A stretch of 64,000 bases of DNA, taken from contig CM055899.1 in assembly GCA_029582155.1 (NCBI GenBank), positions 84,290,056 to 84,354,055 on the forward strand, read 5' to 3'. Positions within the stretch are counted from its first letter, which is position 1, and the number at the start of each line of letters is the position of its first letter. The stretch is from Panopea generosa (taxonomy: Eukaryota; Mollusca; Bivalvia; Adapedonta; Hiatellidae). Positions 1-64,000 of the stretch are shown here, piece by piece. The notes under the pieces are model-generated. The model had not been told where the DNA came from. It did no database searches and saw only the letters and a program-made list of their open reading frames with translations. The translations under genes and the position numbers were made by a program.

Positions 1-346
1 TAAAATGCAAATACAAAGGTGTTGGCACCGTGTACAAAACAAATTTATAAACTCCAAAAGTAACCATACAGTTTTGTTTCCTAAATATCGATTACATTAC
101 ATATCCAATTTCATATTTATGCTGAATCAATTGCAGTCATTTAGTTGGGACTGATGTCTGCGCACGCACGCAACACACGAATATTGCGATTCGCACGTTT
201 TCGGCCTATCGTGGAGTGCACTTGAACACATGCTGCGCTTGTGGTTACAGCACATTTTTAGTATAAACAGAATCCCAAAATAACAAGCAATAACTAAAAG
301 AGGGATAGGATAAACGCAAGAGCGGAACGTTTTCCCACAACATAAA
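1..346. other. Intergenic, no gene seen
   Basis: AT-rich sequence with no coding frame, RNA gene or clear repeat that I can support. Confidence 0.4.
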
Positions 347-347
347 G

Positions 348-403
<56 letters not shown>

Positions 404-404
404 G
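347..404. repeat. (GTT)n microsatellite
   Basis: About 19 uninterrupted GTT triplets. On the minus strand they read as a run of CAA codons and so make a spurious poly-Gln frame. That frame runs into a SINE, has no coding character outside the run, and is not a gene. Confidence 0.95.
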
Positions 405-477
405 CATGGTGTTTAGCGTCGCTTCAAACAATTTTTCAATCATCTTGCAACAGTGTCTACTTGAGACAGTATTCCGA

Positions 478-703
478 GAGCTGTCACACTGGAGTATCAT
501 GCTGCAGACACATGGTGTGATACCCCCCCTCCCAGCCACATTATACTGACACCGGGCCGACCAGACCTAGAACTTTCCTCCAAATGCTGATCGTCAAGCA
601 AGGAAGCTCCTTATACCATTTTTAAAGTCTTTGGTATGACCTGGTCAGGGATCGAACCCACGACCTTCCACATGCGAGGCGGACGCTCTATCACTGCGGT
701 CAC
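478..703 (-). mobile_element. tRNA-derived SINE, family I
   Basis: Read on the minus strand, a tRNA-like head starts near 703 and contains a B-box-like GGTTCGATCCC, followed by a body ending near a CATGATACTCC-type tail. The plus-strand copy at 11533-11775 shares both head and tail, which makes this a dispersed element and not a tRNA gene. The tRNA origin is inferred from the box B motif and the family organisation. The exact ends are uncertain by some tens of bases. Confidence 0.7.
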
Positions 704-1239
704 AACATAAAGGGAGCATGGTGAAAATGCACATGGCAGCCCGTGGTGACCACACGCAGTATTGGCGGTAAAATAAAGTAATTGGGTAGTTATTTTTAAG
801 ATTTAATAAGTCAAAACGCTACAAATTAACTTTTGTTATGTTTTGACATGTTATTAAAAATGAAATGATTTTGTTATGTGTAAATCAATTGTTTATTTGC
901 CTTTATTAATCTCTGGCATACAAGTGAAATCACAAGTGTAAGGTTTCTAATGAAGTTGCGTGAACTTTCAGAAAACTGTTTTTGGAAAATTCATCTTAAA
1001 TATAGACTGTCCCTCTGGTCAGTACTGAGTGTCAGAAGACACCGTCAAAAGATATTAACCTCTCAACGCCGAGGTCATAAATTCGGTCCTTACTCCGTCG
1101 CAGCTTGTCTTCACTACCTGCCTAAGAATGTCCAAAAATAAAAAAAAGATGACTGTTACTTAGTTGTCTGCGTGGTCCGAAATTGAATATTATGTGTGTA
1201 GACCCTTGTTTTTTCTATGTTGGAACAGGACTCACTCAC

Positions 1240-1462
1240 CCAAACCCACCCACCTACTCACTCACTCACTCACTCTCTCTCTCTCTCTCTCTCTTATTTA
1301 TTTACTCACTCATTCGCTGACTTACTGACTCACTCTCTCATTCACTCACTCACTCTCTCATTCATTCACTCACTCACTCTCGCACGCACGCACGTACGCA
1401 CGTACGTACGCACACACGCACGCACACACGCACGCACGCACACACACACGCACGCACGCACT
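1240..1462. repeat. Composite simple repeat (CTCA, CT, ACGC, ACGT)
   Basis: Successive tracts of CTCA/CTCACT, CT dinucleotides, and ACGC/ACAC/ACGT. A long open frame reading Thr-His, Ser-Leu and Arg-Thr repeats crosses it but is a consequence of the repeat. Confidence 0.9.
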
Positions 1463-2158
1463 TATGCCATATTGCTATGTTATAAAAAATTATCGATCAT
1501 GTTTGTATCTGTTAGGTTCTGGAGAAACCAAATATTATATAATATCATTGTGCTTTCCAATATTCTTTTTGGAAATCCACACATTTTATTTCACTTATTT
1601 CACGTAGATCTAGGTTAAAAAAAATCATAGCTTATCATACGTAATGATGATGCAATTTGTAAGAGGTATTATTCACCTGGCTTCTGTGTGACCATTAAAA
1701 CGAAAAAAATATACAACTGTGTTTATTATATTTTAAATGTACAAATGTATTAATATCACATCGTTATTATAAATTATATATAATTATTATCAAGGACTTG
1801 TATATAATTCCTTGATATTATATAATACTACGTATTTGAACTCACCTGGTTCGTTCCGGGTGATTGTTTACATTTGTAAACAAATGCGCGTGGATACTTG
1901 CTCTTGTCATACTGCGCGTTACGTAAGATTAAAATGTCTAAAAATAGATACCGACTGTTAACAGTGGGGATTTCCTCGTATGTAATATATATAATATTGG
2001 AATTACTCACACTAAACAAAGCATACGCTAACATTCAGTTAAGTACTTCGTACTCCACAACGTCTATATCTTCAGAGTTATATTTCAATTTCATAAAACG
2101 ACGAAATAATTCAACGTGTGTATAAAGAAGGATATCAGATTATTTAAGTTACTGTTTA
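1463..2158. other. Intergenic, possible upstream region of BH3-like gene 1
   Basis: No supported gene. A small open frame from an ATG at 1934 would encode about 63 residues with one hydrophobic stretch. It has no recognisable motif and I do not call it. A promoter or 5' exon for the gene at 2252 could lie here, but I see no decisive TATA box or initiator. Confidence 0.3.
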
Positions 2159-2251
2159 ATGTTTGTCTATATGAATACCGCCAGGAATATCGTAAAGGAT
2201 CCACTTTGGGAATACATTATTAAGCAAAGACGAGATTCGCTTACACAGACT

Positions 2252-2449
2252 ATGGATTCTACAACAGAACAAAAGATGGTCGGGTGTCAATTAAGACAAA
2301 TTGGTGATTTAATGATAAAAATACATGAAGAAAAACGAGCGAATCGCGCCGAGAAGATGGAACAGCTGAAGCTGACCATGCGGACATTGTTGATGAGTCT
2401 GATGCGGGGAATGGCGGAGATTAACAGATATAGAGACTGCATCTCATGA
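2252..2449 (+). CDS. BH3-only-like small protein 1
   Basis: Predicted 65-residue protein. Residues 10-25 contain VGCQLRQIGDLMIKIH, which fits the BH3 pattern: conserved Leu14, a hydrophobic residue three positions on (Ile17), the Gly18-Asp19 pair, then Met21 and Ile24 on the same helix face. Residues 26-40 are charged, and 41-54 form a short methionine/leucine-rich hydrophobic segment. BH3-only proteins insert this helix into the groove of anti-apoptotic BCL-2 proteins; that role is inferred from the motif. The start at 2252 is preferred because it has A at -3 and G at +4 and gives a Met-Asp-Ser start like the paralogues. An in-frame ATG at 2159 would add 31 residues. TGA is followed 8 nt later by CAG|GTAAGG (donor 2457/2458), and an acceptor ends at 2881, giving a 424-nt intron after the stop. 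No BH1 NWGR motif is present, so a multidomain BCL-2 protein is unlikely. A chance motif match remains possible, but the two related genes downstream argue against it. Confidence 0.6.
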   Translation: MDSTTEQKMVGCQLRQIGDLMIKIHEEKRANRAEKMEQLKLTMRTLLMSLMRGMAEINRYRDCIS

Positions 2450-2457
2450 TGAGACAG

Positions 2458-2881
2458 GTAAGGTGTTTAACACTAGCAGCATAATTCCTACTTCATACGT
2501 TGGTAAACACATGTAAACACATGTAAAGTAAACACATCTTAACACATAATAATTAAACACATGTAAACATATGTAAAGTTTACACAAGTAAAATAAACAC
2601 ATGTAAAGTATATACATGTAAAATCAACACATGAATAGTAAACACACGTTAAGTAAACACATGTTTGATGCCCGACATCTCAAACATATCATCTATAAAC
2701 TCTGCTGCAGTATATGGATTATCTTCTAAAAGCTATTAAAACCCCAAAACAATCGTTCTCTCAAGTTCTTTTCAAATTTCTTACAAGAGTCAGGATGATA
2801 TATGTAAAGCTGCAGATACCATGCTACAGGTACTGAAAATATTGTAATCAATGACTCATTATGTTTCTATTTATATTTCAG
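2458..2881 (+). other. Predicted intron just after the stop of BH3-like gene 1
   Basis: The donor CAG|GTAAGG and an acceptor after a pyrimidine-leaning stretch ending TTTCAG bound 424 nt. The exon junction would fall 8 nt after the stop codon, close enough to escape nonsense-mediated decay under the usual 50-55 nt rule. The following exon (from 2882) has no clear coding frame, and its end is not defined. Confidence 0.5.
2503..2659 (+). promoter_or_regulatory. Cluster of GTAAACA (forkhead-type) motifs in a degenerate repeat
   Basis: GTAAACA occurs at 2503, 2513, 2528, 2563, 2638 and 2653, with ATAAACA at 2594. This is the core recognised by forkhead (FOX) factors. The sites sit in a degenerate AACACATGTA-type low-complexity repeat inside the predicted intron of BH3-like gene 1. 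The density may simply reflect repeat expansion. Regulatory function is inference only. Confidence 0.3.
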
Positions 2882-3889
2882 GTGTTCTGCAAAAGTGGCC
2901 ACTCTAAAAAAACAAAATTATTCCTGGCGAATGATACGACATAACTGCAGTGTCAGGTTAATACGACACATGTCAGGTTAATAAGACGCATTACGTTACG
3001 ATGCAAGTTTAGGTGGGGGAAGAAGCACCAGAAGTAAACAGTTTTAATTTTGAACCACACACCGAGACTCAATATAGCTTACAACGACCGAGGAGAGACA
3101 AATATATATGCTTATACATAATATGCATATACCATACCCAACCCAGCGAGTACAAACTTTATAATATTCATTGCAAAAGGACTAAAATAGTTGTGAAATT
3201 AGTTATCAAGACAAAGGAAACAATAATATAAATCAACGTTTATCATACGAGTGAGTAGACACAATATCGACGTGACAAATATCGACATTATCTGTGTATA
3301 CGGGAGATAAGACCCGTGTTATGTTTATTTAATACCTGACAACACGGAGGAACCCGACTGAACGTTAGGAGTGTTTAAAATTTAGTTCAGTCACAAATAT
3401 GTTTATAAGTCATACACATGTTGTCACAAAGGACATAATTATACTTGCTACTATTTCTGATATCATATTATGAATACATTTTCACTATGAATGGACATTA
3501 CCTAAATGGATATAAAATGAAAGTTAAGGTTTGTGATTTACGTTGTAATAGATAAAACATTTTCAAAATAGTGTTTTGGATTGTTTTTTGTTTATTGTTG
3601 GTGTGGTATTTATGTTAACAGTACGTTGTTTTACGATTGAATAGTTATATTTCTTTGATAAAATTAAAATATAAAATGTGATTTCTTCTTTGTTTTATAT
3701 ATAGATCTATTTATATAAACAGTAACACCGATACCACATATTCTTGATTCAACTGAATGAGACGTGTTCAATCAAGAAATAGTCGTAGAGACCCCATTGT
3801 ATAAAAATATAAAACACTAAATAATATACAAAAACGAGCAAACCAGTGTAAACAATCATCTCTCAGTGTATGTTTATTTTAGTTAAAAC
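2882..3889. other. Possible 3' exon of BH3-like gene 1, then intergenic
   Basis: The segment just after the acceptor may be 3' untranslated exon. No AATAAA is convincingly placed to end it. The remainder is AT-rich with no gene that I can support. Confidence 0.3.
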
Positions 3890-4060
3890 TTATTTATTTT
3901 ACTTCGATTGTGAAACAAGTTCTTACGACTTAGAAAAATCACGCCCGAAGTCTTCCAGGGTAGATCCCGTACTAAGCATAAGGGGAAAAGGTGTCTAGCT
4001 CAAGGACACCACACATTGTAGTCGCCTTTCAGTTTGTACACGATTACACTGTGAACATGG
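3890..4060 (-). mobile_element. SINE-like element, family V
   Basis: On the minus strand it carries blocks shared with 19930-20115: a GTCCTTGA stretch, ATGCTTAGTAC, a CTTCG(A/G)GCG(C/T)GAT block and a terminal TTTCACAATCGAAGTAAAA. The two copies are in opposite orientation, as expected for a dispersed retroelement. Ends are approximate. Confidence 0.6.
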
Positions 4061-4353
4061 GGCCACCCTTAAAAAAACTTGTTTGCCGTGCTCCTATCTA
4101 CTCACTCAAAATTGCAGTTACCCAAACCTTTTTATTGCCCTTCAAAGCGTTTAATTTATGATTTCTGTCCTTTTTTCTTTAAAATGACTATGCAAAATCA
4201 AAATTTGGCACAAAAAAAGCTACCTACATACCTCAAAACTATACTGGGTCGGAGCATAGCAAACAAACATTTTTTAAGGATAACCTATTTGAAACCTTTT
4301 CAGTATTGAAATAAGTCCTGGATGCGGTTTACCGCCGTTTTTAATACACCATA

Positions 4354-4355
<2 letters not shown>

Positions 4356-4403
<48 letters not shown>

Positions 4404-4444
4404 AGATAATTATTAATATCACAAATAATTATCTCCATATATAT
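4356..4444. repeat. (AT)n tract with 21-bp perfect inverted repeat
   Basis: A run of AT dinucleotides to 4400 leads into a perfect 21-bp palindrome: arms 4394-4414 and 4424-4444, separated by 9 nt and containing GGAGATAATTATT. A related GATAATTA-type arm with an AT tract recurs near 4511-4545. This looks like a small inverted-repeat element with microsatellite expansion. It could extrude as a cruciform. Confidence 0.8.
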
Positions 4445-4545
4445 CTATCATGCATTGTGAATGAGCATCTGAAAAGATCCCAAAAATCGTAAATTCCGTT
4501 GTTGTGAATTTAATTATCTCCCATATATATATATATATATATAGA

Positions 4546-7177
4546 AATCATAGTTGTTGGTAGAGAAGACCTCAAAATGAATCTGACTAGAACCACCGCC
4601 TTTCCGCAACTTACTATCAAACATTCGCACATTAACTCTTTGGGCAAAATTTACTTCTAAACCAATATTTCAGCGGTGAGAGTTAAGTAGAGATGAAACA
4701 GTGGCATGGACCTCTTAGTCATCTAGATCACAAGAGAGAGTGGAAGGACCCTTCAGGGGGAAGGAACGAAGTCAATAGACGATAAACGCAGGCTCATGTC
4801 TGCTGCTTGTGGAAGATATAAACTATTATCACGTTAAACACCATTTACATATAGATACCATTGCATAATGGATTTACTGTTGGTACAGTCAAGTAAACAA
4901 ACAACTATTTTTCCTATCATTAATATCAATGAAAATAAAACGCAATAAAAAAGATTTCCCAAAATATATAACGTATATTTACAATGTATACAATTTCTAT
5001 TTAAATTATTATTTAAAATTAGACAGCACGCGACAGTTTAGATGTTTAGATAAGATATCTTTCTTTTCACATATGTATTGTTATTACGTCTTCTTTGGTG
5101 ATTTATCTGTCTGACAAGCTATATTTTTACCACTTAGTGACCTTTTGTTTACTAAAAGGTGACTGGTTTAATTCTTTACTTTGATAGCTACATAACTATA
5201 GGGTCAGACACAAAGTTAATCTTGTAACGGGCTAACTCATAATACTATTAGATCCTACTACTGTATTTCAAAATAAATCTCAAATCAAGGTTGAGAGATA
5301 TACGATTGCGAAGTAAACCTTCAACATGATAAAGCGTGCAAACTTAATTATGACAAACTGTGTGCTGATATAACGATTAGAAATGTTAATAGTGCATTTG
5401 ATTTGTCGGGCTTTCCAGGTCAATGATGGCATTATGTGGGTTATATAGATAACGGACCTTGTATACGCCTGGCGTTGTATAATGTGTATGAAAGTACAAA
5501 AATATATCTGTAATTGTTAAACGTCGTCTTAAGCATATTAAAGTTATGTATGGTTATCCGTGATATTGCTGGGAAAATACCCCCATGACACGTGCGTCTG
5601 AGTAGAAAGTAGCCAGACATTCAAAGTCAATGAGGCAATTTCACATCTGAATTTGCTGGTACGACAACCCCCCCCCCCCACCCCTCGCCCACCCCTGCCC
5701 CCTCCCCACCCCACCACACACCCACCCATTGAAACTGTTTAGGTCCTTTAATGCATTAATTGCGTTTTCCTGTTATTTCAGAGCAATTTTAAGCTCATAA
5801 ATAATGATTAAACAAGAGGGATACAATGTAATTCATTTTAGTATTTCAGAAGGATCTTCTTTCTTTTTTTCTTACAACGTGATTATGCGAAATTCATACA
5901 ATGTAAAATGACAAGACTTATACCATGTGTAAAGTCAGTCATCATGATATTGTAGTTTCAATAATAGGTACAATGATTCCTTCAATGAAACCCAGTTACA
6001 GTTTATGAACCATCCAATACAGGGAGTGGAGTTTGTTCCTACACCTCTCGTTTCTTGGGGTTTATTGTTTTAATGTAGAGCATTAATGAGTAATCTAATA
6101 TGTTTTCATGAATATAATGTATTTATTTTAAATGTTGAACCGCTGGACAGATATATTTGTACCCTGGGTCCGCCAACGATATGTTTGGTTATGCGAAAAT
6201 ACTTAATGTTAACATTAACTCTCAACAAAACATCAGAAATAGAATACATATTACATGTATAATGTACATTAGTATGCTGCAAATAAGTAATCGAAAATTA
6301 AAAAAAGTTTTGTTTATGCACATTAAAATGAAGCTTCTATATGGGATATGGGACTTATGAGTAAGTATGTCTTGAACATGACGCGTTGGAAATGAAACAT
6401 GCAGTTATAAAACCATGCCGAAACATTTATACAAATGTATACTGTTAATGGAATGGTTTGTACTAAATAAAGACACCAACTCATTACTTCGTTAGAATTT
6501 CAGACTGATTCAAAGGGAACTCCCTTGTTTAGGATATAGCAAAAGTATACCGAATGACGCCATGCCCAAGTTGGGCTTCAGTCAGAAATTATAACGCAGG
6601 TACTCACGTCAACTTTTTAAAATAACAATGTTTCGCTGTTGCTATATTTATTCCATTTCCAATCATCTTTTGCCTATATATCTCTATACATAGTACAACT
6701 TTCATCGTATACAGTTTAACTGGGTGATACAATAATATATCACTGTATTTTCTATGAAAGGTAATTTTTATAATATGACAAAAGAGAAGAGATCGGATGC
6801 AACTATTAACCAAAGTTTTCTGCCCTAACATGGCCAATTGCCAAACTCTTCTGATAGTCGATGACAAAAGCTTTGAAAGCTATATATAAATATATGGTCG
6901 GAACGCGTGAGCCATTACCTGCATTTGGTAAAACCCAATGCACCGAAGGGAAGATAGAGTGATGACAAACATCATACAGATTAAAAAGCTCTGAAATTAG
7001 AAACTGGTTTCCTTGAATATGTTTTCACTATAAAAGGTGAAAGACAAAATATTAATTTACATAATATAATATCATAACTGCTGCAGTTCTGATTTTACTT
7101 GACAACTGAGTTTCTACATAAAGTGACATAATCGTAGCTTATGTATTGTAAACTATATAAAACTGAGAACTTTAATT
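4546..7177. other. Intergenic between BH3-like genes 1 and 2
   Basis: No supported gene. There is a C-rich, G-poor low-complexity tract at about 5669-5730, whose minus-strand Gly-rich frame is spurious. The rest is AT-rich with only short open frames lacking recognisable motifs. Confidence 0.4.
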
Positions 7178-7423
7178 ATGGAATCAGTCTCTACGGACGG
7201 CGATTACACTTTCACCGAGTACGTTACCAACACGGACGTGTTAAGAGAAAACAGAAACCTTGGCAGCCAGTTAAGGATAATGGGTGACCAATACACAGCC
7301 AGGTGTATAAACAACACCTGCACCGCAAATATCAACATTATTGATCGTTTCGCAGTGGTTTTATTGAATTCAGTTTGGAAAGGGGCCGCAGTCATGTACT
7401 ATTACAGAGATTCATTTCCGTAA
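7178..7423 (+). CDS. BH3-only-like small protein 2
   Basis: Predicted 81-residue protein. Residues 28-43 read LGSQLRIMGDQYTARC, a BH3-type core with Leu32, Met35, Gly36-Asp37 and a hydrophobic Tyr39. Residues 58-77 (FAVVLLNSVWKGAAVMYYYR) form a hydrophobic segment that could anchor the protein in the outer mitochondrial membrane, as in other tail-anchored BH3-only proteins. The ATG has A at -3 and G at +4 and starts Met-Glu-Ser, like genes 1 and 3. It is the most divergent of the three, with Ser for Cys before the core. TAA is followed 15 nt later by AAAG|GTAATT (donor 7438/7439), and a candidate acceptor TTAG ends at 8124, giving a 686-nt intron after the stop, the same arrangement as in its relatives. 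Expected role: a pro-apoptotic ligand of BCL-2 proteins, by inference. Confidence 0.55.
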   Translation: MESVSTDGDYTFTEYVTNTDVLRENRNLGSQLRIMGDQYTARCINNTCTANINIIDRFAVVLLNSVWKGAAVMYYYRDSFP

Positions 7424-7438
7424 TATAAAAAAATAAAG

Positions 7439-8124
7439 GTAATTAATAATTTCTTTCTAATATACCTCACGGTATAGCGGTTGTTTTTCGTTTAAAAAGA
7501 ATTATCACCAAACAACAGACATAAAGGAATTCTTCATATTTCTCTTTTAAATTATATCTGATACTGTGATGACGAGATAGCGAAATAGAGCATTTGTAAA
7601 CTGGATTTAATCTCCTGCGTGACAGTTTTGCCATTGCATGGTCCATTCAAGGTGGTATCCTTCTGTATGTTTGTCTTTATTTTATATATTCTATTAGTTA
7701 AAATTAGTTTCAATATATCCTTCATTTGATATAAATACGCCCTTATGAACAGTCAAACTTGGTTTAATCAATAATAAGATTAAAGGAATGAAAGGTATTA
7801 TGTTTTATACTTTGTCACAGTACAATAACATGGCACACGACCATGACTCATATAAGGTATATATACATGTATTAATACTACGTGCTTAAATTATGTTATA
7901 TTCGGACATTATCTCAGTGGGAATAATTCTATATTAAATATTAAATTAATTACTGTTTTTAGTTATTGTTTTTCGAAAGATTTATATAGATTCAATTAAC
8001 TATTTATGTCATTATATTAAACTAAGACGAATTAGATAACAGCACAATTTGATTGACATATGGTAATATATATGTGGAAGTAATGTTGCTTGTATTTTAA
8101 TATTAAAGTTGTTTGATTTGTTAG
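7439..8124 (+). other. Predicted intron just after the stop of BH3-like gene 2
   Basis: Bounded by AAAG|GTAATT and ...TTTGTTAG. It parallels the introns that follow the stop codons of genes 1 and 3. Expression is not shown. Confidence 0.4.
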
Positions 8125-8392
8125 GTGGAAGATGTATACAGACGATCATGAAATCCCAGGCAAGACTTTTGATCCACTGGTGGAGACTGTTGCAACCAGT
8201 ATGGCCGTTATTGTTGGCATACATTCCGGAACGAAACTGCCTGCATTTGAATTAATTGAGAAAACAATCATGACACTGGTGTCAACTAATACACAAACAA
8301 CAACAACACAGTGGCGTTAACGAAGATACACACACGACAATGTTGCCAACTAAGACAAAAACAAAACGACAATATTGTTAAAGACGAATAAA
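8125..8392 (+). other. Possible terminal exon of BH3-like gene 2 with AATAAA
   Basis: It begins after the acceptor at 8124 and contains AATAAA at 8387-8392. A 62-codon open frame (8132-8320) lies within, but its 3' part overlaps degenerate repeats of a GTCAACTAA(G/T)ACA-type unit, so I treat it as probable untranslated sequence. Confidence 0.3.
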
Positions 8393-9466
8393 CAGGACAT
8401 TGATGTCAACCAAGACACATGCAACACAACATAGATGTTAAAATGAAAGCCATGTCTTAAACTAACTTAACTATCTTAATTTATATGAAACTATTATAAT
8501 ATATTTCTGATATATGATTGGCCAATTTTTTGGTAATATAACAATAAGACATTTTGATTGTTATATAAGTGTTTCCCTTGACATTGGAAATGATAACCTT
8601 GACTCTGAAAAGGATAAGAGGATTTAAAGGATAATATAATAATATGTTTAACCCTGATTGTCTTTTAATAGTTCAATATTTAAACATGAAAACAGGGTTT
8701 AATTACGACACTATTGTAGAGCTGTGTTTGATACAGTAGATATGGTGTTGATCGCTAACGCCAGGCTCGAACCAATGACCCTGAAATCAACAATACCATG
8801 TTTTCGTCTATACAGTAAACGAATTCGAGAAGGCGGTTCGCATAAACTCTCGGCTTTCTTTGTGACCAAGTTAAAAATGTAAATTATAATATAATATTAT
8901 AATGGTTTACAACAATGTATATACCTAATGTTCAGAAACGTTGATTTAAAGTATTAAATAAAAGCATTATGAATATTACTAACTTTTCTCTCAATTAATA
9001 CACTCATCATTATAATGGAGTAACACTGGCGTATATTTTACTTGAACGCTTAAAATCTGATTTTGTCTGATAATTAGAAATTCTTTAATCAGTGTCATTG
9101 TTACCTTGATGTATTCATCTCAAAATACCATGAATTTAAAAATCTGCTTAGCATGGCATTAAGGTAACACTGCTTTGAACAACGGGGCCTGTAAATGACA
9201 TCCTTTTAATTGGAAGATTAAAATCTAATACGCACTTCTACGGATCTGCGTATAATCCTCGTCCGTCTGTATGCTACATAACTGGTAGATGAAGTAACTA
9301 ATTTAATATATTCTGACCAAGCTGGACTCGAACTCATGACTTCAACTTCTGCTAGTATCGAGCATGATTCCTATCAAATATCTTTTTATAAAAATATAAA
9401 CTTAATTATAATGTTCATGTAAAATAATTCTAAACCGCATCGTTGAGGTATCTTTGTATAATTAAG
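8393..9466. other. Intergenic, no gene seen
   Basis: AT-rich sequence without a supported gene or clear repeat. Confidence 0.4.
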
Positions 9467-9625
9467 TACAGTTAAACCTGTGTAAGCTGTCACCTCTATA
9501 AAGCAGTCATATTTCTCAATTTCTATGCTTTCAGAGTAAATTAAACTGAATTAAGCAACAACCTGTCTTAAAAGGCCACTTTTACTTATTCCCTTGACTT
9601 GCTGCTTAAGACAGGTTTTACTGTA
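9467..9625. mobile_element. MITE-like element with about 21-bp terminal inverted repeats
   Basis: It begins TACAGTTAAACCTGTGTAAG and ends with the near-complement CTTAAGACAGGTTTTACTGTA, giving about 159 bp with imperfect terminal inverted repeats and no coding capacity. A 51-bp internally deleted relative lies at 11022-11072. Related sequence with the CTGTCTAAGACAGCCAC motif occurs near 26818-26945 and 34523-34660. Confidence 0.65.
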
Positions 9626-10414
9626 TTTATAACGTGTATACTTAAATGATGACATATTATGTCAATATGTATGAAACCATTTTGACATAAGAACAACACA
9701 TACATAGATATATGTAGCTCTTAGCTAGCAATGACAAGTACGTGCAGGGCCGTGAATGAGAGGTGTAAAATCGATTAAGATTATTAATGATCTGTTTATT
9801 AACTAATCGACGGAGCGATTGTGCATTTGGCAGGCTGTTGACTGCTCATGTGAGAGATCACGAGTTATCAAACATGCAACCAGATAGTCCTCAGTAATAA
9901 AACTCATTACTGTTTGTAAACAGGTAAAATACTCGACAGCGGTTCACAAAAGTTCTGAGTTAAGTTACGATCGGGCTCAAATGATTTAGTGCAAAACGCA
10001 GTCACTACCAAATATTAAATTTTATAACCCAAATTACTACATTCTCGTAGTCTTTATACAAGAAATACGTACTGGTGACACTTAACGTGACATTTGACCT
10101 GACAATGGTATAAAGATTCCCTCACGTGGACATGTAACACAATTAACAACGAAACAACACTGCACGTGCATCAACGAGGCGATTTACATGCTCATCAAAT
10201 ATATTAACTCTAAATAAGTTCAGCCTGCCAGAAAAAAAATCTAACCATCATTGGACGTAGCACTTTAAAGAGCAAAGCCATCAGAAGGCTCAGACATGTA
10301 TACACATCGATAAACACATTCGGCAGCTTATATACCATTACTCTTTGCACACGGTCTCATATTAAACATTCAAATTCATTTTTGCATAGCGGCAGTATTT
10401 ATTTTGTTTAAGGG
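9626..10414. other. Intergenic, no gene seen
   Basis: No coding frame or clear repeat that I can support. Confidence 0.4.
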
Positions 10415-10640
10415 TCCTTCGTGGCCGAGTGGTCTAAGGCGCCGCCTGGGGACCGCTAAAGTCGGAAAATCGAGCCTCGCTATCTCATAAGCTTTATGTG
10501 AGAAAGTTTGTCAGTTACTTGCAGTACGGTGGTTCTACTCAGATTCTTTCCAACGTCGTCCTCCACCAATAAAACTGGATATGCCATATTAACGTGAAAT
10601 TTGCTAAAAAAAAGTGTTTAATCATATCAAAAAAGCAATG
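10415..10640 (+). mobile_element. tRNA-derived SINE, family II
   Basis: The head reads GTGGCCGAGTGGTCTAAGGC, a tRNA-type A box (Leu/Ser-like). The body contains GGTGGTTCTACTCAGATTC and CACCAATAAAACTGGATAT, with an A-rich/GTTTAA tail. The copy at 43305-43530 shares the body and tail. The T-arm is degenerate, so it is not a functional tRNA gene. Confidence 0.75.
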
Positions 10641-11021
10641 ATATGATTCAGTTTGTTATTAAAATAATTTTGCTAAAGTTAGATAAAAATAGATCATGAT
10701 AATTTATGAAGCGTTTAAATTGTCACCTGTCAAACGTTCTGTTTAATCACCAGTTACTATACTAATGCTGTGATGTAATCTTTGACTCATTCTTCTTATT
10801 GATATTTCATGCCAGACTGGAAGGAAATAAACTTGTATACTCATGTCATGTTGATATAGGCACTTGTGGCTGTTAAAAGGTTGGCCAAAACATAGGGAAG
10901 TAAATGTACAAGGTTATTGACTTTGTACTTTGTTTTAGAATCGTGACATTAACAAAGCCAGCAATCAATATAGGGTATACTCCTATACAACATAAGACTC
11001 ATACCTATTTTTATTGATACA

Positions 11022-11072
11022 TACAGTCAAACCTGTGTAACCTGTGTCACCTCTATGACAGGTTTGAATGTA
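11022..11072. mobile_element. Deleted derivative of the TACAGT MITE
   Basis: It starts TACAGTCAAACCTGTGTAA and ends TGACAGGTTTGAATGTA, 51 bp in all. The ends match the element at 9467-9625 but most of the interior is missing. Confidence 0.6.
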
Positions 11073-11532
11073 TATATTTCCTTGTGTGATTCACTATGTT
11101 TGTTGTTGCTTATATTTACTTGCCGTAAACGTATTTTCAATTTAAATTGTAAGTTAAAGTTGAGAGAACCCTTTTCTTAAAATCGTACATGATTATATGA
11201 ACAAATTGTAATGAAATTTATGTCTATATGGCAATACGATATGTTTAATTGAGAAACCCTCCATAATCCTTGACATGGACAATTATAGTGATAACCTGTT
11301 TATTCATCTTTTCAATTATACAGACATTGTGTACAACCACACGTCATTCACATAAGGTATATTATATCAAATAAAGTTACTAGTATATCATCCAAGATAT
11401 TCACCTTAAACCGCTGGGTAAATTTTACCAACCGCTCGTATGAGTAATCAACCGCAGATAAAATAATGTAAATAATCACAGATAAAATCACCAACGTACA
11501 ACTAACAATGTCTAGTATAGACAATTAGACAC

Positions 11533-11775
11533 GGTGGAGTTACCGCAGTGGTCATCTAGCTGTAGAGCGATCTCCTCGCATGCGGACGGTCGTGGTTCGA
11601 ACCACGATCGGGTTATACCAAATACTTCAATAATGGTACCAGAAGCTTGCTCTTGGTGATAAGCATTTACAGTATATTTTAGGTCTGCTTTGACCGGTGT
11701 CAGTTTAATATGATTGGATGGGCGACCATCATATCATGTGCCTGCAACATGATACTCCGGTGTTGACTGTCCCAA
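11533..11775 (+). mobile_element. tRNA-derived SINE, family I
   Basis: The head contains CTGTAGAGCGATCTCCTCGCA and a B-box-like GGTTCGAACC, followed by TTATACCAAATACTTCAATAA and a body ending CATGATACTCCGGTG. It matches the minus-strand copy at 478-703 along the length. Confidence 0.75.
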
Positions 11776-13567
11776 GTATACACCGTCGTGATATGACTAA
11801 TAAATTGTTGAAAACGACAGTAAACATCATACAAGAAACAATTACCGGGGAGGATGTGTACAGGTCAAAACATTATTCCGTAAATTAAAACGACATTATA
11901 CCCATATTACAAGGTGTAATCTACGAAATAACCTCAAAACCTGTGTATCCATACTGCAAAGGCGGACTATGCTATCTTTATAACAATGTTTACAATAACA
12001 TTGTTTCGTGACGTCCCTGTCCTATATTTTATTGATAATTAGTTGAATTAACATACTTACATATATTCGCAAATTCAACGGTTTTAAATGTCAATTAAAA
12101 TAATAATTAAAATCGTAATTATTTGTATTTCGGTTGGCATTTATTGATACGAGACATTTTCTTATCGCTGAAATCGTGAATTCAACTCGAGTTAAATACT
12201 TTGTACGAGAAAGTGCTATTACTTCCGGAAAGGCGGTGTTTCACTACTCCGATTATACTTCTTTTATTTTTAATGGTCAAAATATGGTTTTGAAAATCAA
12301 CCCCTTCACGTTTATATTAAAGATAAATCATTTTGATATATAAACTGATTCCGCCTTACGATTAAGTTTAGTATCTATTAAAAAATATAATGTAAAAGCC
12401 TGCCAAAACTCTAAACAATTTGTCATACTACTGTTCTGTAGAAAGAATAGACCTTGGTTTAATATATTACTCACCTTTCATATTTTACCTATGCCTTGAT
12501 AAAGTCATTTTCTATTTTTTGTCAAAGATAAAACTAAAATATCGTTTATCATAGTATTTATAAATAAACTATACATTTATATCTTTCTTGGAGACCTGAA
12601 TTCTAATTAAGTAAACCATAAATACGTGCAAGAGACCCCGTGCTAGATAATCATGACTAATACTGCACTGCAGCACATCGCACATATTAATAACGCAATT
12701 TAGTCCCGGTGACACACTGCCGTCTATATTTGTCTGATTATGGGCTCATCGAGGGTAAATTATGGTAACCAGGTCAGCATCAGTTATACATATCATTTGA
12801 ACAGTTTTAATCTAGCTCACGTCATTACTTAATGAAACACATAGCTATTTAAAAGAAGCGGTTGCATTTACTATTTTATACTGATAAAAGTGCCAGCTAT
12901 ACACATAAAGCAATTACATTGATAGAACAATGCAATTATGCAATTGAAACTACAAAGTGTAGCTATTCAAAATGTTGAAATGGAACTTGTGTTGTTCATA
13001 AACAATTGCACCACATATAAATTCTAACATAAAGGGATATGAATATGATTATCATTTGAGAAGCATGGTTATTGCCTCATTTGATATTTAGGTTTCATAT
13101 GATTATCACTTTCTAGTTTTCATATGAGAATCGTATGTGGCTCAGTGACCTGTACACTACACGTGCTTATCGTGGTATGCTAGAAATACCCAGGATCATC
13201 GGCCGTTGGGATGATTCCCCCAACAGAACCTTGTGCTTTATCCTTGAGATAGCCACGGTATCCGCATATACTTAGCACTGATTTGTTACCTCATTTATGG
13301 ATTGTTTTATGTTTGTAAGAATTGGTTTGAAAATAAACCCGTGTTACCTTACCTTATACAAACCGCCAGTCTGTTTAATGGGGGTGCTGAGTGCAAACCA
13401 TGTAATAACGCCATCGATAATGTGGCAATTTTATTTTTACACGCTTATTCTTTTGTTAAATATACAATATACCGATTATCCAATATAGATTGCATCTCGA
13501 AAATACAAATAGAAGAAAGGGTCATTGCACAAAGCAGTTTGTGAAGCATATCATTGCTAAAGTAAAC
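11776..13567. other. Intergenic, no gene seen
   Basis: AT-rich. A fragment near 13190-13285 shares the ATACTTAGCAC-type block of SINE family V. No supported gene. Confidence 0.35.
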
Positions 13568-13858
13568 ATGATAAATGTCTGGTTACTGCGTTATTTTATA
13601 TTGTGTTTTGTGTCAGCACGTGTATCACGGCGGTGTCTGCTCCAGACGGTATTATATAGCTGCCATTATGAAATATCGGGTCACAATACAATACGTGACA
13701 TCATACTCGGCATCATTCCAGCTCCCTGCGCTTCACACAAGCACTCACTCACCCATAAAAACACAAACACAAACTACATTAGAAGGCTAGTGAAGCTGTC
13801 TGCATTTACCAAGAGGAGTTCAACAACACATAGATACTATCTGGTTATGCGTTCATAA
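13568..13858 (+). CDS. Uncertain ORF with signal-peptide-like start
   Basis: A 96-codon frame opens Met-Ile-Asn-Val-Trp-Leu-Leu followed by a hydrophobic stretch (YFILCFVSA) that resembles a secretion signal with a possible cleavage after Ala. The remainder has no motif I recognise, and the last quarter runs into the 123-bp repeat that starts near 13786, which weakens the case. No introns or polyadenylation signal support it. It may well be a chance frame. Confidence 0.12.
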   Translation: MINVWLLRYFILCFVSARVSRRCLLQTVLYSCHYEISGHNTIRDIILGIIPAPCASHKHSLTHKNTNTNYIRRLVKLSAFTKRSSTTHRYYLVMRS

Positions 13859-14300
13859 TTAGATACACGTTGTCCCACAGTAAACTACATAAACTGGGTT
13901 CGTCGAAGGCTGGTGAAACTTTACAGTCTAAGAAGACTCCTGGCCTTTAACCGGAAGAAGAAGAAACTGTCTCCATCCACCAAGCTGATTTCAACAACAC
14001 ATAGTACAATCTGGTTATGCGTTCATTATTAGATACACGTTGTCCCACAGTAAACTACATTAAACTTTGATCGTCGAAGGCTGGTGAAACTGTCTGCATC
14101 CACCAAGCGGAGTTCAACAACACATTATACTATATGGTTATGCGTTCATAATTAGATACACGTTGTCCCACAGTAAACTACATTAAACTGGGATCGTCGA
14201 AGGCTGGTGAAACTGTCTGCATTCACCAAGTGGAGTTCAACAACACATAGATACTATCTGGTTTTGCGTTCATAATTAGTTACACTTTGTCCCGCAGCAA
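13786..14300. repeat. Imperfect direct repeats of about 123 bp
   Basis: Blocks CTGGTGAAACTGTCTGCAT, GTTCAACAACACATA and AGATACACGTTGTCCCACAG recur about four times. The AGATACACGT block is at 13861, 14031 and 14154, with a degenerate fourth near 14277. The first spacing is longer (170 bp) because of an extra segment with AGAAGAAGAA. Confidence 0.8.
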
Positions 14301-14961
14301 TTGTGACACGACACATATACTCGTATGTATAGATCTGTTGTATCTATGTGATCATTAATTTGTCTTCATACACTGTTATTTCGTCTGATAAGATAATGTT
14401 AATCAGTTAACATTAAATCTGATTTCAAGTGATATAGTTTTTTTTTTAAAACATTTCTTAATTATACACACTAGTGTCGGTTTTGCATCTCAAATATTTA
14501 CAATTCTTTTATGTAATACGTATAGGGCAATAGGCACGTTAACATCATGTTCTTAGTTTTATTTCATGACAAAGACTTTTTTTCATTATGATCATTTGAA
14601 AACGTATAACATGTTTATTGTAAAGACGTATCTGTTAAACAAATTATATTAAAATAATCAAAAACATATGATTCACCCATATAACCTTAGTATTTTACCC
14701 AACCAATTATAATAAATTAATTCAGCTTATTTATTAACAACACATACATAACATTTTGACATAGCTTCCATGAGAATGTACTATTAATTCATTAAATGAA
14801 AATAAAGTTCGACAAATAGCGTCTAATTTCATGTACACAATTTGCTTGTTGTGGTATTGTGTTGTACATTATGTAATGGCTTTGTTACCGCGGATATTGA
14901 GTCATTGATTTATGTGATAACTCATGAAATGATTTGTATTTATACCTTGCTTATTCATGTA
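14301..14961. other. Intergenic, no gene seen
   Basis: AT-rich sequence leading into the satellite. No supported gene. Confidence 0.4.
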
Positions 14962-17900
14962 AATGCCGGCCAATAGCTGTATATAGCGAATGTTTATTGG
15001 GTTATACCCCATATGCCGGCCAATAGCTTTACATAGCTAATGTTTATTGAGTTATACCCCATATGTCGATAAATAGCTTTACATAGCTAAAGTTTATTGG
15101 GTTATACCCCATAGTCCGTCCAATAGCTGTATATAGTTGATGATTATTGGGTTATACAATATATGCCAGCCAATAGCTTTACATATCTAATGTTTATTGA
15201 GTTATACCCCATATGCCGGCCAATAGCTGTACATAGCTAATGTTTATTGGGTTATACCCCATATACCGGCCAATAGCTGTACATAGCTAATGTTTATTGG
15301 GTTATACCCCATATGCCGGCCAATAGCTGTACATAGCTAATGTTTATTGGGTTATACCCCATATACCGGCCAATAGCTTAACACAGCTAATGTTTATTGA
15401 GTTATACCCCATATGCCGGCCAATAGCTTTACATAGCTAATGTTTATTGGGTTATACCCCATATGTCGGCCAATATCTGTACATAGCTAAAGTTTATTGG
15501 GTTAAACCCCATATGCCGGCCAATAGCTGTACATATCTAAAGTTTATTGAGTTATACCCCATATGCCGGTAAATAGCTGTACATAACTGATGATTATTTG
15601 GTTATACAACATATGCCGGCCAAAAGCTTTACATATCTGATGTTTATTGAGTTATACCCCATATGTCGGCCAACAGCTGTACACAGCTTAAGTTTATTGG
15701 GTTATATCCCATATGCCGGCCAATAGCTTTACATAGCTAAAGTTTATTGGGTTATACCCCATATGCCGGCCAACAGCTGTACATAGCTAATGTTTATTGG
15801 GTTATACATCATATGCCGACCAATAGTTCTACACAACTAACTTTTATTGGGTTATACCCCATATGTCGGCACATAGCAGTACATAGCTAAAGTTTATTGG
15901 GTTATACCGCATATGCCGGCGAAAAGATGTACATAGCTAATGTTTATTGGGTTATACCCCATATGCTGGCCAATAGCTGTACATAGCTAAAGTTTATTGA
16001 GTTATACCCCATATGCCGGCCAATAGCTGTACATAGCTAAAGTTTATTGGGTTATACCCCGTATGCCGGCCAATAGCTGTACATAGCTGAAGTTTATTGG
16101 GTTATACCCCATATGCCGGCCAATAGCTGTACATAGCTGAAGTTTATTGGGTTTTATCCCATATGCCGGCCAATAGCTTTACATAGTTAAAGTTTATTGG
16201 GTTATACCCCATATGCCGGCCAACAGCTGTACATAGCTAATGTTTTTTTAGTTATACATCATATGCCGACCAATAGCTGTACATAGCTAACGTTTATTGG
16301 GTTATACCACATATGTCGGCACATAGCTGTACATAGCTAAAGTTTATTGGGTTATACCCCATATGCCGGCGAATAGCTGTACATAATTAACGTTTATTGG
16401 GGTATACCCCATATGCCGGCTAATAGCTGTACATAGCTAACGTTTATTGGGTTATACCCCATATGTCGGCCAAAAGCTGTACAAAGCTGAAGTTTATTGG
16501 GTTATACCCCACATGCCGGCCAATAGCTGTACATAGCTGAAGTTTATTGGGTTATACCCCACATGCCGGCCAATAGCTGTACATAGCTAAAGTTTATTGG
16601 GTTATACTCCATATGCCGGTCAACAGCTGTACATAACTAATTTTTATTGGGTTATACCCCATATGCCGGCCACCAGCTGTACATAGCTTAGGTTTATTGG
16701 GTTATATCCCATATGCAGGCCAATAGCTGTACATAGCTAAAGTTTATTGGGTTATACCCCATATGCCAGCCAACAGCTGTACATAGCTAATGTTTATTGG
16801 GTTATACATCATATGTCGGCCAATAGCTGTACATAGCTAAAGTTTATTGGGTCATACCCCATATGTCGGCCAATAGCTGTACATAGCTAATGTTAATTGG
16901 GTTATACCCCATATGTCAGCACATAGCTGTACATAGCTAATGTTTATTGGGTTATACCTCATATGTCGGCCATGGCTGTACATAGCTAAAGTTAATTGGG
17001 TTATATCCCATATGCAGGCCAATCGGTGTACATAGCTAAAGTTTATTGGGTTATACCCCATATGCCTGTCTAAAGCTGTACATAGCTATTGTTTATTGGG
17101 TTATACCTCATATGTCGGCTAATAGCTGTACATACCTAAAGTTTATTGGGTTATACTCCATATGTCGGCACATAGCTGTACAAAGCTAAAGTTTATTGGG
17201 TTATACTTCATATGTCGACACATAGCTGTACAATGCTAAAGTTTATTGGGTTATACCCCATATGTCAGCCAATAGCTGTACATAGTTAATGTTTATTGGG
17301 TTATATCCCATATATCGGCACATAGCTGTACAAAGCTAATGTTTATTGGTTGATACCCCATATATGGGCACATAGCTGTACATAGCTAATGTTAATTGGG
17401 TTATACCCCATATGCCGGTTAAGAGTTTTACATATATAATGTTAATTGGGTTATACCCCATATGTCGGCACATAGCTGTACAAAGTTAATGTTTATTGGG
17501 TTATACCCCATATGTCGGCACATAGCTGTACATAGCTAATTTTTTTGGGTTATACCCCATATGTCGGCACATAGCTGTACATAGCTAATGTTTATTGGGT
17601 TATACCCCATATGCCGGCCAAAAGCTGTACACAACTAAAGTTTATTTGGTTATACCTCATATGTCGGCCAATAGCTGTACACAGCTAAAGTTTATTGGGT
17701 TATACTCCATATACCGGCCAATAGCTGTACATAGTTAACGTTTATTGGGTTATACCCCATATGCCGGTACAAAGCTGTACATAGATAATTTTATTGGGTT
17801 ATACCCCATATGTCGGCACATAGCTGTACATAGCTAATGTTTATTGGGTTATACCCCATATGCCGGCCAATAGCTGTACACAGCTAAAGTTTATTGGGTT

Positions 17901-18603
17901 ATACCTCATATGTCGGCCAATAGCTGTACACAGCTAAAGTTTATTGGGTTATACTCCATATACCGGCCAATAGCTGTACATAGCTAATGTTTATAGGGTT
18001 ATACCCCATATGCCGGTACAAAGCTGTACATAGATAATTTTATTGGGTTATACCCCATATGTCGGCACATAGCTGTACATAGCTAATGTTTATAGGGTTA
18101 TACCCCATATGCCGGCCAATAGCTGTACACAGCTAAAGTTTATTGGGTTATACCTCATATGTCGGCCAATAGCTGTACACAGCTAAAGTTTATTGGGTTA
18201 TACTCCATATACCGGCCAATAGCTGTACATAGCTAATGTTTATAGGGTTATACCCCATATGCCGGTACAAAGCTGTACATAGATAATTTTATTGGGTTAT
18301 ACCCCATATGTCGGCACATAGCTGTACATAGCTAATGTTTATAGGGTTATACCCCATATGCCGGCCAATAGCTGTACACAGCTAAAGTTTATTGGGTTAT
18401 ACCTCATATGTCGGCCAATAGCTGTACACAGCTAAAGTTTATTGGGTTATACTCCATATACCGGCCAATAGCTGTACATAGCTAATGTTTATAGGGTTAT
18501 ACCCCATATGCCGGTACAAAGCTGTACATAGATAATTTTATTGGGTTATACCCCATATGTCGGCACATAGCTGTACATAGCTAATGTTTATTGGGTTATA
18601 TTT
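14962..18603. repeat. Satellite array, 50-bp unit, about 73 copies
   Basis: The unit contains ATGCCGGCCAATAGCTGTAC, ATAGCTAATGTTTATTGG and GTTATACCCCAT. The period is 50 bp, read directly from the spacing of GTTATACCCC (15001, 15051 and so on). Copies in the first part differ by scattered substitutions. From about 17.5 kb, several units are 49 bp and the array becomes hierarchical. Open frames inside it are repeat products. Confidence 0.95.
17764..18600. repeat. 249-bp higher-order repeat within the 50-bp satellite
   Basis: The variant block CCGGTACAAAGCTGTACATAG appears at about 17764, 18013, 18262 and 18511, exactly 249 bp apart. Each block is followed by the same series of variant monomers (five per unit). 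Neighbouring 249-bp units are almost identical while monomers within a unit differ, which indicates recent amplification of five-monomer blocks. Confidence 0.9.
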
Positions 18604-19929
18604 CACGCGGAATATCAATAAAATTTTATATTTGTATCTTGTTGTATCCATGTCTGTGTTCTAATTATAGAAACTTATTAGTGATATATAATAATAACCT
18701 TTTCAATAATTAAACGAAAGTTCATGAGCAGGATTTTTAATTAATAATTAAAAACAAAATCATTGAATCAGATTGACTTGTAACCGTCACATTTCCACAA
18801 TGACGTATTGTTTACCAACGGTTATTTTGATATGTACTCGAATACTTGTAGAACATATTACACAATGATATCCAACGTTTCTAGATAACAACATCGTATT
18901 ATTTATATATCACCTTGATAATTTCTAGTTAAATATTGACATTGCCTATTATAACATTCTTTCAATTAGAAAAGAAATATAACCAAACTCGTTTATTATT
19001 TATGTATCTCTCATGGCCTGTAGATCATATTGACTCATTCAATCACAAGTTCTGACGTCCTCTATTTTTCCATTTCTTTGTTTCGTTCTTCTACACTTCC
19101 TTCTTTCTGTCATGCATTCAGCTAGTGTTTGATTTTTGCCCATCCTCCAGTACATCAACCCACCCGGCGAATCTCCATACACCCATCCCATCCATGCATA
19201 CATACGTCCATTCGTGCACCAATCCATTCAGGATTACACCGTTCGTTTGTGGACTATGTTAGTGTATATCTATATATATACCGACTATGGCTAAGTTAGG
19301 TTGTTTTGGTATACGTGTATAAGCAGGCATACAGTTAGCAATAAACATGGTTCTAACTGCAACAATCATTGTGGAAATGACAATTTTCTCAAATTTTACA
19401 AATTGACCAAAACTGGATTATAAGTAAATCCTCGTATTTACAACTCCCAGTCGAAAATTCGAATCCGGGTTGCATTGATGCCAAGCCAGTAAACTCCTAG
19501 AATGACAGATATTAACAAAATACAGGGAGCTCTTTTTATGCAAAATTATTATATATAACTTATTTAAAAAGATACATGCCCGCATGTGAACAGTCATTCG
19601 GTTTATTAAATAAGTTATACAAGTCATTTTTTAAGTAAAAAAAAATACATGCATACAGTTATGACATTGACGACATCAGGAAGTATAAAACGGAAGGAAA
19701 TAACTATACTATAAACCCAGATTGTAAGTATACCACGTTAGTCCATAATAATATAGGTCAATCGTATATAAATGACGCAATCTTGTGGATTTTACTAAAT
19801 GGATTTTATTAGGTTTACACGTTGATATAATCATGACAATGCAATTTTCTTTACATTGTTGGTTCATATATTGACTCCTTATATAAATGTAGTTAAAACT
19901 AAAAGGGACAAGTGATAATTTCAAAACCG
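18604..19929. other. Intergenic, no gene seen
   Basis: AT-rich sequence downstream of the satellite. No supported gene. Confidence 0.4.
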
Positions 19930-20115
19930 ACTGGACTCATGATCAATATCGAATGAATGATTGGAAATTCGATTCTCCCTCACGGCCAGGTGATGTGTCC
20001 TTGATCAAGACACTTTATCCACATATGCTTAGTACTGTTTCTACCAAAAACGACTTCGAGCGCGATTTGTGTTAGTTGTGAATACATGTTTCACAATCGA
20101 AGTAAAACAATTAAG
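19930..20115 (+). mobile_element. SINE-like element, family V
   Basis: Plus-strand copy of the element at 3890-4060. It has GTCCTTGATCAAGACAC, ATGCTTAGTACTG, a CGACTTCGAGCGCGATTTG block and TTTCACAATCGAAGTAAAA at the end. Ends are approximate. Confidence 0.6.
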
Positions 20116-20331
20116 TTTAAACATACCCGTATAACAATATATCAATTGACTAAAGCTATAATACAACTATCTGAAACTGCATATTTTGTAAGTTTTTACA
20201 GTTTTAATGTAACTAGTTCTGGCGCACATGTTTTGAATATATGAGCATAAATCTATATAAATACACTTTGATCATTCCCCTAACATTTGATTAATTAAAT
20301 CAATTCAAACGTATGACAAAAGATTTTTATT

Positions 20332-20478
20332 GTTGATTGATTGAATATTTAGCGTCATTTAATGCCATCGAGGGCTAACAGACGATCAGTTAACCTAACC
20401 ACTGTTTCCTGGGATCCAAGAAGGTTAACCAGTATTCGACCACACTCCATCTCCGCAAGTAACTGATAACTTTCCAAC

Positions 20479-20528
<50 letters not shown>

Positions 20529-20660
20529 CAATGTTAAGCGTCATTACTATGCCATCGAGGGCTATCAGACGATCAGTTGACCTAACCACTGTTTCCTGGG
20601 ATAAACCAGTACTCGAGCACAACCAATCTCCGCAAGTAACTGATAACTTTCCCACTTGAT
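20332..20660. repeat. Two direct copies of a roughly 150-bp block around (GATT)n
   Basis: The block with GCCATCGAGGGCTA, CAGACGATCAGTT, CTAACCACTGTTTCCTGGGA and CGCAAGTAACTGATAACTTT is present twice, separated by a (GATT)n tract at about 20481-20528. The second copy runs directly into the SINE at 20655. The tract gives rise to a spurious Ile-Asn-Gln-Ser frame on the minus strand. Confidence 0.85.
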
Positions 20661-20812
20661 TCAGTGATCAGAGAGGAATGATAATGAGGCACCGTGTCGT
20701 ATACCAATCATCCTGGAGACTGCTGCTGGTTGGGGATTCGAAGTCACGACCCCTGGATTGATAGTCAGACGCGTCACCGAGTGAGCTAATCAAGCCCGGC
20801 TGGATTATTAAG
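20655..20812 (-). mobile_element. tRNA-derived SINE, family III
   Basis: On the minus strand: GCCGGGCTTGATTAGCTCAC, then TGACTATCAATCCAGGGGTC and a B-box-like TTCGAATCCC, followed by a body ending TCATTATCATTCCTCTCTGA. It shares head and tail with 22255-22410, so it is a dispersed element. Confidence 0.75.
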
Positions 20813-21276
20813 AAGATTAAACAACACAAAAGTGCAATTGTTGAAATTGCATACAATAAGGATTTTATTCATATACATTTATCCAAATGAAAACATCCTG
20901 CATCATTTTTTGTATAACAAATCCACATTGTTGGCTGAGCTTAAGAAATTATATTCTTTTTTTTTAAGAACATTTTAATTGAATGTCAGACCTAACAAGT
21001 AATCCCACCATTAATAAAATATGTGTATGCTTTACTCCGACCACTCAGTGTTATAAATGTGTTTAGTTATTTAGTTGTTTTTTTTTTTAACAATTAATTT
21101 TCATAATCATGGACAGAAATCATAAAAATCAAATTCCAATACTTTGAAAGTCAATATTAAATTTTAGGTAGATGAAAGTTCAGTTAGTAGGTAAAAACAC
21201 GACAAACTGTTATTTTTTAAGAATGCCCTAAATAACATTAAAATGTGTCACCATTATCAATTCAAAGTAGCTGGCC
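20813..21276. other. Intergenic, no gene seen
   Basis: AT-rich sequence, no supported feature. Confidence 0.4.
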
Positions 21277-21470
21277 AAGAATGAGGGTCGTAGTGTTATG
21301 AATAGTGTTGGCCGCTCAAGCAGGAGGTAGCGGTTTCGATCTCCAGCTCCATCCGATGCCTTTCATAAAACAACACTCAGTACTGGTTCAATTCAGGAAA
21401 TGGACTCGAAACTGGTTCATATAAGTTTTCATCACAATTGAAGATTCTTCACAATGGAACTAAAATAAAG
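21277..21470 (+). mobile_element. SINE-like element, family IV
   Basis: The head has TAATAGTGTTGGCC-type sequence and GGTTTCGATCTCC (box-B-like). The body has CAGTACTGGTTCAATTCAGG, and the 3' end AATGGAACTAAAATAAAG. A related head fragment (GTAATGGATAGTGTTGGCCA) is at about 22228. Ends are approximate. Confidence 0.6.
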
Positions 21471-22211
21471 TATAAACTAAGTAACTGTTATATATAGCAG
21501 CTAGTGAAAACATGCATATAAATTAATTTGATCGATAAGCACACACAGCTTACACGTAAACTAGTAATAAAATATAAATTTTGGGTGACTGACTTAACAT
21601 GGAAAAAATTGAATGAAATGGAAACCAGAAACTTGCAATGCATGTTTAATTTCTAAGTCAAATGAAAACAAAGATTTATGATAATTTAACATCACTTACA
21701 TATTTATTAAAGACGTGTCTAAACCGCCAGTAACTCCTGTTACACTCAGCGAGTTACGACCAATCACATCCATGATAGCCTCCGTCACCGCAATTAGCTG
21801 TTTCGGTGCTGGACCTAAAAATTGTAAATATTTATGAAATCAAAAGAATACAATTTTTTCCATACACCTTAAACACTAAAATGGAAATTCTGCATACAAT
21901 GCATGTTATGTAAGAACCATATCATACCTTAATTTCAATATACAGGTAGCGAAAGTTTCACTACATACATGTGGTTGAATTTTATTATTTGTTCAATATA
22001 AAGTAAGGTATATTAGTATAGGATTTCCATGTTACAAAACATAGATAGGTTTTAAAAGTGTTTATTTCCATACCAGAAATGTATCCGTTAAACATAAAAC
22101 AATAACTGTTGGTCAGCTTGTATTTTTTAAAGACAGTGCATTGACAACCTTAATTGAAAAAAAAAAATGTTATAATTAATACATCCATGTGTTAAATAAT
22201 CCTATAAAAAA
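21471..22211. other. Intergenic, no gene seen
   Basis: AT-rich sequence. A pyrimidine-rich or splice-like region near 21710-21820 has no long coding frame. Nothing I can support. Confidence 0.3.
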
Positions 22212-22410
22212 AACAGGGGCGGCAGTGTAATGGATAGTGTTGGCCACTCACACCAACTGAGCTAATCGGGCCCGGTGAGAGACGAATGATAATGAGACGA
22301 AATGTCGTTTATCAAACATCAGGGAGACTGTGGCCGAGCGGGGATTCGAACTCACGACCCCTGGATTGATAGTCAGACGCGCTAACGACTGAGCTAATCG
22401 GGCCCGGCTG
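22212..22410 (-). mobile_element. tRNA-derived SINE, family III, next to a family IV head fragment
   Basis: On the minus strand: GCCGGGCCCGATTAGCTCAG, TGACTATCAATCCAGGGGTC, GAGTTCGAATCCCCGCTCGG, and a body ending TCATTATCATTCGTCTCTCA. A partial second head (AGCTAATCGGGCCCGG, plus-strand text) follows at about 22259. At 22218-22250 lies a fragment resembling the head of the element at 21277. This is a nested or composite insertion. Confidence 0.7.
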
Positions 22411-25235
22411 AAAAAAAGAAAAAACATTCAACAATTCACCAAATTTATTCTTAAGTATGATTACAACTCCGATCAAACATTCATAAAGCCCTTTTATCAA
22501 ATTGAAAGCAATTTAAAAAGCACATACTAGGAGATTTTAATTTCACCCTTGCATCATGTAGATAGACATATCATTTTCAGAAAAAAAATTGAGGTAACTT
22601 AATTGGTTAGATGCATCTGTAGTTTGATCTCTCCACGGGTGGTTTTGCCTCTGACCGTTGCCAGGCGATAACCTGCTGTCTTTTCTCTATGTTGTATTGT
22701 ACTTATCAGTGACTTTTTTTGTTTCACTTTTGCGTCATGCAGATAGACATGATCATTTTCAGAAAAAAAATATTGAGGCAACTTTGTTGACCTCTTTCGT
22801 TTTGGTCATTCCGTAATCAGTATAACTGTTTATAGAACGAAGCAATGAATGCTGCCAGCCAATATCATACATTGCGCTATTTATAAACATATCAATATTA
22901 TATCATTTTATATTTTCATTAAACAGTTAACGTGTTTCAAATCATTATATTACCACTAAGTGACGCTTACGTACAATCAGAGCTAGTGACGTCATCTGGG
23001 GAAACTCATTGAATGCAAAACTATATATTCTTAGGACGACGCACATGATTAAAAAAGTTCCAGTTGCTTATTGAAACCAGGCCAAACAGGAGTGATCCTA
23101 AACAAAATGATTTGTCATTAAGCCTTAACATATATGAACGGTTACATAAAGAACTGCATTTAAACAATTGTCATAGAAAAGCATATGTCATCGTTATATA
23201 GGTGACATTCTCTTTACTTAAGATAACAACACTTTGTCTCAAGCCGACAATTTAGTGTTAAAAAAGCATATGCCGATAGTCCTGTTTCACCAACACGTAC
23301 TTTTTTTAAGTAGATAACACTCGATGTCGATTTATCTAAATTACGGAACTTTTTACAATGGAACACCTGTATTCAGTGCTCTGTCTTTAATCAATTAATG
23401 AATGCGTTTACTTTTTTGTTAATCCCAAATATTGAAAAAAGATACACATATGTATATACATGTATGTGGCATTTGCGTCAGTTTAAAAAGAATGAGAGAG
23501 AATAACGGTAATTTTTGGATTCCTCTCTGTAAGCGCGAAAATAACACCAATCAGCTTTTGATAATATCTGAAAGGATTGGTACAAATGTTGAAGAGTAGT
23601 TCTGCATTCCAACTGTAAAAAGACATTTAGCTTAAATGGAAATCTAAATACATTTCAAGTGATAACACACGTTTGATATCACTTAAAATGAGAAAATTTA
23701 ATATACAATATGATTTATTATATATATACTTTGTTAGAAAGGGTGGTGTATTCTTGCAGCTGGGAAACTAGTGCTGTATGTTTTTTTACCTTTTTAAATT
23801 CCTGTTTATAGATGGCACCTGTACCATATTGCCAGATTTGAATGATCATGGGCGCGTTTTGTGGAAAATGACAGCATTAAGATATATATAGTGGTACATT
23901 GGAACGGCTTAATATTTGGCCACGGCTACATAGGTGTTATCATACAACTGGACTTTGTTACATATCAATCTAGTCGAATTGTTGTTGTTTTCTTAATACT
24001 CGTATTTTGATGACTTATTGATTTTTTAAGTAATTAATTGATGATATGTCATAGTGCATAATCTTTAACAAAACATCGAAATAGGACATGTATATCATTA
24101 TGATTAGATTAAGTTTTTAGTTTTTATCATATTAAATTGTTTCCAACCATATACATGTAAATGCTGCCTTATTTGTTAGACTGTAGGCTAATATATTTTC
24201 TGCAACTTTTGTACAATACATACCAATAATCTACGAAAGAAACTTTATGCATGTATCTGGGCATAAAGACATATAGAGAATTTGTATTTGTATGATCAAA
24301 GGCTTGACAACGCTTTATAAAAACAAATGAAAACCTTTCTTGAAAAAGAAAACAATAATGTTTTCTCTTCTTAGTTTGAATACTAGTAGTACAGAAAGAG
24401 AACACAAACAAAATGTATCTAATGTAATGCGGTAAGCATGAAGATAAAGTAATTTTCTACTGTCACTAGCTCTCTCTATATATGAAATTAGTTCACCTTT
24501 TTTCTTTCAATTTATTAATAGGACATTGATACTTCATTATATTCGTTATATTCTCTGTCTAGGATTATTTCAACATACACATATATTCATTAACATTCAC
24601 CGATTGTTGTATATATCTGCGTACAATAACAGTTTATCTTATGACTTTATGCCAATACAACCACAAAATATTTGTAACGTTGTACTTTAAGCAAACGTAA
24701 TACAATCAATGATAACGTTATTTATATCACAATAACATAATGCCAGATTTAGTTATAATGTTTACATTAAACGATCGCATGTTCATATGTGTGTCATATT
24801 GTCTCGAAATAAATTAAAATGTTGAATATACCCTTGCATTTTGGTTAGTATGTTATAACAATTATGATAAACTGTACACTATACTTACCTATGATAACTT
24901 GATATTCGTTAAAACCACTAGATAACGCAAGTGTGAGCGGTATTTTGGTTTAACTTTAAATATATTTTTCTAAAAATAGAAAAATAAAACTTTCCCAATA
25001 ATAAGGTGACATACACATAAACTATATAATATACTTATCTTAGCACACTACATCAGTTTAGTCAAACGTTCAGAACAGTTCTCTAATTGTGTTTTCAAAT
25101 TTAATACATAAACATTTAAAACCAATTAAGTTAAAAATTTGATTAACAAATTAGAAGATTCAGATTTTGAACATTGTTTGACATAGAACCAAAGGATATT
25201 TAATGTATACTTACAAAATTCGTTTAGAGAAGAAA

Positions 25236-25463
25236 ATGGAAACACCAACAATGGAAGTGATGGATAAAGATAACGACTTGACCAGGCACATTGGCTGCCA
25301 GTTGAGGCACATTGGTGATTCAATGATGATAATATACAGCGAACGTAAAGATAGACGGAGAAATAACAAGAACCAACCGAGGTTAGCAGACGCCTTGCAG
25401 ACATGGGTGGTGTTCCTCTGGGATTGTGTCGTATGGTTAACACCACACTTACGTGGTGTATAA
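25236..25463 (+). CDS. BH3-only-like small protein 3
   Basis: Predicted 75-residue protein. Residues 19-34 read IGCQLRHIGDSMMIIY, the clearest BH3 core in the window: Leu23, Ile26, Gly27-Asp28, Met30 and Ile33 spaced as on one amphipathic helix face. Residues 35-49 are basic and polar (SERKDRRRNNKNQPR). Residues 55-69 (LQTWVVFLWDCVVWL) are a tryptophan-rich hydrophobic segment that could insert in or dock on a membrane. The start is at 25236 because it has a strong context (A at -3, G at +4) and is conserved at the matching place in both broken copies. An upstream in-frame ATG at 25203 has a poor context and is not conserved. TAA is followed by one base and GTAGGT (donor 25464/25465), and the acceptor TTGCAG ends at 26096. 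Inferred role: a pro-apoptotic ligand of BCL-2 proteins. It is the only intact copy among the three duplicons. Confidence 0.65.
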   Translation: METPTMEVMDKDNDLTRHIGCQLRHIGDSMMIIYSERKDRRRNNKNQPRLADALQTWVVFLWDCVVWLTPHLRGV

Positions 25464-25464
25464 T

Positions 25465-26096
25465 GTAGGTGGATATTACAATATATAATTATTATTGCTT
25501 AAGTGTTGCGTATGTCACAACATGTGGATAGATGTTCTAATCTGAATGTTACGTTGTAAAACATGTTACAATGAAACAAACGCAAGTAAATACCACAGAA
25601 ATAATATGTAACGTTTAAAGAAAATAATTGTGTATTTTCTATAGAATTAGTTTATACTATTTTCCCTAAAGCTGTTTATATTATTTTCGTATGGTACTTG
25701 ATGGTAGTTTCGCTAGTTAAATATATACTGCAATAAAAGTGACATATTGGTCCGGTGGATCCGGATATATTGAAATAGATTAATAAAATGTACACCAGAT
25801 GAAAGATTGTTTAATGTAATTCTATAACATAACAGGCACTTAACCTTTGGAATATAATGTTATAACTGTATTTACTATTTTTATCAAGGTCCTATATAAT
25901 TACATATAGAATCTGTATCGTCAAATCACCCATAACGGGAGTGTATATTGTACGCTAATTGACTTGTCGGCTATCGATGTTATAGCGAATGACGTTGAAA
26001 ATGTTATATCTAATTAAATGCATTGTATAAATTACATATGTCACTAAAACTAAATACTAGTTACTTACTTACTTACTTACTTACTTATATTTGCAG
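25465..26096 (+). other. Predicted intron just after the stop of BH3-like gene 3
   Basis: A 632-nt intron with donor AAT|GTAGGT and acceptor TATATTTGCAG. A (TTAC)n microsatellite (about 26060-26087) forms much of the tract before the acceptor. The intron of broken copy B is also 632 nt by the same landmarks, and that of C about 605 nt. Confidence 0.45.
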
Positions 26097-26751
26097 GTAA
26101 CACTCCTGGTTTCAAGACCTAAACAATCAGGAAACAAATGTCGGATATACGAACGATTCGTATATCTGCTTGAAAATGACGAAAAGCGAAGATGTGTGGG
26201 CTTCAAGAATAGACATGATGGACATACGAGAAGGGAGAGACTGTCAGCGTATGGGAGTGAATAGAATTGTGTTGCTATAATTCTATATTATGTTTTAATG
26301 CGAATGATTCCTGTCAATGAATGTGATGGTTATATTGAAATTGAATGATAATAATACTAAAATGATGTAAACATAGCAGAGGACACATAGCATTATTCAC
26401 ATTTTAACTGACTCTTAAGGAATATATGTCACATTGATGTCAAATGCAATTATATTGAACGCCGTTTTCTTAGTGTATTAACAAGCATATTGGATTATGT
26501 CGATGCATGCCTACGTAATAACTTAAGTCACGTGTCAGAGAATACTCTGTAATTGTAGCGCATGATATTTACTGAGACGAAACTATTACTAAATTAATAT
26601 GGATAAATAGGACAATGCATGTACTAAATGTGTACCATAGTATCGATATTTGCGGAGACCATAATAAATCCTGTTTTGCACGACTCGTGGTTCACATGAG
26701 TTCATCGTTTGATTATATTATATGCAACTTCATATTTTGCTGATGAATAAA
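26097..26751 (+). other. Possible terminal exon of BH3-like gene 3, AATAAA at 26746
   Basis: It starts GTAACACTCCTGG after the acceptor and contains AATAAA at 26746-26751. The sequence is conserved in duplicons B (from 33571) and C (from 40819). In A the frame continuing directly from the acceptor (GTA ACA CTC) is open for about 55 codons to a TAG. In B and C a different frame is open, and A has a stop plus a 13-nt gap in that frame. Substitutions among copies fall at all codon positions, so I favour untranslated exon. Confidence 0.35.
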
Positions 26752-27860
26752 AATGATTCATAAAATACGTTTAGTTTTGTTTTTTGACATGCTAACTAAG
26801 AGTTTATCACTAAAATCATTCCTGTCTAAGACAGCCACTTAAGGAGACCCCTGATGGCAGATGACTGCTTAATACAGATTGATTAAAAGTGAAATTATTA
26901 AAATCGTCAATATAAAATGTGACTATTTAAGACAAGTAGTTGTTTCAACGAGTTATTAATGACATCCAATCTTATAGTAGGTGTGTGGGTTGGGGATTAG
27001 GTGATATGTAACGTTTGATCAAAACAAATGTCCTTACGTTAGTAATCACATTTAAGGCGTTTATACTGAGCTCGAACCTCTAGTTTAATTTCCTGGGTGT
27101 GGAGCTATATATATTGTAATGCCCCGTATATTGACAGTCTGTAATTTATCGGACATCTATTTAAAGTATCAACTTACGCTATTTTAAATGTTTTGTTTCG
27201 TTTTACATTTCATGTCAAGTCATCATTTACCCAATATTGTATCTTTCAACAGCGTCATTGTTGACCTAGTTTCATGGCTAGATAAAATGTGTTATCTGTA
27301 AACACTTCTCTGTTATTGTTTGATCATGCTTTTATCCGCCATTTTGGGTGTTGACAGTATTGCATGATGGGAATTGTTGTCATAGCGACTAGCAAGCATA
27401 GTAAACTTTAGAACTTCAGAATCCTTTTATATTTATTAAAAGTTAAAGTTTATAGCAGTGAAGATTATTATTTAAATGTAAGAATCATATTGAATAGTTA
27501 TTTGTTTATTGACTTGTAGTAAATTTTAATAATACTTCATTCAATTTAGTGTTTTAATCTTGAAATTCAATCGATCAGTTACGCGCGGTTTGAGCGCACA
27601 ATAAAGTTGGTGCGCTTGGTGCGCTAACTCTGGTTACGATTGTGCGCTGTTTGCGCACAATGTAAATGGTGTACTTTTTAACGTTAAAGTGCACAATATA
27701 GTCGGTGCTCTCCCTAGTGCACATAGTTATTGGTGCGCCGCACCAATAGTTTCGGTGTGCGTATATAAGGAGTGCACACCTTTAGTAGAGGACTCCGATT
27801 TTCACTTTCTTAAATACTCATTGCCATTTTTTTGTTTTATTTATAAATACAGCAGGGTTC

Positions 27861-27861
<1 letters not shown>

Positions 27862-27925
<64 letters not shown>
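27862..27925. repeat. (TTTA)n microsatellite
   Basis: About 16 tandem TTTA units. The Leu-Phe-Ile-Tyr frame across it is spurious. Confidence 0.95.
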
Positions 27926-28964
27926 TTCAGAAAGTAACTAAGTAACCATTTTAAAGTGAAGTTATATATTACACCTTTTAAACTGTAATTTTGGTACTTT
28001 AAATAGTTTTTAAAGTAACAATAATGTAAGTAATATTCAGACTTAGTCAAAGTTGATAATTTATTGATTTATTGTATGAGACAACTGGACGCAATATAAT
28101 TTAAAGCTAATATATATATATATCTGTATTGATCATTTCTACTTTGAAATCGTTTTGAATATTACAATCTGTTAATTTACTCATGGAAATAAAAGAGTAA
28201 AACTTAGATCATTGTTTTTATACTTTAACCTGCCTAGTTAGTACTTATTTTTAAGTTCCATACTTTTAAGTTATTTATTCACGGAGTCAGTTTTATTTAC
28301 ATCCTGTCTGAGTTTTTACCTACTGGCATAGAACGAACCTTGTACAAAACACGTTACACGAGCTCGTAACAATATGATCTCAAGATAGTATTTTATACGA
28401 CTCGGACGCTGACTGTTCAGCTTTATAAATAAACACAACAACAATAAGAACAATCACATTATTTAAAAAATGAAACTGATTCCAAATAAATATACATATA
28501 TGCAAGTTATAATGAATCTAAATTAATTAAATAGACAAGACCAGATTTGAACACTGGCAGCATACGGGTAGTCTGACATTTATCAGATTTTTTATAAGAT
28601 TAACTTTAGGTCAGCAAAATAGCAATAACAGTAAAACATAATTTGTTAAGCTCTGTGTAAGCTCTAGGTACGATTTTCACTAAGCTACAGGACTACTATT
28701 ATTTTATTGATCCATGACACATAACTCTATTAAATTTATTTGTTTTCGTGCGTCATATTTTCTCTATTTCCTACTTAAAAATTATATTACAATTTCTCAC
28801 ACAATTGCTAGAAAAGTAAAACACATGTCATTGTTTATGTAACCATGCAAGATTACCATGATCAGATCATCTTATACATTTGGAACTGTCTTATAGAAAT
28901 ATAATAACCAAAAATGAGAAATCGTGTTTCCATTCATCAATATACCACATAGAAGAGTTATCGT

Positions 28965-29345
28965 ATGTATGGATGTTTGGGTGTATGGATGGTTGTATGG
29001 GTGAATGGTTGTATGGTTGTATGGGTGTATTGGTGATTGTATGGGTGTATGGGAGTATGGATGTATGGATGTATGGGTGTATGGGTGTACGGTTGTACGG
29101 TTGTATGGGTGTATGGTTGTATGGGTGTATGTATGTATGGTTGTTTGAATGTATGGGTGTATGGATATATGGATGTATTGTTGTATGGATGTATTGGTGT
29201 ATGGATGTATGGTGTATGAGTGTATCGATGTATTGGTGTATGTATGTACGGGTGTATGGATGTATGGGTGTATGGATATGATATATGGGTGTACGGGTGT
29301 ATGTATATATGGGTGTATTGGTGTATGGGTGTATGGGTGTATGTA
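28965..29345. repeat. Octamer minisatellite (TGTATGGN)n in duplicon A
   Basis: About 48 copies of an 8-bp unit, TGTATGG followed by G, A or T. Because 8 and 3 share no factor and the unit lacks stops, all frames stay open. The minus strand reads His-Pro-Tyr-Thr-type repeats and the plus strand Tyr-Gly-Cys-Met-type repeats. These are not proteins. The matching array in duplicon B is at 35645-36075. Confidence 0.95.
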
Positions 29346-31039
29346 GTGGTCGAACACACTGTGAACAGAATAAGGCACAAACAAATTGTTATTTTGTAAC
29401 ACATATCCCATAATGAGTTTATTTGTTTCAAAAGCACGGTTTGAAATGACTTCTTTTAATGGCACTATTTATGGACAAAACTATTGTGTTTTAATTTAAA
29501 AAATGACGCATACAGCTTGTATTTAGGAACGTTTTACTTCCGTCATTTTATAAAAATAAAAACTTAATTAGAAAATAAGCCGATACTTCCTTATTGGCAT
29601 TATACCAATTGTAATATCCACCTGTATCAATAAACAATTACAATAATATACTACATAAGGGTTAACTGTCATTTAATATTGCATTGACTTTACTCGAGCT
29701 ATTGACTTTGCTCAAATGTTTTCGTCAGACAATCTAGTAAATGTATTAACTATCAAGATAATATAGTATTGCCAGACAATCTAATAATTATACAAATCAC
29801 GTGGTACAAGGTTAGGTATAAAGATTAAGACATAGCAGTTCTGTTCTTATAATTAACAATAGCCAACAAATAGCCTTTCACGGTGAACAAATATGACTAG
29901 TTTTCATGTGATAAGGGTGTGATTACCAAATGATTAAACGTTTTGTATTTTTAAACGGTAACTGAGCTAGCGTGCCATTGATAAGATGTTTATATCCACA
30001 ATGACTGTGCAGGATACCGAATACAATCTTATTGCAGTGACTTCAAGGTTATACATTTGGTTCTATTGCACATGACGCATCGATCGACATGCGATTGATA
30101 TATCAGACGGAAAACAATAACAAACGCCAATATAATCACAGAAATGGGGATGGTAGTTTGAACTCAGAAGATATAGCGTATAATATGGGTGTCTTCCACA
30201 TGGAGATGCAATATCTTGAGAGGGAGAGGCAGTGTCTATTAATAAAATAAAATGAAATAAAAACGAAAATGAATCGCTTTTTTACAAAACATCTCGATAC
30301 TTTAAGCAGTATTGATTTTCAGCTCTTAATATTCTTATAAAATAGTCAAGAACCAAGCACACTCCTCAGATCCGTATTGTTTTAAACAGGAAAACAGATA
30401 ATTAAAAATCCGGCTTCAAACCAGAATTTGTACGCGAATTCTTGTTCCTCTCGAATATTGAATTAATGCGACACATTTTAAGCAGACTTGGTGATATCTA
30501 AATATACCAGAGGAAAGTACGCAAGCTATTTATAATTTAATATTGCGCATTAATTATGGATGTTTATATTCTGAAAAGTTATTCAAACTGAAAAATGGCA
30601 TTGATTGTTTTTTTTTTCAATTTTTAATTGTGGCCGCAGCTGGTAAATGGACAAATAGTCTTGACCAAACGAAGGCCAAAGCTGGCAACTGCCACTTCGG
30701 TATTACAGGGAGAATACGCGTTGAATTATTCTAATCATGTTATATATAAGGAGGACCTATATTTCTCTCTAATTCCTTGTATTTAAAAGATGATTTAAGA
30801 AAAACAAACTACCCCCCTCAAAACAGTGCTATTCTATTTCTACAACATAACCATGCGCTGTTCAAATCAAAATAATTAACAAATGTATACAATAAATTAA
30901 TAACCAAAGTATTTAAGATAATTCTTGTAATTTTTGGCCACTGCAAGGTTATGTCGAAGAAATAAATCAACACTTTTAAAAGAATGTTTTAGTGATTTTT
31001 GCTGTATGTACGAGTACGTATAAGCGTTTCTTTACCCTC

Positions 31040-31460
31040 GCGCTTAGCTCTAGACATTTTGGTGAGCAGGAACAGACCAATACGATGCCAGTGGACAGCA
31101 TCGGCAGATTCGCTACCCCTCCCGGTGCTGCACCACTGGCTGGATAAGGCGATTACTCTCTAAGCTGTTTCTCGGCGATATGATGTTCCATTTTCTGTGC
31201 TTGATCAAGTTGTTGAGATATTTTTTGTCGAGCTTGAAGTTGCTGCTAACTGGGTCAATTTCAACCCGCTGAGCTTGAAGCATTGCGTTAAAGCGATTTG
31301 AAACTGAAGTGGTCAAACAGACGATACGCCCGACGATGTACATCCTAGGAAGATTCTTGTAGATATGATGATTGAAGATGATTAAAGATGTTTCTTGAAG
31401 ACAATTCTCGTGATAAGTTGATTTTGTAGATATGGAGATTCCCGTCAAAAGATGTTTCTT
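31040..31460 (-). pseudogene. Coding-like remnant, glutamine-rich coiled coil (low confidence)
   Basis: Between duplicons A and B the base composition rises. On the minus strand one frame is open for 112 codons. A different minus-strand frame contains QQLQARQKISQQLDQAQKME and further heptad-like sequence up to a stop near 31160, which looks more like a genuine coiled coil. Two competing frames and stops on both sides suggest a decayed fragment of a gene or retrocopy. I do not recognise the family. Confidence 0.25.
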
Positions 31461-31582
31461 GGAGGAGTTGTATTACTGCAGTAGCATGCTGATTCTTGTT
31501 GAATATCCACAACGACCCTTTTTAACACCACGTTAATAACATAAAATCGATGATAGGTTAAAAACGCGACCCACTTAGAAGG

Positions 31583-31640
31583 ATGGAGCTTGTCCAGGAG
31601 GAGTCCGCCCTGCTCGACAGCCGCTTGAAGAGTGATGAGA
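31583..31640 (+). pseudogene. Short coding-like GC-rich fragment
   Basis: The frame reads MELVQEESALLDSRLKSDE, then turns into AT-rich non-coding-looking sequence. Codon use stands out from its surroundings. It may be part of the same inserted remnant as 31040-31460 but in the opposite orientation. Family not recognised. Confidence 0.2.
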
Positions 31641-31685
31641 TTTTTGCTGTATACATGTTTACATGTTTATACATATTACATATGA

Positions 31686-31720
31686 TATCAGTGACCTATA
31701 TTATAATTAGGTCACTGATA
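31686..31720. repeat. 13-bp perfect inverted repeat (TATCAGTGACCTA)
   Basis: Arms 31686-31698 and 31708-31720 are separated by 9 nt. Copies of the palindrome and its flank (AATCAATGCAC / AATCAATACAC) recur at 49502-49530 and, inverted and degraded, near 38110-38165. It is probably part of a dispersed non-autonomous element. Confidence 0.7.
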
Positions 31721-32711
31721 ATAGTGACAAATCAATGCACATACTCCTTGTGTTCGGTGTTGTTTATCCTAAGTTTGTAATGATAACTAAATATAAAAGT
31801 AGAAAAATGTGATTTTGCAATCTCTTGTGCCCGTAGTTTTAATCTTGCCCTCTATTTATATGACTTATTTGAGACGGGATGAGCTGGGTTTGATGCATCA
31901 TAAAAGTGAGTTCAATCTTTCCAGTGATAGTTTTGCTCTGACTGTTGCCAGGCGATAACCTGCTGTCATATTGTACTTATCTGTGACTTTATTAATTTCA
32001 CTATTGTGTCATGTAGATAGAGAATGATCATTTTCAGAATAATATTGAGGCAACGTCATTGACACTCTTTCGTTTTGGTATTTCCGTAATCAGTATAACT
32101 GTATATAGAGCGAACAATGAATGCTGCCTGCCAATGTCATGCATTACGCTATTTATAAACAATTATATCATTTTATATTTTTATGAAAAAGTTAAAGCGT
32201 TTTAAATGATTATATTACCACTATATGACGCTTATATATATTACAAACAAAAAATTTAGCTCTCATTGGACGACGCACAAGAAGAAAAGTCCCAGTTTCT
32301 GCGGGCAACAAGACAAATCATATGCTCTTAATTCATATGTTAAGATACCATTGCATGTTGGTTAATATGTTATAACAATTATAATACGTAATAAACTGCA
32401 CGATATATCTGTTACACAAATGTGAAAAATTATTTTAGTTTAACATTAAACATATCTTTTATAAAAATAGATCAATAAAACTTTCCAAATAAGGTAACAT
32501 ACATTAACTATATAATGCATTTACCTTAATACAATACACAAGCGTTCTAAACATTTCCGTGATTATGATTTCATAATTATTACATAAACATACAAAAACC
32601 AGCTAAATTAACAATTTGACTCACAAAGTAGAATATTCATTTTTTGAACATTGTTTGACATAGAATCGAAGGATTTTAAAGTTTACTTACAGAATTCGTT
32701 TAGAGAAAGGA

Positions 32712-32913
32712 ATGCTGACACCGACAATGGGGATGAGGGATCTAGATAGCTACTTGACGCAGCACATTGGCTGCCAGTCGAGGCACATTGGGGGATTCAA
32801 TGATGAAAATATACAGCATATGTAAAGATAGGCTGAGAAATAACGCGAACTTACAGAGGTTAGCAAACGCCGTCGAGACATGGTTGGTGTTCATCCGGGA
32901 GTTTGTCGTGTGA
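32712..32913 (+). pseudogene. Broken BH3-only-like copy, frameshift in the BH3 core
   Basis: It aligns throughout with the gene at 25236. The ATG at 32712 is kept, but one extra base in the G run at about 32789-32794 shifts the frame exactly at the Gly-Asp of the BH3 motif, and the shifted frame stops at 32823-32825 after 37 codons. The key BH3 leucine codon has also become Ser (TTG to TCG). Downstream of the shift the old frame is still recognisable up to a TGA at 32911, including hydrophobic-tail codons. It is a pseudogene unless the frame is altered by a sequencing error in the G run. Confidence 0.7.
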
Positions 32914-33514
32914 TTAACACCATATCTACATGTATAATGTAGGTGGATATTACAATATTTCATTATCATTGTTAAAGTGTTTTGATGTTACAAACAGTGG
33001 ATAGATGTTCTAATCGTAATGTAACATTGTAAAACATGTAACAATGAAACAAACGCGAGTAAATATCATAAAAATAATTCGTTATGTTTAAAGTACACAA
33101 CTGTGATTTTTCTATGGAATTAGTTTTCCTTAAAAATATACTTATTCCTTCGACGCTTGATGTAGTTTCGCTATTTAATTCTAATACTGCTATAAAAGAG
33201 ACACATTGGTCCGTTGGATCCGAAATTTGCGATGCCAAAAATAAAATTTACACCAAACGAAAGGTTGTTTAAAGTTGTTTTATAATATAGCAGGAACTAA
33301 GCCTATGGAATAAATTCAATAACTTTATTTACTATTTTTATCAAGGTCCTGTATAACTACTTAATAAACCTGTATCGACAAATCACCCATAACAGGAGTG
33401 CAAATCGTACGCATTACTGCCTTGTCGGCTATCAATTTTAAAGCAAATGACGTAGAAAAGGTTATATCTCATTAAATGTATTGTATAAAATTCATATGTC
33501 ACTAAAATTGAATT

Positions 33515-33562
33515 TCACTCACTCACTCACTCACTCACTCACTCACTTACTTACTTACTTAT
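33515..33562. repeat. (ACTC)n then (TTAC)n microsatellite before the acceptor
   Basis: Tetranucleotide tract just upstream of the acceptor ending at 33570, at the same place as the (TTAC)n tract in duplicon A and the shorter tract in C (about 40787-40808). Confidence 0.9.
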
Positions 33563-33570
33563 AATTACAG

Positions 33571-34460
33571 ATAACACTCCTGGTTTGAAGGCCTTAACAA
33601 TCAGAAAACAAAAGTCGGATATACAAACGATGTGCATAACTGCTGCTGGAATGTACTTGTTAATAACGAAAAGAGAAGATGCCTGGGCTCCAATAATAGA
33701 CATTCTGGACATACGAGAAGGGGGAGACAGTCAACGTACGGGAGTGAATAGAATTGTGTCGCTTTAATTCTATATCATGTTTTGCTGCGGATGACTCCTA
33801 TCGATGAATGTGATGGGAAACTATGTAAAAGAATTAAGAAGGATCAAATACATTATACGTTAGTTAAATATAAAAGCATATAAGGAAGAAATTTGGTGGA
33901 AGCAAAATTAAAAAAGAATTTCGCGTATGGTTATTTTGAAATTGAATGATCTGTAGTGACAATAATAAGATTAGGTAACAATACTAAAATGATGTGAACA
34001 TATCAAAGGACACATGGCAATATTTACATTTTATCAGACGTAAGCTTATCTTAATTTAGAATATATGTTACCTAAATGACAAATGCAATTATATTGAACG
34101 CCGTTTCAATAAGTTAGCTGACTTGGTGTATTAACAGAAATGGATTACAATCATATTGGTTTACGTCGATTCAATAATATAAGTTCATGCTTACATACTA
34201 ACTTAAGTCACGTGTCAGAGAATACTCTGTAACAGCAGCGTATATGATTTACAGAGACGAAATTATAGCTAAAATGATATAAATGAATATGACAATGCAT
34301 ATACTAATTGTGTACCATAATATCGCTATTCGAGGAGACTGATTAACCATAATTGATCCCGTTTTACATGACTCGTGGTTCACATAATTTATCTAGATTT
34401 CATCTTTTGGTTAAACTATCTGCAGCTTTATATTTTGTTGATGGATAAACAATTAATCAT
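33571..34460 (+). pseudogene. Second exon of broken copy B
   Basis: Homologous to 26097-26751. A frame from the acceptor is open for 65 codons to a TAA at about 33765, reading NTPGFK near the start and DILDIREGGDSQRTGVNRIV near the end. The same frame is open in C but broken in A. Substitutions are spread over all codon positions. Probably untranslated exon sequence. Confidence 0.3.
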
Positions 34461-35644
34461 GAAATACGTTTCGTTTTGTTTTTAATATTTGACATGCTTA
34501 CTAAAAAGTTAATCAATGCAGTCAACCCTGTCTTAGGCAGCCTCTCAAGGGAAATAGCAAAGATGACCTGTATAGCAAGTGGCTACTTAATACAGGTTGA
34601 TTAAAACAAAAATGATTAAAATCGTCAATATAAAATGTGACTGTTTAAGACAAGTAGTTGGTTAAACGAGTAACATGTATATGTTTGACTGAATATAGTA
34701 ATGGAACAACATCACTAGCTTCATTGGTATTTATATGATGTGTAGTTTATAGTCAATCTAAGTTTTCACCACATTACAAGTTGTTCATGGCATCCGATCT
34801 TATAGTAGATGGGGAGAAAACCTGTATATAACGTTTGACTAAAGCAAATATCATTGAGAAAGTAACTACTTTTAAGGCGTTTATACCATGCTCGAACCTA
34901 TAACCGTCAGGGGCATAGCGTGAAACACTTGGGTGTTACTTAGGGGAAAAGTGTATTGGAGAGTGGAATCATTTTAAGAAAAAGGAGTATAAATGGTTGC
35001 TTCTGTTGACTTTTCAACTTAGACAAAATACTTACATGTGCTTTGATTTCAGATGTTACTCAATAGAGTAAATGAGTACGCCACACTACAATCGAACAGT
35101 ATTTATACGACTCGGACCCTTAGTGGCATGCTTAATAAATGAAAGAAAACAACAATAATCACATTCTAGAAAAACAAAATTGATTCCAAATAAATATGCA
35201 TACACACAAGCTATAATGGATTTGAATGATATGAATGAATAAGATCAATTCCGAACACTGCCTGCAATATGGGTATTTTGACATTCATCTCATTTCTATC
35301 TATTCTATAAGATTTATTTTAGGTCGAAAAAATAGCAATAACTATAAAACAAAAGATCTGGATGAGCTCTAGGTACTTTGCTCCATAACTAGTATATCAT
35401 TGGTTCATGCCGCATAACTTAATTAAATTTAATTCCACGTGTCATCTTATATTTATTTTCTATACAAAAATATTTTACAATTTCTTACACAACTGCTAGA
35501 ACAATAAAACATATGTATGTCATTGCGTATGTAACCATGCAAGATAATCATGATCAGATCGCCTTATACATTTAGAACTGTCTCATAGAAATATGACTGA
35601 AAAAAATCGTGCTTCATTCATCATTATACTACATAGAAGAATAA

Positions 35645-36075
35645 ACGTATGTGTGGATGTATGGGTGTATGGATGTATGGGTGTATGGGTGTATGTTTGT
35701 ATGGCAGTATGGTAATATGGTTGAATGGGTGTATGGTTGTATGGGTGTATGGTAATATGGGTGTATGGTTGTATGGTTGTATGTGTGTATGGTAGTATGG
35801 TAATATGGGTGTATGGTTTTATGGTTGTATGGTAGTATGGTTGTATGAGTGTATGGTAGTATGGTTGTATGGGTGTATGGTTGTATGGTTGTACGGGTGT
35901 ATGGATGTATGGTTGTATGGTTGTATGGGTGTATGGCTGTATATGTGTATGGCAGTATGGTTGTATGGGTGTATGGTTTTATGGTTGTATTGGTGTATGG
36001 TTGTATGGGTGTATGGCAGTATGGTTGTATGGTTGTTTGGTTGCATGGTTGTATGGTTGTATGGGTGTATAGAAT
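35645..36075. repeat. Octamer minisatellite (TGTATGGN)n in duplicon B
   Basis: About 53 copies of the same 8-bp unit as in 28965-29345, with more GTATGGTAGTATGG and GTAATATGG variants. It is bounded by the same flanks as the array in A (CATGATCAGATC upstream, AACAGAATAAGGC downstream), so the array predates the duplication or seeded at the same site. Confidence 0.95.
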
Positions 36076-37839
36076 GTACTTATTATGATCAGTCTATTCA
36101 TCATGCCATGTGTTGGCCTTCCACATTTGGAGCTACTGAATAGCCACAAAAACAGAATAAGGCGCAATTTGTTTTTTACAAAACATACCCCTATTGAGAT
36201 AGTATATATATTTCAAAAGCACTGTTTAAAAATACTTATTTTAGTGACATATACATCTATACATCTATTGTGTTTTAGTAAAAAATAAAAGCATAATAGG
36301 AAATTAAGTCGATGATTCCTTAATGGCATTGTACCAACTGTGATATCAACATGTATCAATAAACAATTTTAGTAATATACGACACATGGGTTAACCGTAT
36401 TTTAGTAATGCTTTGACTGTACTCGAGTGTATTGAATGTATTTATTTCAATTTTTAGTTGTGGCAGCAGCTAGTTAAGTAGACCAAACAAAGACCATAGC
36501 TGGTAGTTGCCATTTCGGTATCACAGGAAGTAAACGCGTCGATTTATCGCTTATTATGTGGAATAAGTACCTATATTTCACTCTAATCCCTTGTATAGAA
36601 AAAATGATATACGAAAATCCAACGTAAAACCTCTCAAAATGGTGTTATTCTATTTTTACAAATCCGAATAATTCTGAGATGGGGAAGAGCGAGGTTGGGA
36701 GCATATGTAAACCGAGTTTGATCTCTCTAGTGGTGGTTTTGCCTTCGTTCGTTGCCAGGCGATAACCTGCCTTCATTTATCTATGTTATATTGTACTTAT
36801 CAGTGACTTTATTAATTACACGTTATTATCGTGTAGATAGACATGATCATTTTCAAAAAATATTGACACTCTTTCGGTTATTTTCGTAGTCAGTATATAG
36901 AACGAAACAATGAATGCTGCCAGCCAATACCATGCATTGCACTTTTCATAAACGTATCAATATTATATCATTTTACAAAATTTTGAAAAAATTAATGCGT
37001 TGTCAATTATTATGTTGCCACTATATGGCGTGTATTTACATTACGCACAGGCAGAGCTAGTGACGTCATAAGGGTGAACATATTGGTTGCAAAACAATAT
37101 GCACCTATTGGATGACAACCAAGACAAAAAGTCCCAATTGCTATTGGCAACAAGACAACCCATATTGTTTCAATGGACGACGCACAAAACGAAAAGTCCC
37201 AGTTACTGTCGATAACAAGACAATCCATATTGTCTCACTGGACGGCGCACAAGGTCTTGTTGGCAACAAGATAAACATAAGTGAGAACTAATAGAATGAT
37301 TTGTCATTAGTCCATAACATATATGAAATTCATTTTAATATTTGGCATTTGAGCAACATATCTAACCGTTATATATGTTGACAAGATGTTTGCTTAAGAT
37401 TAGACAATCATTGTAGTTTCAAGCCGATAGTTAACTGTAAAACAAAATTATGGGCCGATCAATGTCGATTTACATTTTTATGTAGTTAATACTGGCAGAA
37501 AGCGATGTTGATTTCTGTTTATTACGAAACTTTGTTCAGTGTTATCTATTTAAACAATTAATGGATACGTTTACTTATTAAATCTTTTTCTTGTGTATTT
37601 TTTTATTAATCTCGATTACATGATGATTTTATAAAAATATCAATTGATTAGTTTAATTTTAATATATAATACTAATACATTATTCTATTTAGTTTTTAGT
37701 TTCATAGCTTAAACATGTGTATGCTACCTTATTTGTTAGAGTGTAGGCTGACAAATCTTGTGTACAATACATACCAATAATCTACGAATAAAAGTTATGC
37801 GTTCATCCTGGCATGAGGACGAAGTTGCTTTAATATTTT

Positions 37840-38790
37840 TCCTGAAAATGATCATGTCTATCTGCATTGTGCTTAGTGAAATTAATAAAGTCACTGATAA
37901 GTGCAATATAACATAGAGAAATTACAGTAGGTTATCGCCTGGCAACGGTCAGAGACAAAACTCATTCCGTCTCAAACGATTCATATAAATGCAGGCAAGC
38001 ATAATAATACGGGCATGTAGTGTTTACAAAAACATTGATTACTAGTTTTATATTTAGTTATCATTACAAACAGAGGTTAAACGACACCGAACACAGGGAG
38101 TACGTGTATTGATTTGTCATTATTATCAGTGAGCTAATTACAATATAGGTCACTGATATTATATGTGAGATAAACATGTATACAAAAAATCACCAAAACA
38201 TCCTCAAAAGATTGTTTATTTTATTTCGTCATCATAACCATGCGATGGCCAAAAATTAAAAGAATAATCTGAAATACTATGATTATTATTTATTGTATAG
38301 ACTTTTTAATTATTTTGATTCGCTGATTAACAGCGCATGGTTATGTTGTAGCAATGGAATAACGCCTTTTTGAGGGAGTTTTAGTTGGCTTTTCTTATAT
38401 CATCTTTTCTATACATGGAATCAGAGAGAAATATAGGTACTTATTTTATCGACGCGTATACTCCCTGTGATACCGAAATGGCAGCTACCAGCTTTGGCCT
38501 TTGTTTGGTCAACTTTACTAGCAGCTGCCATAATTAATAATTGAAATAAATACATTCAATACACTCGAGTAAAGTCAAAGCATTACTAAAATACGGTTAA
38601 CCCATGTGTCGTATATTACTAAAATTGTTAATTGATACAGGTGGGTATTACAGTTGGTACAATGCCAATAAGGAAGTATCAGTTTAATTTCCAATTTTGC
38701 TTTTATTTTTATAAAATGACGGAAGTTAAAAATTCCGTAATATGAATTTAATGCGTCATTTTTAAAATTAAAACACTACAGATGTGTAGT
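37840..38790 (-). repeat. Inverted duplicated segment inside duplicon C
   Basis: The minus-strand text contains TTGCCAGGCGATAACCTACT, the GTGACCTATATTG block, AACCATGCGCTG and GCCAAAGCTGGTAGCTGCCA in an order otherwise found forward across the A/B and C/end junctions (30.6-32.1 kb and 49.4-49.8 kb). Homology to A resumes at about 38.80 kb after interruption near 37.84 kb. This marks an inverted insertion of a duplicon-end segment. Confidence 0.7.
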
Positions 38791-38910
38791 TTCGCTAAAA
38801 GAAATCCAACACACCCGTGTATCCATTTACATTCACCAATTATTGTATATCTTCACGTAAATACAATCCGAAACATTCACCGTTTATCGTATGACTTTAT
38901 CTTAATACAG

Positions 38911-39160
38911 CAAAACCACTTGTAACGTAGTACTTTGGACAACCTACTTCAACCAACATTTACGCTGATGTCACAAAACCACTTGTAACGTAGTACTTTG
39001 GACAACCTACTTCAACCAACATTTACGCTGATGTCACAAAACCACTTGTAACGTAGTACTTTGGGCAACTTACTTCAATCAACGTTTACGCTGATGTCAC
39101 AAAAACACTTGTAACGTAGTACTTTGGACAACTTACTTCAATCAACGCTGATGTCACAGA
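38911..39160. repeat. 63-bp tandem repeat, four copies
   Basis: CAAAACCACTTGTAACGTAG begins copies at 38911, 38974, 39037 and (as CAAAAACAC) 39100. Duplicon A has a single diverged unit at about 24659-24725, so the array arose in C after duplication. Confidence 0.9.
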
Positions 39161-39985
39161 TAACATAGTTGTACTATCTAAATTAAACGATCTCATGGCC
39201 ATATTTTTGGCATCTTGTCTATTAATAACTTTAAATCTATAAAAATACCCTCGCATGTTGGTAAGCATATTAAGACAATTATAATACGTAATAAATTACC
39301 CAATATAAATATATCTATGATAACTGGCTGATCAGACAAATCACGAGATAAAGCACGTGTGCATGGTATTTTGGTTTAAATTTAATATTATTTGATATAA
39401 AAATAGAAAAAATAAACTTTCCAGATAATACGGTGACATACACATGATCTATATAATGCACTTAACTTAACACAAAACATCAGTTTAGTCAAACGTCCAA
39501 AACAGATTGCTGATTGTGTAAGTTTATTCATCAAGCCTTTAGTACTCGCAATTCCTTGTACAATCAAAATACATAATATATACATCTATCTTATTGTGTT
39601 GATCTATTAAAGTATTTATTCGACCAAGTATTTAAATGTTTAATCTATATTTGCCCAACCTCAAAAAACAATTAAAATATATGTATTTAAATAACGTAAT
39701 TTTCTTATTTAATAGAATCTAACATAATATTGATTTATTATCTGTGTGTCATGTGTTACATTTATTATCTGAATTTGTGTGTAATGAGAAACATTATATG
39801 TTTAAATTACTGAATAAAGAATTTGAATCTTGAATCTTGAATCTTGTGTTTTCATAATTAATACATTTGAAGCCGTTTAAATTAACAATTGACTCAGACA
39901 TTAGAATATTCAGTTTTTGAACATTGTTTGACAAACAATCGATGGATTTAAAATGTCTATTTACACATTTTGTTAAGAGAAAAGA

Positions 39986-40222
39986 ATGCTGACACCAACA
40001 ATGGAAATCAGGGATAAAGATAACGACTTGGCTAGGCACATTGGTTGCCACTTAAAGCACGTTGGGTAATCAATGATGAAAAACTACAGCGAACGTAAGG
40101 ATAGACTGAGAAATAACACGAACCAACCGAGGTTAGCAGATGGCGTGCAGACATGGGTGGTGTTCCTCTGGGATTGTGTCGTATGGTTAACACCACACCT
40201 ACTTGTGTATAATGTAGGTTGA
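39986..40222 (+). pseudogene. Broken BH3-only-like copy, stop in the BH3 core
   Basis: It aligns with the gene at 25236 codon for codon. The ATG at 39986 is kept. Codon 28, the invariant Asp of the BH3 core, is TAA at 40067-40069 without a length change. Past the stop the frame stays open and well conserved, including the tryptophan-rich hydrophobic tail, to a TGA at 40220-40222. Other BH3 changes are Gln to His, Arg to Lys and Ile to Val. A 27-residue product without the GD pair would be made. Either it decayed recently or its tail is used from another start. Confidence 0.7.
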
Positions 40223-40818
40223 TATTACAATATCTGATTATTATTGTGAAAGTGTTCTGTATGTCACAAACAGGTGGATAGATGTTCTAACCGTAATGTT
40301 ACATTATAAAACATGTTACAATGAAACATACGCAAGTAAATATCACAGAATAAATACGTAATGTTTAATGTACACAATTGTATTTTCTATGGAATTAGTT
40401 TATACTATTTTCCCTGAAGCTGTTTATATTACTTGATGTAATTTCGCTAGTTAAATCTAATACTGCAATAAAAGTGGCATATTGGTCCGTTGGATCCGGA
40501 GATATTGAAATAGATTAATACAATATACACCAAATGAAAAGTTGTTTAATGGAGCTTTATAATAGAACTAAGCCTTTGAAATATACTTTGATCAATTTAT
40601 TTACTATTTTTATAAAGGTCCTATATAATTACACATAATACCTGTATCGACAAACCGCCAGTAACGTGAGTGCACATCGTATGCATACTGCCTTGTCAGC
40701 TATCGAGTTTATAGCGAATAACATAATAAATGTTATATCTAAATAAATGCAGTGTAGTATAAGCATATGTCGATTAAATAAAGCGTTACTTACTTATTTA
40801 TTTACTTATATTTGCAAG

Positions 40819-41110
40819 TAACACTCCTGGTTTCAAGACTTATACAATTAGGAAACAAAAGTCGGATATACAAACGATTCGTATATCTGCTGCTGGAATG
40901 TACTGGGAAATGACGACAAGCGAAGATGTGTGTGGTCCAAGAATAGACATGCTGGACATACGAGAAGGGAGAGACAGTCAGCGTACGGGAGTGAATAGAA
41001 TAGTGTCGCTATATTTCTATATCATGTTTTGCTGCGAATGGCTCCTGTCGATGAATGTTGTGGGAAACTATGTAGAACAGTTAAGTAGGATCAAAGGACA
41101 GATACGTTAG
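40819..41110 (+). pseudogene. Second exon of broken copy C
   Basis: Homologous to 26097 and 33571. The acceptor has shifted by one base (TTGCAAG, ending at 40818). The frame with DMLDIREGRDSQRTGVNRIV is open and, lacking the stop seen in B, runs on to a TAG at 41108-41110. No evidence that it is translated. Confidence 0.3.
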
Positions 41111-42545
41111 TTAAAATTAAAAGCCATACGAGGAAAAATTTTAGGGGAAGCAAAATTAAAAAAAAAAAATACCGTGTGTGGTTATATCAAAATTGAATGA
41201 TTGGTGGTGACAATATTAAGACAAGATAATAATACTGAAATGATGTTACCATAGAAAAGGACACATAGCAATATCCAAATTTAGCTGACGTTACACACTA
41301 GGACGCTTACCTTAATTCAGAATATGTGTTACCTTGACGACAAATGTAGTTTTGTTGAACTCTGTTTTATATCACAGCTGACGTGGTGTATTAACAGACA
41401 AAAGAATACAAACGTATTGGATTCAGAAATAGAAGTTCATGCTTACGTAATAACTTAAGTCACGTGTCAGAGAATACTCTGTAACAGTAACGTATGTAAT
41501 TTACAGAGACGAGAGTATAGCCCTATAATCTAATATGAAAGGATAGGACAATGCATGTACTAAATGTGTACAGTAGTATCGATATGTGCGGAGACTAATC
41601 AGCTATAATTAATCTCGTTTTGCCCGACTCGTGGTTCACATGCTTTATCTAGAGTTCATCGTTTGATTATATTATCTGCAACTTCATATTTTGCTAATAA
41701 ATAAAAGTGACTCATAAAATACGTTTTGTCTTGTTTTTGTTATTTGACATGCTTGCTGAAGAGCTAATTAATATATTATAATGGAGCAAAAGCATAAGCT
41801 TCGTTAGTATGGCCTGTGTTTAATAATACGTCAATTTCTAAACGAGACGTTTTCATCACAATACAAGTTATAAATGGTATCCGGTCTTATTGCAGGTGAT
41901 GGTGTTGCTGAAATGTAACGTATGGCCAGAAGAAAATTCCTTCCGAGCGTTACCTATAATAGTTGCGTAGCGTGATGAATTTGGATGTCACTCAGAGGGG
42001 AGTGGGTGTAGGCGACTGATTTTTTAGAAATAGAATTACAAATGGTGGCTTCTGGTGACTCTTTAACTTAAACGAAATATTTACCTGCGCTTTGATCTGA
42101 AATGTTACTCAGCAGAGTAATAGAACGTACCAAGCTACACGCTTGACTTTGGTGTGGATATTTTAAGACAGATAACATTCTGCAAATATGAATTGATGCC
42201 AAATAAATATTTGACATTCAACTAATTTATATATAGTTTAAAGTTTATATTCTAGGTCGGCAAAATAGCAATACAGTACAACATAATGATTGAATTAGCT
42301 CTAGATTAGTTCTGGTGAGCTTTTTACTTACTTGACTATAAAGCTATTATTTTATTGGTCTATGCCGCTCTGTAAAATAAATTTAATTCCATGTATCATT
42401 TTTTACTTTATTTCCTATATAAAAATATTTCACAGTTTCATAAACAACTGCTGGAACATTAAAACATGTGTCATTGTGTATGTAACCATACAAGATAAAC
42501 ATGGTCAGATCGCCTTATACATTTAAACGGTCTCTTTAACAGAGG

Positions 42546-43304
42546 CATGTCATAGAAATCTAATATGTAGGAAAGGGGTGTCGACATATTCTGTCTACTG
42601 AAGAACGTGGAAATGCGTATTTGAAATTCGTGTAAACAAAATGGTAGGATGTTACAGAAAAGAAAAAAACACAGAAAAATACCGTCGGATGTTGGTTATT
42701 ATTTTACAATAATATTTTATTTCTATTGAAGATGATATCCAACTATTAGGTGAAAACTAGAGAGAACAAGTCTAACTGCTGAGAAATAATACGTTATGAA
42801 CACTGAGACAGACCTAACGTAGGAACGAAGAAGAGCTGTCCTGGGGGTAATGTTGATTGTGAAAGACACGTCGATATAATAAAAAAAAAACTACAGTGAA
42901 ACGTAGTTTAATAATTCAAACAACTACACTAACACCGGTCTAGTCCACATAAGACGACGTACCCATCGCCCTTATTATATATTGTTTAAGGATGACAGAA
43001 CCACAATATAAGGCGTCTTTTTATAGCATAGATAAACCGATGTGTTAAAAGCAGAACAATATCATACAGGAATATTGGGTTATATCGATTTTGAAAAATA
43101 AGCACAAGCTGACATCATAACTAAAAACATTCGTAATATAATACAAATCATAATATACTGTAACAAAACAGTTCACAATCAAAGAGGTGATCGGTATTGT
43201 AATTTAATTAATGAATTTTAACTGGCTCAATAATTATATAGTTTAAATGATATAGCAAGAATAATCATTTGAACAAGACAGGACATTACAAGCACTTAAC
43301 AAAT
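42546..43304. other. Sequence unique to duplicon C, no gene seen
   Basis: It begins where the octamer arrays start in A and B. No coding frame or known repeat that I can support. Confidence 0.4.
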
Positions 43305-43530
43305 ACGTAGATGCCTCTGTGACTGAGTGTTTTAGAGTGCCCTATCTCTTACCTCTCACCACTGTGGTCCTGAGCTAAGCACGATTTAAATATCTTTATT
43401 GAAGAAACTGTGCCTGTTATTTTTCAAATGAAGGTGGTTCTACTCAGATTCGTCTTCTTCCACCAGTAAAACTGGATATATGATATACAACCTTAAATAA
43501 AATGAAAATGGCGTTAAACCCTTTTAAATG
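43305..43530 (+). mobile_element. tRNA-derived SINE, family II
   Basis: It shares GGTGGTTCTACTCAGATTC, CACCAGTAAAACTGGATAT and a GCGTTAAACCC end with the copy at 10415-10640. The head is more diverged (CTCTGTGACTGAGTGTTTTA). A second partial tail follows to about 43605. Confidence 0.75.
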
Positions 43531-43605
43531 ATCTGAAATCTTCTTCCACCGATACAACCTATTACCATATATAACCTACGTTGTGTTCAAACTGACGCTT
43601 AACCC

Positions 43606-44446
43606 CATTCATTTATACAAACTTACGTATCGTGTATTTAACTACAAGGTTTTACCTATTGTAGTTGTCAAGGTTGATAACATCTGCAAGTAACATTACG
43701 TTTATAATCGTAATAAAAATATAATATATAGGTTTTGATTCCTCCACACCGGCCTCTTTAACGATACTTTGAAAAGGTGAACATATTTGTCTCATAAATC
43801 CAAGTATATGAGAGAGAGGGGTATAATTGTGGATGGTGAAATTATCAACACGGTGGCAATAGTATATGTTTAACAGTGTTTTATAAATATATTAATACCT
43901 TTCTACAATTATTGTGATTAATTAAATGCAAGTTACATTCAATGTTTACAGCAAGTCATCTTTTTAATCCTTTTCTCAGACATTCGACGTCTTGTATACT
44001 CACTGATGTCTGCATAACCATACCATTTTTTTTTTCTTCCATTCAAGAGCAGGACTGTCACAGTGAATTCGTTATTTAATGGGACAGTTTATATGCACAG
44101 TTTATGACTCTCTTTGCACAAGGGACCGAAAGATTTACACCGTTTCCGAATTTTGCATTATTTCGTTTGAAAACGCCCTAGAGGTGACTCGACTAGGAAA
44201 TGATTCTTGGAGCAAATATGCTAACCGCTACACAACCGCAACTCATTGATGGAAACTTTCGATATTATCTTTATAAATATTACTGTCTCTTGTTTTAGTT
44301 TCACCTTATTATGTATGTAAACATTCATTGGCAAGAAGACTGAAGTTAGATATTCGTGTTTGGTCTTTCGATAATCAACATGTAACTGTCCATAACCCCT
44401 GACCTTTCCAGCCTCCAATATTGAAGAGTCACACACTTAAATTCCT
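43606..44446. other. Intergenic, no gene seen
   Basis: AT-rich sequence unique to duplicon C. Nothing supported. Confidence 0.4.
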
Positions 44447-44940
44447 GAAGTTCAAACTTACTCTAACTGCTTAATTTGCCCTTTATTTGAGAATGTTCAA
44501 ACTAACTCTAATTGCTTAACTTGCTCTTTATTTGATAAAGTTCAAACTAACTCTAATTGCTTAACTTGCTCTATATTTGAGAAAGTTCAAACTAACTCTT
44601 ATTGCTTAACATGCTTTATATTTGAGAAAGTTCAAACTAAAGATAACCGCTTAACTTGCTCTATATTTGAGAAAGTTCAAACTAACTCTAATTGCTTAAC
44701 TTGCTCTATATTTGAGAAAGTTCAGACTAACTCTAATTGCTTAACTTGCTCTATATTTAAGAAAGTTCAGACTAACTGTAACTGCTTAACTTGCTGTATA
44801 TTTGAGAGTTCAGACTAACTGTAACTGCTCAACTTGCTCTATATTTGAGAAAGTTCAAACTAATTCTAACTACTTAACTTGCTCTATGTTTGAGAAAGTT
44901 CAAACTAAAGATTACTGCTTAACTTGCTCTATATTTGATG
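44447..44940. repeat. 45-bp tandem repeat, about 11 copies
   Basis: Units contain CTAATTGCTTAACTTGCTCT and ATATTTGAGAAAGTTCAAAC. The period is 45 bp (44461, 44506, 44551, 44596 and so on), a multiple of three, so a 15-residue repeating frame is open in places (for example 44802-45035). This is an effect of the period and not a gene. It sits just upstream of the AACAGAATAAGGCGC block, where A and B have octamer arrays. Confidence 0.92.
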
Positions 44941-45824
44941 TAGACTCTCCCTTAAAAACTGTTGGTCTTACACATAGGGAACTACAAAATTACCACCAAA
45001 ACAGAATAAGGCGCAAAGAAGATTGTTTTCAGTAACGAATATCCCCTAGCGACAGTAGAATATATATTTCAAAAGTGGCTTCCTTTAGGGACACTATTGA
45101 TTTTATAGACAATGCTATAGTGTTTTAATTAAAGAAATGACGCACAGAATGCATATTACAGAACGTTATACTTCTGTCAATTTATAAAAGTACAAGCATT
45201 ATGGGAAGTTATACCGGTACTTCCTTATTGGCATTGTACCAATTGTAATATCCACCTTTGTCAATAGACAATTATAGTAATTAATATACTACATAATGGT
45301 TAACCGACATTTTATAATGCTTTGACTTTACTCGAATGTATAGAATGTATTCCAGTGTCTGGCAATGTTTTCGTCAGACAATATAGTAGGTGTCTCAACT
45401 GATACAGATGACATAGTATTTTCGGAAAATAAAGCACATATACTAATACTGATACAGATCCCGTGGTGCCAGGTAAGGTGTATATATTTAGACATTACTA
45501 CGTTGATACTATCCAACAGTTCTGTTCTAATGCTTAACAAAAGGCCACAAATAAACTGTCGTGGTGAGCAAATATGACTATTGTCCAGGTAATAAAACGT
45601 TTTGTTTTTTTAAACGGTAACTGAGTTAACGTGCCATTGATAAGATGTTAATCTACCACAATGACTGTGCAGGATATAGAATGCAATCGTGGCGTAGTGA
45701 TTTCAAGGTTATTTATTTAGTTCTATTGTACATGGCAAATGGTCACGTGATTGTTATATCAGAAGGAATTAAGCTATGAATGTATAAAACAATAATAGAC
45801 GCTAACTCAAGTTAACCACAGGAT

Positions 45825-48620
45825 TGACGATGGTAGCGTTTACTCAGAAGTAGTAACAGATAACTGGCGATGGTAGCGTTTACTCAGAAGTAGTAACAGA
45901 TAACTGGTGATGGTAGCGTTTATTCAGAAGAAGTAACAGATAACTGGTGATAGTAGTTTGTACTCAGAAGTAGTAACAGATAACTGGTGATGGAAGCGTT
46001 TACTCAGAAGTAGTAACAGATAACTGGTGATGGTAGTTGGTACTCAGAAGTAGTGCCAGATAATTGGTGATGGTAGTTTGTACTCAAAAGTAGAAACAGA
46101 TAACTGGTGATGGTAGTTTGTACTCAGAAGTAGTTACATATATCTGATGATGGTAGTTTGTACTCAGAAGTAGTAACAGATAACTGATGATGGTAGTTTG
46201 TACTCAGAAGTAGTAACATATTACTCGTGATGGTAGTTTGGATTCAGTAAAAGTAACATATAACTGGTGATGGTAGTTTATACTCAGAAGTAGTAAGAGA
46301 TAACTGGTGATGGTAGATGGTACCTAGAAGTAGTAACAGATAATTGGTGATGGTAGTTTGTACTCAAAAGTAGAAACACATAACTGGTGATGGTAGTTTG
46401 TACTCTTAAGTAGTTACAGATAACTGGTGATTGTAGTTTGTACTCAGAAGTAGTAACAGATAACTGATGATGGTAGTTTACACTCAGAAGTAGTAACATA
46501 TAACTGGTGATGGCAGTCTGTACTCAGAAGAAGTAACAGATAACTGGTGATGATAGTTTGTACTCAGAATGGTAACATATAACTGGTGATGGTAGGTTTT
46601 ACTCAGAAGTAGTAACAAATAACTGGTGATGGTAGTTTTTACTCAGAAGTAGTAACATATAACTGGTGATGGTAGTTGGTACTCAGAAGTAATAACATAT
46701 AATTGGTGATGGTGGTTTGTACTCAGAAGTAGTAACAGATAACTGGTGATGGTTGTTTGTACTCAGAAGTAGTTACAGGTAACTTGTGATAGTAGTTTGT
46801 ACTCAGAAGAAGTAACATATAACTGGTGATGGTAGTTTTTACTCAGAAGTAGTAACATATAACTCGTGATGGTAGTTGATATTAAGAAGTAGTAACAGAT
46901 AACTGGTGATGGTAGTTTGTACTCAAAAGAAGTATCATATAACTCGTGATGGTAGATTTTACTCAGAAGCAGTAACAGATAACTGGTGATGGTAGTATGT
47001 ACTCAGAAGTAGTAACAGTTAACTGGTGATGGTAGTTTTTACTCAGAAGTAGTACCAGATAACTGGTGATGGTAGTTTGTGCTCAGACGTAGTTACATAT
47101 AACTCGTGATGGTTATTGATATTCAGAAGTAGTAACATATAACTGGTGATGATAGTTGGTACTCAGAAGTAGTAACTGATAATTGGTGATGGTAGTTTGT
47201 ACTCAGAAGTAGTAACAGATATCTGGTGATGGTAGTTTGTACTCAGAAGTAGTAACAGATAACTGGTGATAGTAGTTTGTACTCAGAAGAAGTAACAGAT
47301 AACTGGTGATGGTAGTTTGCACTCAGACGTAGTTACATATAAGTCGTGAATGTAGTTGATATTCAAAAGTAGTAACAGATAACAGGTGTTGGTAGATGGT
47401 ACTCAAAAGTAGTAACAAATAATTGGTGATTGTAGTTTGTATTTAAAAATAATCAGATAACTGATGGTGGTAGTTTGTTCTCAGAAGTAGTAACACATTA
47501 CTCGTGATGGTAGTTTGAACTCAGAAGTAGTAACACATAACTGATGATAGTAGTTTGTACTCAAATTAGAAAAAAATAATTGATGACGGTAGTTTGTACT
47601 CAGAAGTAGAAACATATAAAGGGTGATGGTAGTTTGTACTCAGAGTAGATACAGATAACGGGTGATGGTAGTTTGTACTCAGAAGTAGAAACAGATAAAG
47701 GGTGATGGTAGTTTGTACTCAGAACTAAAAAACAGATAAAGGGTGATGGTAGTTTGTACTCAGAAGTAGAAACAGATAAAGGGTGATGGTAGTTTGTACT
47801 CAGAAGTAGTAACAGATGACTGGTGATAGTAGTTTGTACTCAGAAGTAGTAACAGATAATTGGTGATGGTAGTTTGTACTCAGAAGTAGAAAGTGATAAT
47901 TGGTGATGGTAGTTTGTACCCAGAAGTTGAAACAGATAAAGGATGATGGTGGTTTGTACTCAGAAGTAGTAACAGATTATTAGTGATGTTAGTTTGTACT
48001 CAGAAGTAGAAATAGATAATGGGTGATTGTAGTGTGTACTCATAAGTAGAAACAGATAATTGGTGATGGTAGTTTGTACTCAAAAGAAGTAACAGATAAT
48101 TGGTGATAGTAGTTTGTACTCAGAAGTAGAAACAGATAATTGGTGTTGGTAATTTGTTCTCAGAAGTAGAAACAGATACCTGGTGATGATAGTTTGTACT
48201 CAGAAGTAGTAACAGATAATTGGTGTTGGTAGTTTGTTCTCAGAAGTAGAAACAGATAACTGGTGATGGTAGTTAGTACTCAGAAGTAGAAACACATAAC
48301 TGATGATGATAGTTTGTACTAAGAATTAGAAACAGATAATTGGTGATGATAATTTGTACTCAGAAGTAGAAACAGATAATTGGTGATGGTAGTTTGTACT
48401 CAGAAGTAGAAACAGATGACTGGAGATGGTAATTTGTACTCAGAAGTAGAAACATATGACTGATGATGGTAGTTTGTACTTAGAAGTAGTAACAGATAAC
48501 TCATGGTGGTAGTTTGTACTCAGAAGTAGTAACAGATGACTGGTGGTGGTAGTTTGTTCTCAGTAGTAGAAACAGATAACTGGTGATGATAGTTTGTACT
48601 CAGAAGCAGAAATAGATAAT
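45825..48620. repeat. 40-bp minisatellite, about 70 copies
   Basis: The unit is TAACTGGTGATGGTAGTTTG followed by TACTCAGAAGTAGTAACAGA, period 40 bp. Copies vary by point changes, more strongly in the middle (47.3-47.7 kb), and the later part switches from AGTAGTAAC to AGTAGAAAC. Duplicon A has one unit at about 30150-30185 between the same flanks. Confidence 0.95.
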
Positions 48621-49790
48621 ATGAGTGTAATCCGAACGGAAATTTATAATCTTGTGAGGAAAAGTAGTGTCTATAATTAATGTGGGTTTTTTGTCTTTCC
48701 AAAGCCGGGAGGAACACTTATCACTCTGAACGTAAAACGAAAAGAAAAATCATTTTAACAAAACGTCTATAATTTTAGCAGTATGGACTTTCAGCTTTTA
48801 ATATTCTTCTTAAATGGTTAAGAACCAACCACACTCCTCAGTTTCTTATTGTTTGAAACAGGAGAACACATAATTTTAAATCTTTATTTATTTATCACAA
48901 ATATCCCCTTCTACCCGAACAACGAATGATTGTGACACCTTTTAATCAGAATTGACGAATGTCTGAATATAACAGGGGGAAGTACATCAGCTATTTATGA
49001 TTTAATGTTGCGCATTAATTATGGATTTTTATGTTCTGGAAAGTTCTTTAATGGTTATTTTATTACAATCTTTAATTGTTGAAGGTGATATCTGAGTTTT
49101 AATATTATTACAAGTGTTTCATGGTGGGGTGATCATTTTGCAGATTCATTGAAATAGTCGCGGAACAATTTAAAAAAAAATATAACATGAATATCCCTTG
49201 ATTAACGGAGATTTTAAAATCCGCACATGTATATTATACTATTATATTGAATAACAACAATACATACAATCAATAATTAAGTAAGTGGGGCCTTTTTATA
49301 TATTACGATAAAGGAGCAATACCAATCTGCAATTCTCCAACTTCACCAAAGCCAGTAAAGATATCTTAACCAGAGGACGGACAAAGCTGGGAACTGCCAC
49401 TTCCGTGTCATAGGGAATATACGCGTCGATTTATCACTTATGTTACATATAAAAAGATGATAATAAAAAGCTCACTAAACCTCCTCAATACAGTGTTATA
49501 GCAGTGACCTATATTGTAATTAGGTCACTGATAATATTGACAAATCAATACACTTGGTGTGGTTTAACCTCATTTGTAATGACAACCAAATATAAAACAA
49601 TACAAATGTTTTTGTAAACACCATGTGCCCGGAGTTTTGCTCTGTATTAATATGAATCGTTTGAGACGGGATGATCTTGGTTGAATGCATCTGTAAACCG
49701 ATGGGTGGTTTTTGCCCCTGACCGTTGCCAGGTGATAACCTGCTGTCATTTCACATCTATTTTAAATATAAAAATGCCTAAAAGTTTTAT
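48621..49790. other. End of duplicon C, no gene
   Basis: Homologous to 30.2-30.8 kb and parts of 31.7-32.0 kb. It holds the palindrome CAGTGACCTA...TAGGTCACTG at 49502-49530. No coding frame. Confidence 0.6.
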
Positions 49791-50931
49791 CTTGACATAC
49801 ATTGTTACAGAAAATTTGTATGAAGCTTTATCAGCATAACAGGTTTGGTGGACACCATTAAAAAGATATGAACCGATCAGTTGCCACAGACATCCGCACG
49901 TCAAAAGTGTTCACTAGTTGTACAAAGCCAACGTTATACTTTAATGCAGGCTGGGCAGCGACATTAATAGTATTTTAAGAAAATTAGGTTACCAGGATTA
50001 GTAATTTCTTTTTTTCATCATGTTATATACATTAATGCATGTTATATGTATATATGTGTGCATATGAGTACATGATCCAACGAGTTGCTACGTCTGTCCT
50101 TTATATAGATTATGAGAAGTTAAGAATCATTAACTGGAGTCTATTCATATAAAGCTATCAGTTCATGTATGTAAAGTGTCCGTCCAGTCCAGATGTTTTG
50201 CATGCAAATCCATAGTTTATAAGTCAGGCCCGTAGCTACACTGACGCCTCCTGTATAACTTGTGGAGTTTTGAATTATTTTAATAAGTATATTTATTGTT
50301 AAACAATTAAAGTTATCCCAAAATTATGAATTACTCTTTCAACAATATATCTATGTCATTACCTGTACTTATCATATTTTTCAGAATCAATATATCATAC
50401 ATATATATTACACAGGCAGGAGTAACTGACCTCCAAAACTTATTTTTTCAAATCGATGTTCAATTCACCATATATCTATAAGTGACAAACATAAAGTTGA
50501 ATAACGCCTTTAGGTTATTGGTCTGATGAGCTGTTTTAGATGACATTTAAATAAATAAGTTGGCTTTCTCATACCATACTACAGTTTTGTCTAGCCGGTT
50601 TATTCGTGTAATAATCCGTTAAAATGTGTGCCACTTTATTTATGACTTAATTCTTTAGCCCATAAATAGGCGATATCCCGGAACGGCTGGCTCAATATTT
50701 CTGTTGTTGGGCTTATTTTGTCGCGTAATACCTCCCCCAGCTGGCTATGTATACCATACAAGAATATTCGTTATAGCTTTTGCCTTGAAGTAAAAGGCCT
50801 TTATTTAACTTTATATTTGTCACTTTTTTCAACTTTTTTTTCATTTTTTGGGGTATATATGATGGGTTAAACATAGATTTGAAAAAAAAAATTAACCAAG
50901 GTCCGTTACTCCTGCCTGTGATATATTATAG
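49791..50931. other. Intergenic, no gene seen
   Basis: AT-rich unique-looking sequence between the duplicons and the exon at 51081. Nothing supported. Confidence 0.4.
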
Positions 50932-51055
50932 CAGTCTTCAATAACTGGGACGTCTTGGGTACTCCAATATCATAGCCGACTTCAATAACCTGGACGTCTT
51001 GGATACTCCAATATTATAGCCGACTTCAATAACCTGGACGTCTTGGGTATACCAA
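50932..51055. repeat. 44-bp tandem repeat, nearly three copies
   Basis: CTTCAATAACCTGGACGTCT starts recurring every 44 bp (ATAAC at 50941, 50985, 51029). It ends 26 bp before the candidate start codon at 51081, so it may lie in a 5' untranslated region. Confidence 0.9.
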
Positions 51056-51080
51056 CATTGATAAACGACGCCGTGTAATA

Positions 51081-51364
51081 ATGCTTCTATACAAACATCG
51101 GCAGTTTGTCACCGAAGTTTCAATGGCTATATTTTTAGTGCTATGGCAGATGAAACAACTGACGCGGGAATTGTTGAGCAAATGGGTTCGTGAGTATGGT
51201 ATGTCTAAGAAACTGCCGAAATTAGAGGATTTAGATTTTGGTTTCACTGATTTGCTTTATACTAGTATGATAACAATCACTGATGCTATGATTTCAACTT
51301 TAACAGAATATGATTTAGACTTTAGTCAAAATGGTGCGGTAACAGATTTGACGGTACTTCAACG
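51081..51364 (+). CDS. Coding exon of an unrecognised gene (first exon candidate)
   Basis: The frame from ATG 51081 is open for 94 full codons plus two bases up to CAACG|GTGAGT, a strong splice donor at 51364/51365. The frame meets a stop (TGA) inside the donor, as expected for an exon end. The encoded stretch begins with an aromatic/basic start, then a hydrophobic helix (SMAIFLVLWQM), an amphipathic basic helix (KQLTRELLSKWVREYGM), and an acidic C-terminal part (LEDLDFGF...EYDLDFSQNG). Balanced amino-acid use and the donor make it credible. The frame is closed by a TAA 48 nt upstream of the ATG. I do not recognise a family and could not identify the next exon. Confidence 0.45.
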
Positions 51365-52289
51365 GTGAGTGGCGAAATCATTGGCGCACAGGGAAGAATA
51401 ACAAAGCTTTATCTAAATGCAAAATATGTTCATCATTGCAAGAGTCATTGCATTAGCCTTTCTGTCGCGGTATCTTGAAAATTTGACACAAATCAATAGC
51501 TAAGTCTTAATGTCTATCTTTAAGAAAAACAATTCCAGAACTCTGCCAAACGCATAACTATTTTGAAAAAACAACAACAACAAATGTCAGATGTATCACA
51601 ATTGCTTGCCAATATAATGAATACATAAGCGACGTATCATATTCCGAGGTGCGATAAGTATCGATCCATACCAAAGCTATCTGACACAAGATAAGATTGA
51701 TTCAATCAGCACACTATTGGTTTATTACGACAGATGCTTTAAATAATATTAAGGACGATTCAACTGGACATTCCACTGCTGATGCAAGCGCTTTTTATCT
51801 TTATAAAAGTCCTTGGCTGCTGCCATCAGTTATTTACAAGTCACGGAGCATTTTTTAATCTATATTTGTAGCGAAATGTCCAAGCTACCGACCATGATCT
51901 TTATGTTCACAAAGAAGCGGCACATTTATTTGTTTTATTGAAATAAGATAAAAAAAAAAGTGACACGTTTAGTGTAGTATATAGCAGAGCCGAACGCGTG
52001 TCATCTAGAACTTCTAGACACAAACAACACAAGACGAACGCTGGACAGAATCTGTCACTTGCTGAACGTTAAAAAACAAACAATTTTATCCGCTCGTCGA
52101 TATCCTTAGTTCACATATGATCAGTCGGTTTCCTACAGAGTTGGGCGGTGTGTCAATCGGGAGTATTTTGGTGCCAGAATTAACTGCAGAATTGGAGAAT
52201 AAGATTTCGCATCTGACATTCCATTTTCTACTCAGTTTTGAGTCTGAATTTGGCCGATGGAAACGCGCTGCGGATTCATTACAGAGCGG
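51365..52289. other. Probable intron or intergenic with a weak ORF
   Basis: It follows the donor of the exon above. A 61-codon frame from 52117 on the plus strand and a 92-codon minus-strand frame overlap each other and lead into the hairpin at 52290, so they look like parts of a repeat and I do not call them. Confidence 0.25.
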
Positions 52290-52373
52290 GGCCGAGAGGT
52301 GATGATCGGGCCGGAAAATGAATGATAGCCCTCTGGCCATTATGAATTCCGGGCCGATTATCACCTCCCGGCC
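52290..52373. repeat. 84-bp imperfect hairpin, GC-rich 27-bp arms
   Basis: The left arm 52290-52316 (GGCCGAGAGGTGATGATCGG and on) and right arm 52347-52373 pair with about four mismatches around a 30-nt loop that is itself partly self-complementary. The GC-rich arms contrast with the AT-rich surroundings. It could be a MITE terminus, a foldback element or a structured RNA. The sequence alone does not decide. Confidence 0.75.
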
Positions 52374-53655
52374 AGGCTTTGTCGTGTATTAATGTCTTTA
52401 ATACACATGTTCGGTTGCGCCACTCAAAGGGAGTAACCTAATTACGTTTTCGCTCACCGAGACTGTTATCACTACAAGGCACTGCTCCTCCATTTATCAA
52501 CTTCTTTATTACACGCACTCCTAAATTATGTGTTCACGTATGTTCTTTCTATTTTAACCTATTCTAAAATGAGAGAATAATAACAATGATAGACGAATTA
52601 AAATAAACACGTCATTAACGCGTCTTGAATATTATAAAATGTGACATGACGTGCATGTAAACCAATCTAGCTGTGATCCATTCTGACGTTGACGTCGTAT
52701 TTTAAGATATTTATTTGCTTTTCAGTCTTAATATGTGGGTCGCTATGCAATTACTTTCCTTGGTTTGTTTACATTAGAAACAGAAGGGAAATACTAAACT
52801 AAAATAATGTACGCAAACACTTAACATATGAGCGATTTTTAAACGAAGACCACGTATTTGTTATCCTTGAAAGAATGTACCGACTTGCTGAAATCGCACT
52901 GACAATGGTGACGTTTTACGTGGCCATTATTAGCACGCGCACGTCTTCACTGGGTCAGCGCGCAAAGGCGATAACCTGCTCAAACATGCTCATTTTTGTT
53001 ATTATTATATATAGTAACATGTGTATTAATAGGCGTTATAACCCCGAATTTCTATCCCCGTTTACATAGTTTCTAAACTAAATACAAGTTCCTTATGTTT
53101 GTACATGTCAATATTAGCAGATGTCCACCCATCTATCTGAAAGCGTTCGCCTCCACACTACAATAATAGCACTGCAGTACCATCTTTCTTGAAATACGTT
53201 TTAAAACAATATAGATCTATAGATAAGGATAAGGAATCATACACGCCAACGATATGTTCGTTAAAGTCCGATAAAATATGCTATTGTACATGCAATACGC
53301 CATACACTAAATTCTGTATCAGTCGCAATACGCCGTAAACCAGTCAGTTCATATTGTCGGTAATTGTGCCACTTTCAAACAATGACTTTTTAAAAATAAA
53401 TCGTTTATCATGAATAGTTGACCATGTATTTTTTACTGATATGAAAAATGTACGTAGATTGTCTCAAATCAATGAAAGAAGAAATAGAGAGCTTCACAAC
53501 AAAAAAATGGCACGAACAAATCACTGTTTTTTACTTTATATTTACATCTACGAATCAAATATCAACCAAAATATATGGCAAATAGAAAGCTGATCTACTT
53601 GAAATAATATTTACAGTACCTACATGTCTGTGAAGTTTGCAGATGACATACTTAC
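52374..53655. other. Intergenic, weak 64-codon ORF at 52875
   Basis: An open frame 52875-53069 would encode 64 residues with two hydrophobic stretches (ALTMVTFYVAII and NMLIFVIIIY). There are no homologues I recognise and no splice or polyadenylation context. Not called as a gene. Confidence 0.25.
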
Positions 53656-53902
53656 AATGAAAAGAACAGGGCAGTTGCTTGAATGTAAAGTTTCGTCCTC
53701 GCTTCGGGAGTCGCAATATCCGGTGTACGATGGTACATGGTGACGTCATCTGGAGAAACATATTGGCGGAGATGCTGCTTTTATATTTATTAATCATTTT
53801 GTCAGCCTCTTCTAAAGAAAGCTTAACAGCCGGGCCGTAGACACGAATATAATATTGCTGCGGCCACATCACGCCGCACCCGACTTCCTGAACATTAGGC
53901 AT
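53656..53902 (-). CDS. Coding exon of an unrecognised gene (minus strand)
   Basis: From ATG at 53902 the minus-strand frame is open for 82 codons plus one base to CATT|GTAAGT, a perfect-core donor. Beyond the donor the frame continues only into AT-rich low-quality sequence. The encoded part is compositionally normal, with an aromatic segment (WPQQYYIRVYGPAV), an acidic/basic helix (LSLEEADKMINKYKSS) and a basic stretch (HRILRLPKRGRNFTF). Codons are more GC-rich than the surroundings. It could be the first exon of a gene running leftwards, facing the exon at 51081. Family not recognised. Confidence 0.4.
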
Positions 53903-54040
53903 TTGTTCCAGATTAAAATTGTTTAAACACGTCTAAAAGTCCCTGCAGCGGTTCGAATGCATTTCCCTTAATTTATTAAGATGTCTATGTTAATACATAT
54001 ATGAGCTCCTTGTTTCTTTATTAAACACGCAGCTTTGTTG

Positions 54041-54117
54041 TTGATGATGATGGTGTTGTTGTTGTTGTTGGTGGTAGTGGTGGTGGTGGTGGTGGTGGTA
54101 TTGCTGTTGCTGTGCTC
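54041..54117. repeat. GTT/GGT triplet microsatellite
   Basis: GTTGTTGTT followed by GGTGGTGGT and TTGCTGTTGCTG. Simple triplet repeat. Confidence 0.9.
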
Positions 54118-54357
54118 ATAGTGTAAAATATTGTTTCATTTAAGTTACTCGAGTCACTCAGCGCTATGAAATGGAGAATATATTGAATATAACAGTGTTT
54201 TGTTTTTTAAATAAAAAGTTATTAAAACGCTGAGACCATCAAATGTATTATGTGTAATGATCCAGAAACTGTTGGAACTGGAGTCTCCAATTTGGTTTTG
54301 AAAATCTTAGAGGGGTTCCCAGATTCACGTATTTGCTATCCATAGTTTTCAGTATAC

Positions 54358-54605
54358 ATGAAATCTCTGGTGTGGAGGGAATGGGTTCTGAACCACTGTA
54401 TTACCTCGTTATCTCTGGTGTGGAGGGAGTTGGTTCTGAACCACTGTCTTACCTCGTTATCTCTGGTGTGGAGGGAGTTGGTTCTGAACCACTGTCTTAC
54501 CTCGTTATCTCTGGTGTGGAGGGAATTGGTTCTGAACCACTGTCTTACCTCGTTATCTCTGGTGTGGAGGGAATTGGTTGTGAACCACTGTCTTACCTCT
54601 TTATC
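54358..54605. repeat. 48-bp minisatellite, five copies, open in several frames
   Basis: The unit contains TCTCTGGTGTGGAGGGAATT and GGTTCTGAACCACTGTCTTA, and starts at 54364, 54412, 54460, 54508 and 54556. Because 48 is 16 codons and the unit lacks stops in three frames, 16-residue repeat frames are open on both strands (plus: ISGVEGVGSEPLSYLV; minus: NEVRQWFRTNSLHTRD). Sequence identity between units is nearly complete, so there is no sign of codon-level selection. Confidence 0.93.
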
Positions 54606-54689
54606 CGCCAGTGTTGTTGTCATGTGTTTTTTTTCTGTCTACTCAACTCACGAATAGCTATGTTGAGTGGCACTCGCGTGGTTCCAGTA

Positions 54690-56660
54690 AGAATAGGACC
54701 ACTCAGTACCTGCAGAGGGGAAGGTATAGGACCACTTAAACTCTACTGAGGGGATACCTCAGTCTCTACAGAGAGGACCACTCAGTCCCTGCAGAGGGGA
54801 AGGTATAGGACCACTTAGTCTCTACAGAGGGGAAGGTATAGGACCACTCAGTCTCCACAGAGGGGACCACTCAGTCTCTACAGAGGGGAAGGTATAGGAC
54901 CACTCAGTCTCTACAGAGGGGACCACTCAGTCCCTGCAGAGGGGAATGTATAGGACCACTTAGTCTCTACAGAGGGGACCATTCAGTCCCTGCAGAGGGG
55001 ACCATTCAGTCCCTGCAGAGGGGATAACTCAGTCTCTACAGAGGGGACCACTCAGTCCCTGGAGAGGGGAAGGTATAGGACCACTTAGTCTCTACAGAGG
55101 GGACCACTCAGTCTCTACAGAGGGGAAGGTAAAGGACCTCTCAGTCTCTACAGAGAGGACCACTCAGTCCCTGCAGAGGGGAATGTATAGGACTACTTAG
55201 TCTCTACAGAGGGGACCACTCAGTCCCTGCAGAGGGGACCACTCAGTCTCTACAGAGGGGAACACTCAGTCTCTACAGAGTGGGAACTATAGGACCACTT
55301 AGTCTCTACAGAGAGGACCACTCAGTCCCTGCAGAGGGGAAGTATAGGACCACTAAGTCTCTACAGAGAGGACCACTCAGTCCCTGCAGAGGGGAAGGTA
55401 TAGAACCACTTAGTCTCTGCAGAGGGGACCACTCAGTCCCTGCAGTGGGGAAGGTATAGGACCACTAAGTCTCTACAGAGAGGACCACTCAGTCACTGCA
55501 GAGGGGAAGGTATAGGACCAATTAGTCTTTACAGAGAGGACCACTCAGTCTCTACAGAGGGGACCACTCAGTTCCTGGAGAGGGGAAGGTTTAGGACCAC
55601 TTAGTCTCTACAGAGAGGACCACTCAGTCTCTACAGAGGGGAAGGTATAGGAACACTTAGTCTCTACAGAGGGGACCACTCAGTCCCTGCAGAGGGGAAG
55701 GTATATGACCACTAAGTCTCTACAGAGAGGACCACTCAGTCCCTGCAGAGGGGAAGGTATAGGACCAATTAGTCTTTACAGAGAGGACCACTCAGTCTCT
55801 ACAGAGGGGACCACTCAGTTCCTGGAGAGGGGAAGGTTTAGGACCACTTAGTCTCTACAGAGAGGACCACTCAGTCTCTACAGAGGGGAAGGTATAGGAC
55901 CAGGTATAGGACCACTTAGTCTCTACAGAGGGGACCACTCAGTCTCTACAGAAGGGATAACTTAGTATCTACAGAGTGGATCACTAAGTCTCTACAGAGG
56001 GGATCGCTCAGTCTCTACAGAAGGGATAACTCAGTCCCTGCAGAGTGGACCATTTAGTCTCTACAGAGGGGAAGGTAAAGGACCACTTAGTCTCTACAGA
56101 GGGGACCACTCAGTTTCTACAGAGGAGATCACTCAGTCTCTACAGATGGGATAACTCAGTCTCTACAGAGGGGATAACTCAGTCCCTGCAGAGGGGATAA
56201 CTCAGTCCCTGCAGAGTGGACCACTCAGTCTCTACAGAGGGGACCACTCAGTCTCTACAGAGAGGACCATTCAGTATCTACAGAGGGGATCACTCAGTCT
56301 TTACAGAGGGGATAACTCAGTCCCTACAGAGGGGATAACTCAGTCCCTGCAGAGTGGACCACTCAGTCTCTACAGAGGGGACCACTCAGTCTCTACAGAG
56401 GGGACCACTCAGTATCTACAGAGAGAACCACTCAGTCTCTACAGAGAGGACCACTCAGTCTCTACAGAGGGGACCACTCAGTCTCTACAGAGTGGACCAC
56501 TCTGTCTCTACAGAGGGGATAACTCAGTCCCTGCAGAGTGGACCACTTAGTCTCTACAGAAGGGAAGGTATAGGACCACTTAGTCTCTACAGAGGGGATC
56601 ACTCAGTCTCTACAGAGGAGATCACTCATTCTCTACAGAGGGGACCACTCAGTCTCTACA
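54690..56660. repeat. 23/33-bp minisatellite, about 75-85 units
   Basis: The core GGACCACTCAGTCTCTACAG plus AGG (23 bp) alternates irregularly with a 33-bp form carrying GGAAGGTATA. Sub-blocks are duplicated (for example 55460-55620 resembles 55700-55870). The frame at 56354-56674 is a repeat product. Confidence 0.95.
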
Positions 56661-56977
56661 TGTCATGTTCATAGTTGTGGTTCATTTAAATGATCAACCT
56701 CTGTGTGGTTCCAGATTGCTTAATGAGTGATGACAAGAATAGGAACACTGTAGTTAACGAATGGGTGTGGTAAGAGGCGACACATTATTTAAGATATCCA
56801 TCTGCAGCTCTGCGGGGGTCAATTTAGGCTCATTCTATATACATAATAATCATCTTTAATCTGTTGATGGGTCTTATTTAAACCTGGATGCTATGTCTTA
56901 CAGGGCAAGGTAGCCTATATTTATTCCTGTTAACGTCATATGATAATCTTCATACAATGGAAAAATGTTAACTCCAA

Positions 56978-57048
56978 TTCATTCATTCGTCTGTTCGTTC
57001 GTTCGTTCGTTCGTTCGTTCGTTCGTTCGTTCATTCATTCATTCATTT
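56978..57048. repeat. (TTCG)n/(TTCA)n microsatellite
   Basis: About 10 TTCG units flanked by TTCA units. Confidence 0.95.
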
Positions 57049-59719
57049 CTTTTATATCTTTCTTTCTCCGTATTGAGTGATAATGATCCATATATTATGT
57101 AAGATTAGTTTGCCTGCAGGCTCGTTGGTCCCATTGTCTGGTTTACACACACCAAAGTGCCATTGTTGTGAAAAATCACGTGCACATTCAGTATGAACGC
57201 GAGAGGTGAGTAAAATATTCACTCAAATATCGTGTACCTTGGCAGGTGGTGTTTTATATCAGTTTGGACAGGCCACTCGGACGGACCACAGGTATTTTGA
57301 ATTATGAATTTTGTAGATAGTAATTTCATTTCATATTTAGATGTATTTTATTACTGGTTGTTTTGAAAAGATCATAACAATAAGATGGGAGTGTAATTTA
57401 CAAAGCACGGTATACTTTCTATCCTTCGTTTCTCGTGCAGTAAAGTTATTATGCATCACGTGCAAATTTGGAGGGAAAATATTTGATGTTCGTTTTTCTT
57501 CTTAAAACATCTCAAAATGTTTTGTTTATAACCCGATATGGAATGATCCGGTATATAGATGTAGTTTAGTTTAAACATGTTGTATTTTAAATTGTTGCTC
57601 GTTTTTATATATTTTTGCAAGCGGCCGGCACGTGTGTCTAGATGTGTAGTTGGGGTGATATGCTACTAATGCTACTTTTGTTCATGTTATTTTTATTGTT
57701 GTCGCTGTAACCTCAGTCGATTTGTTGTTATAAGTGTTGATATTTTCGTCAGAGCTGAAACTAAACTTGAACCATTGTTTTATGGCTACGTGCGGGAGTG
57801 GGGTTGCAAGGAATTAGAGATCCATTTAGGTCCGTTGGTTGATTATAAATTCGAAATATAATCGTGTCTTTCAGCCAGACGAACATTTCGATAAAACCCG
57901 ATGCTTTGTTAGTGCGCGCGTTGTTTATGCTAGTTTTACCTAAAATGGTACATATGTGTCCAGTAAAGTTAAAAAAATACACAAACTACACTTCAGCCTA
58001 AATTACTCTACATTCAAACCAATTATATAGGGGTCAACGTTCATTTAATCTAAATAAGAATTTGTCTAAACAATTGCATTACGTCTTTGATTTCTTTAGG
58101 AATAAAATACTCGTGTCTTATGAACAAAATAATTTGTTTTATTTGAAGAAAATGTATTGCAGTGAAAAACATTGACACAACTATACATTTCAAAAATTTT
58201 AAAGATTGAACAAGGGGTCTACATTATGTGTCCAGAGAGGAAAGTCAAAGCTCTACATCGCATTATGCAAAATAATTAGGGTTCAAACTCTACATCATAT
58301 GTCTAAAAAGAGGGTTCACAACTGTGGCACATATGTACTAGTCAACATATAAGGAGTGACTTAATTGCATAGGCCTCTATGTCTCTACTTTAATGCAATA
58401 AAAATGCGTGGGTGTTAAGTCGGGCGCCGTCCATGTGTTTGTGCGCCAGTTGTTGTGGGTTTGTTGTTTTTTTTTATCAAAAATGTGTTGTCAATTTGAA
58501 AATAAAAAATAATAAATTTTAAATGGAGAAAAAAGATTCTCGAAAATAGTAATCCTTATAAACAATATGAACATACCCATATGTTTGATTTACTATTTGA
58601 CACCATACATGCATCTGGTTATATCGTTTTTTTGTGTTGTTGAAATAATTACATTTGCTATCCCAATTACTAGCCACGTGATGATAACAATAATCACTAA
58701 GTACCTAAGCAGCCCAGTTTTTATTGACCGGAAATGGATGTCAGGCGTATGTTTAGGTGTAACCCCACCATTGATTTTTGTTCTTTATTCTATAGTAAAT
58801 AATAAAAGTTTGAAGGCTTGTCATTCATAGAGGGTTCCAAATGAAAGAAGTGAAACCTACATTTTACTGTTTGTCAACCTCTGCACTATCAAAATATGAT
58901 GAGAAAAGTAGGGGTCATGTGTCATATAAGAGATTTTTTTCCTGCTCAGTGTGTACACTGGTGACAAAGTGAAAGTAGACTTCCGAAATCATGAATTCAT
59001 ACCCCAATTTCCAAGCATCATTTTTTTTTTCTAAATTCACAATTCAAACATCACAATGCTATCAAAATGTTCAAAATACATCAATAATGCCATTCAAATA
59101 AAAAAATGAGCATTAAAATAAGGAAAATGCATTTTTTAGAAGAAGAATTGAGGATTATTTACAACCGCCATTATGCGACTACCCACGGAAGCACTTCCTT
59201 TTTGCAATGGTGGCACTATGCCTTTACAGAATTTTCAAATGATATTTGGGAACAAATTGTCTCACAATAATTGGTTTTAACGGTATTGTTAAGTACCAGT
59301 ATTTGTAAGAGTGAAATTTATATGTATTGAAGCTGAAATATGCAGCGCATGTATGATGACAAAAGATTCTCGACTGGTTTTTAATTGCTTAAAACCGAAG
59401 AATCGTCTGATATGCCATGATTTTATTTGAGTACTAAAAGTAGCTTGAAAGATAACATTTTATTTTTGTGAGGTTATTGTACAATTAAATAATAAGTTCC
59501 CTATATTAGCATCACATATTGCTTTGCGTGACACTTAGATATGAGTACTGTGTTAAAATATAATTTTATGCATAATTATTGAATGTGGTGATATTATATG
59601 TTCGTCCTTCCGTACGTCCGTCTATATGTCTGTCCGTCCATATATACATATGCACCATGTGGCCTCAACTCCTCCTATTATTTAAAGAGTTGTGTTCCAT
59701 TTTTATGCCCCCCCCTACC
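57049..59719. other. Intergenic, possible promoter-proximal donor near 57209, otherwise no gene
   Basis: At about 57194 ATGAACGCGAGAG|GTGAGT gives a very short start-plus-donor arrangement, and CCACAG|GTATTT lies near 57291. Without neighbouring exons neither is called. An 87-codon hydrophobic frame at 58567-58830 has no recognised family. Confidence 0.25.
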
Positions 59720-61560
59720 CCCCAAAAAAAACTTTTGTCATGCATAGATGGATTTTAATGATACTTGCCACAAATGCTCAACACAACATGATGATGTGGT
59801 GCTAGTAAGACCAACACCCGTAACTCAAAGGTCAAGGCCACTATTTGAGTTTGTTTGACAACGCTTCAAGTTTGTGTGAGATTTCGTGTCCGGCTTGTAA
59901 CTTTGTCATGCATAGATGGATTTTATAAATACTTGCTACAAATGATCAACATGACATGATGACGTGTCGCAAGTAAGACCACACCTGTACCTCAAAGGTC
60001 ATGGTCACAATTTGAGTTTGTTTAACAACACTTTGAGTCTGTGAGATTTTGTGTCCGACGTGTAACTTTGTCATGCATAGATGGATTTTAATGATTCTGG
60101 CTACAATTGCTCAACATAACATGACGACGTGTCGCGTGTAAGACCCACACCTGTACCTCAAAGTTCAAGGTATCAGTTTGAGTTTAACAACACTTTGAGT
60201 CTGTGTGAGATTTCATGTCCAGTCTGCAACCTTGTCTTGAATAGATGAATTTTTATAAATACTTGTTATAAATGATCAACATAACATGATGACGTGTTGC
60301 ATTTAATACCCAAACTCCAACTTCAAAGGTCAAGGTCACAATTTAACTTTGTTTGACAACACTTTCAGTCATTTTGACATTCCTTGTCCGGTCTGTCATC
60401 TATGTATAAATTTTATAAACATTTGGCTTAGTTGATCAACATGACATAATTAAGTGTTGCATGTAAGACCAAGAACCTTTCTTCAAAGATCAAGGTCATA
60501 CTTTCTATTTGTTGGATTGTGTCTCTGGCCCCAGTTTCACTAAACATCTCAACATGAGATTTTCCTCAACAATTTTTTTTTAAATGCTATAATTTCATTT
60601 ACATTGATCATTTTGCATGTTATCCTTTACCTATGTGTAAATAGTGTTCTGCCTTCAGTTTGTATATTACTTTAATGTGGGATGAGTTCAAGTAAATTGT
60701 TTAGAGAAATTGAGATTTTTGAATTGAGGACAATCTCAGCTTGAGAAGTTTAGTGAAACCAAACCCTGGTCTGTGACTTTGCCTTTAACTTGGCTTAATT
60801 TATCAAGATGACATGACGACGTGTCATAAGTAAGACCTAGACCCATACTTCAAGGTCAAGGTCACACTTTTAGTATGTATGACAACACTTTAAATCTGTT
60901 TCAGATTTAAAGTCTGTCCTTTAACTTTATAATACATGGATGGATTTCAAAAACACTTTGCTCAATTTATCAACAATTGATCTGTAACTTAGTCTTAAAT
61001 TTAGGGATTTTAAAATAGCTTGACACAAGTGATCAGCATGTCATGATGATGTTTCAGCAGCATTTAACTGTTGAAATACCCAGACCATTACATCAGATGT
61101 CAAGGTCAAGGTAACACAAAGGTCAAGGTCACACTTTAATGTAAAAAAACATGAAATTGCATGTCTAATCTGAAACATCAGTCCATTACTCTTTATATTC
61201 ATGGATACACTACCTATTACAACATAATTATACTGTTACTTTTCAACGACCATTTGGGGGGCATGCGACACTTACCAGTGACATTTCTTGTTCTGACTTA
61301 AAATATTTCATATACATAATATTATGTACCTTGTGGCTTCAAATTCTCCTACAGTTTTTATTCAATTATAATCAAACTTGCTACAGAATCACCATCATCT
61401 GAACAAGAGCATATTGTCAAGATTTTTCACCAAGAATATTATTCAAGGAGTTATGCTTCCTTTATCTGATTAAAAAAATATTTCATATACATATGTACCT
61501 TGTGGCCTCAACTCCTATAGTTTTCATCCGATTCTTATCAAACTTGTTATATACTGGTCA
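59720..61560 (+). repeat. Dispersed-type repeat, about 160-bp degenerate tandem units with AGGTCA pairs
   Basis: Units read GTCATGCATAGATGGATTTT, a GATCAACATGACATGATGAC block, AGTAAGACC and CTCAAAGGTCAAGGTCACA. They recur about every 150-190 bp (for example 59735, 59908, 60070, 60230), then become more scattered. From what I know, this kind of repeat is common in bivalve genomes. A late part (61300-61560) has another twofold repeat with TATGTACCTTGTGGC. No coding frame. Confidence 0.75.
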
Positions 61561-62043
61561 TACCTAATACGCGAGTCTAAATTTGTTTTCGACCATGTAA
61601 AGAATGGCGTCAATAATAAAATGTAATAAGGTTACTTAAATATGCTGGGTAATAAACAGTTGCCTATACGCAATGCAACCAAATTCCGATATTAACGGAA
61701 GTTGGAGCTTTGCGCATGTCTTCCCAGATTGTTAAAATAGGTATATCGCGGTATTAGGTATACAAGGGATACAACATCACCATCTGAACAAGGGCATATT
61801 GTAAGTGGGGGCACCCATGTACTAATCGGACATATTTCTTGTTATGTATATCTTCATTTCCTTTAATTGTTGTTTTATATCCTAATGAATGTTATAATTG
61901 CCATCTTGATTCTAATGCTATTTGTCTATTGAAAAGGGAAGGCTGTAACTAATGTTGCTAGATCTTGTGGCCCAACTTGTTTGCCTATTATGTGAATGCA
62001 ATATATTATGTTTAAACAAAGAGAGACTTAGTGCATATTAAAG
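61561..62043. other. Intergenic, no gene seen
   Basis: AT-rich spacer between the repeat and the terminal array. Confidence 0.4.
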
Positions 62044-64000
62044 ATGTCGCAATGGATATGGTAAGTACCTAGGGAATGACTGTACATGAGGAGTATTGAC
62101 CAATGGATATGGTAAGTACCTAGGGAATGACTGTTCATGAGGAGTATTGACCAATAGATATGGTAAGTACCTAGGGAATGACTGTTCATGAGGAGTATTG
62201 ACCAATAGATATGGTAAGTACCTAGGGAATGACTGTTCATGAGGAGTATTGACCAATGGATATGGTAAGTACCTAGGGAATGACTGTACATGAGGAGTAT
62301 TGACCAATGGATATGGTAAGTACCTAGGGAATGACTGTTCATGAGGAGTATTGACCAATAGATATGGTAAGTACCTAGGGAATGACTGTTCATGAGGAGT
62401 ATTGACCAATGGATATGGTAAGTACCTAGGGAATGACTGTTCATGAGGAGTATTGACCAATGGATATGGTAAGTACCTAGGGAATGACTGTTCATGAGGA
62501 GTATTGACCAATGGATATGGTAAGTACCTAGGGAATGACTGTTCATGAGGAGCATTGACCAATAGATATGGTAAGTACCTAGGGAGTGACTGGATATGGT
62601 AAGTACCTAGGGAATGACTGTACATGAGGAGTATTGACCAATGGATATGGTAAGTACCTAGGGAATGACTGTTCATGAGGAGCATTGACCAATGGATGTG
62701 GTAAGTACCTAGGGAATGACTGTACATGAGGAGTATTGACCAATGGATGTGGAAAGTACCTAGGGAATGACTGTTCATGAGGAGCATTGACCAATAGATA
62801 TGGTAAGTACCTAGGGAGTGACTGGATATGGTAAGTACCTAGGGAATGACTGTACATGAGGAGTATTGACCAATGGATATGGTAAGTACATAGGAAATGA
62901 CTGTTCATGAGGAGCATTGACCAACAGATATGGTAAGTACCTAGGGAGTGACTGGATATGGTAAGTACCTAGGGAATGACTGTACATGAGGAGTATTGAC
63001 CAATAGATATGGTAAGTACCTAGGGAATGACTGTTCATGAGGAGTATTGACCAATGGATATGGTAAGTACCTAGGGAATGACTGTACATGAGGAGTTTTG
63101 AACAATGGATATGGTAAGTACCGAGGGAATGACTGTTCATGAGGAGTATTGACCAATGGATGTGGTAAGTACCTAGGGAATGACTGTACATGAGAAGTAT
63201 TGAACAATGGATATGGTAAGTACCTAGGGAATGACTGTACATGAGGAGTTTTGAACAATGGATATGGTAAGTACCTAGGGAATGACTGATATGGTAAGTA
63301 CCTAGGGAATGACTGTACATGAGGAGCATTGACCAATGGATATGGTAAGTACCTAGGGAATGACTGTTCATGAGGAGTATTGACCAATGGATGTGGTAAG
63401 TACCTAGGGAATGACTGTACATGAGAAGTATTGAACAATGGATATGGTAAGTACCTAGGGAATGACTGTACATGAGGAGTTTTGAACAATGGATATGGTA
63501 AGTACCTAGGGAATGACTGATATGGTAAGTACCTAGGGAATGACTGTACATGAGGAGCATTGACCAATGGATATGGTAAGTACCTAGGGAATGACTGTAC
63601 ATGAGGAGCATTGACCAATAGATATGGTAAGTACCTAGGAAATGACTGTACATGAGGAGTATTGACCAATGGATATGGTAAGTACCTAGGGAATGACTGT
63701 ACATGAGGAGTATTGACCAATGGATATGGTAAGTACCTAGGGAATGACTGTACATGAGGAGTATTGACCAATGGATATGGTAAGTACCTAGGGAATGACT
63801 GTACATGAGGAGTTTTGAACAATGGATATGGTAAGTACCTAGGGAATGACTGATATGGTAAGTACCTAGGGAATGACTGTACATGAGGAGTATTGACCAA
63901 TGGATATGGTTAGTACCTAGGGAACGACTGTACATGAGGAGTATTGACCAATGGATATGGTAAGTACCTAGGGAATGACTGTACATGAGGAGTATTGAGC
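62044..64000 (+). repeat. 51-bp minisatellite with a splice-donor core in each unit, runs off the window
   Basis: The unit is GGATATGGTAAGTACCTAGG, GAATGACTGTTCATGAGGAG and TATTGACCAAT, period 51 bp, about 38 full units plus short deleted forms where GACTGATATGGTAAG joins two units. 51 bp equals 17 codons and the minus strand lacks stops, so long 17-residue repeat frames are open there (up to 391 codons). A periodic deleted unit near 62590, 62825, 62950, 63285, 63520 and 63850 indicates higher-order organisation. The right end is not in the window. Confidence 0.95.

Follow-up and report, generated by a model that had tools for sequence, protein, structure and literature searches.

Three BH3-only-like open reading frames in a 64-kb stretch of DNA, one of which has two broken copies from segmental duplication

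Results

Three small open reading frames carry a BH3-like motif

The stretch of DNA analysed here (64,000 nucleotides; hereafter the window) carries on its plus strand three small open reading frames, ORF1 (2252–2449, 65 aa), ORF2 (7178–7423, 81 aa), and ORF3 (25236–25463, 75 aa), which begin with MDS, MES, and MET, respectively, just as the initial annotation had described. The start codon has A at −3 and G at +4 in all three frames, and the reading frames of ORF1 and ORF3 are open further upstream, to ATG codons at 2159 and 25203. Each frame contains the L-x3-(G/A/S)-D core of BH3-only proteins, which are small switches that initiate cell suicide. The BH3 cores on the plus strand are MVGCQLRQIGDLMIKIHEE in ORF1 (2276–2332), NLGSQLRIMGDQYTARCIN in ORF2 (7256–7312), and HIGCQLRHIGDSMMIIYSE in ORF3 (25287–25343). 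As read from the frames, hydrophobic residues occupy all four positions of the BH3 scheme, h1 to h4, being V, L, I, and M in ORF1, L, L, M, and Y in ORF2, and I, L, I, and M in ORF3.

A six-frame scan that also accepted Ala at the first place detected the longer pattern G-x-Q-L-R-x-(I/M)-G-D exactly three times in the window, always on the plus strand, which bears out the motif originally reported, and the pattern was found in none of 400 order-3 Markov resamples of the window. When a BH3 position-specific scoring matrix (PSSM) made from ten human peptides was applied to the window, ORF2 ranked first (16.0), ORF1 second (13.2), and ORF3 third (10.0). The third-best score in a resample never exceeded 9.7 (200 resamples); the best score reached 18.6 in the same set, so that a single PSSM match alone is little proof.

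Tails, predicted fold, and candidate splice sites

The sequences suggest a common architecture, in which a short polar N-terminus leads into one putative BH3 helix, followed by a linker that is basic or polar and, at the C-terminus, by a hydrophobic tail. The hydrophobic C-terminal segment that had been attributed to all three frames is clear in ORF2 (FAVVLLNSVWKGAAV, 7349–7393, plus strand) and in ORF3 (LQTWVVFLWDCVVWL, 25395–25439, plus strand), where it is tail-anchor-like and lies in a region with a predicted helix at residues 50–72, but it is weak in ORF1 (LTMRTLLMSLMRGMA, 2372–2416, plus strand), where the segment has a mean hydropathy of 0.87, the lowest of the six compared, and an unfavourable interface energy. 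The tail starts 22, 21, and 26 residues past the BH3 Asp in ORF1, ORF2, and ORF3, as compared with 24, 17, and 24 residues in PUMA, BMF, and BIM. Pfam gives no Bcl-2 domain in the frames, in line with the absence of BH1 and BH2 signatures noted before. Structure prediction of ORF3 gave a helix at residues 7–43 with a mean pLDDT of 71.7; the prediction for ORF2 was unusable, with strands over the BH3 region and a pLDDT of 39.8.

A donor-like site lies shortly past each stop codon on the plus strand. The candidates, each with the cut before GT, are the strong site CAG/GTAAGG (2458–2463), 8 nt past the ORF1 stop and in the top percentile, AAG/GTAATT (7439–7444), 15 nt past the ORF2 stop and at the 97.5th percentile, and AAT/GTAGGT (25465–25470), 1 nt past the ORF3 stop and at the 95.6th percentile, as ranked by a donor consensus among the 4124 GT sites of the window. 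As a post hoc observation, these sites are only a hint that the frames may be spliced to further exons.

Likeness to known BH3 proteins

The vertebrate PUMA, BIM, and BMF parts used for comparison were confirmed by their own Pfam models. When a profile of the three was compared with 78 frames of the window, our frames took ranks 1, 2, and 3, with ORF2 at the top. An hhalign comparison of the three-frame profile with the PUMA/BMF/BIM profile scored 25.4, a value reached in none of 200 column shuffles (top 13.1) and in none of 200 shuffles in which the motif was held fixed (top 21.2); with the motif masked, the score was 12.1 and not significant. In Pfam, ORF3 matched PUMA (PF15826) with 16.9 bits and an E-value of 0.0078, under the 26.4-bit cut-off, and the match dropped to 14.2 bits when ORF3 was trimmed. 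The typed BIM and BMF parts, unlike ORF3, were not listed for the PUMA model, and neither ORF1 nor ORF2 was listed for it. The only Pfam match of ORF2 was DUF3294 (E 0.0056, 16.9 bits, cut-off 20.6), and ORF1 had none.

We also searched 177,635 PDB sequences. The two best matches of the 30-residue BH3 region of ORF3 were PUMA BH3 peptides, with weak scores of 14.6 bits (E 0.26) and 14.3 bits (E 0.32); for comparison, the BH3 of human BIM reaches at most 16.8 bits against PUMA and 13.1 bits against BMF. Among the 12 matches listed for a profile of ORF1 and ORF3, the top three were PUMA, PUMA, and PXT1 BH3 sequences, again weak (E 0.30, 0.30, and 0.42), and the remaining nine, from E 0.48, were unrelated. 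Taken by itself, neither the ORF1 nor the ORF2 BH3 region had a PDB match at E≤10. The full-length frames retrieved no BH3 from the PDB: the best matches of ORF3 were an unrelated designed protein (E 0.18), a tailspike, and IgCAM, that of ORF1 was a calcium-binding protein (E 0.36), and ORF2 had none. A search of 5.8 billion predicted proteins, by a method that depends on shared five-residue words and in a database that may hold few animal genes, found no homologue of ORF3 or of the three-frame alignment at E≤10, and no homologue of ORF3 was found among viral contigs, which may likewise hold few animal genes.

Relation among the three frames

ORF1 and ORF3 differ mostly by synonymous changes over the 14 core codons (pN 0.15, pS 0.77), and third positions account for 8 of the 11 differences (p 0.009 by a binomial test and, with rounded counts, p 0.002 by Fisher's test). 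The third-position excess was weaker when the comparison was extended to 24 codons (14 of 29 changes, p 0.07) or to 31 codons (20 of 40, p 0.02). In tblastn, the 96-aa ORF1 frame found the ORF3 locus with an E-value of 6e-6, and the links of ORF2 to the other two frames were weak (E about 0.3–2). Substitution comparisons that included ORF2 were dropped as evidence, being either saturated or, for the 14-codon core against ORF3, at a dN/dS of 0.76. ORF2, the most divergent of the three, is the weakest member of the family. Beyond the BH3 stretch, the three frames had no DNA match better than E 0.01 in common within their 2-kb flanks, and ORF1 and ORF2 are at most diverged relatives.

A segmental duplication includes ORF3 and two broken copies of it

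The initial annotation had proposed a tandem expansion of all three frames. For ORF3 this holds, through two broken tandem copies that the annotation had missed; it does not extend to ORF1 and ORF2. The first unit of the duplication, which carries ORF3 (24812–26363, plus strand), is 76.7% identical to 32330–33849, and 25087–26329 is 81.7% identical to 39844–41063, so that the ORF3 segment is repeated at about 32.3–34.0 and 38.8–41.3 kb. The second copy of ORF3 (32712–32937, plus strand) has a frameshift in a G run at 32790–32794, Ser in place of the h2 Leu, and an additional stop in the tail when read in the register of ORF3. The third copy (39986–40212, plus strand) has a stop where ORF3 encodes the BH3 Asp (40067–40069) and a tail almost identical to that of ORF3. 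The candidate donor after the ORF3 stop is identical in both other copies.

Of the changes that set ORF3 apart from the other tandem copies, 4, 5, and 2 fall at codon positions 1, 2, and 3; as there is no third-position excess, they do not demonstrate recent constraint on ORF3. Substitutions among the three copies (dN/dS 0.40–0.64) were dropped as evidence because two of the copies are broken. A conserved downstream block was considered as a second coding exon and rejected for its early stops in two of the three copies. The duplications within the region are complex, both direct and inverted.

Elsewhere in the window, none of 15 scanned frames, out of 97 listed (at least 62 codons, outside repeats, including ORF1 to ORF3), had a Pfam match above the curated cut-off. 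The frame at 51033–51365 had no protein homologues at E≤0.01, an Rfam scan gave nothing at gathering scores, and 200 bases scanned for promoters of bacterial type, which have no bearing on this DNA, also gave nothing.

Discussion

We consider it likely that the frames belong to a small BH3-only gene family with the architecture of PUMA, BIM, and BMF, one that is turning over through gene birth and death. The BH3-only-like identity originally assigned to the frames is supported for ORF1 and ORF3 by the PDB rank of the BH3 region, the substitution pattern, and the tail architecture, and less so for ORF2.

Among the closest known proteins is PUMA (BBC3), which shares the IGxQLRx(I/M)xD BH3, the basic linker, and the hydrophobic C-terminal segment, and which comes first for ORF3 in Pfam and for the ORF3 BH3 region in the PDB. 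However, the PUMA model has 189 positions, the present proteins have 65–81 residues and score below its cut-off, and human PUMA has Ala-Asp where our frames have Gly-Asp. BIM (BCL2L11) and BMF likewise have a BH3, then a polar linker, and then a hydrophobic tail at a comparable distance, and BIM also has Ile-Gly-Asp in common with the frames, but none of the frames matches the BIM or BMF Pfam models. The noncanonical BH3-only protein PXT1 has the same QLRHIGD core; in contrast to the present frames it is mammalian and testis-specific, and the likeness concerns its BH3. The PXT1 BH3 binds and activates Bak (PMC10298792). Among protostomes, PMC7022251 and PMC8998228 describe BH3-only proteins in schistosomes and EGL-1 in C. 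elegans, which we liken to our frames by description; section 2.4 of PMC8998228 states that orthogonal searches between protostome branches failed.

It is unlikely that the frames are relics, that is, formerly functional BH3-only genes that have lost expression as the two broken ORF3 copies may have done. Two of the three tandem copies are indeed broken, and the ORF3-specific changes lack a third-position excess; against this, all three frames are intact and begin in a good start context, and the comparison of ORF1 with ORF3 points to protein-level constraint on the BH3 core. Less probable still is a single larger gene in which the frames are exons, perhaps alternative, each with its own BH3, tail, and stop. 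The donor-like sites 1–15 nt past each stop codon, the location of all three frames on one strand within 23 kb, and the open sequence upstream of ATG in ORF1 and ORF3 would fit such a gene, but each frame has an ATG in good context, the candidate acceptors in the 90 nt upstream are weak, with a pyrimidine share of 0.33–0.61, and the frames lie 5 and 18 kb apart with no common flanking DNA found.

It is very improbable, and already disfavoured, that these are chance open frames in A+T-rich DNA with a motif selected by eye: BH3 motifs are short and easily over-called, L-x3-(A/G/S)-D having more than 10,000 human matches (PMC4072508), a resample can match the best PSSM score of the window, and the full-length frames found no BH3 in the PDB, yet three copies of the pattern stand against none in 400 resamples, the frames rank 1 to 3 of 78, and ORF1 and ORF3 differ with a synonymous bias. 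We give just as little weight to a mobile-element cargo gene, or to a BH3-like helix acting outside the BCL-2 pathway, since, despite the complex direct and inverted duplications, no transposase match appeared among the 15 of 97 listed frames scanned with Pfam, the flanks of ORF1 and ORF2 are unrepeated in the window, and the four BH3 hydrophobic positions and the tail segment are retained.

If the frames are BH3-only genes, as we favour, they might be switched on by stress, infection, or development, and the protein would then be directed by its tail to the mitochondrial outer membrane. There the BH3 helix would fold into the groove of pro-survival BCL-2 proteins, with h1 to h4 occupying the pockets and the BH3 Asp pairing with the conserved groove Arg; BAK/BAX-type effectors would be freed or activated, and membrane permeabilisation and then caspase activation would follow, killing the cell.

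The further proposal, that this is a lineage-specific, fast-turning tandem family with a common ancestor with vertebrate PUMA, BIM, and BMF, in a phylum from which BH3-only proteins are reported to be absent, we put forward tentatively and at somewhat under even chances. Three papers hold that bivalves or molluscs have no known BH3-only protein, in agreement with the earlier remark that families of this kind are not known to be described in molluscs, and one of them proposes a simpler mollusc apoptosis network from this absence; huge IAP expansions are described for some of these animals (PMC7831173). Provided that the host is a mollusc in which the genes are expressed, the reported gap would be a failure of annotation, and it would become possible to test directly what triggers mitochondrial death from upstream in these animals. 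Should the common-ancestor reading be true, the three-part BCL-2 switch would be ancestral and would have been overlooked in this phylum because its BH3-only genes are tiny and fast-evolving.

The set of three BH3-like frames

The initial annotation had described three BH3-only-like small frames on one strand, and we found all three in the sequence, on the + strand at 2252-2449 (ORF1, 65 aa), 7178-7423 (ORF2, 81 aa) and 25236-25463 (ORF3, 75 aa). A six-frame scan of the 64 kb located their core, G-x-Q-L-R-x-(I/M)-G-D, at three places, always on the + strand and within frames of 93-107 codons from stop to stop; it was found in none of 400 order-3 Markov resamples of the window, and the shorter QLRx(I/M)GD in 2 of 400. 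The pattern Lx2(hydrophobic)GD in an ATG frame of at least 60 aa was counted 3 times in the window; of the 400 resamples, 47 contained it (mean 0.125, maximum 2). When a BH3 PSSM built from ten human BH3s was applied, the three frames together filled the top three ranks, and the lowest-scoring of them, at 10.0, still exceeded the third-best hit of every one of the 200 resamples (maximum 9.7). The highest score in the window, 16.0, was within reach of the resamples (mean 8.9, maximum 18.6; n = 200). The BH3 claim stands on the set and not on one motif.

Each of the three ATGs has A at -3 and G at +4. No more than 15 nt past the stop of every frame lies a donor-like site that ranks above the 95th percentile, a post hoc hint that an intron may follow immediately beyond the coding part.

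Architecture and predicted structure

We compared the frames with the C-terminal parts of PUMA, BMF and BIM, each confirmed by its own Pfam model. The three-frame profile scored 25.4 over 49 columns, and column shuffles (n = 200) scored at most 13.1. Shuffles with the motif fixed (n = 200) stayed at or below 21.2, which argues that the linker and the tail, the hydrophobic segment beyond the BH3 Asp, contribute to the match; the remainder left by masking the motif was not significant alone (12.1, E 0.11). Single-frame scores were 14.8 (ORF3), 14.1 (ORF1) and 16.2 (ORF2); 100 shuffles per frame gave maxima of 14.8, 13.8 and 14.8, all short of the score of the actual frame. Scored individually, the three frames together filled ranks 1 to 3 among the 78 window ATG frames of 50-130 aa, ORF1 and ORF3 being taken here from their first ATG (2159, 25203). 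The tail starts 22, 21 and 26 residues past the Asp in ORF1, ORF2 and ORF3, leaving 10, 9 and 7 residues beyond it, and is weakly hydrophobic in ORF1. AlphaFold2 modelled monomeric ORF3 as two helices (7-43, 50-72; mean pLDDT 71.7). The ORF2 model failed (pLDDT 39.8), with strands across the BH3, and so lends ORF2 no support.

Matches to known BH3 domains

Published work states that C. gigas has no BH3-only homologue and that none is identified in Mollusca (PMC5550854), that BH3-only proteins were not detected in bivalves (PMC3634015), and that they still await identification in molluscs (PMC8917759). Squid Bnip3 is termed a BH3-only protein (PMC9389742), so these absence statements refer to the canonical set; in Lophotrochozoa, BH3-only proteins are considered potentially present (PMC8998228).

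Full-length ORF1-3 matched no BH3 in the PDB: the hits were unrelated chains, three for ORF3 (best E 0.18) and one for ORF1 (E 0.36), and ORF2 drew none. Cut down to its 30-aa BH3 region, ORF3 had PUMA BH3 peptides as its top two among 177,635 PDB sequences (best 14.6 bits); the regions of ORF1 and ORF2, searched singly, gave nothing at E<=10. When the BH3 regions of ORF3 and ORF1 were combined into one profile, 12 sequences were listed, headed by PUMA, PUMA and the PXT1 BH3, the remaining 9 being unrelated (from E 0.48). The BH3 matches of both searches had E values of 0.26-0.42, none significant alone. Since the human BIM BH3 itself scores at most 16.8 bits on PUMA and 13.1 on BMF, 14.6 bits is about the distance between accepted BH3 families. 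The Pfam PUMA model matched ORF3 (16.9 bits, E 0.0078; trimmed pieces 14.1-14.2 bits), below the 26.4 cut-off. The sole Pfam match of ORF2 was DUF3294 (E 0.0056), under that model's own cut-off, and ORF1 had none.

Substitution, duplication and decay

Between ORF1 and ORF3, 8 of the 11 nucleotide changes in the 14-codon core fall at third positions (pN 0.15, pS 0.77); over 31 codons dN/dS is ~0.25, with synonymous sites close to saturation. The third-position binomial p was 0.009, 0.07 and 0.02 for 14, 24 and 31 codons, and the Fisher p, from rounded counts, 0.002 (14 codons) and 0.025 (31 codons). Comparisons with ORF2 were saturated or uninformative.

The ORF3 segment is duplicated, 24812-26363 matching 32330-33849 (76.7% identity) and 25087-26329 matching 39844-41063 (81.7%), and both further copies of the frame are broken. 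The second (32712-32937, +) has a G-run frameshift next to the Gly-Asp codons, which could be an assembly error, an altered Leu at the BH3 hydrophobic position h2 and a stop in the tail; in the third (39986-40212, +) a stop replaces the Asp codon. Copy-unique changes at codon positions 1, 2 and 3 numbered 4, 5 and 2 in ORF3, 13, 10 and 8 in the second copy, and 3, 3 and 8 in the third. By this count ORF3 bears no sign of recent constraint, and the third copy looks, from its sequence, to have been constrained until recently. The 2-kb surroundings of ORF1 and ORF2 have no duplicate within the window.

The region 22605-50000 is a complex segmental duplication in which direct blocks are joined by some inverted ones (37819-37961 versus 22787-22642, for instance), at about 64-86% identity. 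About 0.6 kb 3' of every ORF3 copy lies a well conserved block that follows an acceptor-like site (26098-26330, 33572-33764, 40778-41107); that of the third copy holds a 110-codon open frame with no Pfam match, and the other two have earlier stops, after 7 and 64 codons. Large minisatellites occupy 14963-18600, 45829-48619, 54696-56660 and 62050-63998 (units of about 50, 40, 23 and 51 bases). Arrays of the 8-base unit TGTATGGG/TGTATGGT (28966-29343, 35650-36070) produce extended open frames in which no gene is evident, and a 111-codon open frame at 51033-51365 (+) had no Pfam match at E<=1 and no protein match at E<=0.01.

Proposed action

In BIM, PUMA and BMF, the tail goes to the mitochondrial outer membrane, the BH3 enters the groove of pro-survival proteins, and BAK/BAX are freed or activated. 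By analogy, and going by the sequence features shown here, the tail of the Panopea frames would direct them to the mitochondrial outer membrane, where the BH3 helix may occupy the groove of pro-survival proteins, and groove binding would release or activate BAK/BAX.
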